A DNA stretch of 64,000 bases from Ectocarpus siliculosus (lineage: Eukaryota > Sar > Phaeophyceae > Ectocarpales > Ectocarpaceae): positions 773,452 through 837,451 of the forward strand of contig FN649752.1 in the NCBI GenBank assembly GCA_000310025.1, written 5' to 3'. The notes beneath the pieces are model-generated. The model saw nothing but the letters and a program-made list of their open reading frames with translations. It made no database searches and had not been told where the DNA came from. Below, in pieces: positions 1-64,000 of this stretch. A program made the position numbers and the translations under genes. Position 1 is the stretch's first letter. Every line of letters starts with the position of its first letter.

Positions 1-62
1 TTCCTTCGTTGGTAGAAGCTCTTGGTTCCGATCCCTCTTCTCCTTGGAGCACATTTGTTAGC
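1..62 (-). CDS. Possible further exon of the giant gene, cut by the window edge
   Basis: On the minus strand, ATCCCTCTATTTCAG at 77-63 is a strong acceptor. It is followed in phase 0 by an open stretch (ANKCAPRRRGIGTKSFYQRR) that runs out of the window. It is too short to judge by content. The 849 bp between it and the donor at 911 hold no other exon I can support. Confidence 0.3.
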
Positions 63-3000
63 CTGAAATAGAGGGATAAGCACATTGAAATGAATGCACA
101 AGAGATTACAGGTGGGGTAGAATCAGTAGTTCAACAAGCGTTCCATACGACGAGCACGCCACGCACCATTTAGTTGTCTGCGATGGCATGCTCACAGCGA
201 AGGGAAATAAACTAGTTTGTCCCAAGGGTATGTAGTCACCGCAGACCGGAAGCAGCGCACACCTCACTTGTTGAGAGCAAGAGACGCCGAGCAACACAAG
301 CAGAGAAGCAACCACACGACAAAACCCACCGGCGTTGCATCGCTTCACACCGGACACGCCACTGCTCAGACTCCACTCTTGCGCGTTTTAAGTCTCGTCC
401 TTTGCTGGCCACGTAAGCTCTTAGACGACGGGCACCCTCGCCCTAGAGGTTGGGAGAGACCGAAGCCGGGGAACAACGTAGGGGTTCTGGTTTGGTGAGA
501 TTCGCGTGGACGACCAACTAAGAAGGAATCTGTATCTCGAATCATCACTATTTGCTGTAAGTGCAAGATCTCACGTTTCGACGAAAGACGACTCCCCCGG
601 TTGTGCTTGCGTTTTGTGTATGGTGTCGGTCTCGTACGCAACACGGAAAGAACGTGCACCTAAAACTGAGACGCTCTACAAAACAATGCGTCAACACAAA
701 CAAGGCTGAAACCAAGATCGGACAACGTCTTCCCGTTGCAAGCCAACAATTATTTTGAATGCACCGTTCTGGAACACACCTGCAGCGCGACCATCCCGAT
801 CCCGCCTGTCCCTTCTCCCAGAAACACCTCCGGTTCGTGCCCCGTTGTTTCCCGCTTTTCTTCCTCGTGCTCGCCCACATGCCCGCCTCCCGCATGATTA
901 GAATGTCTCACTGACGCCTTTCGAGCCCTCCGCTTGCTGCCCACGGCAAGGCCGGCTATGCTGTCGAGTTGTTCGCCGAGGTCTGCGTCAGCTTGAGCGA
1001 GCTGCAGGCGGACGGCGCGGGTTTCTTTCTCCCGCTTGAGGACGGCGTTTGCCCAGTCGTCTTGGAGAAGGATGGCGAGGGCGCGCGTCTTTTTGTCGAG
1101 TTCTCGTGCATGCCTCGCTGCCTGCGCGTGAAATGTGCGAAAGAATGGGGGTGGAAGTATTCTGCTAGAGTCTGGTCGGAAGTTGATCGATCCTCCACGA
1201 ACAAAGTCAACACGTCAAGGCAAACAAGAGACAGAAGAAGCGATGGTGGCATCAGCCACACGTGCGGCTGTCGTGTGCTCGTACAAGAACCGTCGCGTTG
1301 GCCACAATTTTTTTTTATGTGCTCCAGCGACGGAGCCATGACCGTAGTACCGACTGAAACACCCAAACGTACGAACCCCGCGTCTGAATAGCACAAGTTG
1401 GTGGAATAGAAGTATTTCTGGTGGCCACGTATATTCGACCACGGTATGTGCCGCAAACGTTTATCGATCGCATTAAAGAAACACACCCATGACCGCCGGG
1501 ACGCCTGAATACGGCGCAAACTGTGGTCTATTCCGGCGTGCACCAAAAATTGTATTTGAAACTTAATCGCAACTCAACAGTAGAGCAAATCGTGGCGTGG
1601 GTGGCACTAACGTAGCACTCCTGACCACGAACGTTGCAGGAACGAGCGCAAGGAAGCGGTTCGATAGTTCAACGACTTTGGCGCGCCAACTGTTCTTTAC
1701 TTTAATCCCTGTGATCAATGTCCAGAATGAGCAGTGCTTTTCAGGTGGCTCAACGGGGGTTGCCTCTCACCAACCCCTGCAGACGCCGTAGCTGACGCTC
1801 TCGCGCTACCTCCTCCGTATCCTTGACCTTGAGCTTCAGCTCAGATGCCAATTCCAGCCCACGAGCGGCCTCCCGCTGTGCTTTCTCTCGTGCCTCAGCA
1901 ACCTCCACGCTGGCGGCGGCCGCCTTTTTCCAAGCCTCAGCCTTGTCGGCGGCCGCTTTCGCCTCCTTCTCCATCGCCTCAGCTCGGGCAGCCCTAGCCG
2001 CAGCGGTAGCGCCGGCGGCCGCCCCCTCGGCGGCAGACAGCGATGCGGCGTGCAGACAGAGACGGCTCCACCCTCGGAACACGAGGGCCCTGCCTCTCTC
2101 ATGGCACACGCGAGCAACCTAAAGGGAAAAGTGTCTTTAAGGCTGGTGCCAATAGCATAGTCGTGGATACGCAAAGTTCTTCATGTTGCTTAAAATACAA
2201 CATTGGATCAACATCTGGCTTCCTAGGCTGAGATCGGTTGACCGACATATCTGTGCGTCTCACCAGCATCTTCAGACGGTGTAGTTGATGCTCCCGCGCC
2301 ATCTTCCCTGCTTTCTCCCGTGCCTCAGCAACCTCCACGCTGGCGGCGGCCGCCTTTTTCCATGCCTCAGCCTTGTCGGCGGCTACTTTCGCCTCCTTCT
2401 CCATCGCCTCAGCTCGGGCAGCCCTAGCCGCAGCTGTAGCGGCGGCGGCACCCCCCTCGGCAGCAGACAGCGATGCGGCGTGCAGGCACAGCCGGCTCCA
2501 ACCGCGGAACATGAGGGCCTTGTCACTCTCGCCACACACTCGAATTATCTTGGCAGGCAACGATGGGAGAAGGCGTAACGTGGGGTGGGACGGAAGGCAG
2601 TACTCGTTAGGTGCAGTGGGCTAAAGAAAAAACCTTTCCTCACTTGAGACACGGTACCGGTTCATGGCTTCCGGCAGTGTGTTTGTCTCAACCACCGGCA
2701 GTATGTTTGTCTCACCACCATATCGATATGGTGCTATACAAATCGGAGGGATTGGTCACAAGGCGATGTTCTCACCAGCATCTTTATTCGTCGTAGCTGG
2801 TGTTCTCGCACTACCTCCTCCGTGTCCTTGACCTTCAGCTGTAGCTCAGACGCCAATTCTGAACCACGAGAAGTTTCCCGTTGCGCCTGCTCCGTCGCCG
2901 CGGCCACCTCTGCGCTCGCCGCGGCCGCTCTCCTCGACGCCTCAGCCTTGTCGGCGGCCGCTTTCGCTTCCTTCTCCATCGCCTCAGCTCGGGCAGCTCT

Positions 3001-6000
3001 GGCCGCAGCGGTGGCGGCGGCGGCGGCCCCCTCGGTCGCAGACAGCGATGCGGCGTGCAGGCAGAGACGGCTCCACCCTCGAAACATGAGGGCCCTGTCT
3101 CTGTCGCCGCAGAAACGGATAACCTTGACGGTACGGATACAATGAATGGCGCCGGAGGGTGGGGTAGGGGAAGTCAGCCCGTGCACTACACAGCGAGACC
3201 ACGTACGCTGTAACTGTGAGCATCAGATATCGTTTCGATAGTAGGACGACTCCAACCGGCAAGGAGCCCTCTTTCCATGCACCCGCCCCACCAAAATGGA
3301 ATGGATAGAGTACCCACAAGCGGTAGTTCCACTGGGGTTGCCTCTCACCAACATCTTCAGGCGATGTAGTTGACGATCTCGCACTGCTTCCTCCGTGTCT
3401 TTCACCTTGAGCTTCAGCTCAGCAGCCAATACCGACCCACGGGCGGCCTCCCGTTGGGCTCTCTCTCGTGCCTCGGCAACCTCCACGCTGGCGGCGGCCG
3501 CTCTCCTCCACGCCTCAGCCTTGTCGGCGGCCGCTTCCGCCTCCTTCTCCATCGCCTCAGCTCGGGCAGCCCTAGCCGCAGCGGTGGCGGCGGCGGAGGC
3601 TCCCTCGGCGGCAGACAGCGATGCGGCGTGCAGGCAGAGACGGCTCCACCCTCGGAACATGAGGGCCCTGTCCCTCTCGCCGCACACGCGAGAGGTCTTG
3701 ATTGGCAGCAGCGACAAGGAGGGGAATGTGGCGATAGTGAGAGCGGTGAGAGGAAACACAGGCGAGGCTTGCATGCCTGGATAATGTCGAGAGTACGACG
3801 TACGAGATTCATATACCTCTCGTCCCTACTCTCTATTTTCAACTGAAATATGCCCCGTATGCCGCAGAGTTGTCCAGTGGAGGCTGTCTCTCACCAGCAT
3901 CTTCAGACGGTGGAGCTGATGCTCTCGCACTTCCTCCTCCGTGTCTTTGACCTTGAGCTGTAGCTCAGACGCCAATTCCGACCCACGGGCGGCCTCCCGT
4001 TGTGCTTTCTCTCGTGCCTCGGCAACCTCCGCACTGGCGGCGGCCGCTCTCCTCCACGCCTCAGCCTTGTCGGCGGCTGCTTTCGCCTCCTTCTCCATCG
4101 CCTCAGCTCGGGCAGCCCTAGCCGCAGCGGTGGCGGCGGCGGCGGCCCCCTCGGCGGCAGACAGCGATGCGGCGTGCAGGCAGAGACGGCTCCACCCTCG
4201 GAACATGAGGGCCCTGTCTCTCTCGCACACGCGAGCGATCTTGATAATCAGCAACGATTAGGAAGGAAGTGCGGCGATAGTGAGAGCGATGAGAGGAAGC
4301 ACAGGCGAGGCGAGAACGTCTGGCTAACGGCAAGAGTAGTATACGATGCGCGAGACGTGAGAGGCCTCTCAATACTGTCTACTGGATTATTCTGCGTACC
4401 ACGCCGTAGAGTTGTCCAGCGGAGGCTGTCTCTCACCAGCATCTTCAGGCGATGTAGTTGATGCTCTCGCGCTACCTCCTCCGTATCCTTGACCTTGAGC
4501 TGCAGCTCAGATGCCAATTCCGACCCACGGGCGGCCTCCCGTTGTGCTTTCTCTCGTGCCTCGGCAACCTCCACGCTGGCGGCGGCCGCTCTCCTCCAAG
4601 CCTCAGCCTTGTCGGCGGCCGCTTTCGCCTCCTTCTCCATCGCCTCAGCTCGAGCAGCCCTAGCCGCAGCGGTGGCGGCGGCGGAGGCCCCCTCGGCGGC
4701 AGACAGCGATGCGGCGTGCAGACAGAGACGGCTCCACCCTCGGAACACGAGGGCTCTGTCACTCTCGCCGCACACGCGAGTGATCTTGATAATCAACAAC
4801 GATTAGGACGGGAGTGTGGCGACAGCAGTGAGAGCGGTGAGGGGAAGCACAGGCGAGGCTTGCACATCTAGATAAAGGTGAGAATAGATACGACGTACGA
4901 GACTCAGAGACTCCTCGTTCACCTCTACTGTATACTCGAAATATGCCACGTACGCCGCAGAGTTGTCCAGTGGAGGCTGTCTCTCACCAGCATCTTCAGA
5001 CGGTGGAGCTGATGCTCTCGCACTACCTCCTCCGTGTCTTTGACCTTGAGCTGTAGTTCAGATGCCAATTCCGACCCACGGGCGGCCTCCCGTTGTGCTT
5101 TCTCTCGTGCTTCGGCAACCTCCACGCTGGCGGCGGCCGCTCTCCTCCAAGCCTCAGCCTTGTCGGCGGCCGCTTTCGCTTCCTTCTCCATCGCCTCAGC
5201 TCGAGCAGCCCTAGCCGCAGCGGTGGCGGCGGCGGAGGCCCCCTCGGCGGCAGACAGCGATGCGGCGTGGAGACAGAGACGGCTCCACCCTCGGAACTTG
5301 AGGGCCCTGTCACTCTCGCCGCACACGCGAGAGATCTTGATATGTAGCATCGATTGGGAAGGAAGTGCGGCGATAACGAGCGCGGTGAGGGGAAGCACAG
5401 GCGAGGATTGCACATCTGGCCAAATGGCGAGTGTAGTATACGATGTAGGGGACCCACAGGCCCCTCGCCCATCTCTACTATTGCCTACTCAAATATGCCA
5501 GGCATGCCCTGGGGTTTCCAGTGGAGGCTGTCTCTCACCAGCATCTTCAGACGGCGTAGCTGATGCTGTCGCAAGGCCTCCTCCGTGTCTTTGACCTTGA
5601 GCTGTAGCTTAGATGCCAATTCCGACCCACGGGCGGCCTCCCGCTGTGCTTTCTCTCGTGCCTCGGCAACCTCCGCGCTGGCGGCGGCCGCTTCCGCCTC
5701 CTTCTCCATCGCCTCAGCTCGGGCAGCCCTAGCCGCAGCGGTGGCGGCGGCGGAGACCCCCTCGGCGGCAGACAGCGATGCGGCGTGCAGGCAGAGACGG
5801 CTCCACCCTCGGAACATGAGGGCCCTGTCACTCTCGCCGCACACGCGAGTGATCTTGATAATCAACAACGATTAGGACGGGAGTGTGGCGACAGCAGTGA
5901 GAGCGGTGAGAGGAAACACAGGCGAGGTTTGTGTATCTGGTTTGTGTATCTGGCCAACGGTGGGGACGTGCAGTATACGATTACGAGACTTGAAGGCCTC

Positions 6001-9000
6001 TCATTTACTGCCTACTGAATATGCCACGTACGCCGCAGAGTTGTCCAGTGGAGGCTGTCTCTCACCAGCATCTTCAGACGGTGGAGCTGATGCTCTCGCA
6101 TTGCTTCCTCCGTGCCTTTGACCTTGAGCTGCAGCTCAGATGCCAATTCCGACCCACGGGCGGCCTCCCTTTGTGCTTTCTCTCGTGCCTCGGCAACCTC
6201 CGCGCTGGCGGCGGCCGCTCTCCTCCAAGCCTCAGCCTTGTCGGCGGCCGCTTTCGCTTCCTTCTCCATCGCCTCAGCTCGAGCAGCCCTAGCCGCAGCG
6301 GTGGCGGCGGCGGAGCCCCCCTCGGCGGCAGACAGCGATGCGGCGTGCAGGCAGAGACGGCTCCACCCTCGGAACACGAGGGCCCTGTCCCTCTCGCCGC
6401 ACACGCGAGCGATCTTGATTTTCAGCAACGATTAGGACGGGAGTGTGGCGACAGCAGTGAGAGCGGTGAGGGGAAGCACTGACGAGAATTGTGTATCTGA
6501 CCATCGGCGAGACGTATACGATACACGAGACTTGAAGACCTCTCAATACTGTATACTCGAAATATGCTGCGTATGCCGCAGAGTCGTCCAGTGGAGGCTG
6601 TCTCTCACCAGCATCTTCAGACGGCGTAGCTGATGCTCTCGCACTACCTCCTCCGTGTCTTTGACCTTGAGCTGTAGCTCAGACGCCAATTCCGACCTAC
6701 GAGCGGTCTCCCGTTGTGCTTTCTCTCGTGCTTCGGCAACCTCCACGCTGGCGGCGGCCGCTCTCCTCCAAGCCTCAGCCTTGTCGGCGGCCGCTTTCGC
6801 TTCCTTCTCCATCGCCTCAGCTCGGGCGCTCCTGGCCGTAGCTGTGGCGGCGGCGGCGGCCCCCTCGGCGGCAGACAGCGATGCGGCGTGCAGGCAAAGC
6901 CGGCTCCAACCGCGGAACATGAGGGCCCTGTCACTCTCGTCGCACACTCGGATTATCTTGGCATGCAGTAATGGGAAAATACGTAGCGTGTGGGGGGAGT
7001 GATGAGCACAAAGGTCGAGGGGGCTTGTGTATGCAGTTGGCAGTGAGAGTACAACGTGCAAAACAATAGACGAGACGAGAAACACCACTCTACACTGCTC
7101 CCATATACCGTATACCCTACTGTACTGAAACCTGCCATGTACGCGCGGAGGTATACAACAGCGGCTGCTTCTCACCAGCATTTTCGTTCGGCGTAGCTGG
7201 TGCTGTCGCAATGCCTCCTCCTTGTCTTGGATGTTGAGCTGTAGCTCAGACGCCAACGTTGACCCACGAGCGGCCTCCCGTTGTGCTTTCTCTCGTGCCT
7301 CGGCAACCTCCACGCTGGCGGCGGCCGCTCTCTTCCACGCCTCGGCCTTTTCGGCGGCCGCTTCCGCCTCTTTCTGCATCGCCTCAGCTCGGGCAGCCCT
7401 GGCCGTAGCGGTGGCGGCGGCGGAGGCCCCCTCGGCCGCAGATAGCGACGCGGCATGTAGACAGAGTCGACTCCAACCACGGAACAAGGATCTCTTGTCC
7501 GTGTCGCCATATGCTCGAGAAATCTGAGAAGGAAGTAACGAGGCGACGAAGAACCATACTTTGTATTCCGCAGCGAGACAACCGTTTGGAGCTTGTGGTG
7601 CGCGGAACTAGCATTCAAGAACCTGTCGCGCGAGCGCGTTGGTGTTCCTGTCCCTATGGTGGGTGTTCGTGTCCCTATTGGGCTTCAATTTAATTGCACC
7701 TTCACCGACCGGGCTCTATCTTCACCTTCGCCACTGCCCTAAGTCGCTTCAGCTCCTTCTCCCGATTGCTTCGCTCAAACCCCTCCTCTTCGACGGCGTC
7801 AATCGACGAAATGGCCTTTGCGGACCCCTTACCCTCTACGTCGACCTCAACAGCCCTTGCAGCCGGTGTTGCCGCTGCAGATGATCCCTCAGCCGCGTTG
7901 AGCGAGACGAAGTGCGAACACAGGCGACCCCAGCTACGGAACATGAGGCGCCGGTTTCTATCGCCAAGCACTCTGGCCACCTGAACGTTCGGGGAGTATC
8001 GAAGTGCGGGAAACCTTCGTTGGAGCCAATGTCGCGAGGCCCATTGTGATCGACATCCCGCTTTTCAAAGGGTGGTAGAACGAGGTAGACCATGTTGGCC
8101 CAATGCAGTCGCACTGCTGCAAATGCCAGCAGGTGCCGATCAAAGCGTAACCTTAATACACAATTGAATACATGCGTGGGAATGCATCTTGGTAGAACAC
8201 ACGGAGTGATACTCACGTACACCTCGTCTTGACATCGAGCAAACGTAGACCTCGTCTTGACATCGAGACCAGGTCTATTCGTCACCAAGAACAGTTCTGA
8301 CTACCCAGCTCTCCTTGTATACTAATTCGACGGGCGATCTAATACTCGTCGTCGATGGCGAGCCGAAGCTCTTGTGGTACACGAATGATCAGCGAAAGTC
8401 TGGGAGAAAACAGCAACACAGGGACAACCGGCCTGTGGGGGGTCTCAAGGGCATATCGATTTCGAGGATGTCCGTCGGCCCATCAAACGCTTCAACATGC
8501 GGTGCACGCTACAGCGGATAAAGCTACCAGCGTGGCTGTGTGGTGGTCTCGGTCTGTGAATGGCGTTCCCTACCGTCTCTGCTCTCCTGAAACGTTCGAC
8601 GAATCGTTCAGCCAACGACCTCTCGCAGTATTCTGTTTTCACAGACACAGCGACGTGCTAAAACAGAGGCAAAACGGCGTGACGCTTCGTGTACGATATG
8701 CAGGACGGCGCCTCCCCTGAATTTCGCTGCTGACCTAGGGCAAATCTACGAACCGTCGTCGCCTCAAAGATGTTTCTGCTACGTTCGACGTCAGTGAAGC
8801 GTCAAGGTCAGGACTTGGTCTAGATGAGGGAGTTTTTAAGTCACGCAACGTGTACTCACCACTCGAGCGGCTAGCTGTCGTTTTTGGTTGTCGACGGCCT
8901 TTTCAGCTTCCTCTGCTCTCTTCACAAGGGTCGCCGGCATCACCGACTCTCCGTCGGCCTTTTCCGATGCCTTGGCTTGTTCTGCAGGTGCATGTTCTGA

Positions 9001-12000
9001 CTTCTGCATGACATCCGACCTGGCTATCGCTTCCGCGGCCTTCGATGACCCCTCGGCGATGTGGAGAGGCGCCGAGTGTCGGCAGAGCTGACTCCAACCG
9101 TGGAAGAGAAGTCGTCTGTTGTAGTCCCGACCTGCGCTGCAGATCTGCGGTCGGGCCGAGATTGAAACACACACTCAACGTGAGATTCATGGGTATGATA
9201 GATGGAGTCCGACAACAAGACCGCTACCCTGTTGCCATTTCATCGATTGTCAGTGCGTCCGGGTGCGGGCGTAGAGATGTTTTGGCACCACCCTACTTTT
9301 CCCTGTCGATTGGTGGTGGAGAAAGCGAACTGGGTTGCCAGCCCAACCACACTTACCATATGCAATGCCCTCCTCTCCCTCTGGTCTCTCGCTTCCGACT
9401 CCGCCGCTGCCACGCGTTGCCGAACCACGGCGGCGTCTGTCTCGATTCCGGCGGCCGTTGCAGCTGCAGCGGCCTGCGTCGCTTCCGCCTCCGCTCTGGC
9501 CGCCCTCGCGGCTGCGGTGGCCGTCGCCGATACGGCATCGGCGGCGTTGAGAGACGCGGCGTGCAAGCACAACCGGCTCCACCCTCGGAACAGCAAGCGC
9601 CTGTCTTTGTCCTTGCAGACTCGAGATATCTGGGGCGTAGAAGCGACGAGAGCAAGACGGCGTGGTCCGCATGACGTGTGGGTGCAGCGTGGGCCAGGTC
9701 CGCAATGTACTTCACAAAGGCTCGATGGTTGCACTCCTACAGGTCATCCGTGTGATATCGATTCACATCCCAGCAATATTCCGAATAGACGACGGCTCGC
9801 GTGGCTCTCGTAATGGAAGCCGACGCGGTCCACGCGGCACGTCCGAGGCTCCATGAACTCAGCTTGCTTCGTACGATCATGAATAGAGCGTCAACGACAC
9901 CCTCTCATATGCGTAGGAGTTGCATTTTGTGTTAGAAACAAAAACGGAGGCAAATGGCTCCAGCGTGCGCTTGGAGGGAATGGGCTCTACAAACCGGTTG
10001 CAGTTCCAATCGAGGTTTGAGTCGTGTCGGTTTCAACTTCGACAGTCACATGCGCCAAGCGCATGGTGTCTCACGGTTGTCCTCGCCCGAACCCGGTTCG
10101 TCTCCTGCTCCTCCTCGCGGCTCCGCTCTGTCGACGTTTTCGCTTCGACCGCGTCGGTCGACGAAGCTGCTGCCGCTGCGGCCCCCGTTTCCTGAGCCTC
10201 CACCCTCACCGCCCTTTCAGTGGGTGCTGCCGCTGCAGGTGACCTCTCCACCGCGGCGAGCGAGGCTGGATGCGAACGGAGGCGCCCCCAGCTGCGGAAT
10301 AGGAGGCGGCGGTTCCTATCGCTGAGCACTCTAGCAACCTAGCGGTGCGGGAGGGGAGTGAAAGTACGACATGTGTCATGCTGAAGCCAGATCTTCAATG
10401 GCTATCTTTCGTCGGTATCGCGAACTACAGAGGGTCGTGGCAACAGCTCGATTCAAAAGGTGCATTGCAGCCACCTCTGTGCAGCCGCAGCACGATATCG
10501 CCATGAGCAGGCATCGCAATGGGTGCACGATGTTGGAGGTGAGATCGTCGTATTCTTGCTGTCATAATTCAGCATGCTGTTCACGAGAACATCAACATGT
10601 TCACATGTTCTGGCCTTGTCCTGACATACCACCTCTCCCACTTGTCGTGGTCCTCCTCGCTGTGTTCACGTTTTCAACGCGGTTTTGGCCTTTCCGATCT
10701 TCTCCGTAATCCCTCGACCGACGCATGATCTATCATCCATGGTCGGCGGGGAGACAAAAGCTCTTGTGGCACACGAACGACGTGCGAAAGTGCTGAAAGA
10801 ACTTGCAACACAAGGACAGCCTGCCTGTGAGGGCCTCGAGATTGCATCGATATGCGAGGATGCCCGTCGGCCCACCTCAAAAACAACATGTGGCGCAAGC
10901 AACAGCGGATGAAGCTGTCAGATGATGGCTGTGTGGTGGTCTCGATCTTGTGCACGGCTTTCTCTACCAACGGGTCGCGGTTGAAACATGCGCTCAACGT
11001 GAGATCGTGGATATGACGGGCGGGGTCGGCCAACAGGACCGCTACACTACTGGCACATCATCGATTGCTCTTGAGTCCGCGTACGAGCGCAGAGATGTTT
11101 GACATCACTCTACCATATCCCGTCGTAGGTGAAGATCACACAACGGCCGACTGATAGCACCGTGTGCTAGCGAAAATCCACTTCTCCTGCATGGTTTCGA
11201 AATCAGGGAAGAGACGATACACCGTGCTCCGATAGACCCAGCTTCAATAGTGGTCACATGCGAAATGTGGAGATAGTCAAACACCTCACCATCTGCAATG
11301 CCCTCCGCTCCCTCTGGTCTCTCGCTTCCGACTCCGCCGCTGCCACGCGTTGCCGAACCACGGCGGCGTCTGTCTCGATTTCGGCGGCCGTTGCGGCTGC
11401 AGCGGCCTGCGTCGCCTCCGCCTCCGCTCTGGCGGCCCTCGCCGCTGAGGTTGCCGTCGCTGATACGGCATCGGCAGCGTTGAGAGACGCGGCGTGCAAG
11501 CAGAGCCGGCTCCACCCTCGGAACAGCAAGCGCCTGTCTTTGTCTATGAAAACTCGAGATATCTGGGCGTACGAGCGACGGAAAGCATGATGTACGGGTG
11601 CGGTGTGGTTCGAGTCCGTATGCTTGACTGAGGTTCGATAGTTACATTCCACGGGTACCCGTGTAATGTCGACTCACACCTCAGCAGCATGTCGGAATAG
11701 ACGACGGCTCGGGGTGATTTTCGTGATGGTAGCCGAGGCAGTCCACGTGGTACATCCAAGGCCCCATGAACTCAGGTTGCTCCGCATACAAGCGACCATG
11801 GATGGAGGGTCAACGACAGGCGATTTGAAAGTATCCGTATCGTGGTGTTGCCCTTGTTGGTCTATGAGCACCATCGCGCTGACTCCGATTTTGTCATTGC
11901 GGCGTTGTTCGAACATCTCGGTGTGGCATGAGACGGTACCCCTCATTCAAACATGGCCCGATATGCCGCTAGATGGCTCTCAACGTCGTTTCACTCGGTG

Positions 12001-15000
12001 TGCTGCCCAGGATACCCAACGAGTTGACATTTCTATTGAAGCACATGGTGAAATGGCCCAACCGCACGACGGGCCGAGATATGTTCTACACACATGTTTC
12101 AAACCCAGTCAGCTGTTCGCCTTCAACTTCTGTATTCACACATCTCCGTATATACTAAGGCAGCCGGTGATCGATCACCCGTTGTCCGCAGGAACTAGGT
12201 CTCGTGTGGCAGACGAATGGTTTGCGAACGCACTGGGAGAAATTTCAACACAAGTACAGCCTGCCTGTGCGGGTACCGAGAGCTTATCGATATGTGACGA
12301 CGCCCGTCGGCCCTTCAAACATCTCGAAAACAACTTGTTGGTGCGAGTTACAGCGGATAAAGCCACAAGCCAGTGGCTGTGTGGTGGTCCTGGTCTTGTG
12401 CGTGGATTTCTCTACCACAGTCTCTACTCCTAAAACGCGCGACGAGCAACCAACGAGTTTATCTTCTCAGACACTGCCGCGTGCCCCTGGGCATAACCGT
12501 GTGATGACATGAAGGATACGGTTTCTCTGAACTTTTGCTGACCTAGCACTGCTTGAAAGGGCAAGTTCTACAGTCTTCCATCATCTCTCAGGCGTTTCTG
12601 TGACTGCCGACGTCATCAAAGCCTCCCGGCCAGGACTTCCTGACACCTGAGTCAAACGGTTGTTCCATTCCATGCAAGGGTGTACTCACCGTTCGAGCGG
12701 CTAGCTGCCTGCTTTGCTCGTCGACTGCCTTTTCAGCTTCCTCTGCTCTCTTCACAAGGGTTGCCGCCATCACCGAGTCCCCGTCGATCTGATCCGAAGC
12801 CTTGGCTCCTCCTGCCGGTGTATGTACCGTCTTCTCCAAGACATCTACCCTAGCGACTTGAGGTTCTGCAGGATAAGCATCCGCCGAAAGTCCTTCTGCG
12901 CCACCTATGAATGCAGCGTGTCGGCAAAGCCGACTCCAGCCGTGGAAGAGAAGGCGTCTGTTGTGGTCCCGCCCTGTGCTGCAGATCTGCAGTCGGGTCA
13001 CGATTGAAACACACGCACCCAACGTGAGACTCATGGATATGGTCCACGGGGTCGGACAACATCGAGGCCGATGCTCCACTACCACGTCATCGGTTGCCAG
13101 TGGGACCGAGCATGTGTGTAAGAGTTTTTGGCACCACTCTACCATACCCCGTCGTACGCGTATATCACACAAAGGCCGACTGACGGCACCGTGCGTTAGC
13201 GAAAATCCACTTCTCCTGCATGGTTTCGACGTCGTAGGAGAGACATGCACCGCGCTCCGATAGACCCAGCTGCCATGGTGATGGAGAAAGCGAACTGGGT
13301 TGCCAGCCCAACCACACTTACCATATGCAGTGCCCTCCGCTCCCTCTGGTCTCTCGCTTCCGACTCCGCCGCTGCCACGCGTTGCCGAACCACGGCGGCG
13401 TCTGTCTCGATTCCGGCGGCCGTTGCAGCTGCAGCGGCCTGCGTCGCTTCCGCCTCCGCTCTGGCGGCCCTCGCCGCTGCGGTGGCCGTCGCCGATACGG
13501 CATCGGCGGCGTTGAGAGACGCGGCGTGCAAGCACAACCGGCTCCACCCTCGGAACAGCAAGCGCCTGTCTTTGTCCTTGGAAACTCGGAGCATCTGGGC
13601 GTGGAAGCAACGAGAGCAAGGCGGCGTGGTCCGCATGACGTGCGGGTGCAGCGTGGTCCGAGTCCACAACGTTCTTCACTGAGGTTGTCAATGGTTGTTT
13701 TTATAAGGCAATGGTTGTTTTTCTATGGCATCCGTGTGATAACAACATATCCAATAGACACCGGCTCTCGTGATGGGAACCGACGCGTTCCACTCTTGTC
13801 CGAGGCATGTTGTCTCCGCATACCACCAGCGACCATGGATGGAGTGCCAAAGACAACCTCTCACAGGAGTTGAGCTATATACTCAAGCGTGCGCTTGGCG
13901 GGGGTGTGCTCTACAAACCGATTGCAGTGCCAATCGAGCTATGAGCTGAGCCATTCCACGTTCCAAGGCCCCAAGCTTGGATGGTGTCTCACCGTGGTCA
14001 TCGCCCTATGCCGCTGCAGCTCCTGCCCCTGCTCACGGCTCCGCCCAGTCGACACTTCCGCTTCGATCGCGTCGGTCGACGAAGCTGCCGCTGCGGTCCT
14101 CTTTTCCTCGGGCTCCACCCTCGCCGTCCTTACAACTGATGCTGCCGTTGCAGGTGCCCTCTCCGCCGCGGCGAGTGAGGCGGCGTCCGAACGGAGGCGA
14201 CCCCAGCTGCGGAATAGGAAGCAGCGGATTCTATCGCCGAGCACTCTAGTAACCTGGCAGTGTCGGAGGGGAGTGAACGTACGGGATGTGTCATGGTGTG
14301 AAAGGACACGTGTATCTACCACCGGCATCCTAGGGTTAGGTTGGTTCGGGAACTGTAGGCGCGTTTGTCCTGACAAGGTGTCGCAGTAGGTATACGACGA
14401 CGAATGGAGGCGACCATGTCCTTGCTGTGCAATCTACAGGAACTGCACGAGACTATACCCGGGTGATATCACGACATCAGGCCCTGCTCCAATTGTCTCG
14501 TGAAAACCATTCTGACCTTTTTTGCGGATATTCTTTTTTCCACGTATCAAACCAAGGTATGATATACCATCCATAATCGACGGCGAGCCCAAACGATTGT
14601 GCCAGACGAACGGTTTGCGAAAGTAAAGAGTAAGGGTCCCGATACTATATTGAGTTGCGACAACAACCGTCGGTCATTCAACCAAGAAGCACTCAGCGTT
14701 CTTTTTACACAGAACCTGCGATGTGCTGCTCCTTTAGAGGCAGAGCTGCGTGAAGCTAATATTCCACACGACGAACGGTGTCTCCGGGAGCTCTGTTGTC
14801 TGTTGACCTAGCAGTGCCTGAAAGGGGAAGTTCTGCAATCGTCCATCGCCTATCGGGTGTTTCTGTGAAGGCCGACAACATTGGAGCCTCGTGGCCAGGA
14901 CTCTACCCATCTGCGTCTAGACGGTTGCTCAACCCATGCAAGCGTATGCTCACCATTCGAGCGGCTAGCTGTCGTCTTTGGTCATCGACCGCCTTTTCAG

Positions 15001-18000
15001 CTTCCTCTGCTCTCTTCACAAAGGTCGCCGCCATCACCGACTCCCCGTCGAGCTTTTCCACTCCCTTGGCTCCTTCCGCAGGTTTGGCAGATGCATGTAC
15101 CTGCTTCTCCATGGCATCCGCCCTAGCGGCTTGAGCTGCTGCAGGCTCGGCATCTGACGAAATTCCATCTGCGCCGCCTTTTCCTGCAGCGTGTCGGCAG
15201 AGCCTACTCCAACCATGGAAAAGAAGCCGTCTGTTGTAGCCCCGACCTGCGCTGCAGATCTGCAGTTGGGCCACGATAGGAACACGCGCTCAACGTGAGA
15301 CTGATGGACACGATGGGTGAGGTAGGACAACAGCGCCGCTACACCACCGCCACCGCCACTTCATCGATGGGCGTGAGATATTTGACACCACTCTACCGTA
15401 CCCCGTCGTAGGTGTAGAATACACAAAAGGCTGACTGATGGCATATTCCGCTAGCGAAAGCCCACTTCTCCTGCATGGTTTCGACGTGGGGGAATAACGT
15501 GCACCGTCCTTCCATAGACCCAGCTGCCATGGTGATGGAGAAAGCGAACTGGGATGCCAGACCAACCACACTTACCATATGCAGTGCCCTCCGATCCCTC
15601 TGGTCTCTCGCTTCTGACTCCGCCGCTGCCACGCGTTGCCGAACCACGGCGGCGTCTGTCTCGATTCCGGCGGCCGTTGCAGCTGCAGCGGCTGCCGTGG
15701 CTTCCGCCTCCGCTCTGGCGGCCCTCGCCGCTGCGGTGGCCGTCGCCGATACGGCATCGGCGGCGTTGAGAGACGCGGCGTGCAAGCACAACCGGCTCCA
15801 CCCTCGGAACAGCAAGCGCCTGTCTTTGTCCTTGGAGACTCGAGATATCTGAGCGTAGAAGCGGCGAGAGCAAGACGTCACGGCCCGCAAGGAGTACGGT
15901 TGCGGCGTGGGCCCAGGTCCGTAACGTTCTTTGCTGAGGCTCAATGGATGCATTCCTTGGGCATCCGTGTGATGTCGACTCATACCCCAGCAACATATCG
16001 GAATAGACGACGGCTCGCGTGACCTCTCGTGATGGTAGCCGACGCGGTCCATGCCATAATATCCGAGGCCCTATGACCTCAGGTTGCTCCGAATACAAGC
16101 GAATATGGATGGAGTGTCAACCACCCTGCTGTCATAAATAGTGTTTTCCTCAAAGGGTTTCGCTAGATAATCTAATGGAACTATCACGCTGACTTCGTTT
16201 CTCCCAAACGCTTGCAATCGTTGTTTGAACGTTGCAGCTTGGCTTGAGACGATTCGTTTTGTTCGCACAGGGGCCGATACGACATGGATAGTCCTCAACC
16301 ACGATCGTGTCACCCGATGAACTAACTGCCCAGGGTACCCAACGAGTTACATTTTATTTTCTTGAAACTGAGGCAAATGGCTTAAGCACACGCTGGGCGG
16401 GCATGCGCCCTAAGAAACAAGCTGCTGTTCCTATCTAGCTATGAGCCGTGTGGGCTTCTACTTCTACTTCACATACCCCAAGTGGATGATGTCTCACCGT
16501 GGTCAATGCCCTATGCCGCTGAAGCCCCTGCTCCTCCTCACGTCTCCGCTCAGTCGACCCTTCCGCTTCGACAGCGTCGGTCGACGAAGCTGCTGCTGCG
16601 GTCTCCTTTTCTTGGACCTCCACCCTCGCCGCCCTTGCAGCTGGTGTTGCCGCTGTAGATGCTCCCTCCACCGCGTCGAGCGAGGCGGCATGCAAGCACA
16701 AGCGACCCCAGCTGCGGAATAAGAGGCGCCGATTTCTATCTCCGAGCACTCTAGCAACCTAGAAGGCCGGGAGGCGTGTGAAAGTATCGAGTATGTTCAG
16801 CCAAAGGACGATCCGCATCTACCATCGTCGTCCCGCAGCGGATCGTAGACTACAGGTCTGAAACAGTAGGTACGTTCTCGCTCACGGGGTGCGCCACAAT
16901 GGTTTCACGATGACAACGGGAGGTAAAATCGGCTTGTTATACTACGTTCAGGGTGTTCTTCAAGATCCAAATCCGGACCTTGTCCTGATCTAGAGGCCAG
17001 CTATCTATCTCTGCTACCATTGTTGTGGTTGCCGTGTGCACGTTGGCAGCTGTTCTGGCATATTCCCTCTACCTTATCTCCTGTAGTTACGTATTCGGTG
17101 TATCACCTGTGAGAGTGCATATGGATTTGCGAGGACGTTTGAAACGCCTCGAAAAATACAACGCGGAGGATGCCCGAAACGCCTCAAAAAATACAACGTG
17201 GTGGATGCTTCAAGGTGGACAAAGCTTCCAGGAACTGCCTATGCACCAGTTTCGGCCTTGCGCATGGCGTTCTACTGACTCCGTCACATAATCCTGACAC
17301 TTTTGGCATGTCGTTCAAGCTACGACACAACGCATCAGGAGCACCTTCGCAAACGCGTGCCGGATTCCGCCTTCACCGACACTGCCTCATGCTCTTGTAG
17401 AGGCAGAGCTGTTTGGTACTACACGGTAGAGGACGGCGCCTCCTCTGAATTTCGCTGCTGGTCTAGGGCGAAATCTACGGACCTCGTCGCCTTTCAGATA
17501 TTATTGTAACGGCCGACGTCACCGAAGCGTCACCGTCAGGGTTCAACGATATCCCCCCGAGTCCCACCTGGCCAGCAAACTCTTTAGATTAATTCATTCA
17601 AGGACATGCTCACCAATCGAGCGGCTAGCTGTCGTTTTTGGTTGTCGACAGCCTTTTCAGCTTCCTGTGCTCTTTTCACAAGGGTCGTCGCCATCACCGA
17701 GTCCCCGTCGACCTTTTCCGATGCCTTGGCATGTTCTGCAGGTGAGTGTGTCGGCTTCTCCATGACATCCGGCCTGGCTATCGCTTCCGCGGCCGTCGAT
17801 GACCCCTCGGCGATGTGGACAGACGTCGCTTGTCGGCAGAGCCGACTCCAACCGTGGAAGAGAAGGCGTCTGTTGTAGTCCCGACCCGCGCTGCAGATCT
17901 GCGGCCGGGCCAACATTTGAAACAAACACTCAACGTGATATTCATGGGTACGATGGAATGGGATCCAGTCGATTGGTGGTGAACAGAGTGAAGGCGATGC

Positions 18001-21000
18001 CAGCCCAACCACACTTACCATATGCAGTGCCCTCCGCTCCCTCTGGTCTCTCGCTTCCGACTCCGCCGCTGCCACGCGTTGTCGAACCACGGCGGCGTCT
18101 GTCTCGATTCCGGCGGCCGTTGCGGCTGCAGCGGCCTGCGTCGCTTCCGCCTCCGCTCTGGCGGCCCTCGCCGCTGCGGTGGCCGTCGCCGATACGGCAT
18201 CGGCGGCGTTGAGAGACGCGGCGTGCAAGCAGAGCCGGCTCCACCCTCGGAACAGCAAGCGTCTGTCTTTGTCCTTGGAAACTCGGAGCATCTGGGCGTG
18301 GAAGCAACGAGAGCAAGACAGCGTGGTCCGCATGACGTGCGGGTGCAGCATAGTCCGAGTCCACAACGTTCTTCACTGAGGTTGTCAATGGTTGTTTTTC
18401 TTGGTCATCCGTGTGATAGTAACATATCTCAACAACATATCGGAATAGACGACAGCTCGCGTCGACCCGGTCCATGGGGTATATTCGAAGCCTCTCAAAC
18501 TCTTGCACGCGTAAATCGGACGTCTTGGCTTGGATTGAGGGTGTTCGCTAGGTTCAAACACGCCGGATAACTCCCAACGTCATTACCTTCGATGTGCCGC
18601 CCAGGTTACCCAAACATTTGCATGCTGTTTGAGAAACCGACATAAACTTTTCGACCGTGTGCTGGGCGGGGGGGGTGTTCTACAAACCAGGTTGTACTTC
18701 CTATTGTATAGTCGGTGCGGATTGTTAGAAGCAAATATTGGAGATGGTGAGACATCCTGAGGCGACCGGTGGTCCCGCCTGCGTCTTGCGGTCGTTCTTT
18801 TGAACATCGACCTAAACCCACGTTGTGTTGAGACTCAACCACCGCTTACGCCATTCCAATAGCATGTGCTGGAGCATGCCGAACAAGCAGCCTCAAGCGC
18901 TGGAAATAACGGCAATTCGGAAACGCACGCCAGAATACCCGTCATCGCGCTTACGCGTAGCCCCCACTACCCTAGAGCCAGTGGTAACTCCAACGTAGCG
19001 CTCAGGCTTCGTGTAATCCAATCTCCTGTGCGCATGATCTCATCCACCGCCGTACCCACGAGAAACTGATTCCCCAAGCCCCCTACTCCAGTTGAGCAAC
19101 TTCTACGTTTACATGCCCCAAGCGGGTGGTGTCTCACCGTGGTTGTTGCCCTCAGCCGTTTCGGCTCTTGCTCCTCCTCACGGCTCCGCTCGGTCGACGA
19201 TTTTGCTTCGATCGCGTCGGTCGACGAAGCTGCCGCTGCGGTCCTCATTTCCTTGGCCTCCACCCTCGCCGCCCTCACAGCTGGCGTTGCGGCTGCAGAT
19301 GCCCCCTCCACCGCGTTGAGCGAGGCGGCGTGCGAACACAGGCGACCCCAGCTGCGGAAGAGGAGACGGCGGTTCCTATCCCGGAGCACTCTAGCAACCT
19401 GGCCGTGTGGGAGAGGCGTGAAAGTACAAAAGAACATGCCATGTTGGAAGTCAGCACACAACGTGTATCAATCATCAATATCCACCTCTTTTTGCAACTA
19501 TTATTGTCGCTGCGTTGACGTTTTCAACCGTTCTGGCCTTTTGCCCAGTCCTTGCTGGTACACACCTCACTGGTGAGGATGAATAGCTGTTGTCGAAAGT
19601 GAGCCCAAACTCTTCAGGCAGACCAAACGTTTGTGAAAGTGTTGGGAATAATTGCAACACGAGTCCAGTCTGACTACGAGGGTCTCGCTAGAGCTCTTCG
19701 TGCATGTCATATCGTTTCTAGGGCGCAGGTCGAGCATACGAACGTCTTAAAAGAAAACGTGTGATTCGTCTGCCGTGAACATGGCTGTCAGCCAGTGTTT
19801 GAATGCTGGTCTAGGCCTTCTGCATGGGTGTCTCTGCCGTCTCTCTACGCATGCCTGAACGTTTGACAAATCCTTCAGGATAGCAACAAGTCCGACAGAA
19901 GCGCCTTCAAACCCTTGCGACATTCGTTCTACAGAAACAATGCGACGTCCTCCTGCAGAGACCGATCTGTGAAAGCTAGTACACGACTCGGTAGCGGCGC
20001 CTCGCTAGAACATGGCTGCTGACCTAATCCCGCATGTAAGAGAAAAATCTACAAATTTCCACCATCTCTCAAGTGTTGCTGTTCCAGCGAACGTCACTGA
20101 AGATTCGCTGTCAGGACTCTCAAGACACCTGAGCTTGGGGCGGTTGCTCATGCTACCGTGTACTCACCATTCGAACGGTCTGTTGTCGTCTTTGCTCGTC
20201 GACTGCCTTTTCAGCTTCCTCTGCTCTCTTTTCAAGATCCGCCGCTACCATCGAATCCTCGTGGCCCTTTTCCGATACCTTAGCTCGTTCTGCAGGTGTT
20301 GGTGCCTGCTTCTCAACTGCATCCGCCTTGGCCACGCGAGCCGCTTCCGCCGCAGCAGCTGAGACGTCGTCTATGGCACCCACGGAGGCAGCGTGTAGGC
20401 AGAGCCGGCTCCAAGAGCGGAATAGAGACCTCCTGTCTCTATCGCCGCATACGCGTGTTATCTGAAACACGTCCCCACATATTTTAGGTATGCGTACAAT
20501 GGGTGTTTCACGGAAAAGGAAATGGTTATTTTCAGGCAAAATAGTGGGAACCATCGACGGAGCGCCATCGAACCAATGTCTCTGAATCTGTGTGTCACCG
20601 CGTACGCGGAAAACTGACGTGTATGGTGAGAGCAGGGGTGAACAGCGGTGATGTCCGCTGTGCGTGTAAACAATGTGACCCCACTTCACTTCAAGTCTTC
20701 GACAGACAATTTACCCCAGAGTACACGTAATACTCATGCTGCTCACGCAAAGTGATTTTTCTTTCCACCTCACTCGCCGCAGTGGACGGCAGTTCTTACC
20801 AAGATCTTTATCCACCGAAGCTGATGCTCTCGTAATATCGCCTCCATGTCTGTGATCTTGTGCTGTAGCTTAGCCACCGAGTTTGACCCTCGAGCCGTCT
20901 CCCGTCGCGCCTGTTCCCTCGCTGCCGCCACATTCTCGATTTCATCTTCCGCTCTCCTCGATACCTCAGTCTTATCTGTGGCCTCTTCAGTCTCCATTTC

Positions 21001-24000
21001 CATCGCCGTCGATCGGGTGGCCCTGGCCGCAGAGGTGGTGGCGGCGGAGGCTCCCTCGGCGGCAGATGCAGCGTGCAGGCAAAGACGGCTCCAACCGCGA
21101 AACAAGAGAGCCCTGTCTCTCTCACCGCACACGCGAGTGATCTTGACGGTCGGATACATTGAATACAGGGCCGGGACGTAGGGAGGGGGTAGTCGGCCAC
21201 AGCAACTTGCGTACAAGTTGGCACTAACACTTTGTGTATCTTCGTTGCGAATACGACCACTAGACAGTTCCATTATTCGAGTATTTCTACGAGTTCAGCG
21301 GTGAATGGCCCTCTTGCTGATTTTCTGTCCCGCCAATATTGGATATCCAGAGGACTGTACAGATTTCGCAACAGGTGTTCTCACCAATCCTTTCACCCGG
21401 CGTAGCTGGTGCTCTTGCACTGTTTGCTCTATCTTTTTGACCTTCAGCTCCAGGTCGGCCATCAACTTTGACCCGAAAGCAGTTTCCCGTGGTGAAGCGG
21501 CGGCCGCTTCCGCCTCCTTCTGGGCTGCATCAGCTCGGGCGGCCCTGGCCACAGCAGTGGCAGCGGCGGATGCCCCCTCGGCAGCAGAGAGCGATGCGGC
21601 GTGAAGGCAGAGACGGCTCCACCCCCGAAACATGAGGGATCGATTCCTCTCTCGACACATGCGCGTGATCTAGGCAGTTGTGGGAAAAAATCGGGGGTTG
21701 TAGCGGGGGAAAGTGAGCTGGTATCTGAAGCGTGCCTGAGCACCAACATTCATCGTACGGCCTTTTCCCGCTGTTGCACAGCTACAGACTTTCCCAGATC
21801 GGATGGATGTGCTCACCAATCGCTTCATCCGTTCGAGGCGATGTTCCCACTCCCTTGGCACCTTCCCTGGCGTTTCCACCAAAGCAGTACTACCGGCTGC
21901 CGCTCCTGTCTCTTCCTCCATCGCCCGGCCTCGGGCACTGTCGGCCATAACTGCGGCGGCGGCAGCCCCCTCAGCCGTGGACAGCGTTGCAGCGTGCAGG
22001 TACAGTCGGTTCCAACCGCAGAACATGGAGGCCCTGTCTCGTTCACGGCATACGCGGGTGATCTTGACACGCAAGAAGGACCAGGAGGGGGATGTGGGGT
22101 GGGATGAAGTGGTAGGCAGCAACATGGGCGAGGCTTGCACATGCGGCTAACAGTGAGGGTGCGACGAGCGAGGCTGACGGGCCAGACGAGGAACGCCCCT
22201 TCTCTTCTACGCACAGAGTCATCCTAAACTCGGCTGAAATGTGTCATATACGTGATAGAGTTTTCCAGTGGAGGCTGCGTCTCACCAGCATCTTCGTTCG
22301 GCGTAGCTGATGCTCTCGCGCCCCATCTTCAGTGTCTTTGATGGTGCGATGGTGCTCAGCCGCCAACACACTGGCGGCTTCCCGCTGCGCGTGCTCCCTT
22401 GCAATGGCAACCTCCGCACTGACGTTGGCCGCTCTGCTAGGATTCTCAACCGTTTCGGTAGCCTCCTCTGCCTCTTTCTCCATCACCTCAGGTCGTGCAG
22501 CCCTAACCGCAGCTGTGGCGACGGCGGAGGTCCCTTCGGCAGTAGACAGCGACGCGGCGAGGCAAAGGCGGCTCCAACCGCGGAAAATTAAGCGCTTTGC
22601 TCTGTCCCGGCAAACGCGGCCCATCTGAGAAAGACGGACAACATGCGAGTGGCAGCAGGGTCTATGGACGAAGTTGCTTCGTTTCGAAACGAACCACATC
22701 GCGAATCCAACTAAGAACATGAACCAGACAAAACGTCAGCGGTGAGCTGCATCGCCCAGTTGCCGAATTGGTAGCGGTAGGTTTCACATGGCACTTGTGT
22801 GTACCACTCGGCCGTGTAGCATAAATACCGCCACAAGACTCGAACTTAGCATGCTGATTCGGACAAAACTGGCTGCACATATGCACACATGCCTACTAGA
22901 CAACCGTAACTCGAAAACGTCTCACAATTTTCACCCCTTGCTCCTGTCGACCTATCTCATTGTCGTTTCTCTGCCGTTGGACTGTGTGTTCAAGAGCAGA
23001 ATCTCGAGTGACTTTGCTCATCTCGCTCTCGGTATCCCCGGGGCCTGAAGCTGTGGACCGCGTGGTCGTCGCCGAACGAATACCCCCCCCCGTGGAAACA
23101 CGCCACAAACGGACCCATGCCCTTGTCAAAGCTTCCCTTGTGCGCTCCCTCGTGACGCGAACAACCTGGGTGGAGGTTTCGAGGTGGGCATGCTTCAAGT
23201 TTTATCCCCAGAAATAGCAAAAATATTGCCAAAGGAAAACGCTGATTCTCTCTCGGTGTCGCCTGTCGCCTGTTCTGCACTTGGTGGGTTTAATTCCAGA
23301 AAGCGATGGCGACCTGATCTACAGCTCTTCGACTCTACACAATCCCGGTACGCACGACCCAGCAGAATAGTTTCTCTCTCTCGTTTGTCTCACCAATCGT
23401 CGTAGGATGTTCTGCCTAAGCGACCCCCCTCTAGGAGTCCCGCTTGCATTTTTTGAATCATTGAGGGATGCAGAGTATCCAACGGCGGCGCCGTGCGAAG
23501 GGGCGGAAGCGAGGGCCTGGAGTTGAAGTTTTTCCCTCTCGGCGTGTATGTTGGACACCTCAAGGTATGACAGGTGCCCGGCCAAGACTTGGTTTAACCG
23601 ACGCATGTGATCGGAGGTCAGCCGCCGCTCGTGATCCAAGTCGTGTTGCTGCTGCCCTGTGAGAAAGTACTGCCAAGTGAAAGTGATCATGGGACAGGAC
23701 CAACGCAAACGAATGAGTCAGGCTGCTGGCAGTGGAGCGAAGGGTGAAACTGAGCAAGTTATATTTCTACGACGGTGGTTGGAAATGTGCGAGCAGGTAG
23801 AACACCTCCTACAGCAGTTTTTACATTTTTACAGTACACGCTAACGAGTCACTCAGGTACGTACAGACACCAAGAGGCAGACTTGTCCAATTGCAACCAG
23901 CTCACCTCTCTGATCACCCCTATCGCTGGGAGTGGGCCGGAAGGTATGAGAGGTGGTGCGGGTAGCCCACCGGAAGACACTTCGCTGACAATAGAGGCAG

Positions 24001-24853
24001 ATTCGCCAAGACCACTGCTTCGTACCGTCTCGCTGCCACTCACGCTCAGATCGTCTCCGTTTGTATGTATCCCACCCCCACGGCTGCCGTAGTCGCTCCC
24101 ATTCCCACGGCTTTCAGTTTCTCCGCCAAATCTTTCGCCGCCCCTTGAAAATCCGCTAAACGATGCCGCATCCCCGATCCCCGTCGACATCCGCCGGCTC
24201 GATCCCGATACCCTTGGAACACCACGGTACTCTCGTGGCGAGCGGGTTGTTGCTCCTCCTCGTTGCGATGAATAATGCGCAGGGCTTGGTTGAGAAGCTT
24301 CCCACTCAGTTTCCTCTCCACCAGCGCTTTGATCACGGAACAGCGGCCAGCTACTGTTGAGACGGTCCTGGTGCGATGGCCTCCGCTCTTGAGAAGGGTG
24401 CCCGTCTGTCGCGGCGTTCCTCGGGCGTTGGCGAATTGTGTCTCTGCCTCCTGTAACCTCCAACGGTGGAGCAACACCAACGACGACGTTGTCACCATAC
24501 CGGATGAATTCCTTATCTGCCGTCTGGTCCTCACCTTCGCACGGCAGCAGGTCTGAGCTTCTCCGCGACTCGCTCAAAGGCGTGAGCCTTCCCGCATCGC
24601 GCATCGACGACGATGACCGTTGCTGCCGGCTACTCCGGTCGAGAAAGCCGCCACCTCCACTTGATGCGTCTGTCGCTGGTGGAGACAAATCGACGCTGTC
24701 TAGCGCCGCACTGCTAGAATACTGGCTACTGGCGTGTTCCGGTGGCCCCTGGGTCGAGAAGGACAGCATGCTGCCGAACGCTGACCCTTGCTCGCGTGCA
24801 CTGCTGCCATGTTCGGGCGAGGACAGGGAATCAGCCGATACATCTGAATCCAT
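1..24853 (-). CDS. Giant tandem-exon coiled-coil protein gene (5' part; continues past the left edge)
   Basis: I do not recognise this protein. Reading leftwards from ATG 24853, at least 34 complete exons and one edge exon can be joined with GT donors and AG acceptors, all in phase 0, with no internal stop; this gives about 3,580 codons. An in-frame TAG two codons before the ATG fixes the start. Exon 1 is Ser/Gly-rich and probably disordered, and exon 2 is helical. Exons 3-33 are 31 variants of one module: a core like RDRALMFRGWSRLCLHAA followed by an Ala/Glu/Lys/Arg-rich predicted coiled coil. There is no signal peptide or membrane segment, so it is probably intracellular; a cytoskeletal or scaffold role is only a guess. 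Exon lengths differ by whole codons. The alternative, several adjacent genes, is less likely because no repeat exon carries its own start context and the phase never changes. Confidence 0.72.
912..1121 (-). CDS. Giant gene exon 34: non-repeat coiled-coil exon
   Basis: This exon has 70 codons, with acceptor CACGCGCAG|GCA and donor TCA|GTGAGA, both phase 0. The peptide starts AARHARELDKKTRALAILL and continues with charged heptad-like sequence ending KRRARKAS. It lacks the FR.W core, so the repeat array appears to end at 1771. A longer open frame overlaps it in another reading frame, but only this frame keeps the phase and a coiled-coil composition. Confidence 0.5.
1122..1770. other. Intron of the giant gene
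   Basis: These 649 bp lie between the last class A exon and the non-repeat exon 34. I see no repeat core, no extra exon with matching splice sites and no mobile element. Confidence 0.4.
1771..7523 (-). CDS. Giant gene exons 23-33: homogeneous class A exon array
   Basis: Eleven exons, in transcription order: 7176-7523, 6609-6956, 6066-6413, 5539-5853, 4988-5335, 4437-4784, 3895-4239, 3349-3696, 2776-3123, 2264-2548, 1771-2118. Eight are exactly 348 bp. The others are 345, 315 and 285 bp, each shorter by whole codons. The module is I-T-R-V-C-G-E-R, then RDRALMFRGWSRLCLHAA, an Ala-rich run, EAMEKEAKAAADKAEAWRR, a heptad-like stretch and HRLKML. The donor is CTG|GTGAGA and the acceptor usually TCAAG|AT or CAG|. 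Copies recur about every 540 bp and the flanking intron ends are also conserved, so whole exon-intron units were duplicated. Confidence 0.75.
7726..20461 (-). CDS. Giant gene exons 8-22: C-D-B higher-order exon array
   Basis: Fifteen exons of three classes follow in transcription order. C6 20168-20461, D5 19138-19398, B5 18019-18291, C5 17614-17898, D4 16498-16758, B4 15576-15848, C4 14954-15259, D3 13993-14253, B3 13322-13594, C3 12690-12986, B2 11290-11562, D2 10075-10338, B1 9357-9629, C1 8860-9144, D1 7726-7980. Class D opens VARVLGDRNRRLLFRSWGRL. Class B opens ISRVSKDKDRRLLFRGW and ends RRALHM. Class C opens ICSAGRDYNRRLLFHGW and ends RQLAAR. Donors are class specific: ACG|GTGAGA for D, ATG|GTAAGT for B, GTGAGT or GTGAGC for C. 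All are phase 0. All five class B exons are exactly 273 bp. Confidence 0.72.
8330..8640. repeat. Intronic block co-duplicated with the C-D-B unit
   Basis: Within the long intron between a D and a C exon lies a block containing AGCTCTTGTGG, CGAAAG, GAGGATGTCCGTCGGCC and GGATAAAGC. Recognisable relatives occur at about 10735-10980 and 12170-12440. Weaker ones occur at about 14570-14800, 17100-17420 and 19585-19990. This shows that the duplicated unit includes intron sequence. I see no coding potential in it. Confidence 0.5.
20800..22624 (-). CDS. Giant gene exons 4-7: older class A repeat exons
   Basis: Four class A exons lie at 22286-22624, 21817-22062, 21385-21669 and 20800-21141 (113, 82, 95 and 114 codons). 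Each opens with a variant of ITRVCGERDR and FRGW(S/N)RL, and ends just before a GTGAGN or GTAAGA donor in phase 0. They differ from one another much more than the eleven class A exons at 1771-7523 do. The second reads FCGWNRLYLHAA, and two have lost part of the coiled coil in whole codons. They look like the older, non-homogenised end of the same family. Confidence 0.68.
22926..23165 (-). CDS. Giant gene exon 3: most diverged repeat module
   Basis: This exon has 80 codons, with acceptor CCCAG|GTT and donor ATT|GTGAGA, both phase 0. The start VVRVTRERTREALTRAWVRL keeps the frame of the repeat core (R-V, charged stretch, aliphatic, R-x-W-x-R-L) but has lost the Phe and the CLHAA tail. The remainder is Ser/Thr/Arg/Glu-rich. 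It is best read as an ancient or degenerated copy of the module at the 5' end of the array. Confidence 0.6.
23394..23669 (-). CDS. Giant gene exon 2: helical linker exon
   Basis: This exon has 92 codons. The acceptor is GGCAG|TAC and the donor ATTG|GTGAGA, both phase 0. The peptide begins YFLTGQQQHDLDHERRLT and ends with QNILRRL. It looks helical and charged in its first half and Ser/Gly-rich in its second. It lacks the FR.W core, so it is not a repeat copy. The nearby CACAG|GG acceptor would give the wrong phase, so the upstream site was chosen. Confidence 0.62.
23906..24853 (-). CDS. Giant gene exon 1: Ser/Gly-rich N-terminus
   Basis: This exon has 316 codons from ATG 24853 to the donor GAG|GTGAGC at 23905. 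The TAG two codons upstream closes the frame, so this is the first ATG. The protein is rich in Ser, Gly, Arg and Pro (for example SSRQQRSSSSM and SSRRMSTG) with no repeat core, which suggests a long disordered N-terminal region with many possible phosphorylation sites. No targeting signal is visible. Openings in the other minus-strand frames here are shadows. Confidence 0.7.
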
Positions 24854-25381
24854 CTCCTACGTTGCCGCACAGAGGGCTCTCTATCGTTCAACCTTCTTGG
24901 CGATCCTGTATGTGATCCTGAGTATCGATGTCCCTACTCTCAGACACGAGCATGCACCGCGTGCATCGTCACGCGCGACCGAGGCACTCGTTGTACTGCC
25001 TGTAGCCGATCTTTGAGGTCCGGGCGATGAGGGCGTCGATCGCTATTCCAGGGCCTGGTTTTGGCCTAACCTCAGCCGCGCTGTTTATTAGGTGCCATTG
25101 CGTAGGCTGTAAACAGGAGTGTGTAGGGTGTAGATGTTCGGTTGGGAAAGTTGAGGGCCACCGGTGGCTGGCTGGTGGCAGTGGCTGGTAAGTAAGACGC
25201 CCCAGGGGTAAAGATCGCTGGGGGTTGCGTAGAATCGACCAGTGGGTCGGTCAGGGGGGGCAAGGTACCAAAACAAATGTGGTTGTGTGCCCCCCGTAAC
25301 ATGCACTTGCGAGGCTTTGTTTGTTTACCCACCGTAGCTGTCTACCCTGCGGCCCTGCGCTCTTTCTCTCTTTCTCTGACC
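24854..25381. promoter_or_regulatory. Intergenic interval between two divergent starts
   Basis: This interval separates ATG 24853 of the giant gene (minus) from the tentative first ATG 25382 of the HAD gene (plus). If both starts are right, one short interval drives both genes. I see no convincing TATA box or other specific motif. Confidence 0.3.
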
Positions 25382-25663
25382 ATGTGGCGATCAACATGGC
25401 AACCGTGCGTTCGATTGATGGCAGCTCGAGGTTCGTTAAAACTACGTTGCAATGTTGTTGCAGTTCGAGAAGCGAGTGCCTCCGCGTCGGAGTTTAGTTC
25501 AATTCCAAGTTGACGTTGGTCACGCCGCACACGCCGCACACGCGCCGCAGGTCCCTCCAGCAGGCTTGGCTCCCCTACAAGACCAGCTAGGCTTCTGTCG
25601 GGACAGGCTGACTCTCTTACGGGAACACCCACTGCTTGCAAAGCGCCCAGGATTGGTGTACGG
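25382..25663 (+). CDS. Tentative 5' exons of the HAD gene (targeting-peptide-like)
   Basis: Two small exons can be joined to the HAD domain without breaking the frame: 25382-25430 (ATG, donor CGAG|GTTCGT, phase 1) and 25551-25663 (acceptor CCGCAG|GT, donor CGG|GTGAGA, phase 0). They would encode about 54 residues starting MWRSTWQPCVRLMAARG, rich in Arg, Ser, Ala and Pro and poor in acidic residues, as organelle targeting peptides are. The first donor is weak, so another N-terminus is possible. Confidence 0.3.
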
Positions 25664-26306
25664 GTGAGAGCGCCCAGCGCCTGAAGTGATCCACAGCTGC
25701 TAGACGCATGCAATACCGCGGAGATTGTTGTCAGTACACCTTTGCAGTGGACGTAATGAGTGTCACACAGATCTTTGGTTCACGCTTCGCCATCGTGTGC
25801 TTAGCTTGCAAAAACTATGCATATGTGTAGCTGTTCTGATAGCGAAGTCTATGTGTCCCCTTTGTATACGCATATTTTGTCCCAGCAGTCAGTGTTGATC
25901 GAACCTACAACACTCCGTGAGGTACGCATACATGTTTGCGGACCATCTCTACTACTGTACAGTACTTTACGGACCATTGCTATGCGCATATCTCTCTCCC
26001 TCAGGGTCGACATCTCTCGGCTGTACCAGACCAACACACCACCACACGTCCAACACACTTGGCCCATTGACTGATCAATACGCCCCACTCCAACGTACCT
26101 TTGTATTGCCAGTGAATTAGACGTGCCTGTCGCGACCAGGAGAATACTGCGTGTTGATCAACTCGCACTCGTCGTCGCCAGGATGCCCTTTGTATTTGGA
26201 TCTACGTGTTTAAGGTCATACGTGACTATAGGAACCTCTTGTTCGCCGCCATCTGTCACCCACGGGTGATCCTTCTATACAATTTTCCTTCCACCCTTTT
26301 CACCAG

Positions 26307-28895
26307 GAGGCGAGCGACACCCTGGATCTGATCGACCAGCTGCTGTGGGCCTTGGGCCCGGCAGATTCGGGAGAGGCTGGCTTCGTGTTCTTCGACTTGG
26401 ACGAGACCCTCATCACGCGAGACACCTGCCTCGTCGACGGTCTCGGTAGCACAAGGTTAGCGACCGATAGTCAACGACGCCGGGCACCTGTGTGGCAGCT
26501 GCTGCTGCCAATGCCAAGGGCCCTTGCTGCGTCGAGTGAGACTTGCACGTCCCTGGCGCCCCTTTCCACCGTGGTTCAACTCAGCTGTTGTTGCTGCAAT
26601 CACCCACGTGTTTTCCCGAGGTTCTTCGCCCCCCTTTTGACCCTTGGCGGCAGCGGATAAGCAGCAACATTCTTCGTGAAACCTGTCTTTTACCTCTGGT
26701 TGCGCCGTACCATGCGTCTCTTGGTGCCTTTTCTTTCGATGCGCGTGATTTTTAGCGCGTTGATGGCGAGGCTGGAGGCAAAGCTGGGGCCCTCAAGCGA
26801 AACCCTTCGCGTCATCCGCCAGGAGATGGAAAGGGACTACTACAACGCAGATCCAAAGCTCGTTGATCCGCTGTTGGCGAGGTGCGAGCACCCGCCATGC
26901 CTTTCACACGCATTGGACACGTGGTGTCAAAGAAAAGCCTGAGAGGGGCCAGGCGACATCGTCGGAGATCTCTGCAACGCAAAATCGCACACAGCAGCAG
27001 TAGTACAATATGGTGTTGCAAGGCCATGGCGAGTTCAACAGTTCTGCACGCCCCCCACGCCCATGCGCTGAGAGAGCCCTCTCCGACAGGTGTTATGACT
27101 GTGTCAGGAATAAGAACGTCTAACCGATGGTTCTGTTAATTATTCACGAGCGTCGGCAACACCGAACTAGCACACCTCGCCCCCGGCCCCCCGACACGCT
27201 TCCAGAGTTATTCGGGCGCTCAAGATTCAAGGGCATAGCGTGTTTGGCTTGACTTCCAACGCGTTGGACCCTGTTCACGCACCGCGGATCCTTGAGACTC
27301 TGGCCAAGTACAAGATCAGGTGGGGTCTGACGCCTACACCTTCATGGATTAAGTTGGCGCTTTTCCTGTAAGCCAAGGCCACCACCACCGCCACCATCTG
27401 AAGCTTACGGGACGCACGCTAATCGTTTGTGAACATACGCCCTAGTGGTTACCGTCCGAAGAACATGCAAGCGGGTGCCGACAACGAAACCAAGGCAATT
27501 GAAAGGGGATGGCGCAGAACCTATCGATGACAGAGACTTTGCGTGAAATGAAATTCAGTACATTCGATGATGCCTTGTACATCCGTGGGTGTCGTTAAAA
27601 GCCCTCCGTTCCAGCGACCTACGTATGCGTTCAGCATGCCACCTATTCCCGATGCACTCTCTTCGAATATCCACCCGCTATTGAATAGCCCTGACCACGT
27701 CAGTGTAAACCATGTGCTTGTCGTCCTGTCGGGTGCGTGCCCCTTGCTCGTCCGCAACGTCGACGAACAGGTTCTCTGCGCCGGACGTCAGAGGCGAATT
27801 GCCGAGAAGCGGGGCTCTAATGGTCGATCATCCCGTGTCTCGAGGGATAATCTTCGGGGATAATCAGCAGGTTCGCCGCAGTTGGCGCTTCGCGCTCTCC
27901 GCTTGACATTGGAATGTATTTACCTCTTCACTGTTTGTTATAATCTCATGTATACCTGTCGCTCGCACTACTGCTGGTCGCCGCTGGCGTGCGCATTGTT
28001 GCCTTCTACGCCGAGGAGTCACACCCTGGTTTACATAGCAGCACAGGAGAATTCCTCTGCCGTGCATTCCTTCAGATTCTCTCGAGCGGGTTCAGCATCC
28101 CTCTTTGTCTGGTCGACGTCCCAACAGACGTTTGTATCCCCACGAGCAAGCGCTTAAGAAACAGTGCCACGCCACCGCGATTCGAACCCACGACCTTGAC
28201 CATCTGTAGGATACCATTTTTGGTCCATTTGTTCTGTTTTCTAGATCTGGCTCTGTCGCCTGCAAGCTACATTCAGCTGGCCCGATGTTGTTTCCGCCGC
28301 TCGTTGCTTCTGTCGCCAAGAACGTTTTTTTTTGCTCTTTTGTTCTCAGGCGGTCTCGCACGACAAAGGAGAAATCATAGCCGAGTACGTCGGGCTCCTC
28401 CTCCACAACGCCCGCCGCGCGGTCTCAGAGCACGTGGGGGCGAAAACAGCTGGAGACGCGGCTAGAGGAGGGCTGTCGGAACCGGGAGGCGTGAAGGTCG
28501 GCGACGGCGAGAGCAGCGGCGGCAGGACAGCCCTCGCCGGCTCGCTCTCCCCCAAGCGGCCTAGAAAATGCGTCCTGGTCGACAACACATCCAAGAAGTG
28601 CGAGAGGGCGGCGGAGACGTTCGCGCGGCACGCGGCAGCGGCCGGAGGCGGGCTGGAGCTACACACGCTCCACTTTACCGAGGCCGAGAACATGGTGGAT
28701 TCGCCCGAAGCACTTAGACAGCTGCGGATAATCCTTGCGCGGCTGAAAGAGCGAGGGCTCATCGGCGTTGACCTTATCGCGGAGGACATCTTGGTGACGC
28801 CGGTAGGGGGTGTCCGTAGAGGCGCCGGTGACAAGGTGAAGGCAGCAGCGGCTACGGCATGTGTACCAGACGGAAACCGTGGCCGTGGCGGATGA
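26307..28895 (+). CDS. HAD-superfamily hydrolase, DUF2608-like (5' end unsettled)
   Basis: Five exons join in matching phases: 26307-26445, 26665-26881, 27206-27319, 27771-27870 and 28350-28895 (stop TGA). Exon 1 carries HAD motif I, FVFFDLDETLIT, with the Asp nucleophile and the second Asp two residues on. Exon 3 has GHSVFGLTSNAL (motif II, Thr/Ser after a strand). Exon 4 ends RGIIFGDNQQ and exon 5 starts AVSHDKGEI, a GIIF...KG pattern typical of DUF2608 proteins. Next comes RKCVLVDNTSKKCE, the acidic motif IV strand, interrupted beforehand by a Gly/Ala-rich insert. HAD enzymes usually transfer phosphoryl groups; the substrate is unknown. The C-terminus after residue DILVTPVGG looks unstructured. 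The gene is convergent with CFAP53. Confidence 0.75.
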
Positions 28896-30709
28896 TTGCA
28901 GCGTGCACGAGAGAACACATGATCGTCTGCATGTCAGGCGTGATGTGCTAGGAGTTTGGTTATGGTTGCGGTGGACGTGTCCAAAACGCAATATTAAGTG
29001 CGATACGGTGCATTGGACAGGTGTCTTGCCCATCCATCTTCGTTTTCTTCACTATGTCGTGTTTCCGTGTTTCTTCTGTACGAGAACTGTTGTACGAGAA
29101 CTGTTGACTAAGTAAGCAATGGATTGGATGGTTGGTACGCATGTGTTGGTATTGTGGTGTTGTTGATCTGGTGATTGCGGGAGCGCACAAAGTGGATGGA
29201 AGCCTGTAGTGTGAAGAGAACAGAACTAGCTGTTGCAATCTGGTGGCTCACCGTAAACGTAGAAAGGTGGTCATACAGCAGCACCACAGGACAGCAGTCT
29301 CCATGAACTGCGTTTTGGTGAAAGCTTTTTATTGTTTCTATCTCTTGTCGAGACTCTCTGCAGATAGCGTTCGCCGCTCCATCGGGGGGTATTCTTAAGG
29401 TTGCTTCCCGTCGTACGTCGTAGGAAGCACCACCTCCGACACAACCCTGGCAGGTTACGTGTGGCTTGTCCCATACATTTGTGTGCGTGAATCACCCCGC
29501 CCGAAGATTCGGATTGAACCGCGGGACGAAACTACGTGTCGGCGATACGCCAGGAGCATGGGCTTCTTGTAGTAGAGCATCTCGGCACGTTCGTGATGTC
29601 AGCCTGTTGGTGCATGTGGTGTGATGTGTTTTTTGCGTGGCGTACAAGTCCCTCACGCCTGTATAGCAGTGTACGATACGTTGGTGTGGAGAGGTTTGTT
29701 TGTCTTCCTGTGCCGTGTGAGTGTATGCCTCTTCATTTTTTTTTTTGCGTTTTGGGTTTGAATCCCTCGCGGTCTGTAATATAGCACCTTTCACAACAAA
29801 TTCTGGGGTTTTGTAACATGTGCGGGGGTGTTCTGCGCCGTCGAGACGCATATGCAGCCCACGAGAATCGGTGGGTGGCGGGGTAGCAGCAGCCCGCAGC
29901 TCCAGGTGATGTGTACATACCAGCACTCCAGTCATGTGCGCATCACCAGTGATGCGAGCAGACGGCTTGATACGGGACTTGATGTCGAGCACAACGCTGC
30001 ATCGACAATCGCAGACCGTCTGGGACTGCCTGAGGGAAAGGTTGTCCCTACTTTTTTTCTTATTTTTTTGTTTGCAGAAAAACGAAGAACGGCCAACGAA
30101 GGCCCAACGTACCAGTCATGAGCTTGAGCTTCTCTCGTTCGCTTTCCTTTCCTCGCCGATGGCGCACAGCTTTGGTCGTTCTCCCTCGCATACATCGCGT
30201 AATGCCGACCTACCTTATGCCCGTACCCCGCAGTGGTCACCCCAGGCAGAGACTTCACGAATTCCATGTATTGTGTGTTTTCACTACAGCAGTAACACCT
30301 ATCGGGTCACACCTTACTCCCTCGACACACCAGAACTAGTCTCACTGGACGTGCGCCATGATTTTTAACGTTTGCAACAACATGACGTGCGACTTTCACG
30401 TATACCACTGCGTGTGCTTCAGGGGGTGGTGTGTGATGACCACACCCGCCTGCTTCTCCAGGCGCTCTCTGTGCCTGCAGACGTTTATATACGCAAGGGG
30501 CACGGGACCGGGCGGCGGGGAGGGGGGGGGGGGGGGGGGGCCCAAAAAAAAGGGATTTTTTTTTAAGTGTCCCCACAATATAAAAAAATGTCCATGGGGA
30601 ACGTTCCCNNNNNNNNNNNNNNNNNNNNNNNNNNNNNNNNNNNNNNNNNNNNNNNNNNNNNNNNNNNNNNNNNNNNNNNNNNNNNNNNNNNNNNNNNNNN
30701 NNNNNNNNG

Positions 30710-30741
<32 letters not shown>

Positions 30742-31419
30742 GAAAAAAAGGGAGTTTTGCTGACGTGTACCAACAGTATGAACGAGTGTCGATGGCGAGC
30801 GTTCAGCGTGGGATTCACTGGTTAGGAGCCGTAGGTGTTCCGTCGTGTCAACGCAGGTCGTGGGTGCGTACCCCCACACCACATACATACACCGACGTTG
30901 CAAGAACGAGACTGCGCGCATTGAGGCCTTGATGCAAGCGCTCTAATCTGCCGTTCCTCTTCCTTCGTGTGGCCGTAAGATGTTCAAGACTTTCGTGTAT
31001 AGATCGAGCAGGTAGGGAGGGGGGATTTTGTGGCGTACACGTGAGGGCGCACACAAAGCCGCATGGTGGGTGTTCCAAAAACATGATTTTGTGCCGTAAA
31101 CTATTACACACCGCTAGGTTTGTCCTCATTACATCTTAAGTCGCACTTGGATCGAGAACCGCGGGGTGTTGGAAGTCCGCAGAGGAGGAAGGTTGCAGCG
31201 GTGCTCGTGAAGAGACATCATCTTCAGTGACCGGGAGTGATCAGTAAAGAGCAAAACCTCATGAAATAGGTTGGGTGCTACTGCACAGTTTTGAACGGCG
31301 GTCGACGGTCACAAAGAGATGTTGGACCGAGAAGGAAAAGGGCCTCGGTACGATCGAGACCCCGTAAAGGCGGTACACCCCAAGCCATCTCGGAAGGTAG
31401 GACAATTCACCAGAAACTC
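28896..31419. other. Intergenic region between HAD and CFAP53 3' ends
   Basis: This is convergent intergenic DNA of about 2.5 kb. It contains a tRNA-like B-box fragment near 29508-29524, long G runs, and the assembly gap at 30609-30708 with low-quality flanks. I find no supported coding exon. Confidence 0.5.
30609..30708. other. Assembly gap (100 N)
   Basis: There are exactly 100 N, bordered by G homopolymers at about 30520-30540 and 30709-30738. The exact length suggests a placeholder, not a measured gap. Confidence 0.95.
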
Positions 31420-32781
31420 TCACCGTCTCTCGTATGCCTCCATCTGCTTCACCCTAAGGTACTCTTCCTGCTGCTCCCTCTCCGCTCGGGCACGGGCGCC
31501 CGCCATCTGCCCCCTGAGCTTGGCGGTGTTGTCTAGCAGCTCCTGCGCCCCGAGACGAGAGTAGGGGACGTGTGACAAAGTAGTGCTTTAAACAAAAGAG
31601 AGTTGTGAGAGTAGCGTTTACTGTAGTCAACCAATATATTGCAATGGCGGGCGTCTACCATGGTGCGCAGGGTGACGCAACTCACGCACACGAGGCAGAC
31701 GAAGAGGGAGGTGATACTTTGTCGCCCCCAATGCAATGAACTCGTTCAGCGTAGTTTTAAGTTCTTGCTGAACTTCCGTCTCGACACCGTAACACATACG
31801 CTACACTTAATACTTCTAAATAGAAAATTTACTTCACGTGTTTCTTGATCCGCGTAGAAGAAAACATGCTCATGTGTCGCACGCACGTCTCCTCTCTCTA
31901 TCTTCCCGTCGAGGCGCCATGCCCCACGTATCGCCTTCTCAAACCAACTCGAGCAAGAAACATCTCACACACCTTCGTCTCAACTAATCCGTACTAGGAC
32001 ATCACGTTTTCGCACAATGCGCTGTAGTCTACCATATTCCACACATAAAACTTACCTGGCGTTTGCGCATTTCTTTCTCCCTCTCCCGCTCTTCCTCCGC
32101 CAGGAAACTCTCCCTGTCGAGCCTTGCCTGCTCCAAGTCGGTGGCGAGCTGCTCGTCGTCGCGGAGCGCCTTGAGGCGGATTTGCTCCTGCCGACCACGG
32201 TGCACCTGACGCAGACACGAACGACGGGTAAAAATAGGACGTGACCAAAATGATCGACAGGTGATGGTTTGGACAAGGTGGGGATATAAATTGTTGTTGT
32301 TGTTGTTGTCTTCACATGAAATCTATGGATGGGATAAACAGGCGGGCAGGTATATAGGTGGACGGATGAGAAGCATCACAGCTCGGCATAGACGGACCGA
32401 TAGATCTGAAGCAATCTGCAGACACGACCGCTACAGAGGGATGGACGCAAGGAAGGACAGCTTGGACAGGTACATGGGTGGACGGGTGAGAAAGGATGAG
32501 GGAGGGGTGGTCACATGGACAGATCCGCGGATCCACACACGTCAGGGGGGCGGAGACAGGTCGGGCGACCGGGATTTGGACAGTTCCGAGTCTACAAAAC
32601 CGTTTGGCGAAACAAGTGTTCCGAGGTGGTTGGTAGAAGCTGTCAGTAAAATTTTCGAGGTTTTTGTCACAACTGCAGAATACAGGTTTGTTGTTGAGAA
32701 GTTCTCCTGCCTTGTTCGGGAAAAGTAGTTCTGGACCTTAAGAGGCCCGGTCCCGGTTGAATGGTGTTGAACATGGAGGCG

Positions 32782-32816
<35 letters not shown>

Positions 32817-35205
32817 AACAACCACCACAAACAATAATAACCACCACAACAACAACAATAACAACAACAATAACAACCACCACAACAACAATAACAATCA
32901 CCACAACCACCACAACACCTGCTTCATGAGGGCCTCCCTAGCGTCGTTCTGCGCCTTGAGCTGCGCGTCCCTCTGGTCCCAGATGCGAGTCTCCGCCTCC
33001 TGTCTGATCTCGTCGTACTGAGCCTCGTCCGCGGCCTCCTTGGCCATCTGCTCCTTGAGATACTCGTTGTACTGGCGCAGCACCTGCCGCCGTACGACGG
33101 GTGTAGAAACGAAAACCATGGACATCACACATATGGAGGAGAAGGGGAAACGAGGTTAATCAAACATAGGTGAGGAGGGGAAACGAGGTTCATTATGTCC
33201 AAGATAGGAACCAACTGAAAAAAATCGTGCTGTGAGGGGAAGTTGGTGTGTGCCTCCTTCATGTCTCTACTAGGAGCAGAACCTTGCTGAACACCTGTGA
33301 ACAGCATTCGATCGAAACCGGCAAACATGAAACAACAAAAATGGTATAGCTCTGATCGTGTAAAATGCTTCAAAGAAGAAAAACACGGAGAAAATCGAGG
33401 GCATTGCTCCCCCATCCCGTCGTTGCTACACCAAGATGCGAAAGGTGGCTCGAAAATTCAGAGAGAAGAGGAACGCGATAAAGAGCACCCGACTTCCGGC
33501 GGTGTGCCTAACAGAAGCATGAAATTACCGGGGGCCCTCCTAGAGATAGATCAAGGAACACACAAACATGACAATGGTAATCAGCATTGTCCTCCCTCCC
33601 CCCCCATATCGTCTCCTACCCTCTGCTCCTCCTCCTTCTTCGCCTTCTCCTCCGCCTCCCCGGCCTTGTCCTTCTCGATCGCGTAGTCCAGCAGCACCAG
33701 GTCCTGCTCGCGAGCCTGCTCCGCCGCCACCACACGCATCTCGCGCCTGGCCTCGTTAAAGTCTCGCACCTGCGGGGCCCCACATAAAAAATCAACCAAT
33801 CAGATCAGCCGGTGGTTGACCGAAGGAGTACACACGACAGTACTGTAAAACGAACGCCCACATGTTGCGGTAAGAAGCGTCTCGTTCAAGGAAAGGAGAA
33901 AAGAACGAGGAAGCTGAGCGCGCGGCGGAGCGGAGCGTCTCAAGCATCTGCTGGGAGACAGTAGTCGCATCTATTTGGCATCGTTAGTACGAGAGGCCGA
34001 CGCTGACCCATGTAGGAGAACGCTATCGGTCGATTCGAGCATCACACGGCGGACAAGGCAGGACGAATCAGTGTATGAGCGCGTCGTTGACTGAAGCAAA
34101 CAAAGAGCGATTAAACATGCAGCGCTACAATGCGGCGTATGTGAGAGGAAGTTTACCGGGGGGGGGGGGGGGGGGGTGCCTTGTCCGGGGAGACGAAGGA
34201 GAACGCAAGGAAGACCGAGAGTGAGGTCGGAAAATCATGTTGAATATCGCGTCTGCGTCGCCTCCTCCTCGTGCAAGCTCGAAGCTTTCCCGTTGAAACG
34301 CTCGCCGAGCCACACAACGAGAACCGTCCAGGAGGAGGTCTATATGAGGAAACTATCGAAGGTGGTTCTATCTAGAGCAGCGGAGGTATCGCAGCCCTGT
34401 TTCGTGACGTTAGTACGGACAAGAACATGTGTGTGTGTGTGTGAGGTCCACTCCCCTCAACCGCTCGTAGTTCACGGCGATAGTTTGCAGGTGTGGTGGT
34501 GCTGAAAATCGTCGCTGTGGGTATAATGGAGTGTCTCCCTCGTTCGTCTAGCCAGAAGCTCGATGATTTGAGGCTTTAGTTTTCGTTTTACAAGACCGTT
34601 GTCGTATCGTCATATCGATCACCATTAAGCAGGGATGATGTCCAAAAAGCGTACAGGTGCCCCATGATGACAAAAAAAATCGTCACCTCCATTGCCTTAC
34701 CACCAGAATGGATGTGTACCGTATACCCACGGCTGTACCTGTCTGCAGTTGTGCCCGATCGATCGGCCATAAGAGTAAACCCATCCCCGCGTTTTCATCG
34801 CACACTGCTGTGCTCGAACAGTGACATTGCCAGCGAGGAACATCACAAGAGCTCTTGGGCCACATTCAACATGCACGACACCGAACCAATTGACCCGTGC
34901 CGCCTGGGAACCCCTGGACAGCAACCACCACAGCAAAAATAAACCTCCGAGCTTACCTCTGCCCCGCGCGCGTGGGCCTCCTTCTTTTTCGCCTCCGCCT
35001 TCTCTTGCTCGGCCCTGACGATCGCCCTGAGCTCATTGAGCTCTTTTAGGTCGTCGCGAGCGGTCTGTTCCCACAGCTGTCGACGACGGTCGGCGTTGTA
35101 GGCCACCTGCGTGTGTGTTGAAAGGGCGGGGATGTACAATAGCGTGCTTGCGTTGTGATGCTGTTGTGCAGTCGTTTTTCTCCGTCGATATCTTTGTTGT
35201 TGTTG

Positions 35206-35237
<32 letters not shown>

Positions 35238-36624
35238 GGTGGTTGGTGTTGGCATGTTCAACAATCGCACCACCCTCGCGTACAATGAGGAGGTGGCCAC
35301 GGAAGGATGCAGAGACCAAGGGTAATTCCAAGAGGCGGTGTTGGTCACCCGACCAAAATTGATACCATTGACTTTCTTGCATTCGACAGACCTCAAAGTA
35401 ACGCATTTTCCTGACAAAATCGCCTTTGGCCCACTGAGCGCACATGTATGAGTCGGAGGGCCACCACGCCGAGAGATGCGGGAGAGTGAACCAACCCAAA
35501 ATACCAAGCCATACACAAAAAAACTTGTGTTCAAGCATGCCTCCTTGCGACGAAAAACCAACACAGCGGTCGACGACTACGCTCACGCAACACACTCTGA
35601 GGATAGCCGGAACTCCCCCGGAGAAGCATTCAAGAAAAGAAGCGCTAAATTGGGGTCACTGACCTGCGTGTTGAGGTCGCTGCGCATGAGCTGGTTCCTC
35701 CTTTCCCTCTTTTCTTCGGCGGCTTTCTCCTGTGCCTCCAGGTAGGCGATGCGCTCGCGGATCTTTGCCATGTGGAACTCCTCTTGCCTTGCGTTCTCCT
35801 AAAGAACACCAAGACAAACGCAAAAAAGAAAAGAAAAAAGAAACATGAACAAGGAACAGGGGACGTGAAGTAGAGCAAGGCTCCACGGCAGAACAACGGG
35901 CATTCCGTAGGACAGAAGTTGAAAGATCCAAACACGGACAACCTGTGCCTTATCCGCTATCACGACGTCTGTGTCGTGACGCAAGAGGTCGCCGTGGACC
36001 ACAAGGGTCCACCAAAACACGTCGGCTGCGTCACCCAGCGTCAGCTACATACCTCGACCGTCCGACAAACTATTTGCTCGTGTTTGTCGAAGGGCAAGTG
36101 CAGCAAGGACGGTTTCTGTTTCGAGAAGATATTGCTCTTCAAGAAAACGCGGACACCCTCCCTTCGGCACGGAAACCCGACAACAGTCATGGCACGCGAA
36201 TATTGTCCGGTTGATGTGCAGCCCGGACCATGGAGACATCGGGTAGCGGCCAAGAGGGCCTTTCGGGCGAAGACAGCAGCAACGGCGACAAACGCCAACA
36301 GCAGCAACGACAACGACAACAGCAGCGGCAGCGGCAGCGGCAGCAACGACGTCGACGACGACGCTAGCAAGCAGCACTTGCCTCCTCTCTTGCAGCCTTC
36401 TCCGCCACCTGCTCCCATCGCTGCGCTGTTACCCACTCCGTGTTCGCCTTCGAGTCGAGGGTGCGAGCGTCGTCGCAGGCATCGCGCCACTGGCGGTCGT
36501 AGCACTCCTGGACATAGTTACGCCTGTTGTTGCGATTGCGCCAACCGCGCGGAATCGTACGAGAGGGAGAAGCAACGAGAGAGGGAGAAGAGACGTGAGA
36601 AACACAGACATCGGAACACACGTG

Positions 36625-36677
<53 letters not shown>

Positions 36678-38976
36678 ATAAGAGTGACAACCAGTGATAG
36701 AGAGAGCAAGAAGAGGAGAGAGAACAGAAATACAGACAGACAGACAGACAGAGAAAAAATACAGAAGATGACCGAAAGGGTTGGGGGGCACAGGGGACAC
36801 GACGACCAAGAAGCAGTTCGAGTGCCGTTGTCTCAAGAAAAAAGCATCGCAACACTACCATTCTCCCCAACCCAAGCGACTCCCGAGGGGCGGGCAAAAC
36901 TGCTTCGACGCCTAAATAGCCTATACCTTGCAGCCTCCCTGGCGTTCTTGAGCTTGGTGGCCTTATCTAGGATGCGCGTCTTTCGCTCCTCCATGGTCTC
37001 CGCGCTATTGAGAATCTGTTCGCGGTCGGACGATGAGACGAGGGAACGCCGAAAGGCGATGATCGTCGATCAAGGCAATTTTAGTTATGAAACGCGGAAG
37101 TATCTATTTCGTCCAGAGAGAGATAGGGAGCACACTTAGCATCCCAGACGTGATCTTACACCCGGAGTGCGAGGAAGGGAAAGCAGCGCGCGGGGCTATC
37201 CTTGGACGAAGAATCATTCACCGCTTGGAGGTTGTATGTAGGTGCCGGTATATAGAAACATGCGTCTGGAGGACGAAAAGCAGGCGCCATCCCTCAGAAT
37301 AACAATCGTCGTATATATTTCCGAGCCTTTTCTCTGATGCACAGCGTCAGGTATCGAAGTTGAATCTATGGTCTTACGCAGACGTTTCAACACATCGCGC
37401 AGGGCAAAAGAGCAAGAAGAGTACATCGGGCGGCACGTGCAAGGATGGTTGCGGGCACACCCTTCTGCGGCCCCAACGCAGAGAATCTACTGGCCACTCT
37501 TCTTGTCACCACAACAAGTGTGTTGTGTCCTGGACTACTATTTTGTATCCCACGACCAAAGTGCATGCCATTCAGATCCAATTTTTCCACAACAAAGTGA
37601 AAGCCATCCAGACCCAAAAGAGAGCACCCTACGGCAAGCACCTCGTGTTCCCACTGCTCCATCTCCAGGTTGTAAAGGTCGGCCACGCGGCGCCTCCGCG
37701 CAAGCAGCGCATCGGCGTCGGCTCCTTCCAAGCTCCGCACTCGATCCGCGCCCGCTCGAGAGGCGATCGCACCGGCCGTCTTGTTCTCCCAGTTGGCAAA
37801 CGCGATGACCTTGAGTGAGGGGGTCGGGGACATGGGTTAGTTGCCCACGGAAATATCGCGATGGGAGGCTTGGGCTTGTCGTGAAGGGAGGACAGGGCCG
37901 GCTGGGGGGAAGCACAGCAACGAGAGACACAAATACCACCACCTACGACGCTCCTGCAGTCAGTGATTTCGCGGAGATGATTCAACGCTTTTGCTGAGGT
38001 GTTTCCCCAGTGCATGGTAGTCGCAATCGCCATTTTCTTGAAGGGTCACAGCAGCAAGCAGCGATTAGTTGGGTGCATTTCATCCTTTGCGAGCATCGCG
38101 AATCAGAAAGAAGACGGAACCGCGTCAACATGCATGCATTTAGGCATTTAACGGCCGTGATTGTATCCATCATATTAATAGGTTTACGTTGGTACAGCAG
38201 TACTGGATTCGAGTTGCGGCGTGAGTGTGCGACATGTACGAATTACTGGATCCTACCGCTTTCGTGCGGGGACTAACGTCGGGCGCACATCTGTAGAGTA
38301 AAGTATATGCATGTCTCACAAAACAGGCCATGCACCGCACAGCCCACTGAAAAGGCATGGAGGGTAGAGTATTAGAGTAAGTGGTGTACGCTGTGATATG
38401 GGGGGGGGGGGGGTCAACGGTGTCGACAGCCGACACGAGACAGAGTGGGCGGGGCAACACAGCCCCCGACATACGCTGTTGTAATATTGTAGCGCACATG
38501 TGTACATGCACAGCGTACAAGCGTACCGTTTATCGTGTTTCTAGATGGAGTATTGCCCTCCCCAAGTACGTTGTAGGGGCAAAAGAACGGCAACAAAAGC
38601 AGGTACAAGAATGACTCACAATGGGTGTTTTCGTTCTACTCTGTTGTAGGTAGATCTCGTTGGAAAAAGGTCTGGTACAGGTTGTAGACTGCAGATGACT
38701 GCTGTAAGGTTGATCTCCGGTGCGGCGTAACTCCCCAAAACACGAGACACAGGGACCAATCCCAAGCTTTCTCACCACTCTGCACGCAACCACCCTTACG
38801 TGCATGTTTCCTATGCCGTGCCATGAGAATCCACACCACCCCGCACGGCAACACACCTTGTCTGTGGCGGCGATACTCTCGACAGATTGCTCCCATCTCC
38901 TCTCTTTCTCCCGCTTTCTCGCAAACTGGCCTTGGTGTGAGTTTTGCCTCGGCTTGTACCTTGCCTCTCCAAACAT
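31420..38976 (-). CDS. CFAP53: CFAP53 (CCDC11) cilia- and flagella-associated coiled-coil protein
   Basis: Ten exons, in transcription order: 38857-38976, 37633-37809, 36927-37015, 36382-36523, 35664-35798, 34957-35106, 33620-33769, 32919-33083, 32056-32205, 31420-31542. They join in consistent phases into about 466 residues (human about 514). The whole protein is a charged coiled coil. Landmarks are KREKERRWEQSVESIA and AFANWENKTA near the N-terminus, TMEERKTRILDKATKLK, then RNYVQECYDRQWRDACDDAR. That last stretch matches the family block that reads DFVAEKLDQQFRERC in animals. The C-terminal exon has RQ..EY..VKQMEAYERR before TGA. CFAP53 sits in the lumen of axonemal microtubules and helps dynein docking, so the organism makes flagellated cells. 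Intron 4 is GC-AG. The TGA overlaps a good donor, so a further C-terminal exon cannot be excluded. Confidence 0.85.
32781..32918. repeat. CAA/CAC trinucleotide repeat in a CFAP53 intron
   Basis: About 138 bp of imperfect (CAA)n with AAT and CAC interruptions run right up to the CFAP53 donor at 32918. On the sense strand this reads as GTTGTTGTGG repeats directly downstream of the 5' splice site. Confidence 0.85.
35194..35250. repeat. TTG/TGG trinucleotide repeat in a CFAP53 intron
   Basis: A (TTG)n run passes into (GTG)n. It lies in the intron just upstream of the exon at 34957-35106. Confidence 0.85.
36626..36752. repeat. (GA)n and (ACAG)n microsatellites in a CFAP53 intron
   Basis: About 49 bp of pure GA dinucleotides (36626-36674) are followed by a short ACAG run at 36732-36752. 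On the sense strand the GA run is a long CT tract, which could act as an extended polypyrimidine tract for the acceptor at 36524. Confidence 0.85.
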
Positions 38977-40353
38977 GGTGCACTGCTGCTCAGCAAGAAG
39001 ACTGGAAAGTACCAAGGGAACGACCACTTGATGTGCCGGTAGATGGTAGATGTAGCCTGAGGGTGTGTTGTGTCTATCGCAATCTCTATCGGACAGTGGA
39101 GGCAGGAGAGGCCTGGATGGCAGTTACATTATTCATTTTTCAAATAAGGTCTCCACTTGCCGGAGGCGTTAGCCCCCAGAAACACCTATCCCCTTATCTT
39201 TCGGCCGATCTTTCTTGATCGTGAGATCGTGAGTGGGATGAGTGGGAAAGTGAATTGTTCACTGGTTTGTTCGCTGGTCTCGAACCCAGCCATATCACCC
39301 ATACAGACGGGCTTTGCGATGAGGTCCTTGTAGAACAGCATGCTTTTCGCCCAACGCGTGTGAGTGACCTTGAGGTATTTTGCATCGCTGGTCTCTGTGT
39401 GCTGTCTACATTTTGGATGTATGTTCTTCTCGCATGTTGTGTGTGCGCGGGAAGGCTGTGTACCTCATGTGCGCAGCGGTGCACAGCAGTGTTTGCATGC
39501 TGTTATGCTAGCGGGTGTATGTAGCTGTGTGTACATTCGTACAAGACACAGAGCCATCCTGTGCCCAGACTTGAGACTGCGTATAGTATGTAACATCGAC
39601 CATTTGTAGTCGACACGGGCTACAACGTAGTAAATCACACCAGACGAACAGCTGCTTTGCACTCAAGCTACCCACGAAGGGGATCACGTCATCCGTGATC
39701 TTCGTGTCGTCGAAGGTAACCCTCTTGGATGTCGTGGAGGTCCGAATATTACCCGAACCCACGAAATTTGTTTCTTCGTGGCACACATGGACGGACAAGA
39801 CGGGGGATCGGATCAAACGCAAGCTACGCTGCGCCGCCATCTACGCAACTCACAGACATCTCTGCCGGCGCTCGCCACCAATTTCGTAAGGATTCGAACC
39901 CATAGCCTATCTTGCCAGCCGACAAAAGGGCAACTAATTGGTAGGAACACCCGCTCCAAGGATTAGCACTTCTTCCAATCTTGCCTTCACGGAGGTCATT
40001 CCATGATCTCGACAGTCTACCAAACAAAGCAAAAAAGAGCAATCGTGCGTGGACTATACGGCGGCGCGCGCGGCGCACCGTCCTCGTCTTCCCTTGTAAA
40101 CAAAAAATTTAAAACCAGGTTAACTACAGTGCCAACAACCAAGCAGCAAGGCATGATGTGATATCTATCATTCTGAGCACCACTCGATAAAACACATCAT
40201 ATAACACGCACTATCATGATGCCATCCATGGCATTCGGTCGTGTGAAAACACTGGTACGCTGCCATGAGATTGATTAGTTTGTCGCAGACACGATATTTC
40301 GTGCCCTCGCGGCTCCAATTGCGGCAGAGAGATGTACCACATCGATGTGTGTA
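38977..40353. other. Intergenic region between CFAP53 and ZMAT2
   Basis: ZMAT2 ends and CFAP53 begins on the same strand, so this interval should hold the CFAP53 promoter. It also contains two tRNA-like fragments on the minus strand with B-box-like sequence (TGGGTTCGAGACC near 39275-39291 and GGGTTCGAATCC near 39890-39906). I see no supported exon. Confidence 0.45.
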
Positions 40354-43333
40354 CTACTTCTTGCTCCCCCCCCCGAAGCCTCCAAAGCCCATCATCGCCG
40401 CCATGTCGGGGTCCTGGAACTCCATCTCCTCCTCCTCCTCCTGTTGCTTCTTTTTCGCCAACCGTTTCGCCTCCCTCTTTTGTCGCTTTCGTCGCTCTTC
40501 GTTATCCTTAAGGATCAGGAGAGGTATGGAGGGGGGTCATGGGTGAGGAGAGAGCGGAAGGGACACTCTGCAACAGCTGCCCAACAGAATTGCAACGTTT
40601 CTTTTGCTCATGAAGCATGCCCACTTGTGTGTATCGTGTAGAGCATTCCGGCGATGGCTCTCTTTCATTTTCAGGTCAAGAGCTGCAAGGCATGTGGCCC
40701 GCCGTCACGAGGGTGACGCTTCGAGTGTATAGCATTTGAATGGCGGCTACCTTCGTTCGCGTACTCCCTGCTTTCGTGTGCACCAACTCAATGAACGGCG
40801 CAAGCGTTTGGCCGGAAGGGCAGCACCTCGCTGATCTCTAGGTACACTGCTGTGGTGCAACTCCATCAGTGACCCACCCGTGTACGACTTCACGCGTTCA
40901 CAAGGAGTGCCTTCTTATTTGCCCGAAAATCGCCACCTCTTCGTGCGCACACTAATACCACGCGCGGTACGTGCCCCGTGCTTTGAGCTACCGACAGAGC
41001 ACGAGCACCAGAAAAAAAACTTCTCAATCCGCGCAAATGCTTCCGACCTACCTCTTCCCGAGAGCTATCGTGAGATGGAGAAAAATCGGGTCGTGAATTT
41101 CACAAGCGACTCGTTAGACGCCCACGAAAGCAAGGCATCGACACCAAAAAGGTCAAGGCGCCGATGCCTCGACCACCCACGACGGTGGGGGAAGTAGCAT
41201 GGTCCCGCTTACCTCTGCCTCCCGCACCCTGGTGTCAAACTCGTCTTCCGCGGATGGCTTCTTCAAAGCCCCCGAAATCCGATCCTCTTCCCGCTGTTTG
41301 TGCATCTTCAGTCGGTCCTTGACCTGCCGTGGAAAAAAGGGGTTGGTTCCGTGAGCCGTACGAGTGACGCCGTTGAACAAACAAGAGCAAAAGGAGCATG
41401 TCCTTGTGTGTATACGCATTGTTTCATCGATGTAGGCGGTATGGATGTCTTGCTCGTTTCAAGCGGGAGGGACAACACGAGATGCGAAGTTACGATTCAG
41501 CGCGTTCAGTCGGGCTTGCGGATCAGTTGTGTCACAGTTGGTTCTGTACACGATTATGTTGCAATGAAAAACATACACGTCGAAGTGCAGTTTTGAGTTC
41601 GGAAAAAACGAACAATGCCGTTCTTGGGTTGTCTCTTCACTCCTCCTGCCACGAGCCCATCTCCAAGTCATTAGCCGGTCGTATCCCCGTCCCAGTCCCA
41701 AAATAAAACAGGTTGACTACATAACAGCAACCGTAGACGCAACAAAACACTGCTTCACTCGTACGAGGGTGGTGAACCATCGTCACAGCAAAAAATACAC
41801 ATGAGGGTTTTGAGTATTTGGGGACAGCAGCACACATCCAACACCACGTCGGTCTCCGCTGCAGTATCTACGACAACTTGACCACGACAACGGGAAACCT
41901 GTTGATCATGAGGACCGGTCGCACGTAAGCCAAGTACACCCTGACGCCCAACACAGCAGTCTTGAAAAAGCGGCTGCGACATGGATCGTATTCGCAAATC
42001 ACACCGTCTATCAGCGTTTCTTCGCGGCTATGGGTCTTGACGTGTTACCCAGATTCTCACGTCTACAGTACCTGCTGTCGAGCAATTGAGACCAGGCCCG
42101 CTATTTCCGGGGGGAGGTCCCCGACGAAGATTTTTGGGCAACGTGTGACCAGATGCTACCACGCATTCGCCAAGCAAACTGTTCCCGTCCCACCCACCTG
42201 CGAGACGGTGGACCTCTCTACCCGCATGCTGTAGCCCAGCTCCCTCTGGTGCTTCTTGCCGTTGATGTGGTCCAGGTAGTTGATGCTGTCCTTGAGCCCG
42301 CACTTGCAGATCTCGCAGTACCAGCCTCCCTGCTGGGACGGCGTGGACGCCGCGGTGACTACCTGCGTCTTGCCGAGCTTGGAGGACAGGTCGACCTTCC
42401 TCTCTCGGGTCTGTGGCAATGCGGTCGGTCGGTAGGAAGGACGCGGAAGGTTGAGGCTCTATTTACCCGCTGGGGCGTGTTTGCCTCAACGCAAACACAT
42501 CGTATACGCAGCGCGATGTTTGAACGACAGCAGTCGTCGGGGCCCTTCGACGAGGAAAACTTGCTTACGCTTATGCATACGGGCTTTGAAAAGACGTCTT
42601 CGGTGCCCAGTGCGGGGTAATGTGCCAAACCGGCAGAGTGACGTAGAAGTTGAGGTTAAGTTAGGGGGAACCCTTCTTTTCTTCTTTTCCCGAGTACCAA
42701 GCTACACGTCCTCCGCAAAACCAACAGCAGCCCAACAAAACAACAAGTGCGATTATTTGCTCGTCAGCCCCTTCCCAACCGGCACTCTACTCCAGGAAGA
42801 TTTTGGTGGGGCAGCGAAGAGCTGAACACCAGACCGTGTACCGTGTTGCCTATGTAGAGATAGATCACTGACACTGACTGCTGTGTAAACGATCAGTTTC
42901 ACCGCATCACACTTGCAGCCGGTACACTGCTGGTATCGTAGTGTTTCCGCAGCGGAGTCTCGAATTTCCAATCACCTTTTTCACACCGCCCACCAATAAC
43001 GCTGAGGTTGGAACTCTTGGCACGACCTAGGAATTGCCTACCAGGCAACGGTGAACGCAAAGAAAGCTGAATTGGTACACGCGAAGACCTGGAGTTGTAC
43101 AGCAGTCGAACCTTGAGGTAAGCCCGCGCTGAGCCTGCTGGCCCCGCCGCCCCCAGGGCAGCCGGCTGGAATTCCTCCTTTTGACTTCTCCTTGCAGGCC
43201 CCCCTTCGTCCTTTTCCTGGTAGTCGTCGCCCTGCTCTATCCTCTCCTTAGCCTTAGCCTCGTAGTAGTCGCGATCCCATGTCCGCCTCGACTCCACGTT
43301 CTTCACCTGCTTGTAGCCCAGGTCTTTCGACAT
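40354..43333 (-). CDS. ZMAT2: ZMAT2/SNU23, matrin-type zinc-finger protein of the U4/U6.U5 tri-snRNP
   Basis: Four exons, all phase 0: 43112-43333, 42198-42410, 41213-41323 and 40354-40506 (TAG), giving about 232 residues (human 199). Exon 1 has the family start, an aromatic/basic stretch around RTWDRDYYEAKAKER. Exon 2 carries KVDLSSKLGKTQVV and the matrin-type C2H2 finger: YCEICKCGLKDS supplies the two Cys and LDHINGKKHQREL the two His. It is followed by SMRVERST. Exon 4 is a basic and acidic helix ending EFQDPDMAAMMGFGGFGG, the conserved C-terminus. In yeast and animals this protein binds near the U6 ACAGAGA/5' splice site helix in the pre-catalytic spliceosome. The N-terminal half has an extra Ala/Gly stretch. 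It lies head to head with VPS35. Confidence 0.92.
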
Positions 43334-43861
43334 GGTTGCTGTCGGCCGGTCAGTCAGTCCTTCCAAATGTCACCCTTGGCTCTCGTCTTATGCTTGTCGA
43401 AAATAGCAGAGCACCACCAGAGTTGTACTCCTGGAGACAACAGAGACAAGGCGAAGACAACTCTCTCAACCAACAACCCTCAACAACCCTCTTGCCTTGA
43501 ATGATGATGCGATGTAACCCGACGCGCGCTCTGCGTCCTGGGGTCCCGTACAAAGAAAAGTGTTCTGCCATTTAGGGGTAGGTGCAGTGTGCGTTGCTGT
43601 TCTTGTGGACCCCACACCGCAAGCACGCGGGTGCATCACACACACGGACGCCCGGACGGTGCCCACAGCTGTAGGTCGACCACTTGGGCGGTTTCCTTGT
43701 GTGGTAGTGGGCCCACGGAAGCGTCGAAGCCGAGCGCTCTTGTTTCTTTTGTCTGGCGACGCACAAACACGCCCTGTGCGCATTTTGCTTTACCCGCGGG
43801 GCCCAAGAGAGTCAGGACTTCGGAGGGTTGCGTGCCGAGTACACTGCACCGCTGCACCATC
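43334..43861. promoter_or_regulatory. Likely bidirectional promoter of ZMAT2 and VPS35
   Basis: The two ATG codons (43333 minus, 43862 plus) are 528 bp apart and divergent, so both 5' UTRs and both promoters must share this interval. No TATA box stands out; the sequence is moderately GC-rich. Confidence 0.45.
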
Positions 43862-46800
43862 ATGGAAGACCCGGCGGCACAGCAGAGAGCTTTAGCGGAG
43901 GGGAACAAGCGCGTCATGCAGGAAGCTTTCCTGATGAAGAGAGCTACGGTGAGATCAGCGAATGTTCTCGAGCAGTCTATGCGTCTTTGATCTCCACATC
44001 ACACTCACAAGAAGAACCCGTCTACATACATTCATTCCCCGTGTCACCATATTTTCGATTTTGTACCTAAAGAGCTCGGTGGTTTGTTGTCGCGTGCATG
44101 TTCTCCGGGTGACTGCGGGGGATTGGATTGCGCTGAGAATTGCGTCCGCCCTGTCCCCTATAGCTGCCACACCCAAGCAACTGGCGTGAAGCCTGGGAAA
44201 AAAAAAAAGATTCGTAGCAAGAGGTCAAGGAGAGAATCACACAATCACTGCTGGGAAAAACACCGCATTGAGTACGGAGATGCCACACCAATAGTAGCCG
44301 TGCCGTAGAAGAGATTTGGGTCTGTTATGCAGGTGGCACTTGGGTGCTGTCGCGCGTGCTTTCGGAAGCCTAACGTAGAGGTTTTAGTGGTGCATGCTCA
44401 GGACTTGCTTTATCCCAACACGAGCAGCGTATGTAAGGACAAAGGGACCGCATGCTGGGAAGAACGGTCTTCTTCCGTTTTCAGCGGCTCCCTGGGCGAG
44501 GCGAAGCTCTTGGCTGCATGTACACGTGCCGAGAGTGCCAACGTGCGCGCTGTCGCTAACGGCAGTACTTCGTCGCTTGTGTTGCCCACGCCTCTCCCTT
44601 TCTCGACTCTCACGGTATTTTATCCTCCCACCCCAAACCGACACCTCGATACACGCATCAAATTGGCGGTTTTGAAGAGCGTAATCGTACCGCCGCTAGA
44701 GTACAACGCCGGAGAAGTATGGGAAGGAAATAAGAAGGTAGTACAAGAACTCGAGGCGGCGCAGATGACAGCAACGAAAATCATCCTAGGATGCTCCAAG
44801 CGCACAAGTAATGCAGCCGTCAGGGCAGAATTGGGGACCCAGTCCCTACGGTCGGGAAGAGACGCAAGGAAGCTGACACAGTATCGCATGTGCGGGATGG
44901 GAGAGGAGAGGTTGCCGAGAATAGTATGGGAGGCGAAGTGGGCAAACAAAAAGAGGGGTAGACAACCCACGGAATGGGTCAAGGTTGTAGAGGACGTATG
45001 GAAGGGGTTCGACACCGACGAAGATGAAACGCTGGAAACGGAGGGTCTACAGGGGTTCAAGGAGAAGATATCTGTTGCTTGTGCCGAGAGAGAAGAACAG
45101 AATCTAAGGAAAGAAACCGAGGATAAGGAGGGTCTAGAAGTGTACGGAATGTTGAAAGAAGGAATGAGTTCAAGGATTACCTACATGGACCAATGGATGC
45201 AGGGACAAAGCTTAAGGTTCAGGGCCGGGGACATCGGCCTTCGAGAACGTCGACGAAGACATAGGACCGTAGACGACGAAGACAAGTTCAAATGTGATTG
45301 CGGCTTCGAATGCGAAGACCGTGTTCATGTAGTCGCGGAATGTCCGTGGTACGAAGAGGAGAGGGAAGTGTACATGAGACTGAGCTGGGAAAAATAGAAG
45401 GGAGGTACAGGGAGATGTTTGAGGCATGGAATAGAGAGGAGAGGACGGTAGCTGTACTGGGGAGTAGGAAATGGTTTGAAAAGGCGGGAAGGGGCATCGT
45501 TAGGATAGACAAACTAGGGAAGACATTTTTGAGCCACCTTTGGCAAAGTAGGAAGCAACGATTGGCCATCGGTGATCGGTCCTGTGGGAACAATGCTCCG
45601 TCCTCTCGAGGACGCGCGGTCAATGGTCTAACTGCTAAGGCATGCAAAACATAAGAGTACGCCCCCTCACCCCCCCCCTCCCTTCTCCCAAATTTTGACG
45701 AACGCCCTTTTTCTGTGAAAACCCCCAGGATGCGAGCGACACGAAGAGCGCCTTCACGCACGCCGGGAACATGCTGAAGGAGCTCAAGACCACACAGCTG
45801 TCGCCCAGAAACTACTACGAGTTGTACATGAAGGTAAGGTTGGACCTTGCATTCTCTTTTTTAGGCAAGGCTGATTTCGATGTTGTCTTGGTTGTTTGCG
45901 GTTCTGCGTACTAAGCGAAAACACACGTGCTGCATGCTCAAGTTTACGGCGCCTAAGCCCCTGGCAAAACGTACGGCATGTATTTGTTCCTGCGTGCCTC
46001 ATGCACCGGGGAAGCACTGGAGCGCCGTGGGTCGAGCCTGGCATGTGTTGCTCCCGATGCCGGCTCGTTTGTTTCGATTTATTTTGATATCCAGACCTTC
46101 GGCGGCAGTCAAAAAATGTACTTGAAAAGAAGACTCGCACGGTATCGTAGATAGCATGTTCGCCGGCAAAGGCATGATGTAGTACAAGAAATGGCAGCAG
46201 TCGCCACACACCGTACGTCATCTCCGGATGGCGAGTCGGATGCGCTTGGCTGTCTGATAATATTCGCCACACTCAGAGTAGTTGCCAACGTGAAACGATA
46301 TTAGTCCGTTTCGAAGAGGAGCAAGGTCACGGCAACAACAGAAGATAACGCCTTCCTTTCCACGCGACTCCCTTGAAACACCTCGGAAACGGTGGGTGCG
46401 TCGGTTGCCTCACGTGCAGTCGATGCTTGCCTACTTGGCGAAGACTCCCATCTGTTCTCCACTCTTGCCGTTGTTGCACACGAGCACGCCTCACACCCTT
46501 CGATGATGGTGCTTGCATGCATACGCACAAGCGCACCTGCCACACCTCGCAACACCGAGGAGTGTCTGCGCGTGTCTTTTCTTGTTTGTATCGACCGCGT
46601 TCACCCGCTGTGTGCGTGCGCTCGTCCCCCCCTACACAAGGTGCTTGATGAATTGCGCCACCTGGAGGATTTCTTCACCTCTCAGAACAGGCAGGCGAGG
46701 CAGCCCATGGTGGGTTTGTACGAACAGGCGCAGGCATGCACGATGGTGCTGCCAAGGCTGTACCTTCTCAACACCGTGGGAGCGTGCTATATCCTCTCCC

Positions 46801-49800
46801 AGGAGGCGCCGGCGAGGGTGAGCTATTATACGACAGTACGGTACATGTTGTACCAACGAAGGGCTATTTGGTCATGCACCAGTCGTACCGGTTTGTGCAA
46901 AGATAGGGTTCTTAGAAATTCGAGTTTTCGTACGCCTGGCGATGCTGCTCTGGGACGTACCATTCATCTGCTTGAAGGCGGAAACTCTGGCGCCAAATGC
47001 TTCCCTTAAATGGTTCTAGACAATTGATTATTTGTGTGGAGTGCTTGTAACATTTTGCTGAGAGTAGTAGTACGGTTTGTGGCACAAGTGTTTGGGCAAA
47101 ATGATAGCGTCCGCGTGTGCGTCTGCGTGTGAGGTTTCGCGCGATGCCTTTGCAATGGGTACATGAGTCCCGTCGAAACCTTCCTACACCGCACACAAGG
47201 ACATCGTCCGTGAAGTCCCCGCCATACGTAAGCCATGCATCTTTCGATGCAACTCCCGCAAATGGAATGCAGGATATCTTGAAGGACCTGCTGGAGATGA
47301 CGAAGGGCGTGCAGCACCCCATGAGAGGCCTTTTTCTCAGAAACTACTTCTCGCACGTGACTAGGTGGGTGGTGTGTCTTCTGTCTTGTCCCCCTTTGTT
47401 GAAGGTATTTTCGATCCTTCTTTTGCTTGTAAGCTTGTACGAAGCGTTAGCATTTTCAAGAAGGTAATAGCAATGTCATTCGAGGGTTTCTTTGAAAGGA
47501 GGCAATGTTTTTCTGTCATCTGTTCTGTTTGCTCGAAATCCTGTCTTTCCGCTTCTTCGTCTTCCGGCCGTGCTTCCGAGTGTCGTCATGTATATATCGG
47601 ATTTCTCTTGACGTTTTTGTATGTTTTTGGCTATCGAGCGTCTTTGAATCAACTCCGCCTGGTTCTCTTCCGCCGAAAGCAGACATCTCTTCGCCGACAC
47701 CCGTTTGAAAAGAGGGCATCGTCCTCGACAGGCTTTTCTTGGGGGAGATTTTGTCCTCGCTGAAGTGGATCTCCACACTTATCCTCCCTTTTCTTTTTCT
47801 TAGCACACAGGCTACCCGCCTCAGCAGGAGAGTCGAATGCAGAGAGGGGCTTCTCTTGCTGTCCAAAGATCAACCTCAACCTCGTGTTTTTTTGTTTGTG
47901 TGTTTTGTGTGATACTGTACCAGGGATAAACTTCCCGACGCTGGATCACCGTACGAGGGCGATGGGGGTAGCGTGGACGATAGCGTGGAGTTTGTGCTGG
48001 AGAACTTCGTGGAAGCGAACAAGCTGTGGGTGCGCATGCACGGACAGGTGAGAGGAGAAGGAGGTGACGTGATGAGTCGTGTTGCGATTGAGGAGTCGTT
48101 GTTGGTGATGCTGGTGTTGTGGCTTTTGGTCATGTGGGGCGACAGCAGTAGTTGTTGTCACTGCTGTTGATGTTAGCTGCTCCTGTTGCTTGCGTTGATT
48201 TTCTCCCGCTTTGTCGTCTCTCTTTGCCTGCCGATTCATCGTTGTCTGTTACCGTTTTTGTCGGCCTTGGTGCTTCCGTTTTGTCTATCCCTTGGTTTTC
48301 TTTGCGCAGTGTTAACATGCACGGCCTTTCTTCTACACAAACACCCTTTTTTTTACACGCTAATGTGGTGTCCAGCCACGGTCTCCATGGAAAATCCGTT
48401 TGAAATGGTTTGGACCAACCTAACCCTCTTCGCATGTCTGCGCATGGCGTTTCGTGTTACCCTCCTTTTGTAATACGGGCAACGCTAACGCTCAACAGAA
48501 GGGTCCGTCCAAAGACAAGAAGCGTCGAGAGCGAGAGAGAAAAGACTTGAGGCTGCTGGTGGGCACGAACCTAGTCCGACTGTCCCAGCTGGAAGGGGTA
48601 GACGGAGCCAAGTACAAGACCGACATCCTTCCGCCCATCCTCGAGCAGGTGCGTGCGTCCCTGACGGCAATTAAAATCCCATCCTCCCAACAGCAGTAGC
48701 GAATTATCGGCAACATTTTCTTTTGCGGATTTTCTGGGACAGGATCGCTTCCTGTGGAGTGGTGAAACGAGCAGACGTCACACACCGGCCGTGTAGATGG
48801 CCGATTTCAGATACGTCATAGGAGACCGGCTCAGGTCTAATATCTCATCCGCCTTCTTCGTGGAAAAACGATCCGAACCTAACCCAAACCAACACGGTAC
48901 GGATCCCTCACTGCGCTACTATGACACGCATTATGACCAGATACAACAGTCTATCCCCAAAATTGCCGCCGACAAATGAAGTCCGGTACATATGCCTTTG
49001 ACTGACGCCCAGCAATCTGACCAACCGCAACAGTTTAGCCCAAACGCTAACCCCCCAAACTCCCGCCGGAAAAATTGCGCTACATGACCCCCTATCTGAC
49101 CCCCAGGTGGTGGGCTGCAAGGACACCATCGCCCAGAGCTACCTGATGGACTGCTTGATACAGGTGTTTCCGGACGAGTTTCACCTCGCTTCCCTCGAGG
49201 CGTTTTTGGACGGGGTGTGCCGGCTGAAGGAGAAGGTGCGGGTGAGACCGGTGCTGGAGAGCCTGATGGAGCGCATCGGGAACTACGTGGGGGAGCACCC
49301 GGATGCCCTGCCCAAAGACGTGAGTGGTTTTTTGAGTGGTTTGGTTGTCATGTGTGGAAGTTTGGGTGCGTCTGTGGAATGCCCCCTACCGTTGCTGTGC
49401 CGAAGTACCTGAATGCCACGTGTATTTCGCGCCTTGTTATGTGCGCTCCAGATATCAGTACCTATGTAATTCGGCGCTATTTTCGCCACGCCCTCGTCTC
49501 TAGTTGTGAGTTGTTGCCGAGTTGTCTTGGGTTTTCGAAGTCTGTATGCTGCGGCACCCCCGACCCTCTCGCCCAAAGATAACCTGTGGTTGCAAGCGAT
49601 AATCTTTTTTAGCAATGTTTTTTTGCATGCCAGATAAGGTGTTAATTTGTGCTGCTGTGCCCAGGAGGGTGGCTGACTTGTGTATGTCACCACGGGCTGC
49701 ACGGGCTTGTCACCGCCCAGAGATGAATGTTGATTGGAATGAGGCGTGTCCGACGGATGCTGAACATGCCAGTGCTGACGGCGTCTTGTCTGGGGTGCCA

Positions 49801-52800
49801 CCGTACCCCCCGCCACAACGGAGAAGATGTCCGACACGGCAGTCGGGAAGATCTCCGACACCGCAGTCGTGAAGATCTCCGACACGCCAGCCGTGAAGAT
49901 CTCTGACACATCAGTCAGGAAGATCTCCGACCGACTGACACCGCAGTCGTGAAGATCTCCGACACGCCAGCCGTGAAGATCTCTGACACATCAGTCAGGA
50001 ACATCTCCGACACGCCAGTCGGGAAGATCTCCGACAGAAGCGGTCGGTATCTACCGGAGAGACACCGGTGGTTGCGTGATAACCATTCGTGTACATGCGT
50101 GCGTGTTGTTTCCGCCTGCCTTACTTACCAGGTGGACGCGTTCCGACTGCTGAACGACTGCGTGACGCGGCTTGTGTCGGAGAGACCCAAGCTGGAGCTG
50201 TCGGAGATCATCTTGATGCAGGTCGCCCTGCTTCAGTTTGCGTCCCAGTGCTACCCCGGGAGGCTGGAGTACATCAACCACTGCATTGGTGAGTCGTCTT
50301 TTTCTTCGGATATCCATACCACGTGTTTTTTTCTGCACACAACTCTGTTTGCTGTTTGTTCTGTCTCCTTTTGCTGAGATTCGAATGGCCCGTCCCTCTC
50401 CTGCATTTGTCTTTTCGGCCTGCAATGACGACGACAACAACAACAACAACAACGACAACGCGGAAAAGGCGTGTGCGGAAGGGCCATGGTCAGCCGAGGC
50501 TTCGAGCCCCTGACTGGTGGCCGCCCGGCTCGAAGGGACCTACCCTTGGAGTGCATCGAGGCATTGCTCCGCCTCCTGTCCATCCCCCTCAAATCGCTCG
50601 GCCTGGGGGTGCTCTCTCTCGCGGAGTACATAGACTTGCTCCACTTTTTGCCGTGGGAGTCTCAGAAACAGGTAAATACTGCGTGTAGGAAATACTTTTC
50701 CTTTGTTGTTGTGGGTATTTTGTGCTTTTTTATGTCTCTGTGACCCCGTTTGAAACCACTGCCAGAATCTGTTTGCACCGAGGAGGTGCCTGCATGCGCG
50801 AACCAATACTTGAACCGAAAACATAATCAGCGGTGTCGGCGCGTAGTGGTTGCATTCGTATATACATCACACGAGCTGCCCCATATAGACTACTGGTAGT
50901 GATCATCGTAGTTTCGTTGTTTTTAGTATGTACATGCAAGCTGCTGTTCCATTCACACCCAGCCTTCCTTGCCAAGTAGCGATCACGGCACACCCTAGGT
51001 GGCACCGAGGCTTTGTCCCAACCGCGGACCCGGGTTCCGATACTTGATATCGAGGGCACCGTTTGTTATCGTGATTTTGGTGTGTTCCGCTCAGGTGTCG
51101 CTGGAGCTGCTTCGATCTGTGCTGAGCAAGGAGTCAGCGCTAAGCGACCTCGATTGCGTGGACAGGCTGTTGGGGATGATCGCGCCTATCTTGAAGGACC
51201 CGCCAAACGGGGAACGGGGGGACGGCGATGCTGCCATGCAGGTAGTTTACCCCCACGGTATATTGGTAATTGGTGTGATGACCATGGTTAAGGTTTGACC
51301 GTGGTGTTAACGGTATGAACTACTGTTGTGCATGTTGTTAACCGTCGTCCACGGTATGGCGCTAGTCTATCGTGTTTACGGTATGGGATCATCGCGTACG
51401 GTATGGTACCATGGTGATGCCACGGTGCGCCCCCGAACACCTGGGATATATTGGTGTTATCGGTGGTGAGGGGACGATCCGGGAAGAGGCCACTAAGTAA
51501 ACGATAACGATGGGAAGCGGTTTTTTCAGGCAGGTTCGGTTTTCTCAAACGTTGACATGTCTTTCTTCCGGGACGCTAGTAATGTGCCGTTTGAGATTGA
51601 AGCTACTCCCTTCTTCTCTCTCTTGCTTGTTCTTTTATTTTTGCTTGATTGCCTTTTTTGTGCTGTTTTTCTTCGCCTTTTTTTCATGTTTCTTACTACG
51701 TTGTTTTGTTTTGTTTGGTTTGACGGCGGCAGGCGGCGCAGGAGGAGGAGCGCAGGTTGGTCGCCCGTGTGGTTCACCTCATGCGTAACGAAGACACAGA
51801 CTGCTACTTCCGGATGCTGGTCGTTGCGCGGAGGCACCTTGGACAGGTGTGTGCGACATATTTATGTTGGGTACGTTGGTGTCCTTTCTTTTTTTTGTTC
51901 TGGTTTGCAAGACTGGTGGGCAGCGTAAAGACGGTATGTCCGCACTGGACCCTTTTGCTACTGTTGCTGCTAAGGTGGTGGTGGTTGCAGACCTCTGGTG
52001 GTTCGTTCCCCAATGAACGCTGAAGGACTATTTGCACAGGACCGATGACTCGATTTGTCAAAGCCGAAGTGTGTAGAATTCCGTGGATATTGGTATCGTC
52101 GCTCATGCACGGAAAATCGCACCCTTGTCGTGACCCCTATCGTTTTTCGTCGAATGGTTTCTTTGCTCATGCACGGCAATCATACCCTCTTTTGACCGTT
52201 CGTCGAATTATGATCGCTTGCGCCCGGCGGCGCGGCGCGGCGCGGCAGGGATCTCCGTCACAAGTGCAGTACACCCTCGTGCCGCTAGTCTTCCGGGCGC
52301 TCGGGCTCGCTCGCACCATCCGGGCCGCCGAGGTGGCCGACGAAGAGCAGGCAGCCGCGGCGGAGACCGCGGCGGCGGCGGCCGCCGCCGCCTCCGCGGC
52401 TACCGCAAAAGCAGAGGCAGAAGCAAGGGCCACTGCTGACGCGGCGGAAGGGGGAGTTAACGGGGGGAGCGGTGGAGGCGCCGATGACGATGGTGATGCC
52501 GATGGTGATGCCACGAACGGTGGTGAAAACGGGAAGGAGGGAGAAGGGGGGAGTGACGAGACAGAAGCGGCAGCGGCCCCGGCTGAGGGAGACGAAGACA
52601 GCGGGGAGACGGTGGCGCCGGCGCCGGCGCCGGCGGGAGAATCGCCGGCGACCGGAGCAGAAGGGGCCGGCGACGACGAAGGGGCGTTTCCGCCGGTTCC
52701 GCCGGCGGCGGCGGCGGTGGCAAGACCAAGGCAGTTTTCGAGCCGAAAGGTGTACCAGTTTTTGCACGAGATCGTGACGGCCATGGCGCCGCTCCATCCG

Positions 52801-55003
52801 TGGGTGTCGCTGTCGCTGTTCCTGCAGTGCGCGATCGGCGCCGACCGCACGGGGTTCAAGGCCATCGCGTACGAGTTTTTCAGCCAGGTGAGTGGTCGGT
52901 CGGGGCTGCTTAGGAGGCGAGACAGCGAGAGTAGAGAGGCAAAGAAAAAGAGAGAGAGAGAGACAACGACGGCGACCGTTGTGTCGAGATTGTTGTCCCT
53001 GCCGAGCTTTCCCCACTTTACCTCAAGGCATCGCCTAGCTATTTCCAAGGCCTTCATTTTTTTCGAACACATAGGACCTGACGAAAGCAATGGTTCGTAT
53101 CGATCGCAGACACCGCACCTCTGCGACTGGAGCTTTCCTGACATTTTTTGTCGAATCTTTAGATCCGGGTGCGTCGTGTTAGTTTCTCGTTCTAGGCTAG
53201 ACATGCAATCGTTCGCGATTACGAATTAATACAACAAAATAACGCACCTGAATTTACTTTTAACAGGCCTTCATCTTATACGAAGATGAGCTTTCGGACA
53301 GCAAGGCGCAGGTGCGAGCGCTGGTGTCGATGGCGGGCACACTGCTCTCGTGCGAAGGCTTCGACCCGGTTGACTACGACGCCCTCGCGACGAAGACTGC
53401 CCAGTACGCCGCCAAGCTCTTGAAGAAGCCGGACCAGTGTAGGATGGTGACGCTGTGTAGCCACCTCTTCTGGTCCCCTGACGAGGTATAAGCACGAGAA
53501 ATTAATGGAAGTAGGCCGTATGTTTGAGAGTGTTCGGACATTCGGGGGGCGCTTGCGTACCGCCCATGGAATGCAGCTTTCTGTTACGTGCTGCTACTGC
53601 CTTGTAGAGAAAGAGAACGGCTGAAAGCAAATTGCTGCAGGCATGCCCGTGTCGGAACCCCCAGTTTGTGGGTTGTCTCGATTCGCCCATTTTTCTCACA
53701 CTTGCCAACTTTTCAAGTCTGCGTTGTTCTTTGTTGGAAGTGTTCCTTCGGAATACGTTGCTTTCCTGTCGTTTTGCTTTCGTTCACCCGCGCCCCCCCC
53801 CCGCGGCCCCCCTTCACATGTGTAATCTTTTTGTTTTTCCTGCTCGCTTGTCTTGTCTTCACGTTATAATTTGCGCGCCTGTTTTCCTTTTTTATGGGAT
53901 ATGGCCCTCGCTTATTATTTTTCTCTTGCCTCCCGCTTTTGCAATCCCCCCCGCCCGCCCACCCCTTGCCCCGTCCTTTCGAGGACGCGTAGTCAAAAGT
54001 CTAACCGCTAAGGCATGCATAACATGAGTACCCGCCCCCCCCCGGCCCTGTTTTTTAACCTGGCGTGGCCATAGGCCGCACCCGGTCGCCGCGACGCTCG
54101 CCGCGTCCTGGAGTGCCTCCAGCGGTCTCTCAAGATCGCGGACGTGTGTATCGCCGGGGGGGTGAACGCGCAGCTGTTCATCGAGATCCTGAACCACTAC
54201 GTCTTCTTCTTCGAGGCAGACAACCCCGAGGTATGTAGCTGTGAGGTTGGGGGTGGGACACGCTCGGTAGATCGGGACGCTATGTTATCAACTGGGTGCA
54301 AACGGGAGCAAGGCGGAGCGTTCTTAGGTAACAGAGCAAGAACCTTCGTAGCCGAGCGAGGGTGTCCCTAGCGGAGCAATACTGTTCTTAGCAGATCAAG
54401 AATGTTCTTGACAGAGCAAGGAGTGTGCATAGCAGAGCTAGGACCGTTGTGAACAGAGCACAGAGCGAGACACGTGTTTGCACGGGGGATGTGTGGCAGG
54501 CGAAATGTTGGCCAGGTCGCGCCTGACAAGAACAAAGAAACTGCGTCAACGTGCGGCACGGTGCGGTATTTCTCCAAGCCCCATCACCCATTATATAAAC
54601 ACTTTTTGAAAGCACTCGCGTACAGTACGGACAGAAGGAAGGTACTGGGCAGAGAGATCGGAACGGTTTTTAATGTGAAGACAACAATCTGCTAAGCGAA
54701 AGGGAGGCTTTGGCCGGAATTCTCAGCGACAAAGAAGACTTCCATCACGAAATATTCACCCCAATGTTCGCGGTCGATAGACTCATGCACCTACGCCCCG
54801 CGTCCGCCAATCAGATCGCCGGGCGTTACATCTCGGGCCTTGTGGCCCTGATCCACGAGCACGTGGACAGCCTGGACCCGTCCGACGCTCGCACCGAGAT
54901 GGAGAGGTACCTGAACAACACCCTGGATCACATCCGACGCAAGAAGGAACAGGCTGACCTCCCAGAGAGCCTCGGGAAAAATTTTGCCTGGGTGACGATA
55001 TAG
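43862..55003 (+). CDS. VPS35: VPS35, retromer core scaffold subunit
   Basis: Fifteen exons: 43862-43948, 45729-45833, 46641-46817, 47273-47364, 47924-48047, 48499-48648, 49107-49319, 50132-50288, 50469-50671, 51095-51241, 51733-51846, 52249-52887, 53267-53485, 54075-54230, 54815-55003. They join in matching phases into about 923 residues (animals about 796). Conserved landmarks are [12 protein letters not shown], the VPS26-binding PRLYLL motif in exon 3, [42 protein letters not shown] and, near the C-terminus, [24 protein letters not shown] and [19 protein letters not shown]35 is an alpha-solenoid that joins VPS26 and VPS29 on endosomes and sorts cargo back to the Golgi or plasma membrane. 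The extra length is mainly an Ala/Gly/Asp/Glu-rich insert in exon 12. Confidence 0.93.
44635..45666 (+). mobile_element. 5'-truncated LINE (non-LTR retrotransposon) fragment in VPS35 intron 1
   Basis: The translated sequence has the C-terminal part of a LINE ORF2: [20 protein letters not shown], then the region around [12 protein letters not shown], and a terminal Cys/His knuckle with [20 protein letters not shown] (C-x-C, H, C). The frame breaks near 45380-45397: one frame ends at YMRLSWEK, and the next resumes at [16 protein letters not shown] and continues to about 45652. The endonuclease and catalytic RT motifs are absent, so this is a dead 5'-truncated copy, in sense orientation to VPS35. 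Confidence 0.8.
49821..50037. repeat. 24-bp minisatellite in VPS35 intron 7
   Basis: Nine tandem units of the form GAAGATCTCCGACACNNCAG plus four bases run from 49821 to about 50037. One unit is 8 bp longer. A pair of adjacent units is itself duplicated, which indicates recent slippage or unequal exchange. There are no unique spacers, so it is not CRISPR-like. Confidence 0.85.
53970..54034 (+). mobile_element. Very short LINE 3' end in VPS35 intron 13
   Basis: This 65-bp piece matches the end of the LINE fragment at 45597-45660 with few differences: the shared core is TCGAGGACGCG, TCTAAC, GCTAAGGCATGCA. In translation both end with SLTAKAC or GLTAKAC. It is most likely an extremely truncated insertion of the same LINE family, or a SINE that carries its tail. 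Confidence 0.6.
54322..54465. repeat. Degenerate tandem repeat in VPS35 intron 14
   Basis: About five imperfect units of 25-30 bp share AGCAGAGCAAG-like and GTTCTTAG-like pieces. The array has decayed and lies between exons 14 and 15. Confidence 0.5.
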
Positions 55004-57333
55004 ACAAGAGGGGGTGGGGGGGGCAGGGGGGAAAAATAAGGGGGGGGGGGGGAGCAATGCACGTTTAATTCCCCCCCGTTGGGGTTTCGGGGGGGGGGGG
55101 GGGGGGTGCCGTATATTTGTATACTCGGGAGCATATAGCAACGTAAGGCTCTGTTTGGTTTGCGGCCAAGGCGGAAGGGTAAGCGGGGGATGCACGTTGT
55201 TCCTGGTAGCCTGTGAGTGCTGTCCGTGCTACTACTACTACAAGGGAGGTGTATTATTTTGTTCATCGTTATTTTTGTTGTTTTGTTTGTCGGAAGAGTC
55301 GGTGCCGTACACCCGGCTCGTCTGGCGAGGGTCCTGCAGAGAAGATCGGCAACCCGTTTGATTTCGCTAGCAGGCAGATTTGCAGTCACCTTTGGTTTTA
55401 TCCAAGACGGGGGGGAGGGTGTCATAATATGGGAAGTTGCAAAAGTCGCACGGGGAAATTTCCTGGAAACCTGGATGAAGTGTACAGGTCCGTAGTGGTT
55501 GTGTCGGGCCGATGGGCTGCTGTGCTTGTACCGATTCATCATCCGATTGGGGGGCTTTGATCGCTCATGACGGACTTCGGGCAGGGGAGTGGGGGGGAGG
55601 GGTCGGAAATATGAGCCATAGCTCTTTGCGTATGTGTTTTGTTCTCGGTCTCTTTCGTGTTGGGTCGCTTTGATGTTTGTCATGCTTCATTGGTCCACCC
55701 CACTTGTACTAGTCGGGGCATTGTTTGTAGTTCCTTGCCCCGCCCCCGCACGCAACCATCGTGTTGTTTGTTGTGGTGTGTGACAAGGTGGCGGAAAGGG
55801 TAACTCTGAGTAACGGGCTTTTTACCTTGAGTGAGAAAGTCTTCTACCTGCAATATTCTTGTCTTTTCGCCTTACGTGCTTCCTTCATCACTCGCTCTGT
55901 GCTTTCCACGGAGCGTTTTTGTACAAGGAATGGCGAGGTGTTGTGTTATGTGTAGATGTCTCTCCGCCGTTGGGCGGAAGAGCCTACTCATGCAGTGGAT
56001 TTGTTTTCTCAAACGAGCTCCACGAGCTACTGCCAAATACAATCACTCGCTGCTGTTGCAGGCTAGTAGTCTCATGCGGTACGAGAAAGCTCTGCCGAGA
56101 TGATTGTCCACGACAAAATTCGTGGTCGGTCTTGGTTGAACGAGTGTTCAGCAGCAAGCGATCTTTTTTCAGATATTGTATGGATGATGCCGTCATCGGA
56201 AGTATGAATGCCAAAAACGGCCGCAGCAGCAGGTAAACCGTTCGCTCACGGAAGTACGCTGGAAAAAAAGCGGGCAGCAGCAGCGCGGTGAGACCGTATG
56301 CTCATTGTCAGGGTGGTGGACAAGTGCGAAGATGCCCAAAAAAAAAGTGGCGGGTTCGTGCATAGGAAAGGTTGAAGGTTGCCTCTTCTGTGCTGAATTC
56401 ACATCTCACTGGAAGTAAACCTCATAGACTAGTCTCTCTCTAAGAACGAAGAGGACGGACGCACACAGCTTCCTTTTGCAGCAGCAATACAGCACAGGCT
56501 TCCGAAAAAACAGCAGTGCCTCTGTCGGACAGGCATGATAAAACAAGTACGACAGCAATAAGTCTGCTCGTCCACTCGTCAGGATATAGTCTAAGATGCC
56601 ATGTACATGTGAGACTAATTTGAATTTCCATTTCCACTCAAACAAACAATTGTTTTTCTGCCAGAAAAGAAAGACCACACCTACCTATCCTCCTATGGGC
56701 AACACATTGTATTTCCGGCGATGGTGTATTGTTGCGATTTTTGCCCCCAATACTTTTAACTCCAAGGGGTAGACCTTCGTCTAGCGGGATCATTTAGAGA
56801 TACGAGATACAGAGAGTGAACAATATATCATGCAGCAGTGGGGACAGCTCTACGAATAACCTTCTTCTTGGGGCGGACCCCTCTCCAATGATCGCGCGCG
56901 CAGGAGATGGAGACGACACGATTTTCTTTTTTTGATGGAGGCGACACATTGTTTTTTTTTTTTCGATGACGCGCGTCCGCCCGGGTTTGCCAAGGGAATC
57001 ATCACCCAAGCCAAGGCACACCATCAGACACTACTATCACCACCCTAAAATTCCTTTGTGTGTGTGTGTGGAAAGGGTCCACCGAAGACTTTCGCTTGCT
57101 ACCCACCCCGACGGCACGGTCCTCTTGTTTGTCTCTTTTACCACGGTGGTGCGGTGCGCTCGCTGGAAGGAAGCTGTCCCTGGCGACACGTCAGCGACGG
57201 TAGCAGCAGCAGCAGCAGCAGCAGCAGTGACAAAAAGATTGTTTTGTCCATGTAGGCAGCTGCTCGTCACACACCAGGAAGGTTCGGAGGGTTCGTTCAG
57301 CGCTACTCAAAAACCAGGCTAGGCGGCAGCAGC
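55004..57333. other. Intergenic region downstream of VPS35
   Basis: This interval holds the VPS35 3' UTR, several long G runs (55019-55110), a short TG run near 57057-57069 and an (AGC)n run at about 57202-57229. Long open frames on either strand here have low-complexity composition and no consistent splice structure. I see no supported gene. Confidence 0.45.
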
Positions 57334-60300
57334 ATGTACACGAGGAAACAGAGATGGAGAAGGACTCGGACGCGCAAGCAGGCCTGGGGCGACCTTCCCC
57401 CAGAGCTTCTAGACGCGATGCTCGCGGCCGGCGGCGGCGGGATGCCCAAGTCCGTTTCTTGGGACCACAGCTACGCCGCGGGGCTGAAGATTCGAGCAGA
57501 CAGGGCGGCCGAGGTAGCGCACCGGGCGGCGGCCGAGGACTCCAAGCTCAAAGCGGCGGCGGCGGCGGCGGCGGCCGCAAAGGGCAAGGGGGTCGAGGTC
57601 AGCATCCCGCGGTCGGTGTCCTGCTCGTCCCTCGGACCGAAGCGGACTCTGTTCGCTCGAACCTCGTCCTCTAAGGATGAGCTTGGGGCCGCGGGGGGCG
57701 GCGTCAGGAGAGGTAGCAGCGCGACCACAGCGGCTCAGCACAGGCGGCGCATGCTGCCGCACCGGAGAGGCGTGAGCTTCAACACACAGGTGGGTGCTAG
57801 CTTGGCTCTCGAGGTGGAGGTTCGGGGCAGCTGAGGTGTTGGTTCATGACACAACACTGCTGTTGTGTTTTTGTGTTTTCCCCTCCTCGTACACAGCAGT
57901 AGTGATTCGTTTTGTGATCAGCACCATTCGGTCAGGTGACGACTCTCCCTAAAACAGACTAGCTTGTACTGCTGTCGACGACGCTCTATGGTTTATGCTG
58001 CGGAGGAAAGGGGGGCATGAGGTGGTGGCGTGGTGCATGTGTTCATGTTGTCCCGTCAACAGCTGTCTCTTGGTTGATTCTCGCATTCTCTCTCGGAAAC
58101 TTTCAGCCAAAGATGACCCCCACATGCTCTCATCATCGACTTTTTTTTTTTTCTTTTTCATGTGTGACGAAATCGGTTGCAAGCGGCGTAACCGCGCCAT
58201 GCTTGCTAGGAAGTCCGGGTGTACAACACTGCTGGCTAGCGACACGCCTGCTTTCATGGGGTCATCTATGACACCCCGCTTTTCGTTTTCCATGGCGACC
58301 AGCTCCACCCCAAATACAAGAATGAAACACCGAGAGAAATCTACTCACAGGGTTCAGCCAAACAGAACAGAAAAGCCCACCTCGGTGCGGTGTTCGCTGA
58401 AAACGTTTCCTGAGGACCCCCCCCGCTACATACCAAGATCTCCCACCTCTCATGGTTGATTTCATGGTGACTGGGTCAGAAACGTCAGCCACCGTCTTTC
58501 TCACGGGACTCCTCCTCTCTATCCCGTGCTCTAGATCTTCTACTGCTGTGCTGCTGTGCCGTGGTCTGTTTGTCTTTACGTATGCATACTGTACTGCTGT
58601 AGATATTTCTATTCCTGCAGGCATGCATGTGGAGAAGAACAAGTGCGTGTCACGCGTGTGCGGACGTCATCATTCAATACCGTCCCGATCCTTTGTTCGA
58701 ACAGCAGTCAGTCCCAGCCGCAGCAGCCCACCAGCCACGGTCGTACAAGTGCATACCTTCTAAGAAATGAAAGTCGATCGTTGTCCAAGCCCTACGCAGT
58801 ACACAGAAGTATGTAGGTGCGTGACGTTACCTGGGATTGCTCGTCGTGTTCGGTATAAATTACAGCACACGCGTGCCAACGGAGTCCCTGTCCTCTTTGC
58901 AACGTGAGATATTTGGGTGGTCTGTTGTCTTCACATCCGTACCAGCCCTGACCCGGACCGCCCTCCGTGGTCACAGGCCAACTACCGTATACGACACAAG
59001 ACAACACACCCCTTGGACTGATTTTCAAAGCTCGATTTACCAACAGCAGGAAGAGTCACGGCGCCGATAACGGCGGCGTTGAAGCCGTCTGGTCGAGAGC
59101 TCTCCGAAAGCGTATCGTTTCGTTTATGCATCCTCTTCGTCGTGGAGTAATCGAGTTTTGAAAATTGGTCGAGGGGGTGTGTTATCTTGTGTCATACACG
59201 GTAGGTACCCGAAGAGGGTTGTGTACATACAGCAGTTGTTGTTGTTGTTGTCTTCACATTCAAGTCGTGTCAGTTGCTAATCCCAAAATCTAGCAAAGAC
59301 GCGGTCCGTGGTCACAAAAATGCTAGAGCCATCAGAAGATCCAAAGAACACGCAAACTATTATAGCAACAAAAGGGTACACAAGCACCTACATCCCTGCA
59401 GCACGTTTGCGTGCCCAAAAAATGAACTACCCGCACGGGTCCACACACTACATTCGACTACAGCAGCATCACCCCCCCTGTCCTACACTTGACCAAAATG
59501 AATGTCGACTACAGCGTACAGCTGTCTGGAGTGCTGCCTGTACAATAACACCATGGTAGACATGGTACAAGTTCGGGACGCGCAACTGCTGTCTGAAGTG
59601 CTGTCAGAATGCGTCCGTGGACATACAGTGAAAAAGAACAACCAACCAAAGCCATCATAATTGCAATTGACAATCACCGAATCTACCCCCGATCATCTGT
59701 GTTGGACACAGCAGCGTAATTATCGACACTTATTAGGATTCGTTCCACATCGAAGGGGTCTTCCACGATGCAGGTACACAATAAAGGCACCCGGGCTATC
59801 CGGGCCATCTCTGCCGCGTCTCTCTACAAAACCAGTGACGTCATCACATACACACCAATGTTCAGGAAGTAAACAGAAAATATACAGATAGCCCTTCGCT
59901 GACGCTATGGATTCATTGCTAATCATCTTAGACTTCTTTCTGTAGAAAGAGATGGATTTATTGTGTCATATTCAGAAAATAATATATATATATATATTTG
60001 ACAACACAACATGTTCGTCCGTGCGTCACGGTTCGATGTCGTCCGTGTGCTCCGGCGCCGCTGCTCGATGCCGCTGCTCCGGTGTCACTGCGGCCAGTCC
60101 TAGCACGACCAAAATCGACCCGCTCTGTCCGTATACGCTCTCGTTGCTGTCCTTCCCAGTCGGTTCCTCGCTTTCTCCCTCGTTGCACTTAAGGCCGCAC
60201 TGGGGATCACAGTACTTCCTCTTCAAAAAAACAGGAAACGCCTGGAAACGCCTGCATATCTCGGTTTTCCAAAGTCTAACTCCAGTACGAAACTACCATC

Positions 60301-63300
60301 GTAAATTAACCGTCCGCAGCGGTCGCTTGTGTACAATGTTAGTAGCTGAGGTTGTACCCCTTGCGATACACTACAGACTAGCGGTCCGCGATTTTCCAAA
60401 CGATCGCTTCTATCATCGAGTTCGGTGAGCTACAAGCTAGATTTTTTAAGCTGCTGTGCGGTCCAATTTTGAAACGCTTCAAGCACACGGTGAACACGAA
60501 TCACCGCCTATGTGAGTGTATGGGGCCGCGAACTTCAGCGCAGCTCTTCCCTCACATATCCAGCTGGTCGCCATTGTCATTGTCGATTTGAATGCCTAGG
60601 GTCATGTATATGCATGTCCAGCCTTTAGGCAAAGGTGCTTGAAGCGTTTCAAAATTGGACCGCACAGCAGCTTCAAAAATCTAGCTTGTAGCTCACCGAA
60701 CTCGATGATAGAAGGATCGTTTGGAAAATCGCGGACCGCTAGTCTGTAGTGTATCGAAAGGGCTACAATCTCAGCTGCTAACATTGTCCACAAGCGACCG
60801 CTGCGGACGGTCAATCTACGATGGTAGTTTCGTACTGCAGTTAGACTTTGGAAAACCGAGATATGCAGGCGTTTCCTGGATTTTTCAGAGGAGGTACTGC
60901 GATCCCCAGTGCGCCCTTAAGGTTCTTGTTCTGAATATTCTCGCGTCGAAGGGTCAACCAGCCCACTCAGCTCGTCATCACCTGTTCCCTCCTCCCCTTT
61001 GATGGCGAAGCCAGGTTACTGAGACAGTACAGCTCCCTCTAGTAAACCTAGGGCCGTGTACATAGTGCCCGTCCACCTTTCTGATCGCGTCTGCCTCCGC
61101 GCACAAAACTGAGATGGACATGCTGTCTACACCGACGGCCATGAGGCCCGCGCATCTGCATTTTTGCACCTGACTCACCAGTGCCGACCCAACTCTACCA
61201 CTACGCACGCCTCGCGGCGGGTGCACTGCAGCAAGGTGTCGGTCCCTTGAGGGTGAGTCTAGCCATGCTCGCTAGAAAGACCCCCCCCCTCGCTATGGGC
61301 CATGCCTAAGCAAAAGCCTTACCGAGGCAGCGAGGGGAAGAAGGAAGTCAATGTTTTAGAGAACTACAGGGGAGGATGTAAGATGTAGGGTACTTGTGTA
61401 GACGTTGTACTAAGCACCAGCTGCTATGACTGATATACATCATCAGTGTATAGACTTAAAAAAAGACTCGAAATAAGTCCAGTACCCAGCCGTTTTCCCT
61501 CAACTCGCTGAAAAGACTCCACCACATCCTGTTCGACTGCTGTGGGTATATCTCGAACGGATAGTCTTCCTGTGTGTGTATTTATTTTTCCTAATATTTC
61601 CTCGACTGCTGTACTAATCCTTGAGTCGATATGGGTTCGTCGTGCTTCTTTTAGAACATGCCATTCCCACACCGTAGTAATAAGAATCGCAATCATAGAT
61701 AGACCACCCGTTCCAGATAATACCCAACACGAAAGGATGACTTTCAGTCTTGGCAGGCGAGTGTCGGAGAAGAACCTGTGTGACTTATCTCGAGTCTGTT
61801 TAAGCGTATGCATGCCAGGTTGTATTCACGAAGCATCCGCGATGCCAGCGGGTAAGAAATTGCGAAATTACCCGCTGTACAGGAAGCGCATCTACACTGC
61901 TGCTGTGGGTGTATACCGCTTTTCATATCTTTCCCTTCCATTCCGTCAGTGAAGGGATATACAACAAAAACCCGTGCGTTCAACAAGTAAATTACAGAGA
62001 AAAACGCGCAAGTAAACAACGAAGATAATGGGTCCGGCAAGTAGTCTAACACCGACATGTTCTATTTTTTTTGGGAAATTCCTGTTGTTGTACTCTGTAG
62101 TCACGTGCCACCGGCCAAGCTGGGGTACCCGGTTCATGATCCTATGACCTGCAACACGCCACATGTACGACATTGCGGCTGATCCCTGATCGATCACCCA
62201 TCTCCCCGGGAATGGAGGTATTGTACACACGTACCCCCAGAAAGTGCTCATTCGTTTCCCGCCCAGTTTCACTCCTCCCTGCTTCGCCAAGGGGCACTGC
62301 GAACGAAGAACATAAACGTACGTTCTATGCGTACGGCAGCACGATGTTCTCTGAATCGTTGCGAAATGATGGCCTCACGGGGAGTTCTTCCCCCTTATTT
62401 TTCAGGGATCTGTACAGCAGTAGCTGCCCAAGGTTGCCCCCCCCTGCAGAGTTTCCCAATGAGAAAAAAAGAAATGGGCTCGAGTATAAAAATTTAGGGC
62501 CTGTTTTGACGTTAAACAGTTGCACCTAATTGAGCACCCAGTTTTTGGATGGACATAAGTTTGGTTTTGGGCCAAAAAGTGCGTCGCTGTAACACAAATT
62601 TACCGCACCCAAGTGTTAATCGAGGTTCAGCAACACCTAAACACGGTGGAATCGCTGCAGCGAGGTGACGTGGTCACCAAACAGTAATATAGAGCGGTAG
62701 ACAATGTGCATCACACAGGAGCTGTAAGAATGGAGTATCAGCACACACACACGAAGCTAAGCATCAGCAGGTGGTGCCAGTGGTTCAAGCCTTATCCTCA
62801 GGCGTGCTTTACAACTTTTGTTTGGACTCTCTCGCTGCACACAACCGGCCGTTGGCTTTTGACATCGCACATTTTGGGAAGCAACCTCCTCAGCAACCCA
62901 ACCTGCGCGAAAAGTTGACACGCTCACAGAATCATTGCAATGCAGCTATTTCCCAGCAGCGGGCAGTGGGCAATGCGTGTGGGTGCCGCACGGCCAGTGT
63001 CCCACATGCGGTCCCGTCAGGGGTAACGCCAACACGAGTTCAGCTTGCCATGGGGTGTGCAAAAAGGGCGAAGTCCAGCTCGTGTACTTCGATTCAGCAA
63101 AAAACATTTCAGGTTGCGATTGGTTTTTGTTTTTTTGGTGCGCCCAACATGAAAGTCCCGCTTTTCCGGGCAGAGAAAGCGTCATCGTGTTTTTCCCTGC
63201 GAACCCGGTGTCTTTGGCCCCCGATACGCCCCCTCACACTTAGTTTTTGCAGGGGGTCTATTTAAGTGGCAAATTTTAACGTTAAAACAGGCCCTTAGAT

Positions 63301-64000
63301 GGAAAGTTTGAGGCCTCCATCTCGAAAGTTGCTGCACTGTTGTTTAGTTTTGTTGCGAAATTTCCCCTCTCTTTCTAAAAGTTGCGCCCCCCCCCCGCTT
63401 TTTATGGGGTATGCGTTAGCTTGAAGACACACACGAGCCCTTGAAATGACTCCCAATCTTGCGAGATCTGAATGCCTTTGGGTTGCCCAAAAGAAGTTGG
63501 CCCAGAATATGAAGACTTTGAGTCAGCCCGTTGGTGCCGTGGCTGAAGTGCTTCGATGTTTCGATCAAAACATAAAGGTTCGCTCACTCAAAAATAGAGA
63601 CGGCCCCGGGGCGTGCTTTTTCATCATGGCGTTTGACACCCCCCCCGCTCCGTGATCGGAGGACGGAGTAAGCCGCGGATATGCACACGACTCAACGAGC
63701 TATAATAGCTACCCAAATAGTGTGTCTTCTCCTGGGATGGTGCCTGTTGTCGGTCCATGAGCGCACCCTGCTTACCCCCCCCCCCCCATGCCCTTTGGTG
63801 GAAACTGCCTCCTCCTCCTCCTCCTCCTCCTCCTCCTCGCTCGCGGCGTGTATCCCTGTACACAGGTGAAAATGGTCCTTATCCCCAAGAGGGAGGAATT
63901 TAGCGAACTGGAGAGGGTGAAGCTGTGGTGGGGGCGAGAGGACTACTCGCAGTTCCGGCAGGTGCTGATCGACTGGAAGCGGGCGAACGCGCACCGCATC
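57334..64000 (+). CDS. Heterokont-type hypothetical protein with a VxF / LIPxREE-LWWxxxDY module (3' end beyond window)
   Basis: Two exons join in phase 0 across a 6,076-bp intron: 57334-57789 (donor ACACAG|GTGGGT) and 63866-64000 (acceptor TACACAG|GTG). Exon 1 (152 codons) includes WGDLPPELLDAML (an F-box-like start, too short to call), MPKSVSW, a long Ala run, and ends RRGVSFNTQ. Exon 2 continues VKMVLIPKREEF and KLWWGREDYSQFRQ, and is still open at the edge. From memory, V-x-F-x followed by V.LIP.R.E and LWW...DY..F recurs at the ends of many stramenopile hypothetical proteins. That the junction recreates this pattern is the main support for the gene model. Function unknown. An upstream in-frame extension is possible because the frame is open before the ATG. 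Confidence 0.6.
60188..60921. repeat. Large inverted repeat (foldback element) in intron
   Basis: The left arm at 60188-60486 and the right arm at 60635-60921 are reverse complements over nearly their full length, with scattered mismatches and small indels. The loop is about 148 bp. Matching ends are CTTAAGGCCGCACTGGGGAT and its partner ATCCCCAGTGCGCCCTTAAG. The inner ends are CGCTTCAAGCAC and GTGCTTGAAGCG. A transcript through it would fold into a hairpin of about 290 bp. I could not identify terminal repeats or target-site duplications beyond the arms. Confidence 0.85.
62497..63294. mobile_element. PIF/Harbinger-like non-autonomous TIR element
   Basis: The left end is GGGCCTGTTTTGACGTTAAA and the right end is the reverse complement of GGGCCTGTTTTAACGTTAAA, 19 of 20 identical. 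Both ends are flanked by TTA (62494-62496 and 63295-63297). A 3-bp TTA/TAA target duplication with GGGCCTGTTT-type termini is the signature of PIF/Harbinger elements. The 798-bp interior has no full transposase; a Cys-rich open stretch is present but I cannot assign it. Confidence 0.75.

Follow-up and report, generated by a model that had tools for sequence, protein, structure and literature searches.

A predicted giant gene of 31 one-exon modules in Ectocarpus siliculosus, encoding a candidate exon-extendable helical rod

Does a tandem array of similar exons in the brown alga Ectocarpus siliculosus encode one protein, and what might a protein made of 31 copies of the same module do? We analyzed a window of 64,000 nucleotides (bases 773452–837451 of a 4.30 Mb contig), taken from an assembly of 189.5 Mb; all exon and intron coordinates given below are positions in this window.

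Gene model and extent of the array

The predicted gene lies on the minus strand from 24853 to 750 and comprises 34 exons and 33 introns. It encodes 3,630 amino acids, with a computed mass of ~390 kDa and a computed pI of 9.6. The predicted splice sites were uniform: all 33 introns were GT-AG and in phase 0, and the donor read GTRAG in 32 of 33, the sole exception being the donor of exon 22. Exon 1 (23906..24853) encodes a Ser/Gly-rich N-terminus of 316 aa, and its ATG at 24853 is preceded by an in-frame TAG two codons upstream. Exon 2 (23394..23651) encodes a further 86 aa, with an alternative acceptor possible at 23648 (NAGNAG).

The modules occupy exons 3–33, from 23165 to 1771, one copy per exon and 31 copies in all, numbered 1 to 31 in exon order. 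They range from 80 to 116 aa (exons of 240–348 bp), and each of the 31 module exons is immediately preceded by AG, immediately followed by GT and divisible by three in length, as the first-pass annotation had proposed in assigning one exon to each module. Its proposal of splicing in a single frame was also borne out in the predicted model, in which every intron is in phase 0 and the 3,105 module codons contain no in-frame stop. Because all of these exons are in phase 0, any single one could be skipped without a change of frame.

All 30 copies that a module profile recovered lie on the minus strand; the adjoining 30 kb beyond the window's left end gave no module. The remaining copy, exon 3 (22926..23165), is the most divergent and was assigned by eye; it shares the frame and the core of the other 30. 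The last exon, exon 34 (750..1121), encodes the C-terminus and ends in a TAA stop that closes the frame, and the predicted gene is therefore complete inside the window. The gene had earlier been described as still open at the left edge, which the terminal exon and the module-free 30 kb beyond it rule out. These results indicate that one giant minus-strand gene, with predicted splice sites, encodes all 31 modules.

Selection on the module exons and growth of the array

The coding status of the modules was examined in the predicted frame and in the alternatives to it. Across exons 23–33, the five other frames contained 20, 47, 18, 9 and 40 stops; in the alpha group (the module types are described below), two of the five other frames had no stops. 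The predicted frame gave pN/pS values of 0.29 for late A (codon-bootstrap interval 0.22–0.37), 0.27 for alpha (0.12–0.45), 0.54 for beta (0.43–0.67), 0.57 for gamma (0.45–0.72) and 0.54 for early A (0.43–0.67), these five groups covering 30 of the 31 modules, with exon 3 left out, and the values being pooled over non-independent pairs. Antisense frame −1 likewise gave low values (0.25–0.69); it contained stops in all groups but alpha, where its pN/pS of 0.25 was slightly under the 0.27 of the predicted frame. Among exons 23–33, the differences at codon positions 1, 2 and 3 were 0.081, 0.080 and 0.211, respectively.

We also compared identity inside the exons with that of their flanks. Alpha exons were 0.88 identical over the first 40 exon bases and 0.94–0.98 over the remainder, compared with 0.71–0.83 upstream and 0.50–0.73 downstream. 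For late exons 24–29 (6 of 11) the values were 0.89–0.98 inside, 0.64–0.77 upstream and 0.70–0.85 downstream; for beta they were 0.73–0.84 inside against 0.38–0.58 upstream. Gamma exons (four of five, exon 8 left out) gave 0.60–0.93 inside against 0.41–0.82 upstream, and one 40-base part of a gamma exon (0.60) was less alike than the 40 bases preceding the exon (0.82). When whole exons were compared with whole introns, the exon was more alike in all late and alpha pairs, whereas in some beta and gamma pairs the flanking intron was equally or more alike. Judged from these substitutions, the module exons are under purifying selection on average, and the intact array exceeds chance expectation by a wide margin. 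A neutral substitution pattern, which in combination with an absence of transcription had been named beforehand as refuting the gene, was not seen in any of the five groups.

The order of module types records how the array was assembled. Exons 4 (22286..22624), 6 (21385..21669) and 7 (20800..21141) carry early A modules, which form no group of their own in the tree, and exon 5 (21817..22062), also early, adjoins beta. The alpha, beta and gamma modules each fall on one side of a tree branch, with support of 100/99, 99/96 and 97/98, respectively. From exon 8 to exon 22 the order is gamma followed by beta-alpha-gamma repeats: gamma exon 8 (20168..20461); beta, alpha and gamma exons 9 (19138..19398), 10 (18019..18291) and 11 (17614..17898); then exons 12 (16498..16758), 13 (15576..15848) and 14 (14954..15259); exons 15 (13993..14253), 16 (13322..13594) and 17 (12690..12986); an alpha exon, 18 (11290..11562); exons 19 (10075..10338), 20 (9357..9629) and 21 (8860..9144); and a last beta exon, 22 (7726..7980). 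The rest of the array consists of late A modules, in exons 23 (7176..7523), 24 (6609..6956), 25 (6066..6413), 26 (5539..5853, 11 aa shorter), 27 (4988..5335), 28 (4437..4784), 29 (3895..4239), 30 (3349..3696), 31 (2776..3123), 32 (2264..2548, 21 aa shorter) and 33 (1771..2118).

Two gaps interrupt the block order, beta being absent between exons 17 and 18 and gamma between exons 18 and 19. Intron matches account for both. The first half of intron 17 (11563..12689) matches the gamma-beta introns 14 and 21 and its last part matches a beta-alpha intron (12), while intron 18 (10339..11289) matches the alpha-gamma introns 16 and 13 and then the gamma-beta intron 21. These two long introns are thus fused introns, each joining what were two, with the exon in between lost. 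As the deleted exons were whole and in phase 0, the frame stayed intact.

Taken together, the tree, the exon order and the intron matches indicate that the array expanded as single exons (early and late A) and a beta-alpha-gamma block of three exons were duplicated, and that a beta and a gamma exon dropped out with the predicted frame unbroken. We infer that the breakpoints of duplication and loss are situated in introns. The alpha exons are 0.92–0.98 identical, and their median dS is 0.13, compared with 0.47 for beta and 0.56 for gamma exons of the same blocks. This far greater likeness at silent sites suggests that gene conversion or an extra constraint acts on the alpha exons.

The two lost exons and the strong divergence of exon 3 would fit a set of separate genes, or an array in decay from which no single protein is produced. 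We consider this very improbable: frame, splice sites and stop-free modules are intact throughout, pN/pS is well under 1 in all groups tested, and searches of the introns with blastn and tblastn found no relic exon. The one blastn match, of 29 bases, lay to the left of the window. In its predicted form, the locus offers a clean case of how a giant protein can grow: single symmetric exons and a block of three were copied, and two exon losses can still be read in the fused introns.

The module and the search for relatives

The modules share a compact core. Every one of the 31 has Trp at module position 17 and Leu three residues later (WxxL). Relative to the Trp, Phe at −3 and Arg at +2 are each present in 30 modules, Arg or Lys at −7 in all 31, and Ala at +7 in 27. 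The pattern [h]xxWxx[h] occurs in 30 modules, compared with a mean of 1.6 and a maximum of 6 when the whole protein was shuffled. The first 32 alignment columns, which hold this Trp core, had a pN of 0.25 versus 0.37 in the remainder; the latter is rich in Ala, Glu and Arg and has few prolines. Successive Trp cores are 80–116 residues apart (30 spacings). No membrane- or signal-like hydrophobic stretch was found in the whole protein, whose highest 19-residue hydropathy was 1.23.

Treated as a helix, the core was amphipathic (z > 1) in 22 of 31 modules, with a mean z of 1.14. Spectral peaks were seen at ~4.0 in the core, whereas the linkers peaked at ~2.3 and 2.75 and more weakly at 3.35–3.4; the periods did not resolve into a dominant 3.5 or a plain heptad. 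The coiled coil suggested in the first-pass annotation is thus not established in its classical form, although the core is amphipathic in most modules.

Searches for relatives of the module gave no convincing match. With Pfam at E <= 10, eight exons submitted singly (five modules and exons 1, 2 and 34) had no match, and exons 4–12 joined gave one meaningless match (E 2), so that 11 of the 31 modules were submitted in all. Ten stretches searched against NCBIfam, seven of them with modules and one of those extending into an intron, matched with E values as low as 0.003, but each match fell far short of its cut-off and was taken as noise. A profile built from the 31 modules had no match in the PDB. 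In the IMG/VR viral contigs and the GTDB prokaryote contigs, 23 and 26 stretches, respectively, fitted the seed pattern, and tblastn confirmed none. No title on this gene was found among the literature matches listed. These results support the earlier view that the module is unrecognized, as far as sequence comparison with these libraries goes.

Two single-module queries against the Ectocarpus genome itself revealed no convincing second locus. Each gave three weak off-array matches. The match on C10 (E 0.009) was rejected as a paralogue, being a stretch without Trp; the frames neighboring it resemble an SMC protein by eye. Those on C120 and at C27:1152136 were rejected as two near-identical, stop-broken stretches, and that on C17 was rejected for lack of the Trp core in the matched part. 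The matches on C16 (E 1.5) and C9 (E 3) were the remaining ones.

Other observations concern the assembly as a whole. One of its light-harvesting proteins shares 190 of 198 aligned residues with FCP17 of the giant kelp (PDB 9YGV), an entry whose source species is given as Macrocystis pyrifera in an excerpt of PMC13219633, and Pfam Chloroa_b-bind had 87 matches in the assembly. The first of these marks the genome as that of a brown alga. RuBisCO had no match in the assembly while 5 of 14 controls matched, and the plastid genome is therefore probably absent from it.

A candidate docking rod and its comparison with known systems

What might such a protein do? The reading that we tentatively prefer, at somewhat under even confidence, is that of an exon-extendable cytosolic helical rod whose 31 Trp-centered helices dock a partner. 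The protein would be cytosolic and mostly helical, each module presenting one Trp-centered amphipathic helix (LFRGWSRLC) at steps of 80–116 residues, with an Ala/Glu/Arg-rich helical spacer between one Trp helix and the next. The Trp helices would form a row of near-identical docking sites, and the module copy number would set both the length of the rod and the number of partners bound. A centrin- or calmodulin-like EF-hand protein would be the first candidate partner. Centrin targets are described in excerpts of PMC8622359 and PMC9406199 as following W1xxL4xxxL8, which may run in either direction; a hydrophobic residue is always present at positions 1 and 4, and position 8 is looser. The WxxL of the module has the spacing of positions 1 and 4 of the forward motif, and 27 of the 31 modules have Ala at position 8. 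With Ala allowed at position 8, the forward triad was found in 28 of 31 modules, compared with a mean of 3.2 in the shuffled whole protein; with a large residue at that position it was found in 1 of 31, and the reverse 8-4-1 triad in none.

Internal packing could equally explain the same Trp/Leu/Phe face. In this main rival of the docking rod, the protein would be a purely structural rod, spectrin-like or of another long helical cytoskeletal kind, in which the face is buried inside a helical bundle or a coiled coil and binds no partner. The amphipathic core of 22 modules is consistent with packing, as are the shortenings by 11 and 21 residues in exons 26 and 32 (relative to 116), which fit hendecad or heptad steps, and the spacer periods of 2.75 in late linkers, 7.0 in alpha and 3.4 in gamma. 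Against it, the module length varies, a dominant 3.5 period is lacking, the spacers diverge faster than the core, and neither Pfam (11 of 31 modules) nor the PDB (31-module profile) held a match to such a repeat. We regard the packing rod as a substantial possibility, though one that we hold with clearly less than even confidence.

Features of the core also recall the Sfi1 proteins (yeast and human Sfi1, TgSFI1 and the Tetrahymena Sfr proteins), and the gene could in principle be a true Sfi1 orthologue, or encode an Sfi1-repeat protein with degenerate centrin sites. These proteins are helix-prone, and their repeats each contain a single conserved Trp preceded at −3 by a hydrophobic residue; TgSFI1 is a giant as well, with 32 potential sites in 3,903 residues according to an excerpt of PMC9406199, which makes ~30 repeats in ~3,600–3,900 residues common to both. 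The Sfi1 consensus Ax7LLx3[F/L]x2W[K/R] and the minimal motif [FLW]xxW[KR], as given in excerpts of PMC5112337 and PMC10180636, were each found in 0 of 31 modules. Here the Leu at +3 is invariant, and the place at −7 that the triad gives to Leu is Arg or Lys in every module. The cores are 80–116 residues apart rather than ~33, and no Pfam Sfi1 match was obtained with five modules singly or with exons 4–12 joined (11 of 31 modules). On motif, spacing and these Pfam results we reject assignment to Sfi1, and either form of this reading, a true orthologue or a protein with degenerate sites, has in our judgment a very slim probability.

The protein may therefore be a multivalent docking rod in function, as a candidate only and outside proven Sfi1 membership. 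The earlier description of an expandable scaffold or recognition protein is a fair reading in its first part: duplication involved both single exons and three-exon blocks, and the loss of two exons left the frame intact. We further offer, as an unlikely but specific proposal, that the gene founds a new scaffold-rod family restricted to brown algae. Its Trp-Leu modules would bind an EF-hand protein with a helix orientation opposite to that in Sfi1, copy number and perhaps the skipping of exons in frame would determine how long the rod is, and the rod would serve as a ruler for a cytoskeletal or flagellar structure. If the Trp helices are docking sites, the gene would encode a multivalent scaffold that does not belong to the Sfi1 family, and whether copy number acts as a length ruler could then be tested.

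Two other repeat proteins invite comparison. The spectrin repeat is helical, has ~100 residues and one conserved Trp, and keeps a fixed length of ~106. The module described here is likewise a predicted helical repeat of ~100 residues with one conserved Trp, whereas its length is unfixed, at 80–116 aa, and 11 modules had no Pfam match. Nebulin is encoded by an exon-per-repeat muscle gene with super-repeats. The beta-alpha-gamma block is similar in that a multi-exon repeat block was duplicated as a unit; the lineage is another, and the comparison is one of gene architecture.

A close parallel in architecture is found in the exon-shuffled LRR-ROCO and NB-ARC-TPR genes of brown algae. Excerpts of PMC11378527 describe ROCO LRR exons of 72 bp in phase 2, with one repeat per exon and diversifying selection reported; the architecture is therefore already known in this lineage. 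On this analogy the gene could encode a variable recognition protein in which the choice of exons in splicing yields different binding specificities. One repeat per symmetric exon (31 of 31 here), tandem expansion and the shared lineage speak for such a protein, as does the in-frame skippability of every module exon. Yet no GTPase, NB-ARC, LRR or TPR match, and no other known receptor domain, was found in exons 1, 2 and 34 and 11 modules, the protein shows no signal or membrane stretch, and the alpha exons are nearly identical. On average, selection is purifying rather than diversifying, with pN/pS of 0.27–0.57 over all sites. The recognition role put forward in the first-pass annotation, like an immune role, thus finds no support here, and we judge it very improbable. 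Exons of 240–348 bp in phase 0 under purifying selection set the array apart, and module, intron phase and selection pattern all differ from those of the brown-algal ROCO genes as the excerpts describe them. The predicted gene would thus add a module new to the libraries searched to a lineage whose reported exon-per-repeat genes encode immune-type receptors.

Low divergence of the alpha exons

The alpha exons, one of the module exon types of the array gene, comprise exons 10, 13, 16, 18 and 20 (window 18291-9357, minus strand), and identity among them was 0.92-0.98. Their median dS was 0.13, as compared with 0.47 for the beta and 0.56 for the gamma exons from the same blocks. Gene conversion or extra constraint acting on the alpha exons may account for this low dS.

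Repeated sequences elsewhere in the assembly

Two weak off-array matches to single-module queries, C120:105520-105624 and C27:1152136-1152240, were near-identical copies of one stop-broken stretch, within which FHSWSQ was a short, chance-like match; this stretch is probably a dispersed repeat. The light-harvesting family PF00504 scored identically (127.6 bits) at 20 places in the assembly, on contigs C92 (10 of the 20), C232, C488, C11 and C18, and these equal scores probably reflect recent amplification of one light-harvesting gene.

Other features of the window

A period-3 (ACA) array of 45 copies with 82 percent matches was located at window 32782-32917. Vps35 was matched by two plus-strand stretches (window 46380-53226; E 1.5e-15 and 6e-10), which are probably exons of a single retromer gene. 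At about 26370-26420, also on the plus strand, FDLDETLITRD was read in one frame that presumably resembles HAD-phosphatase motif I.
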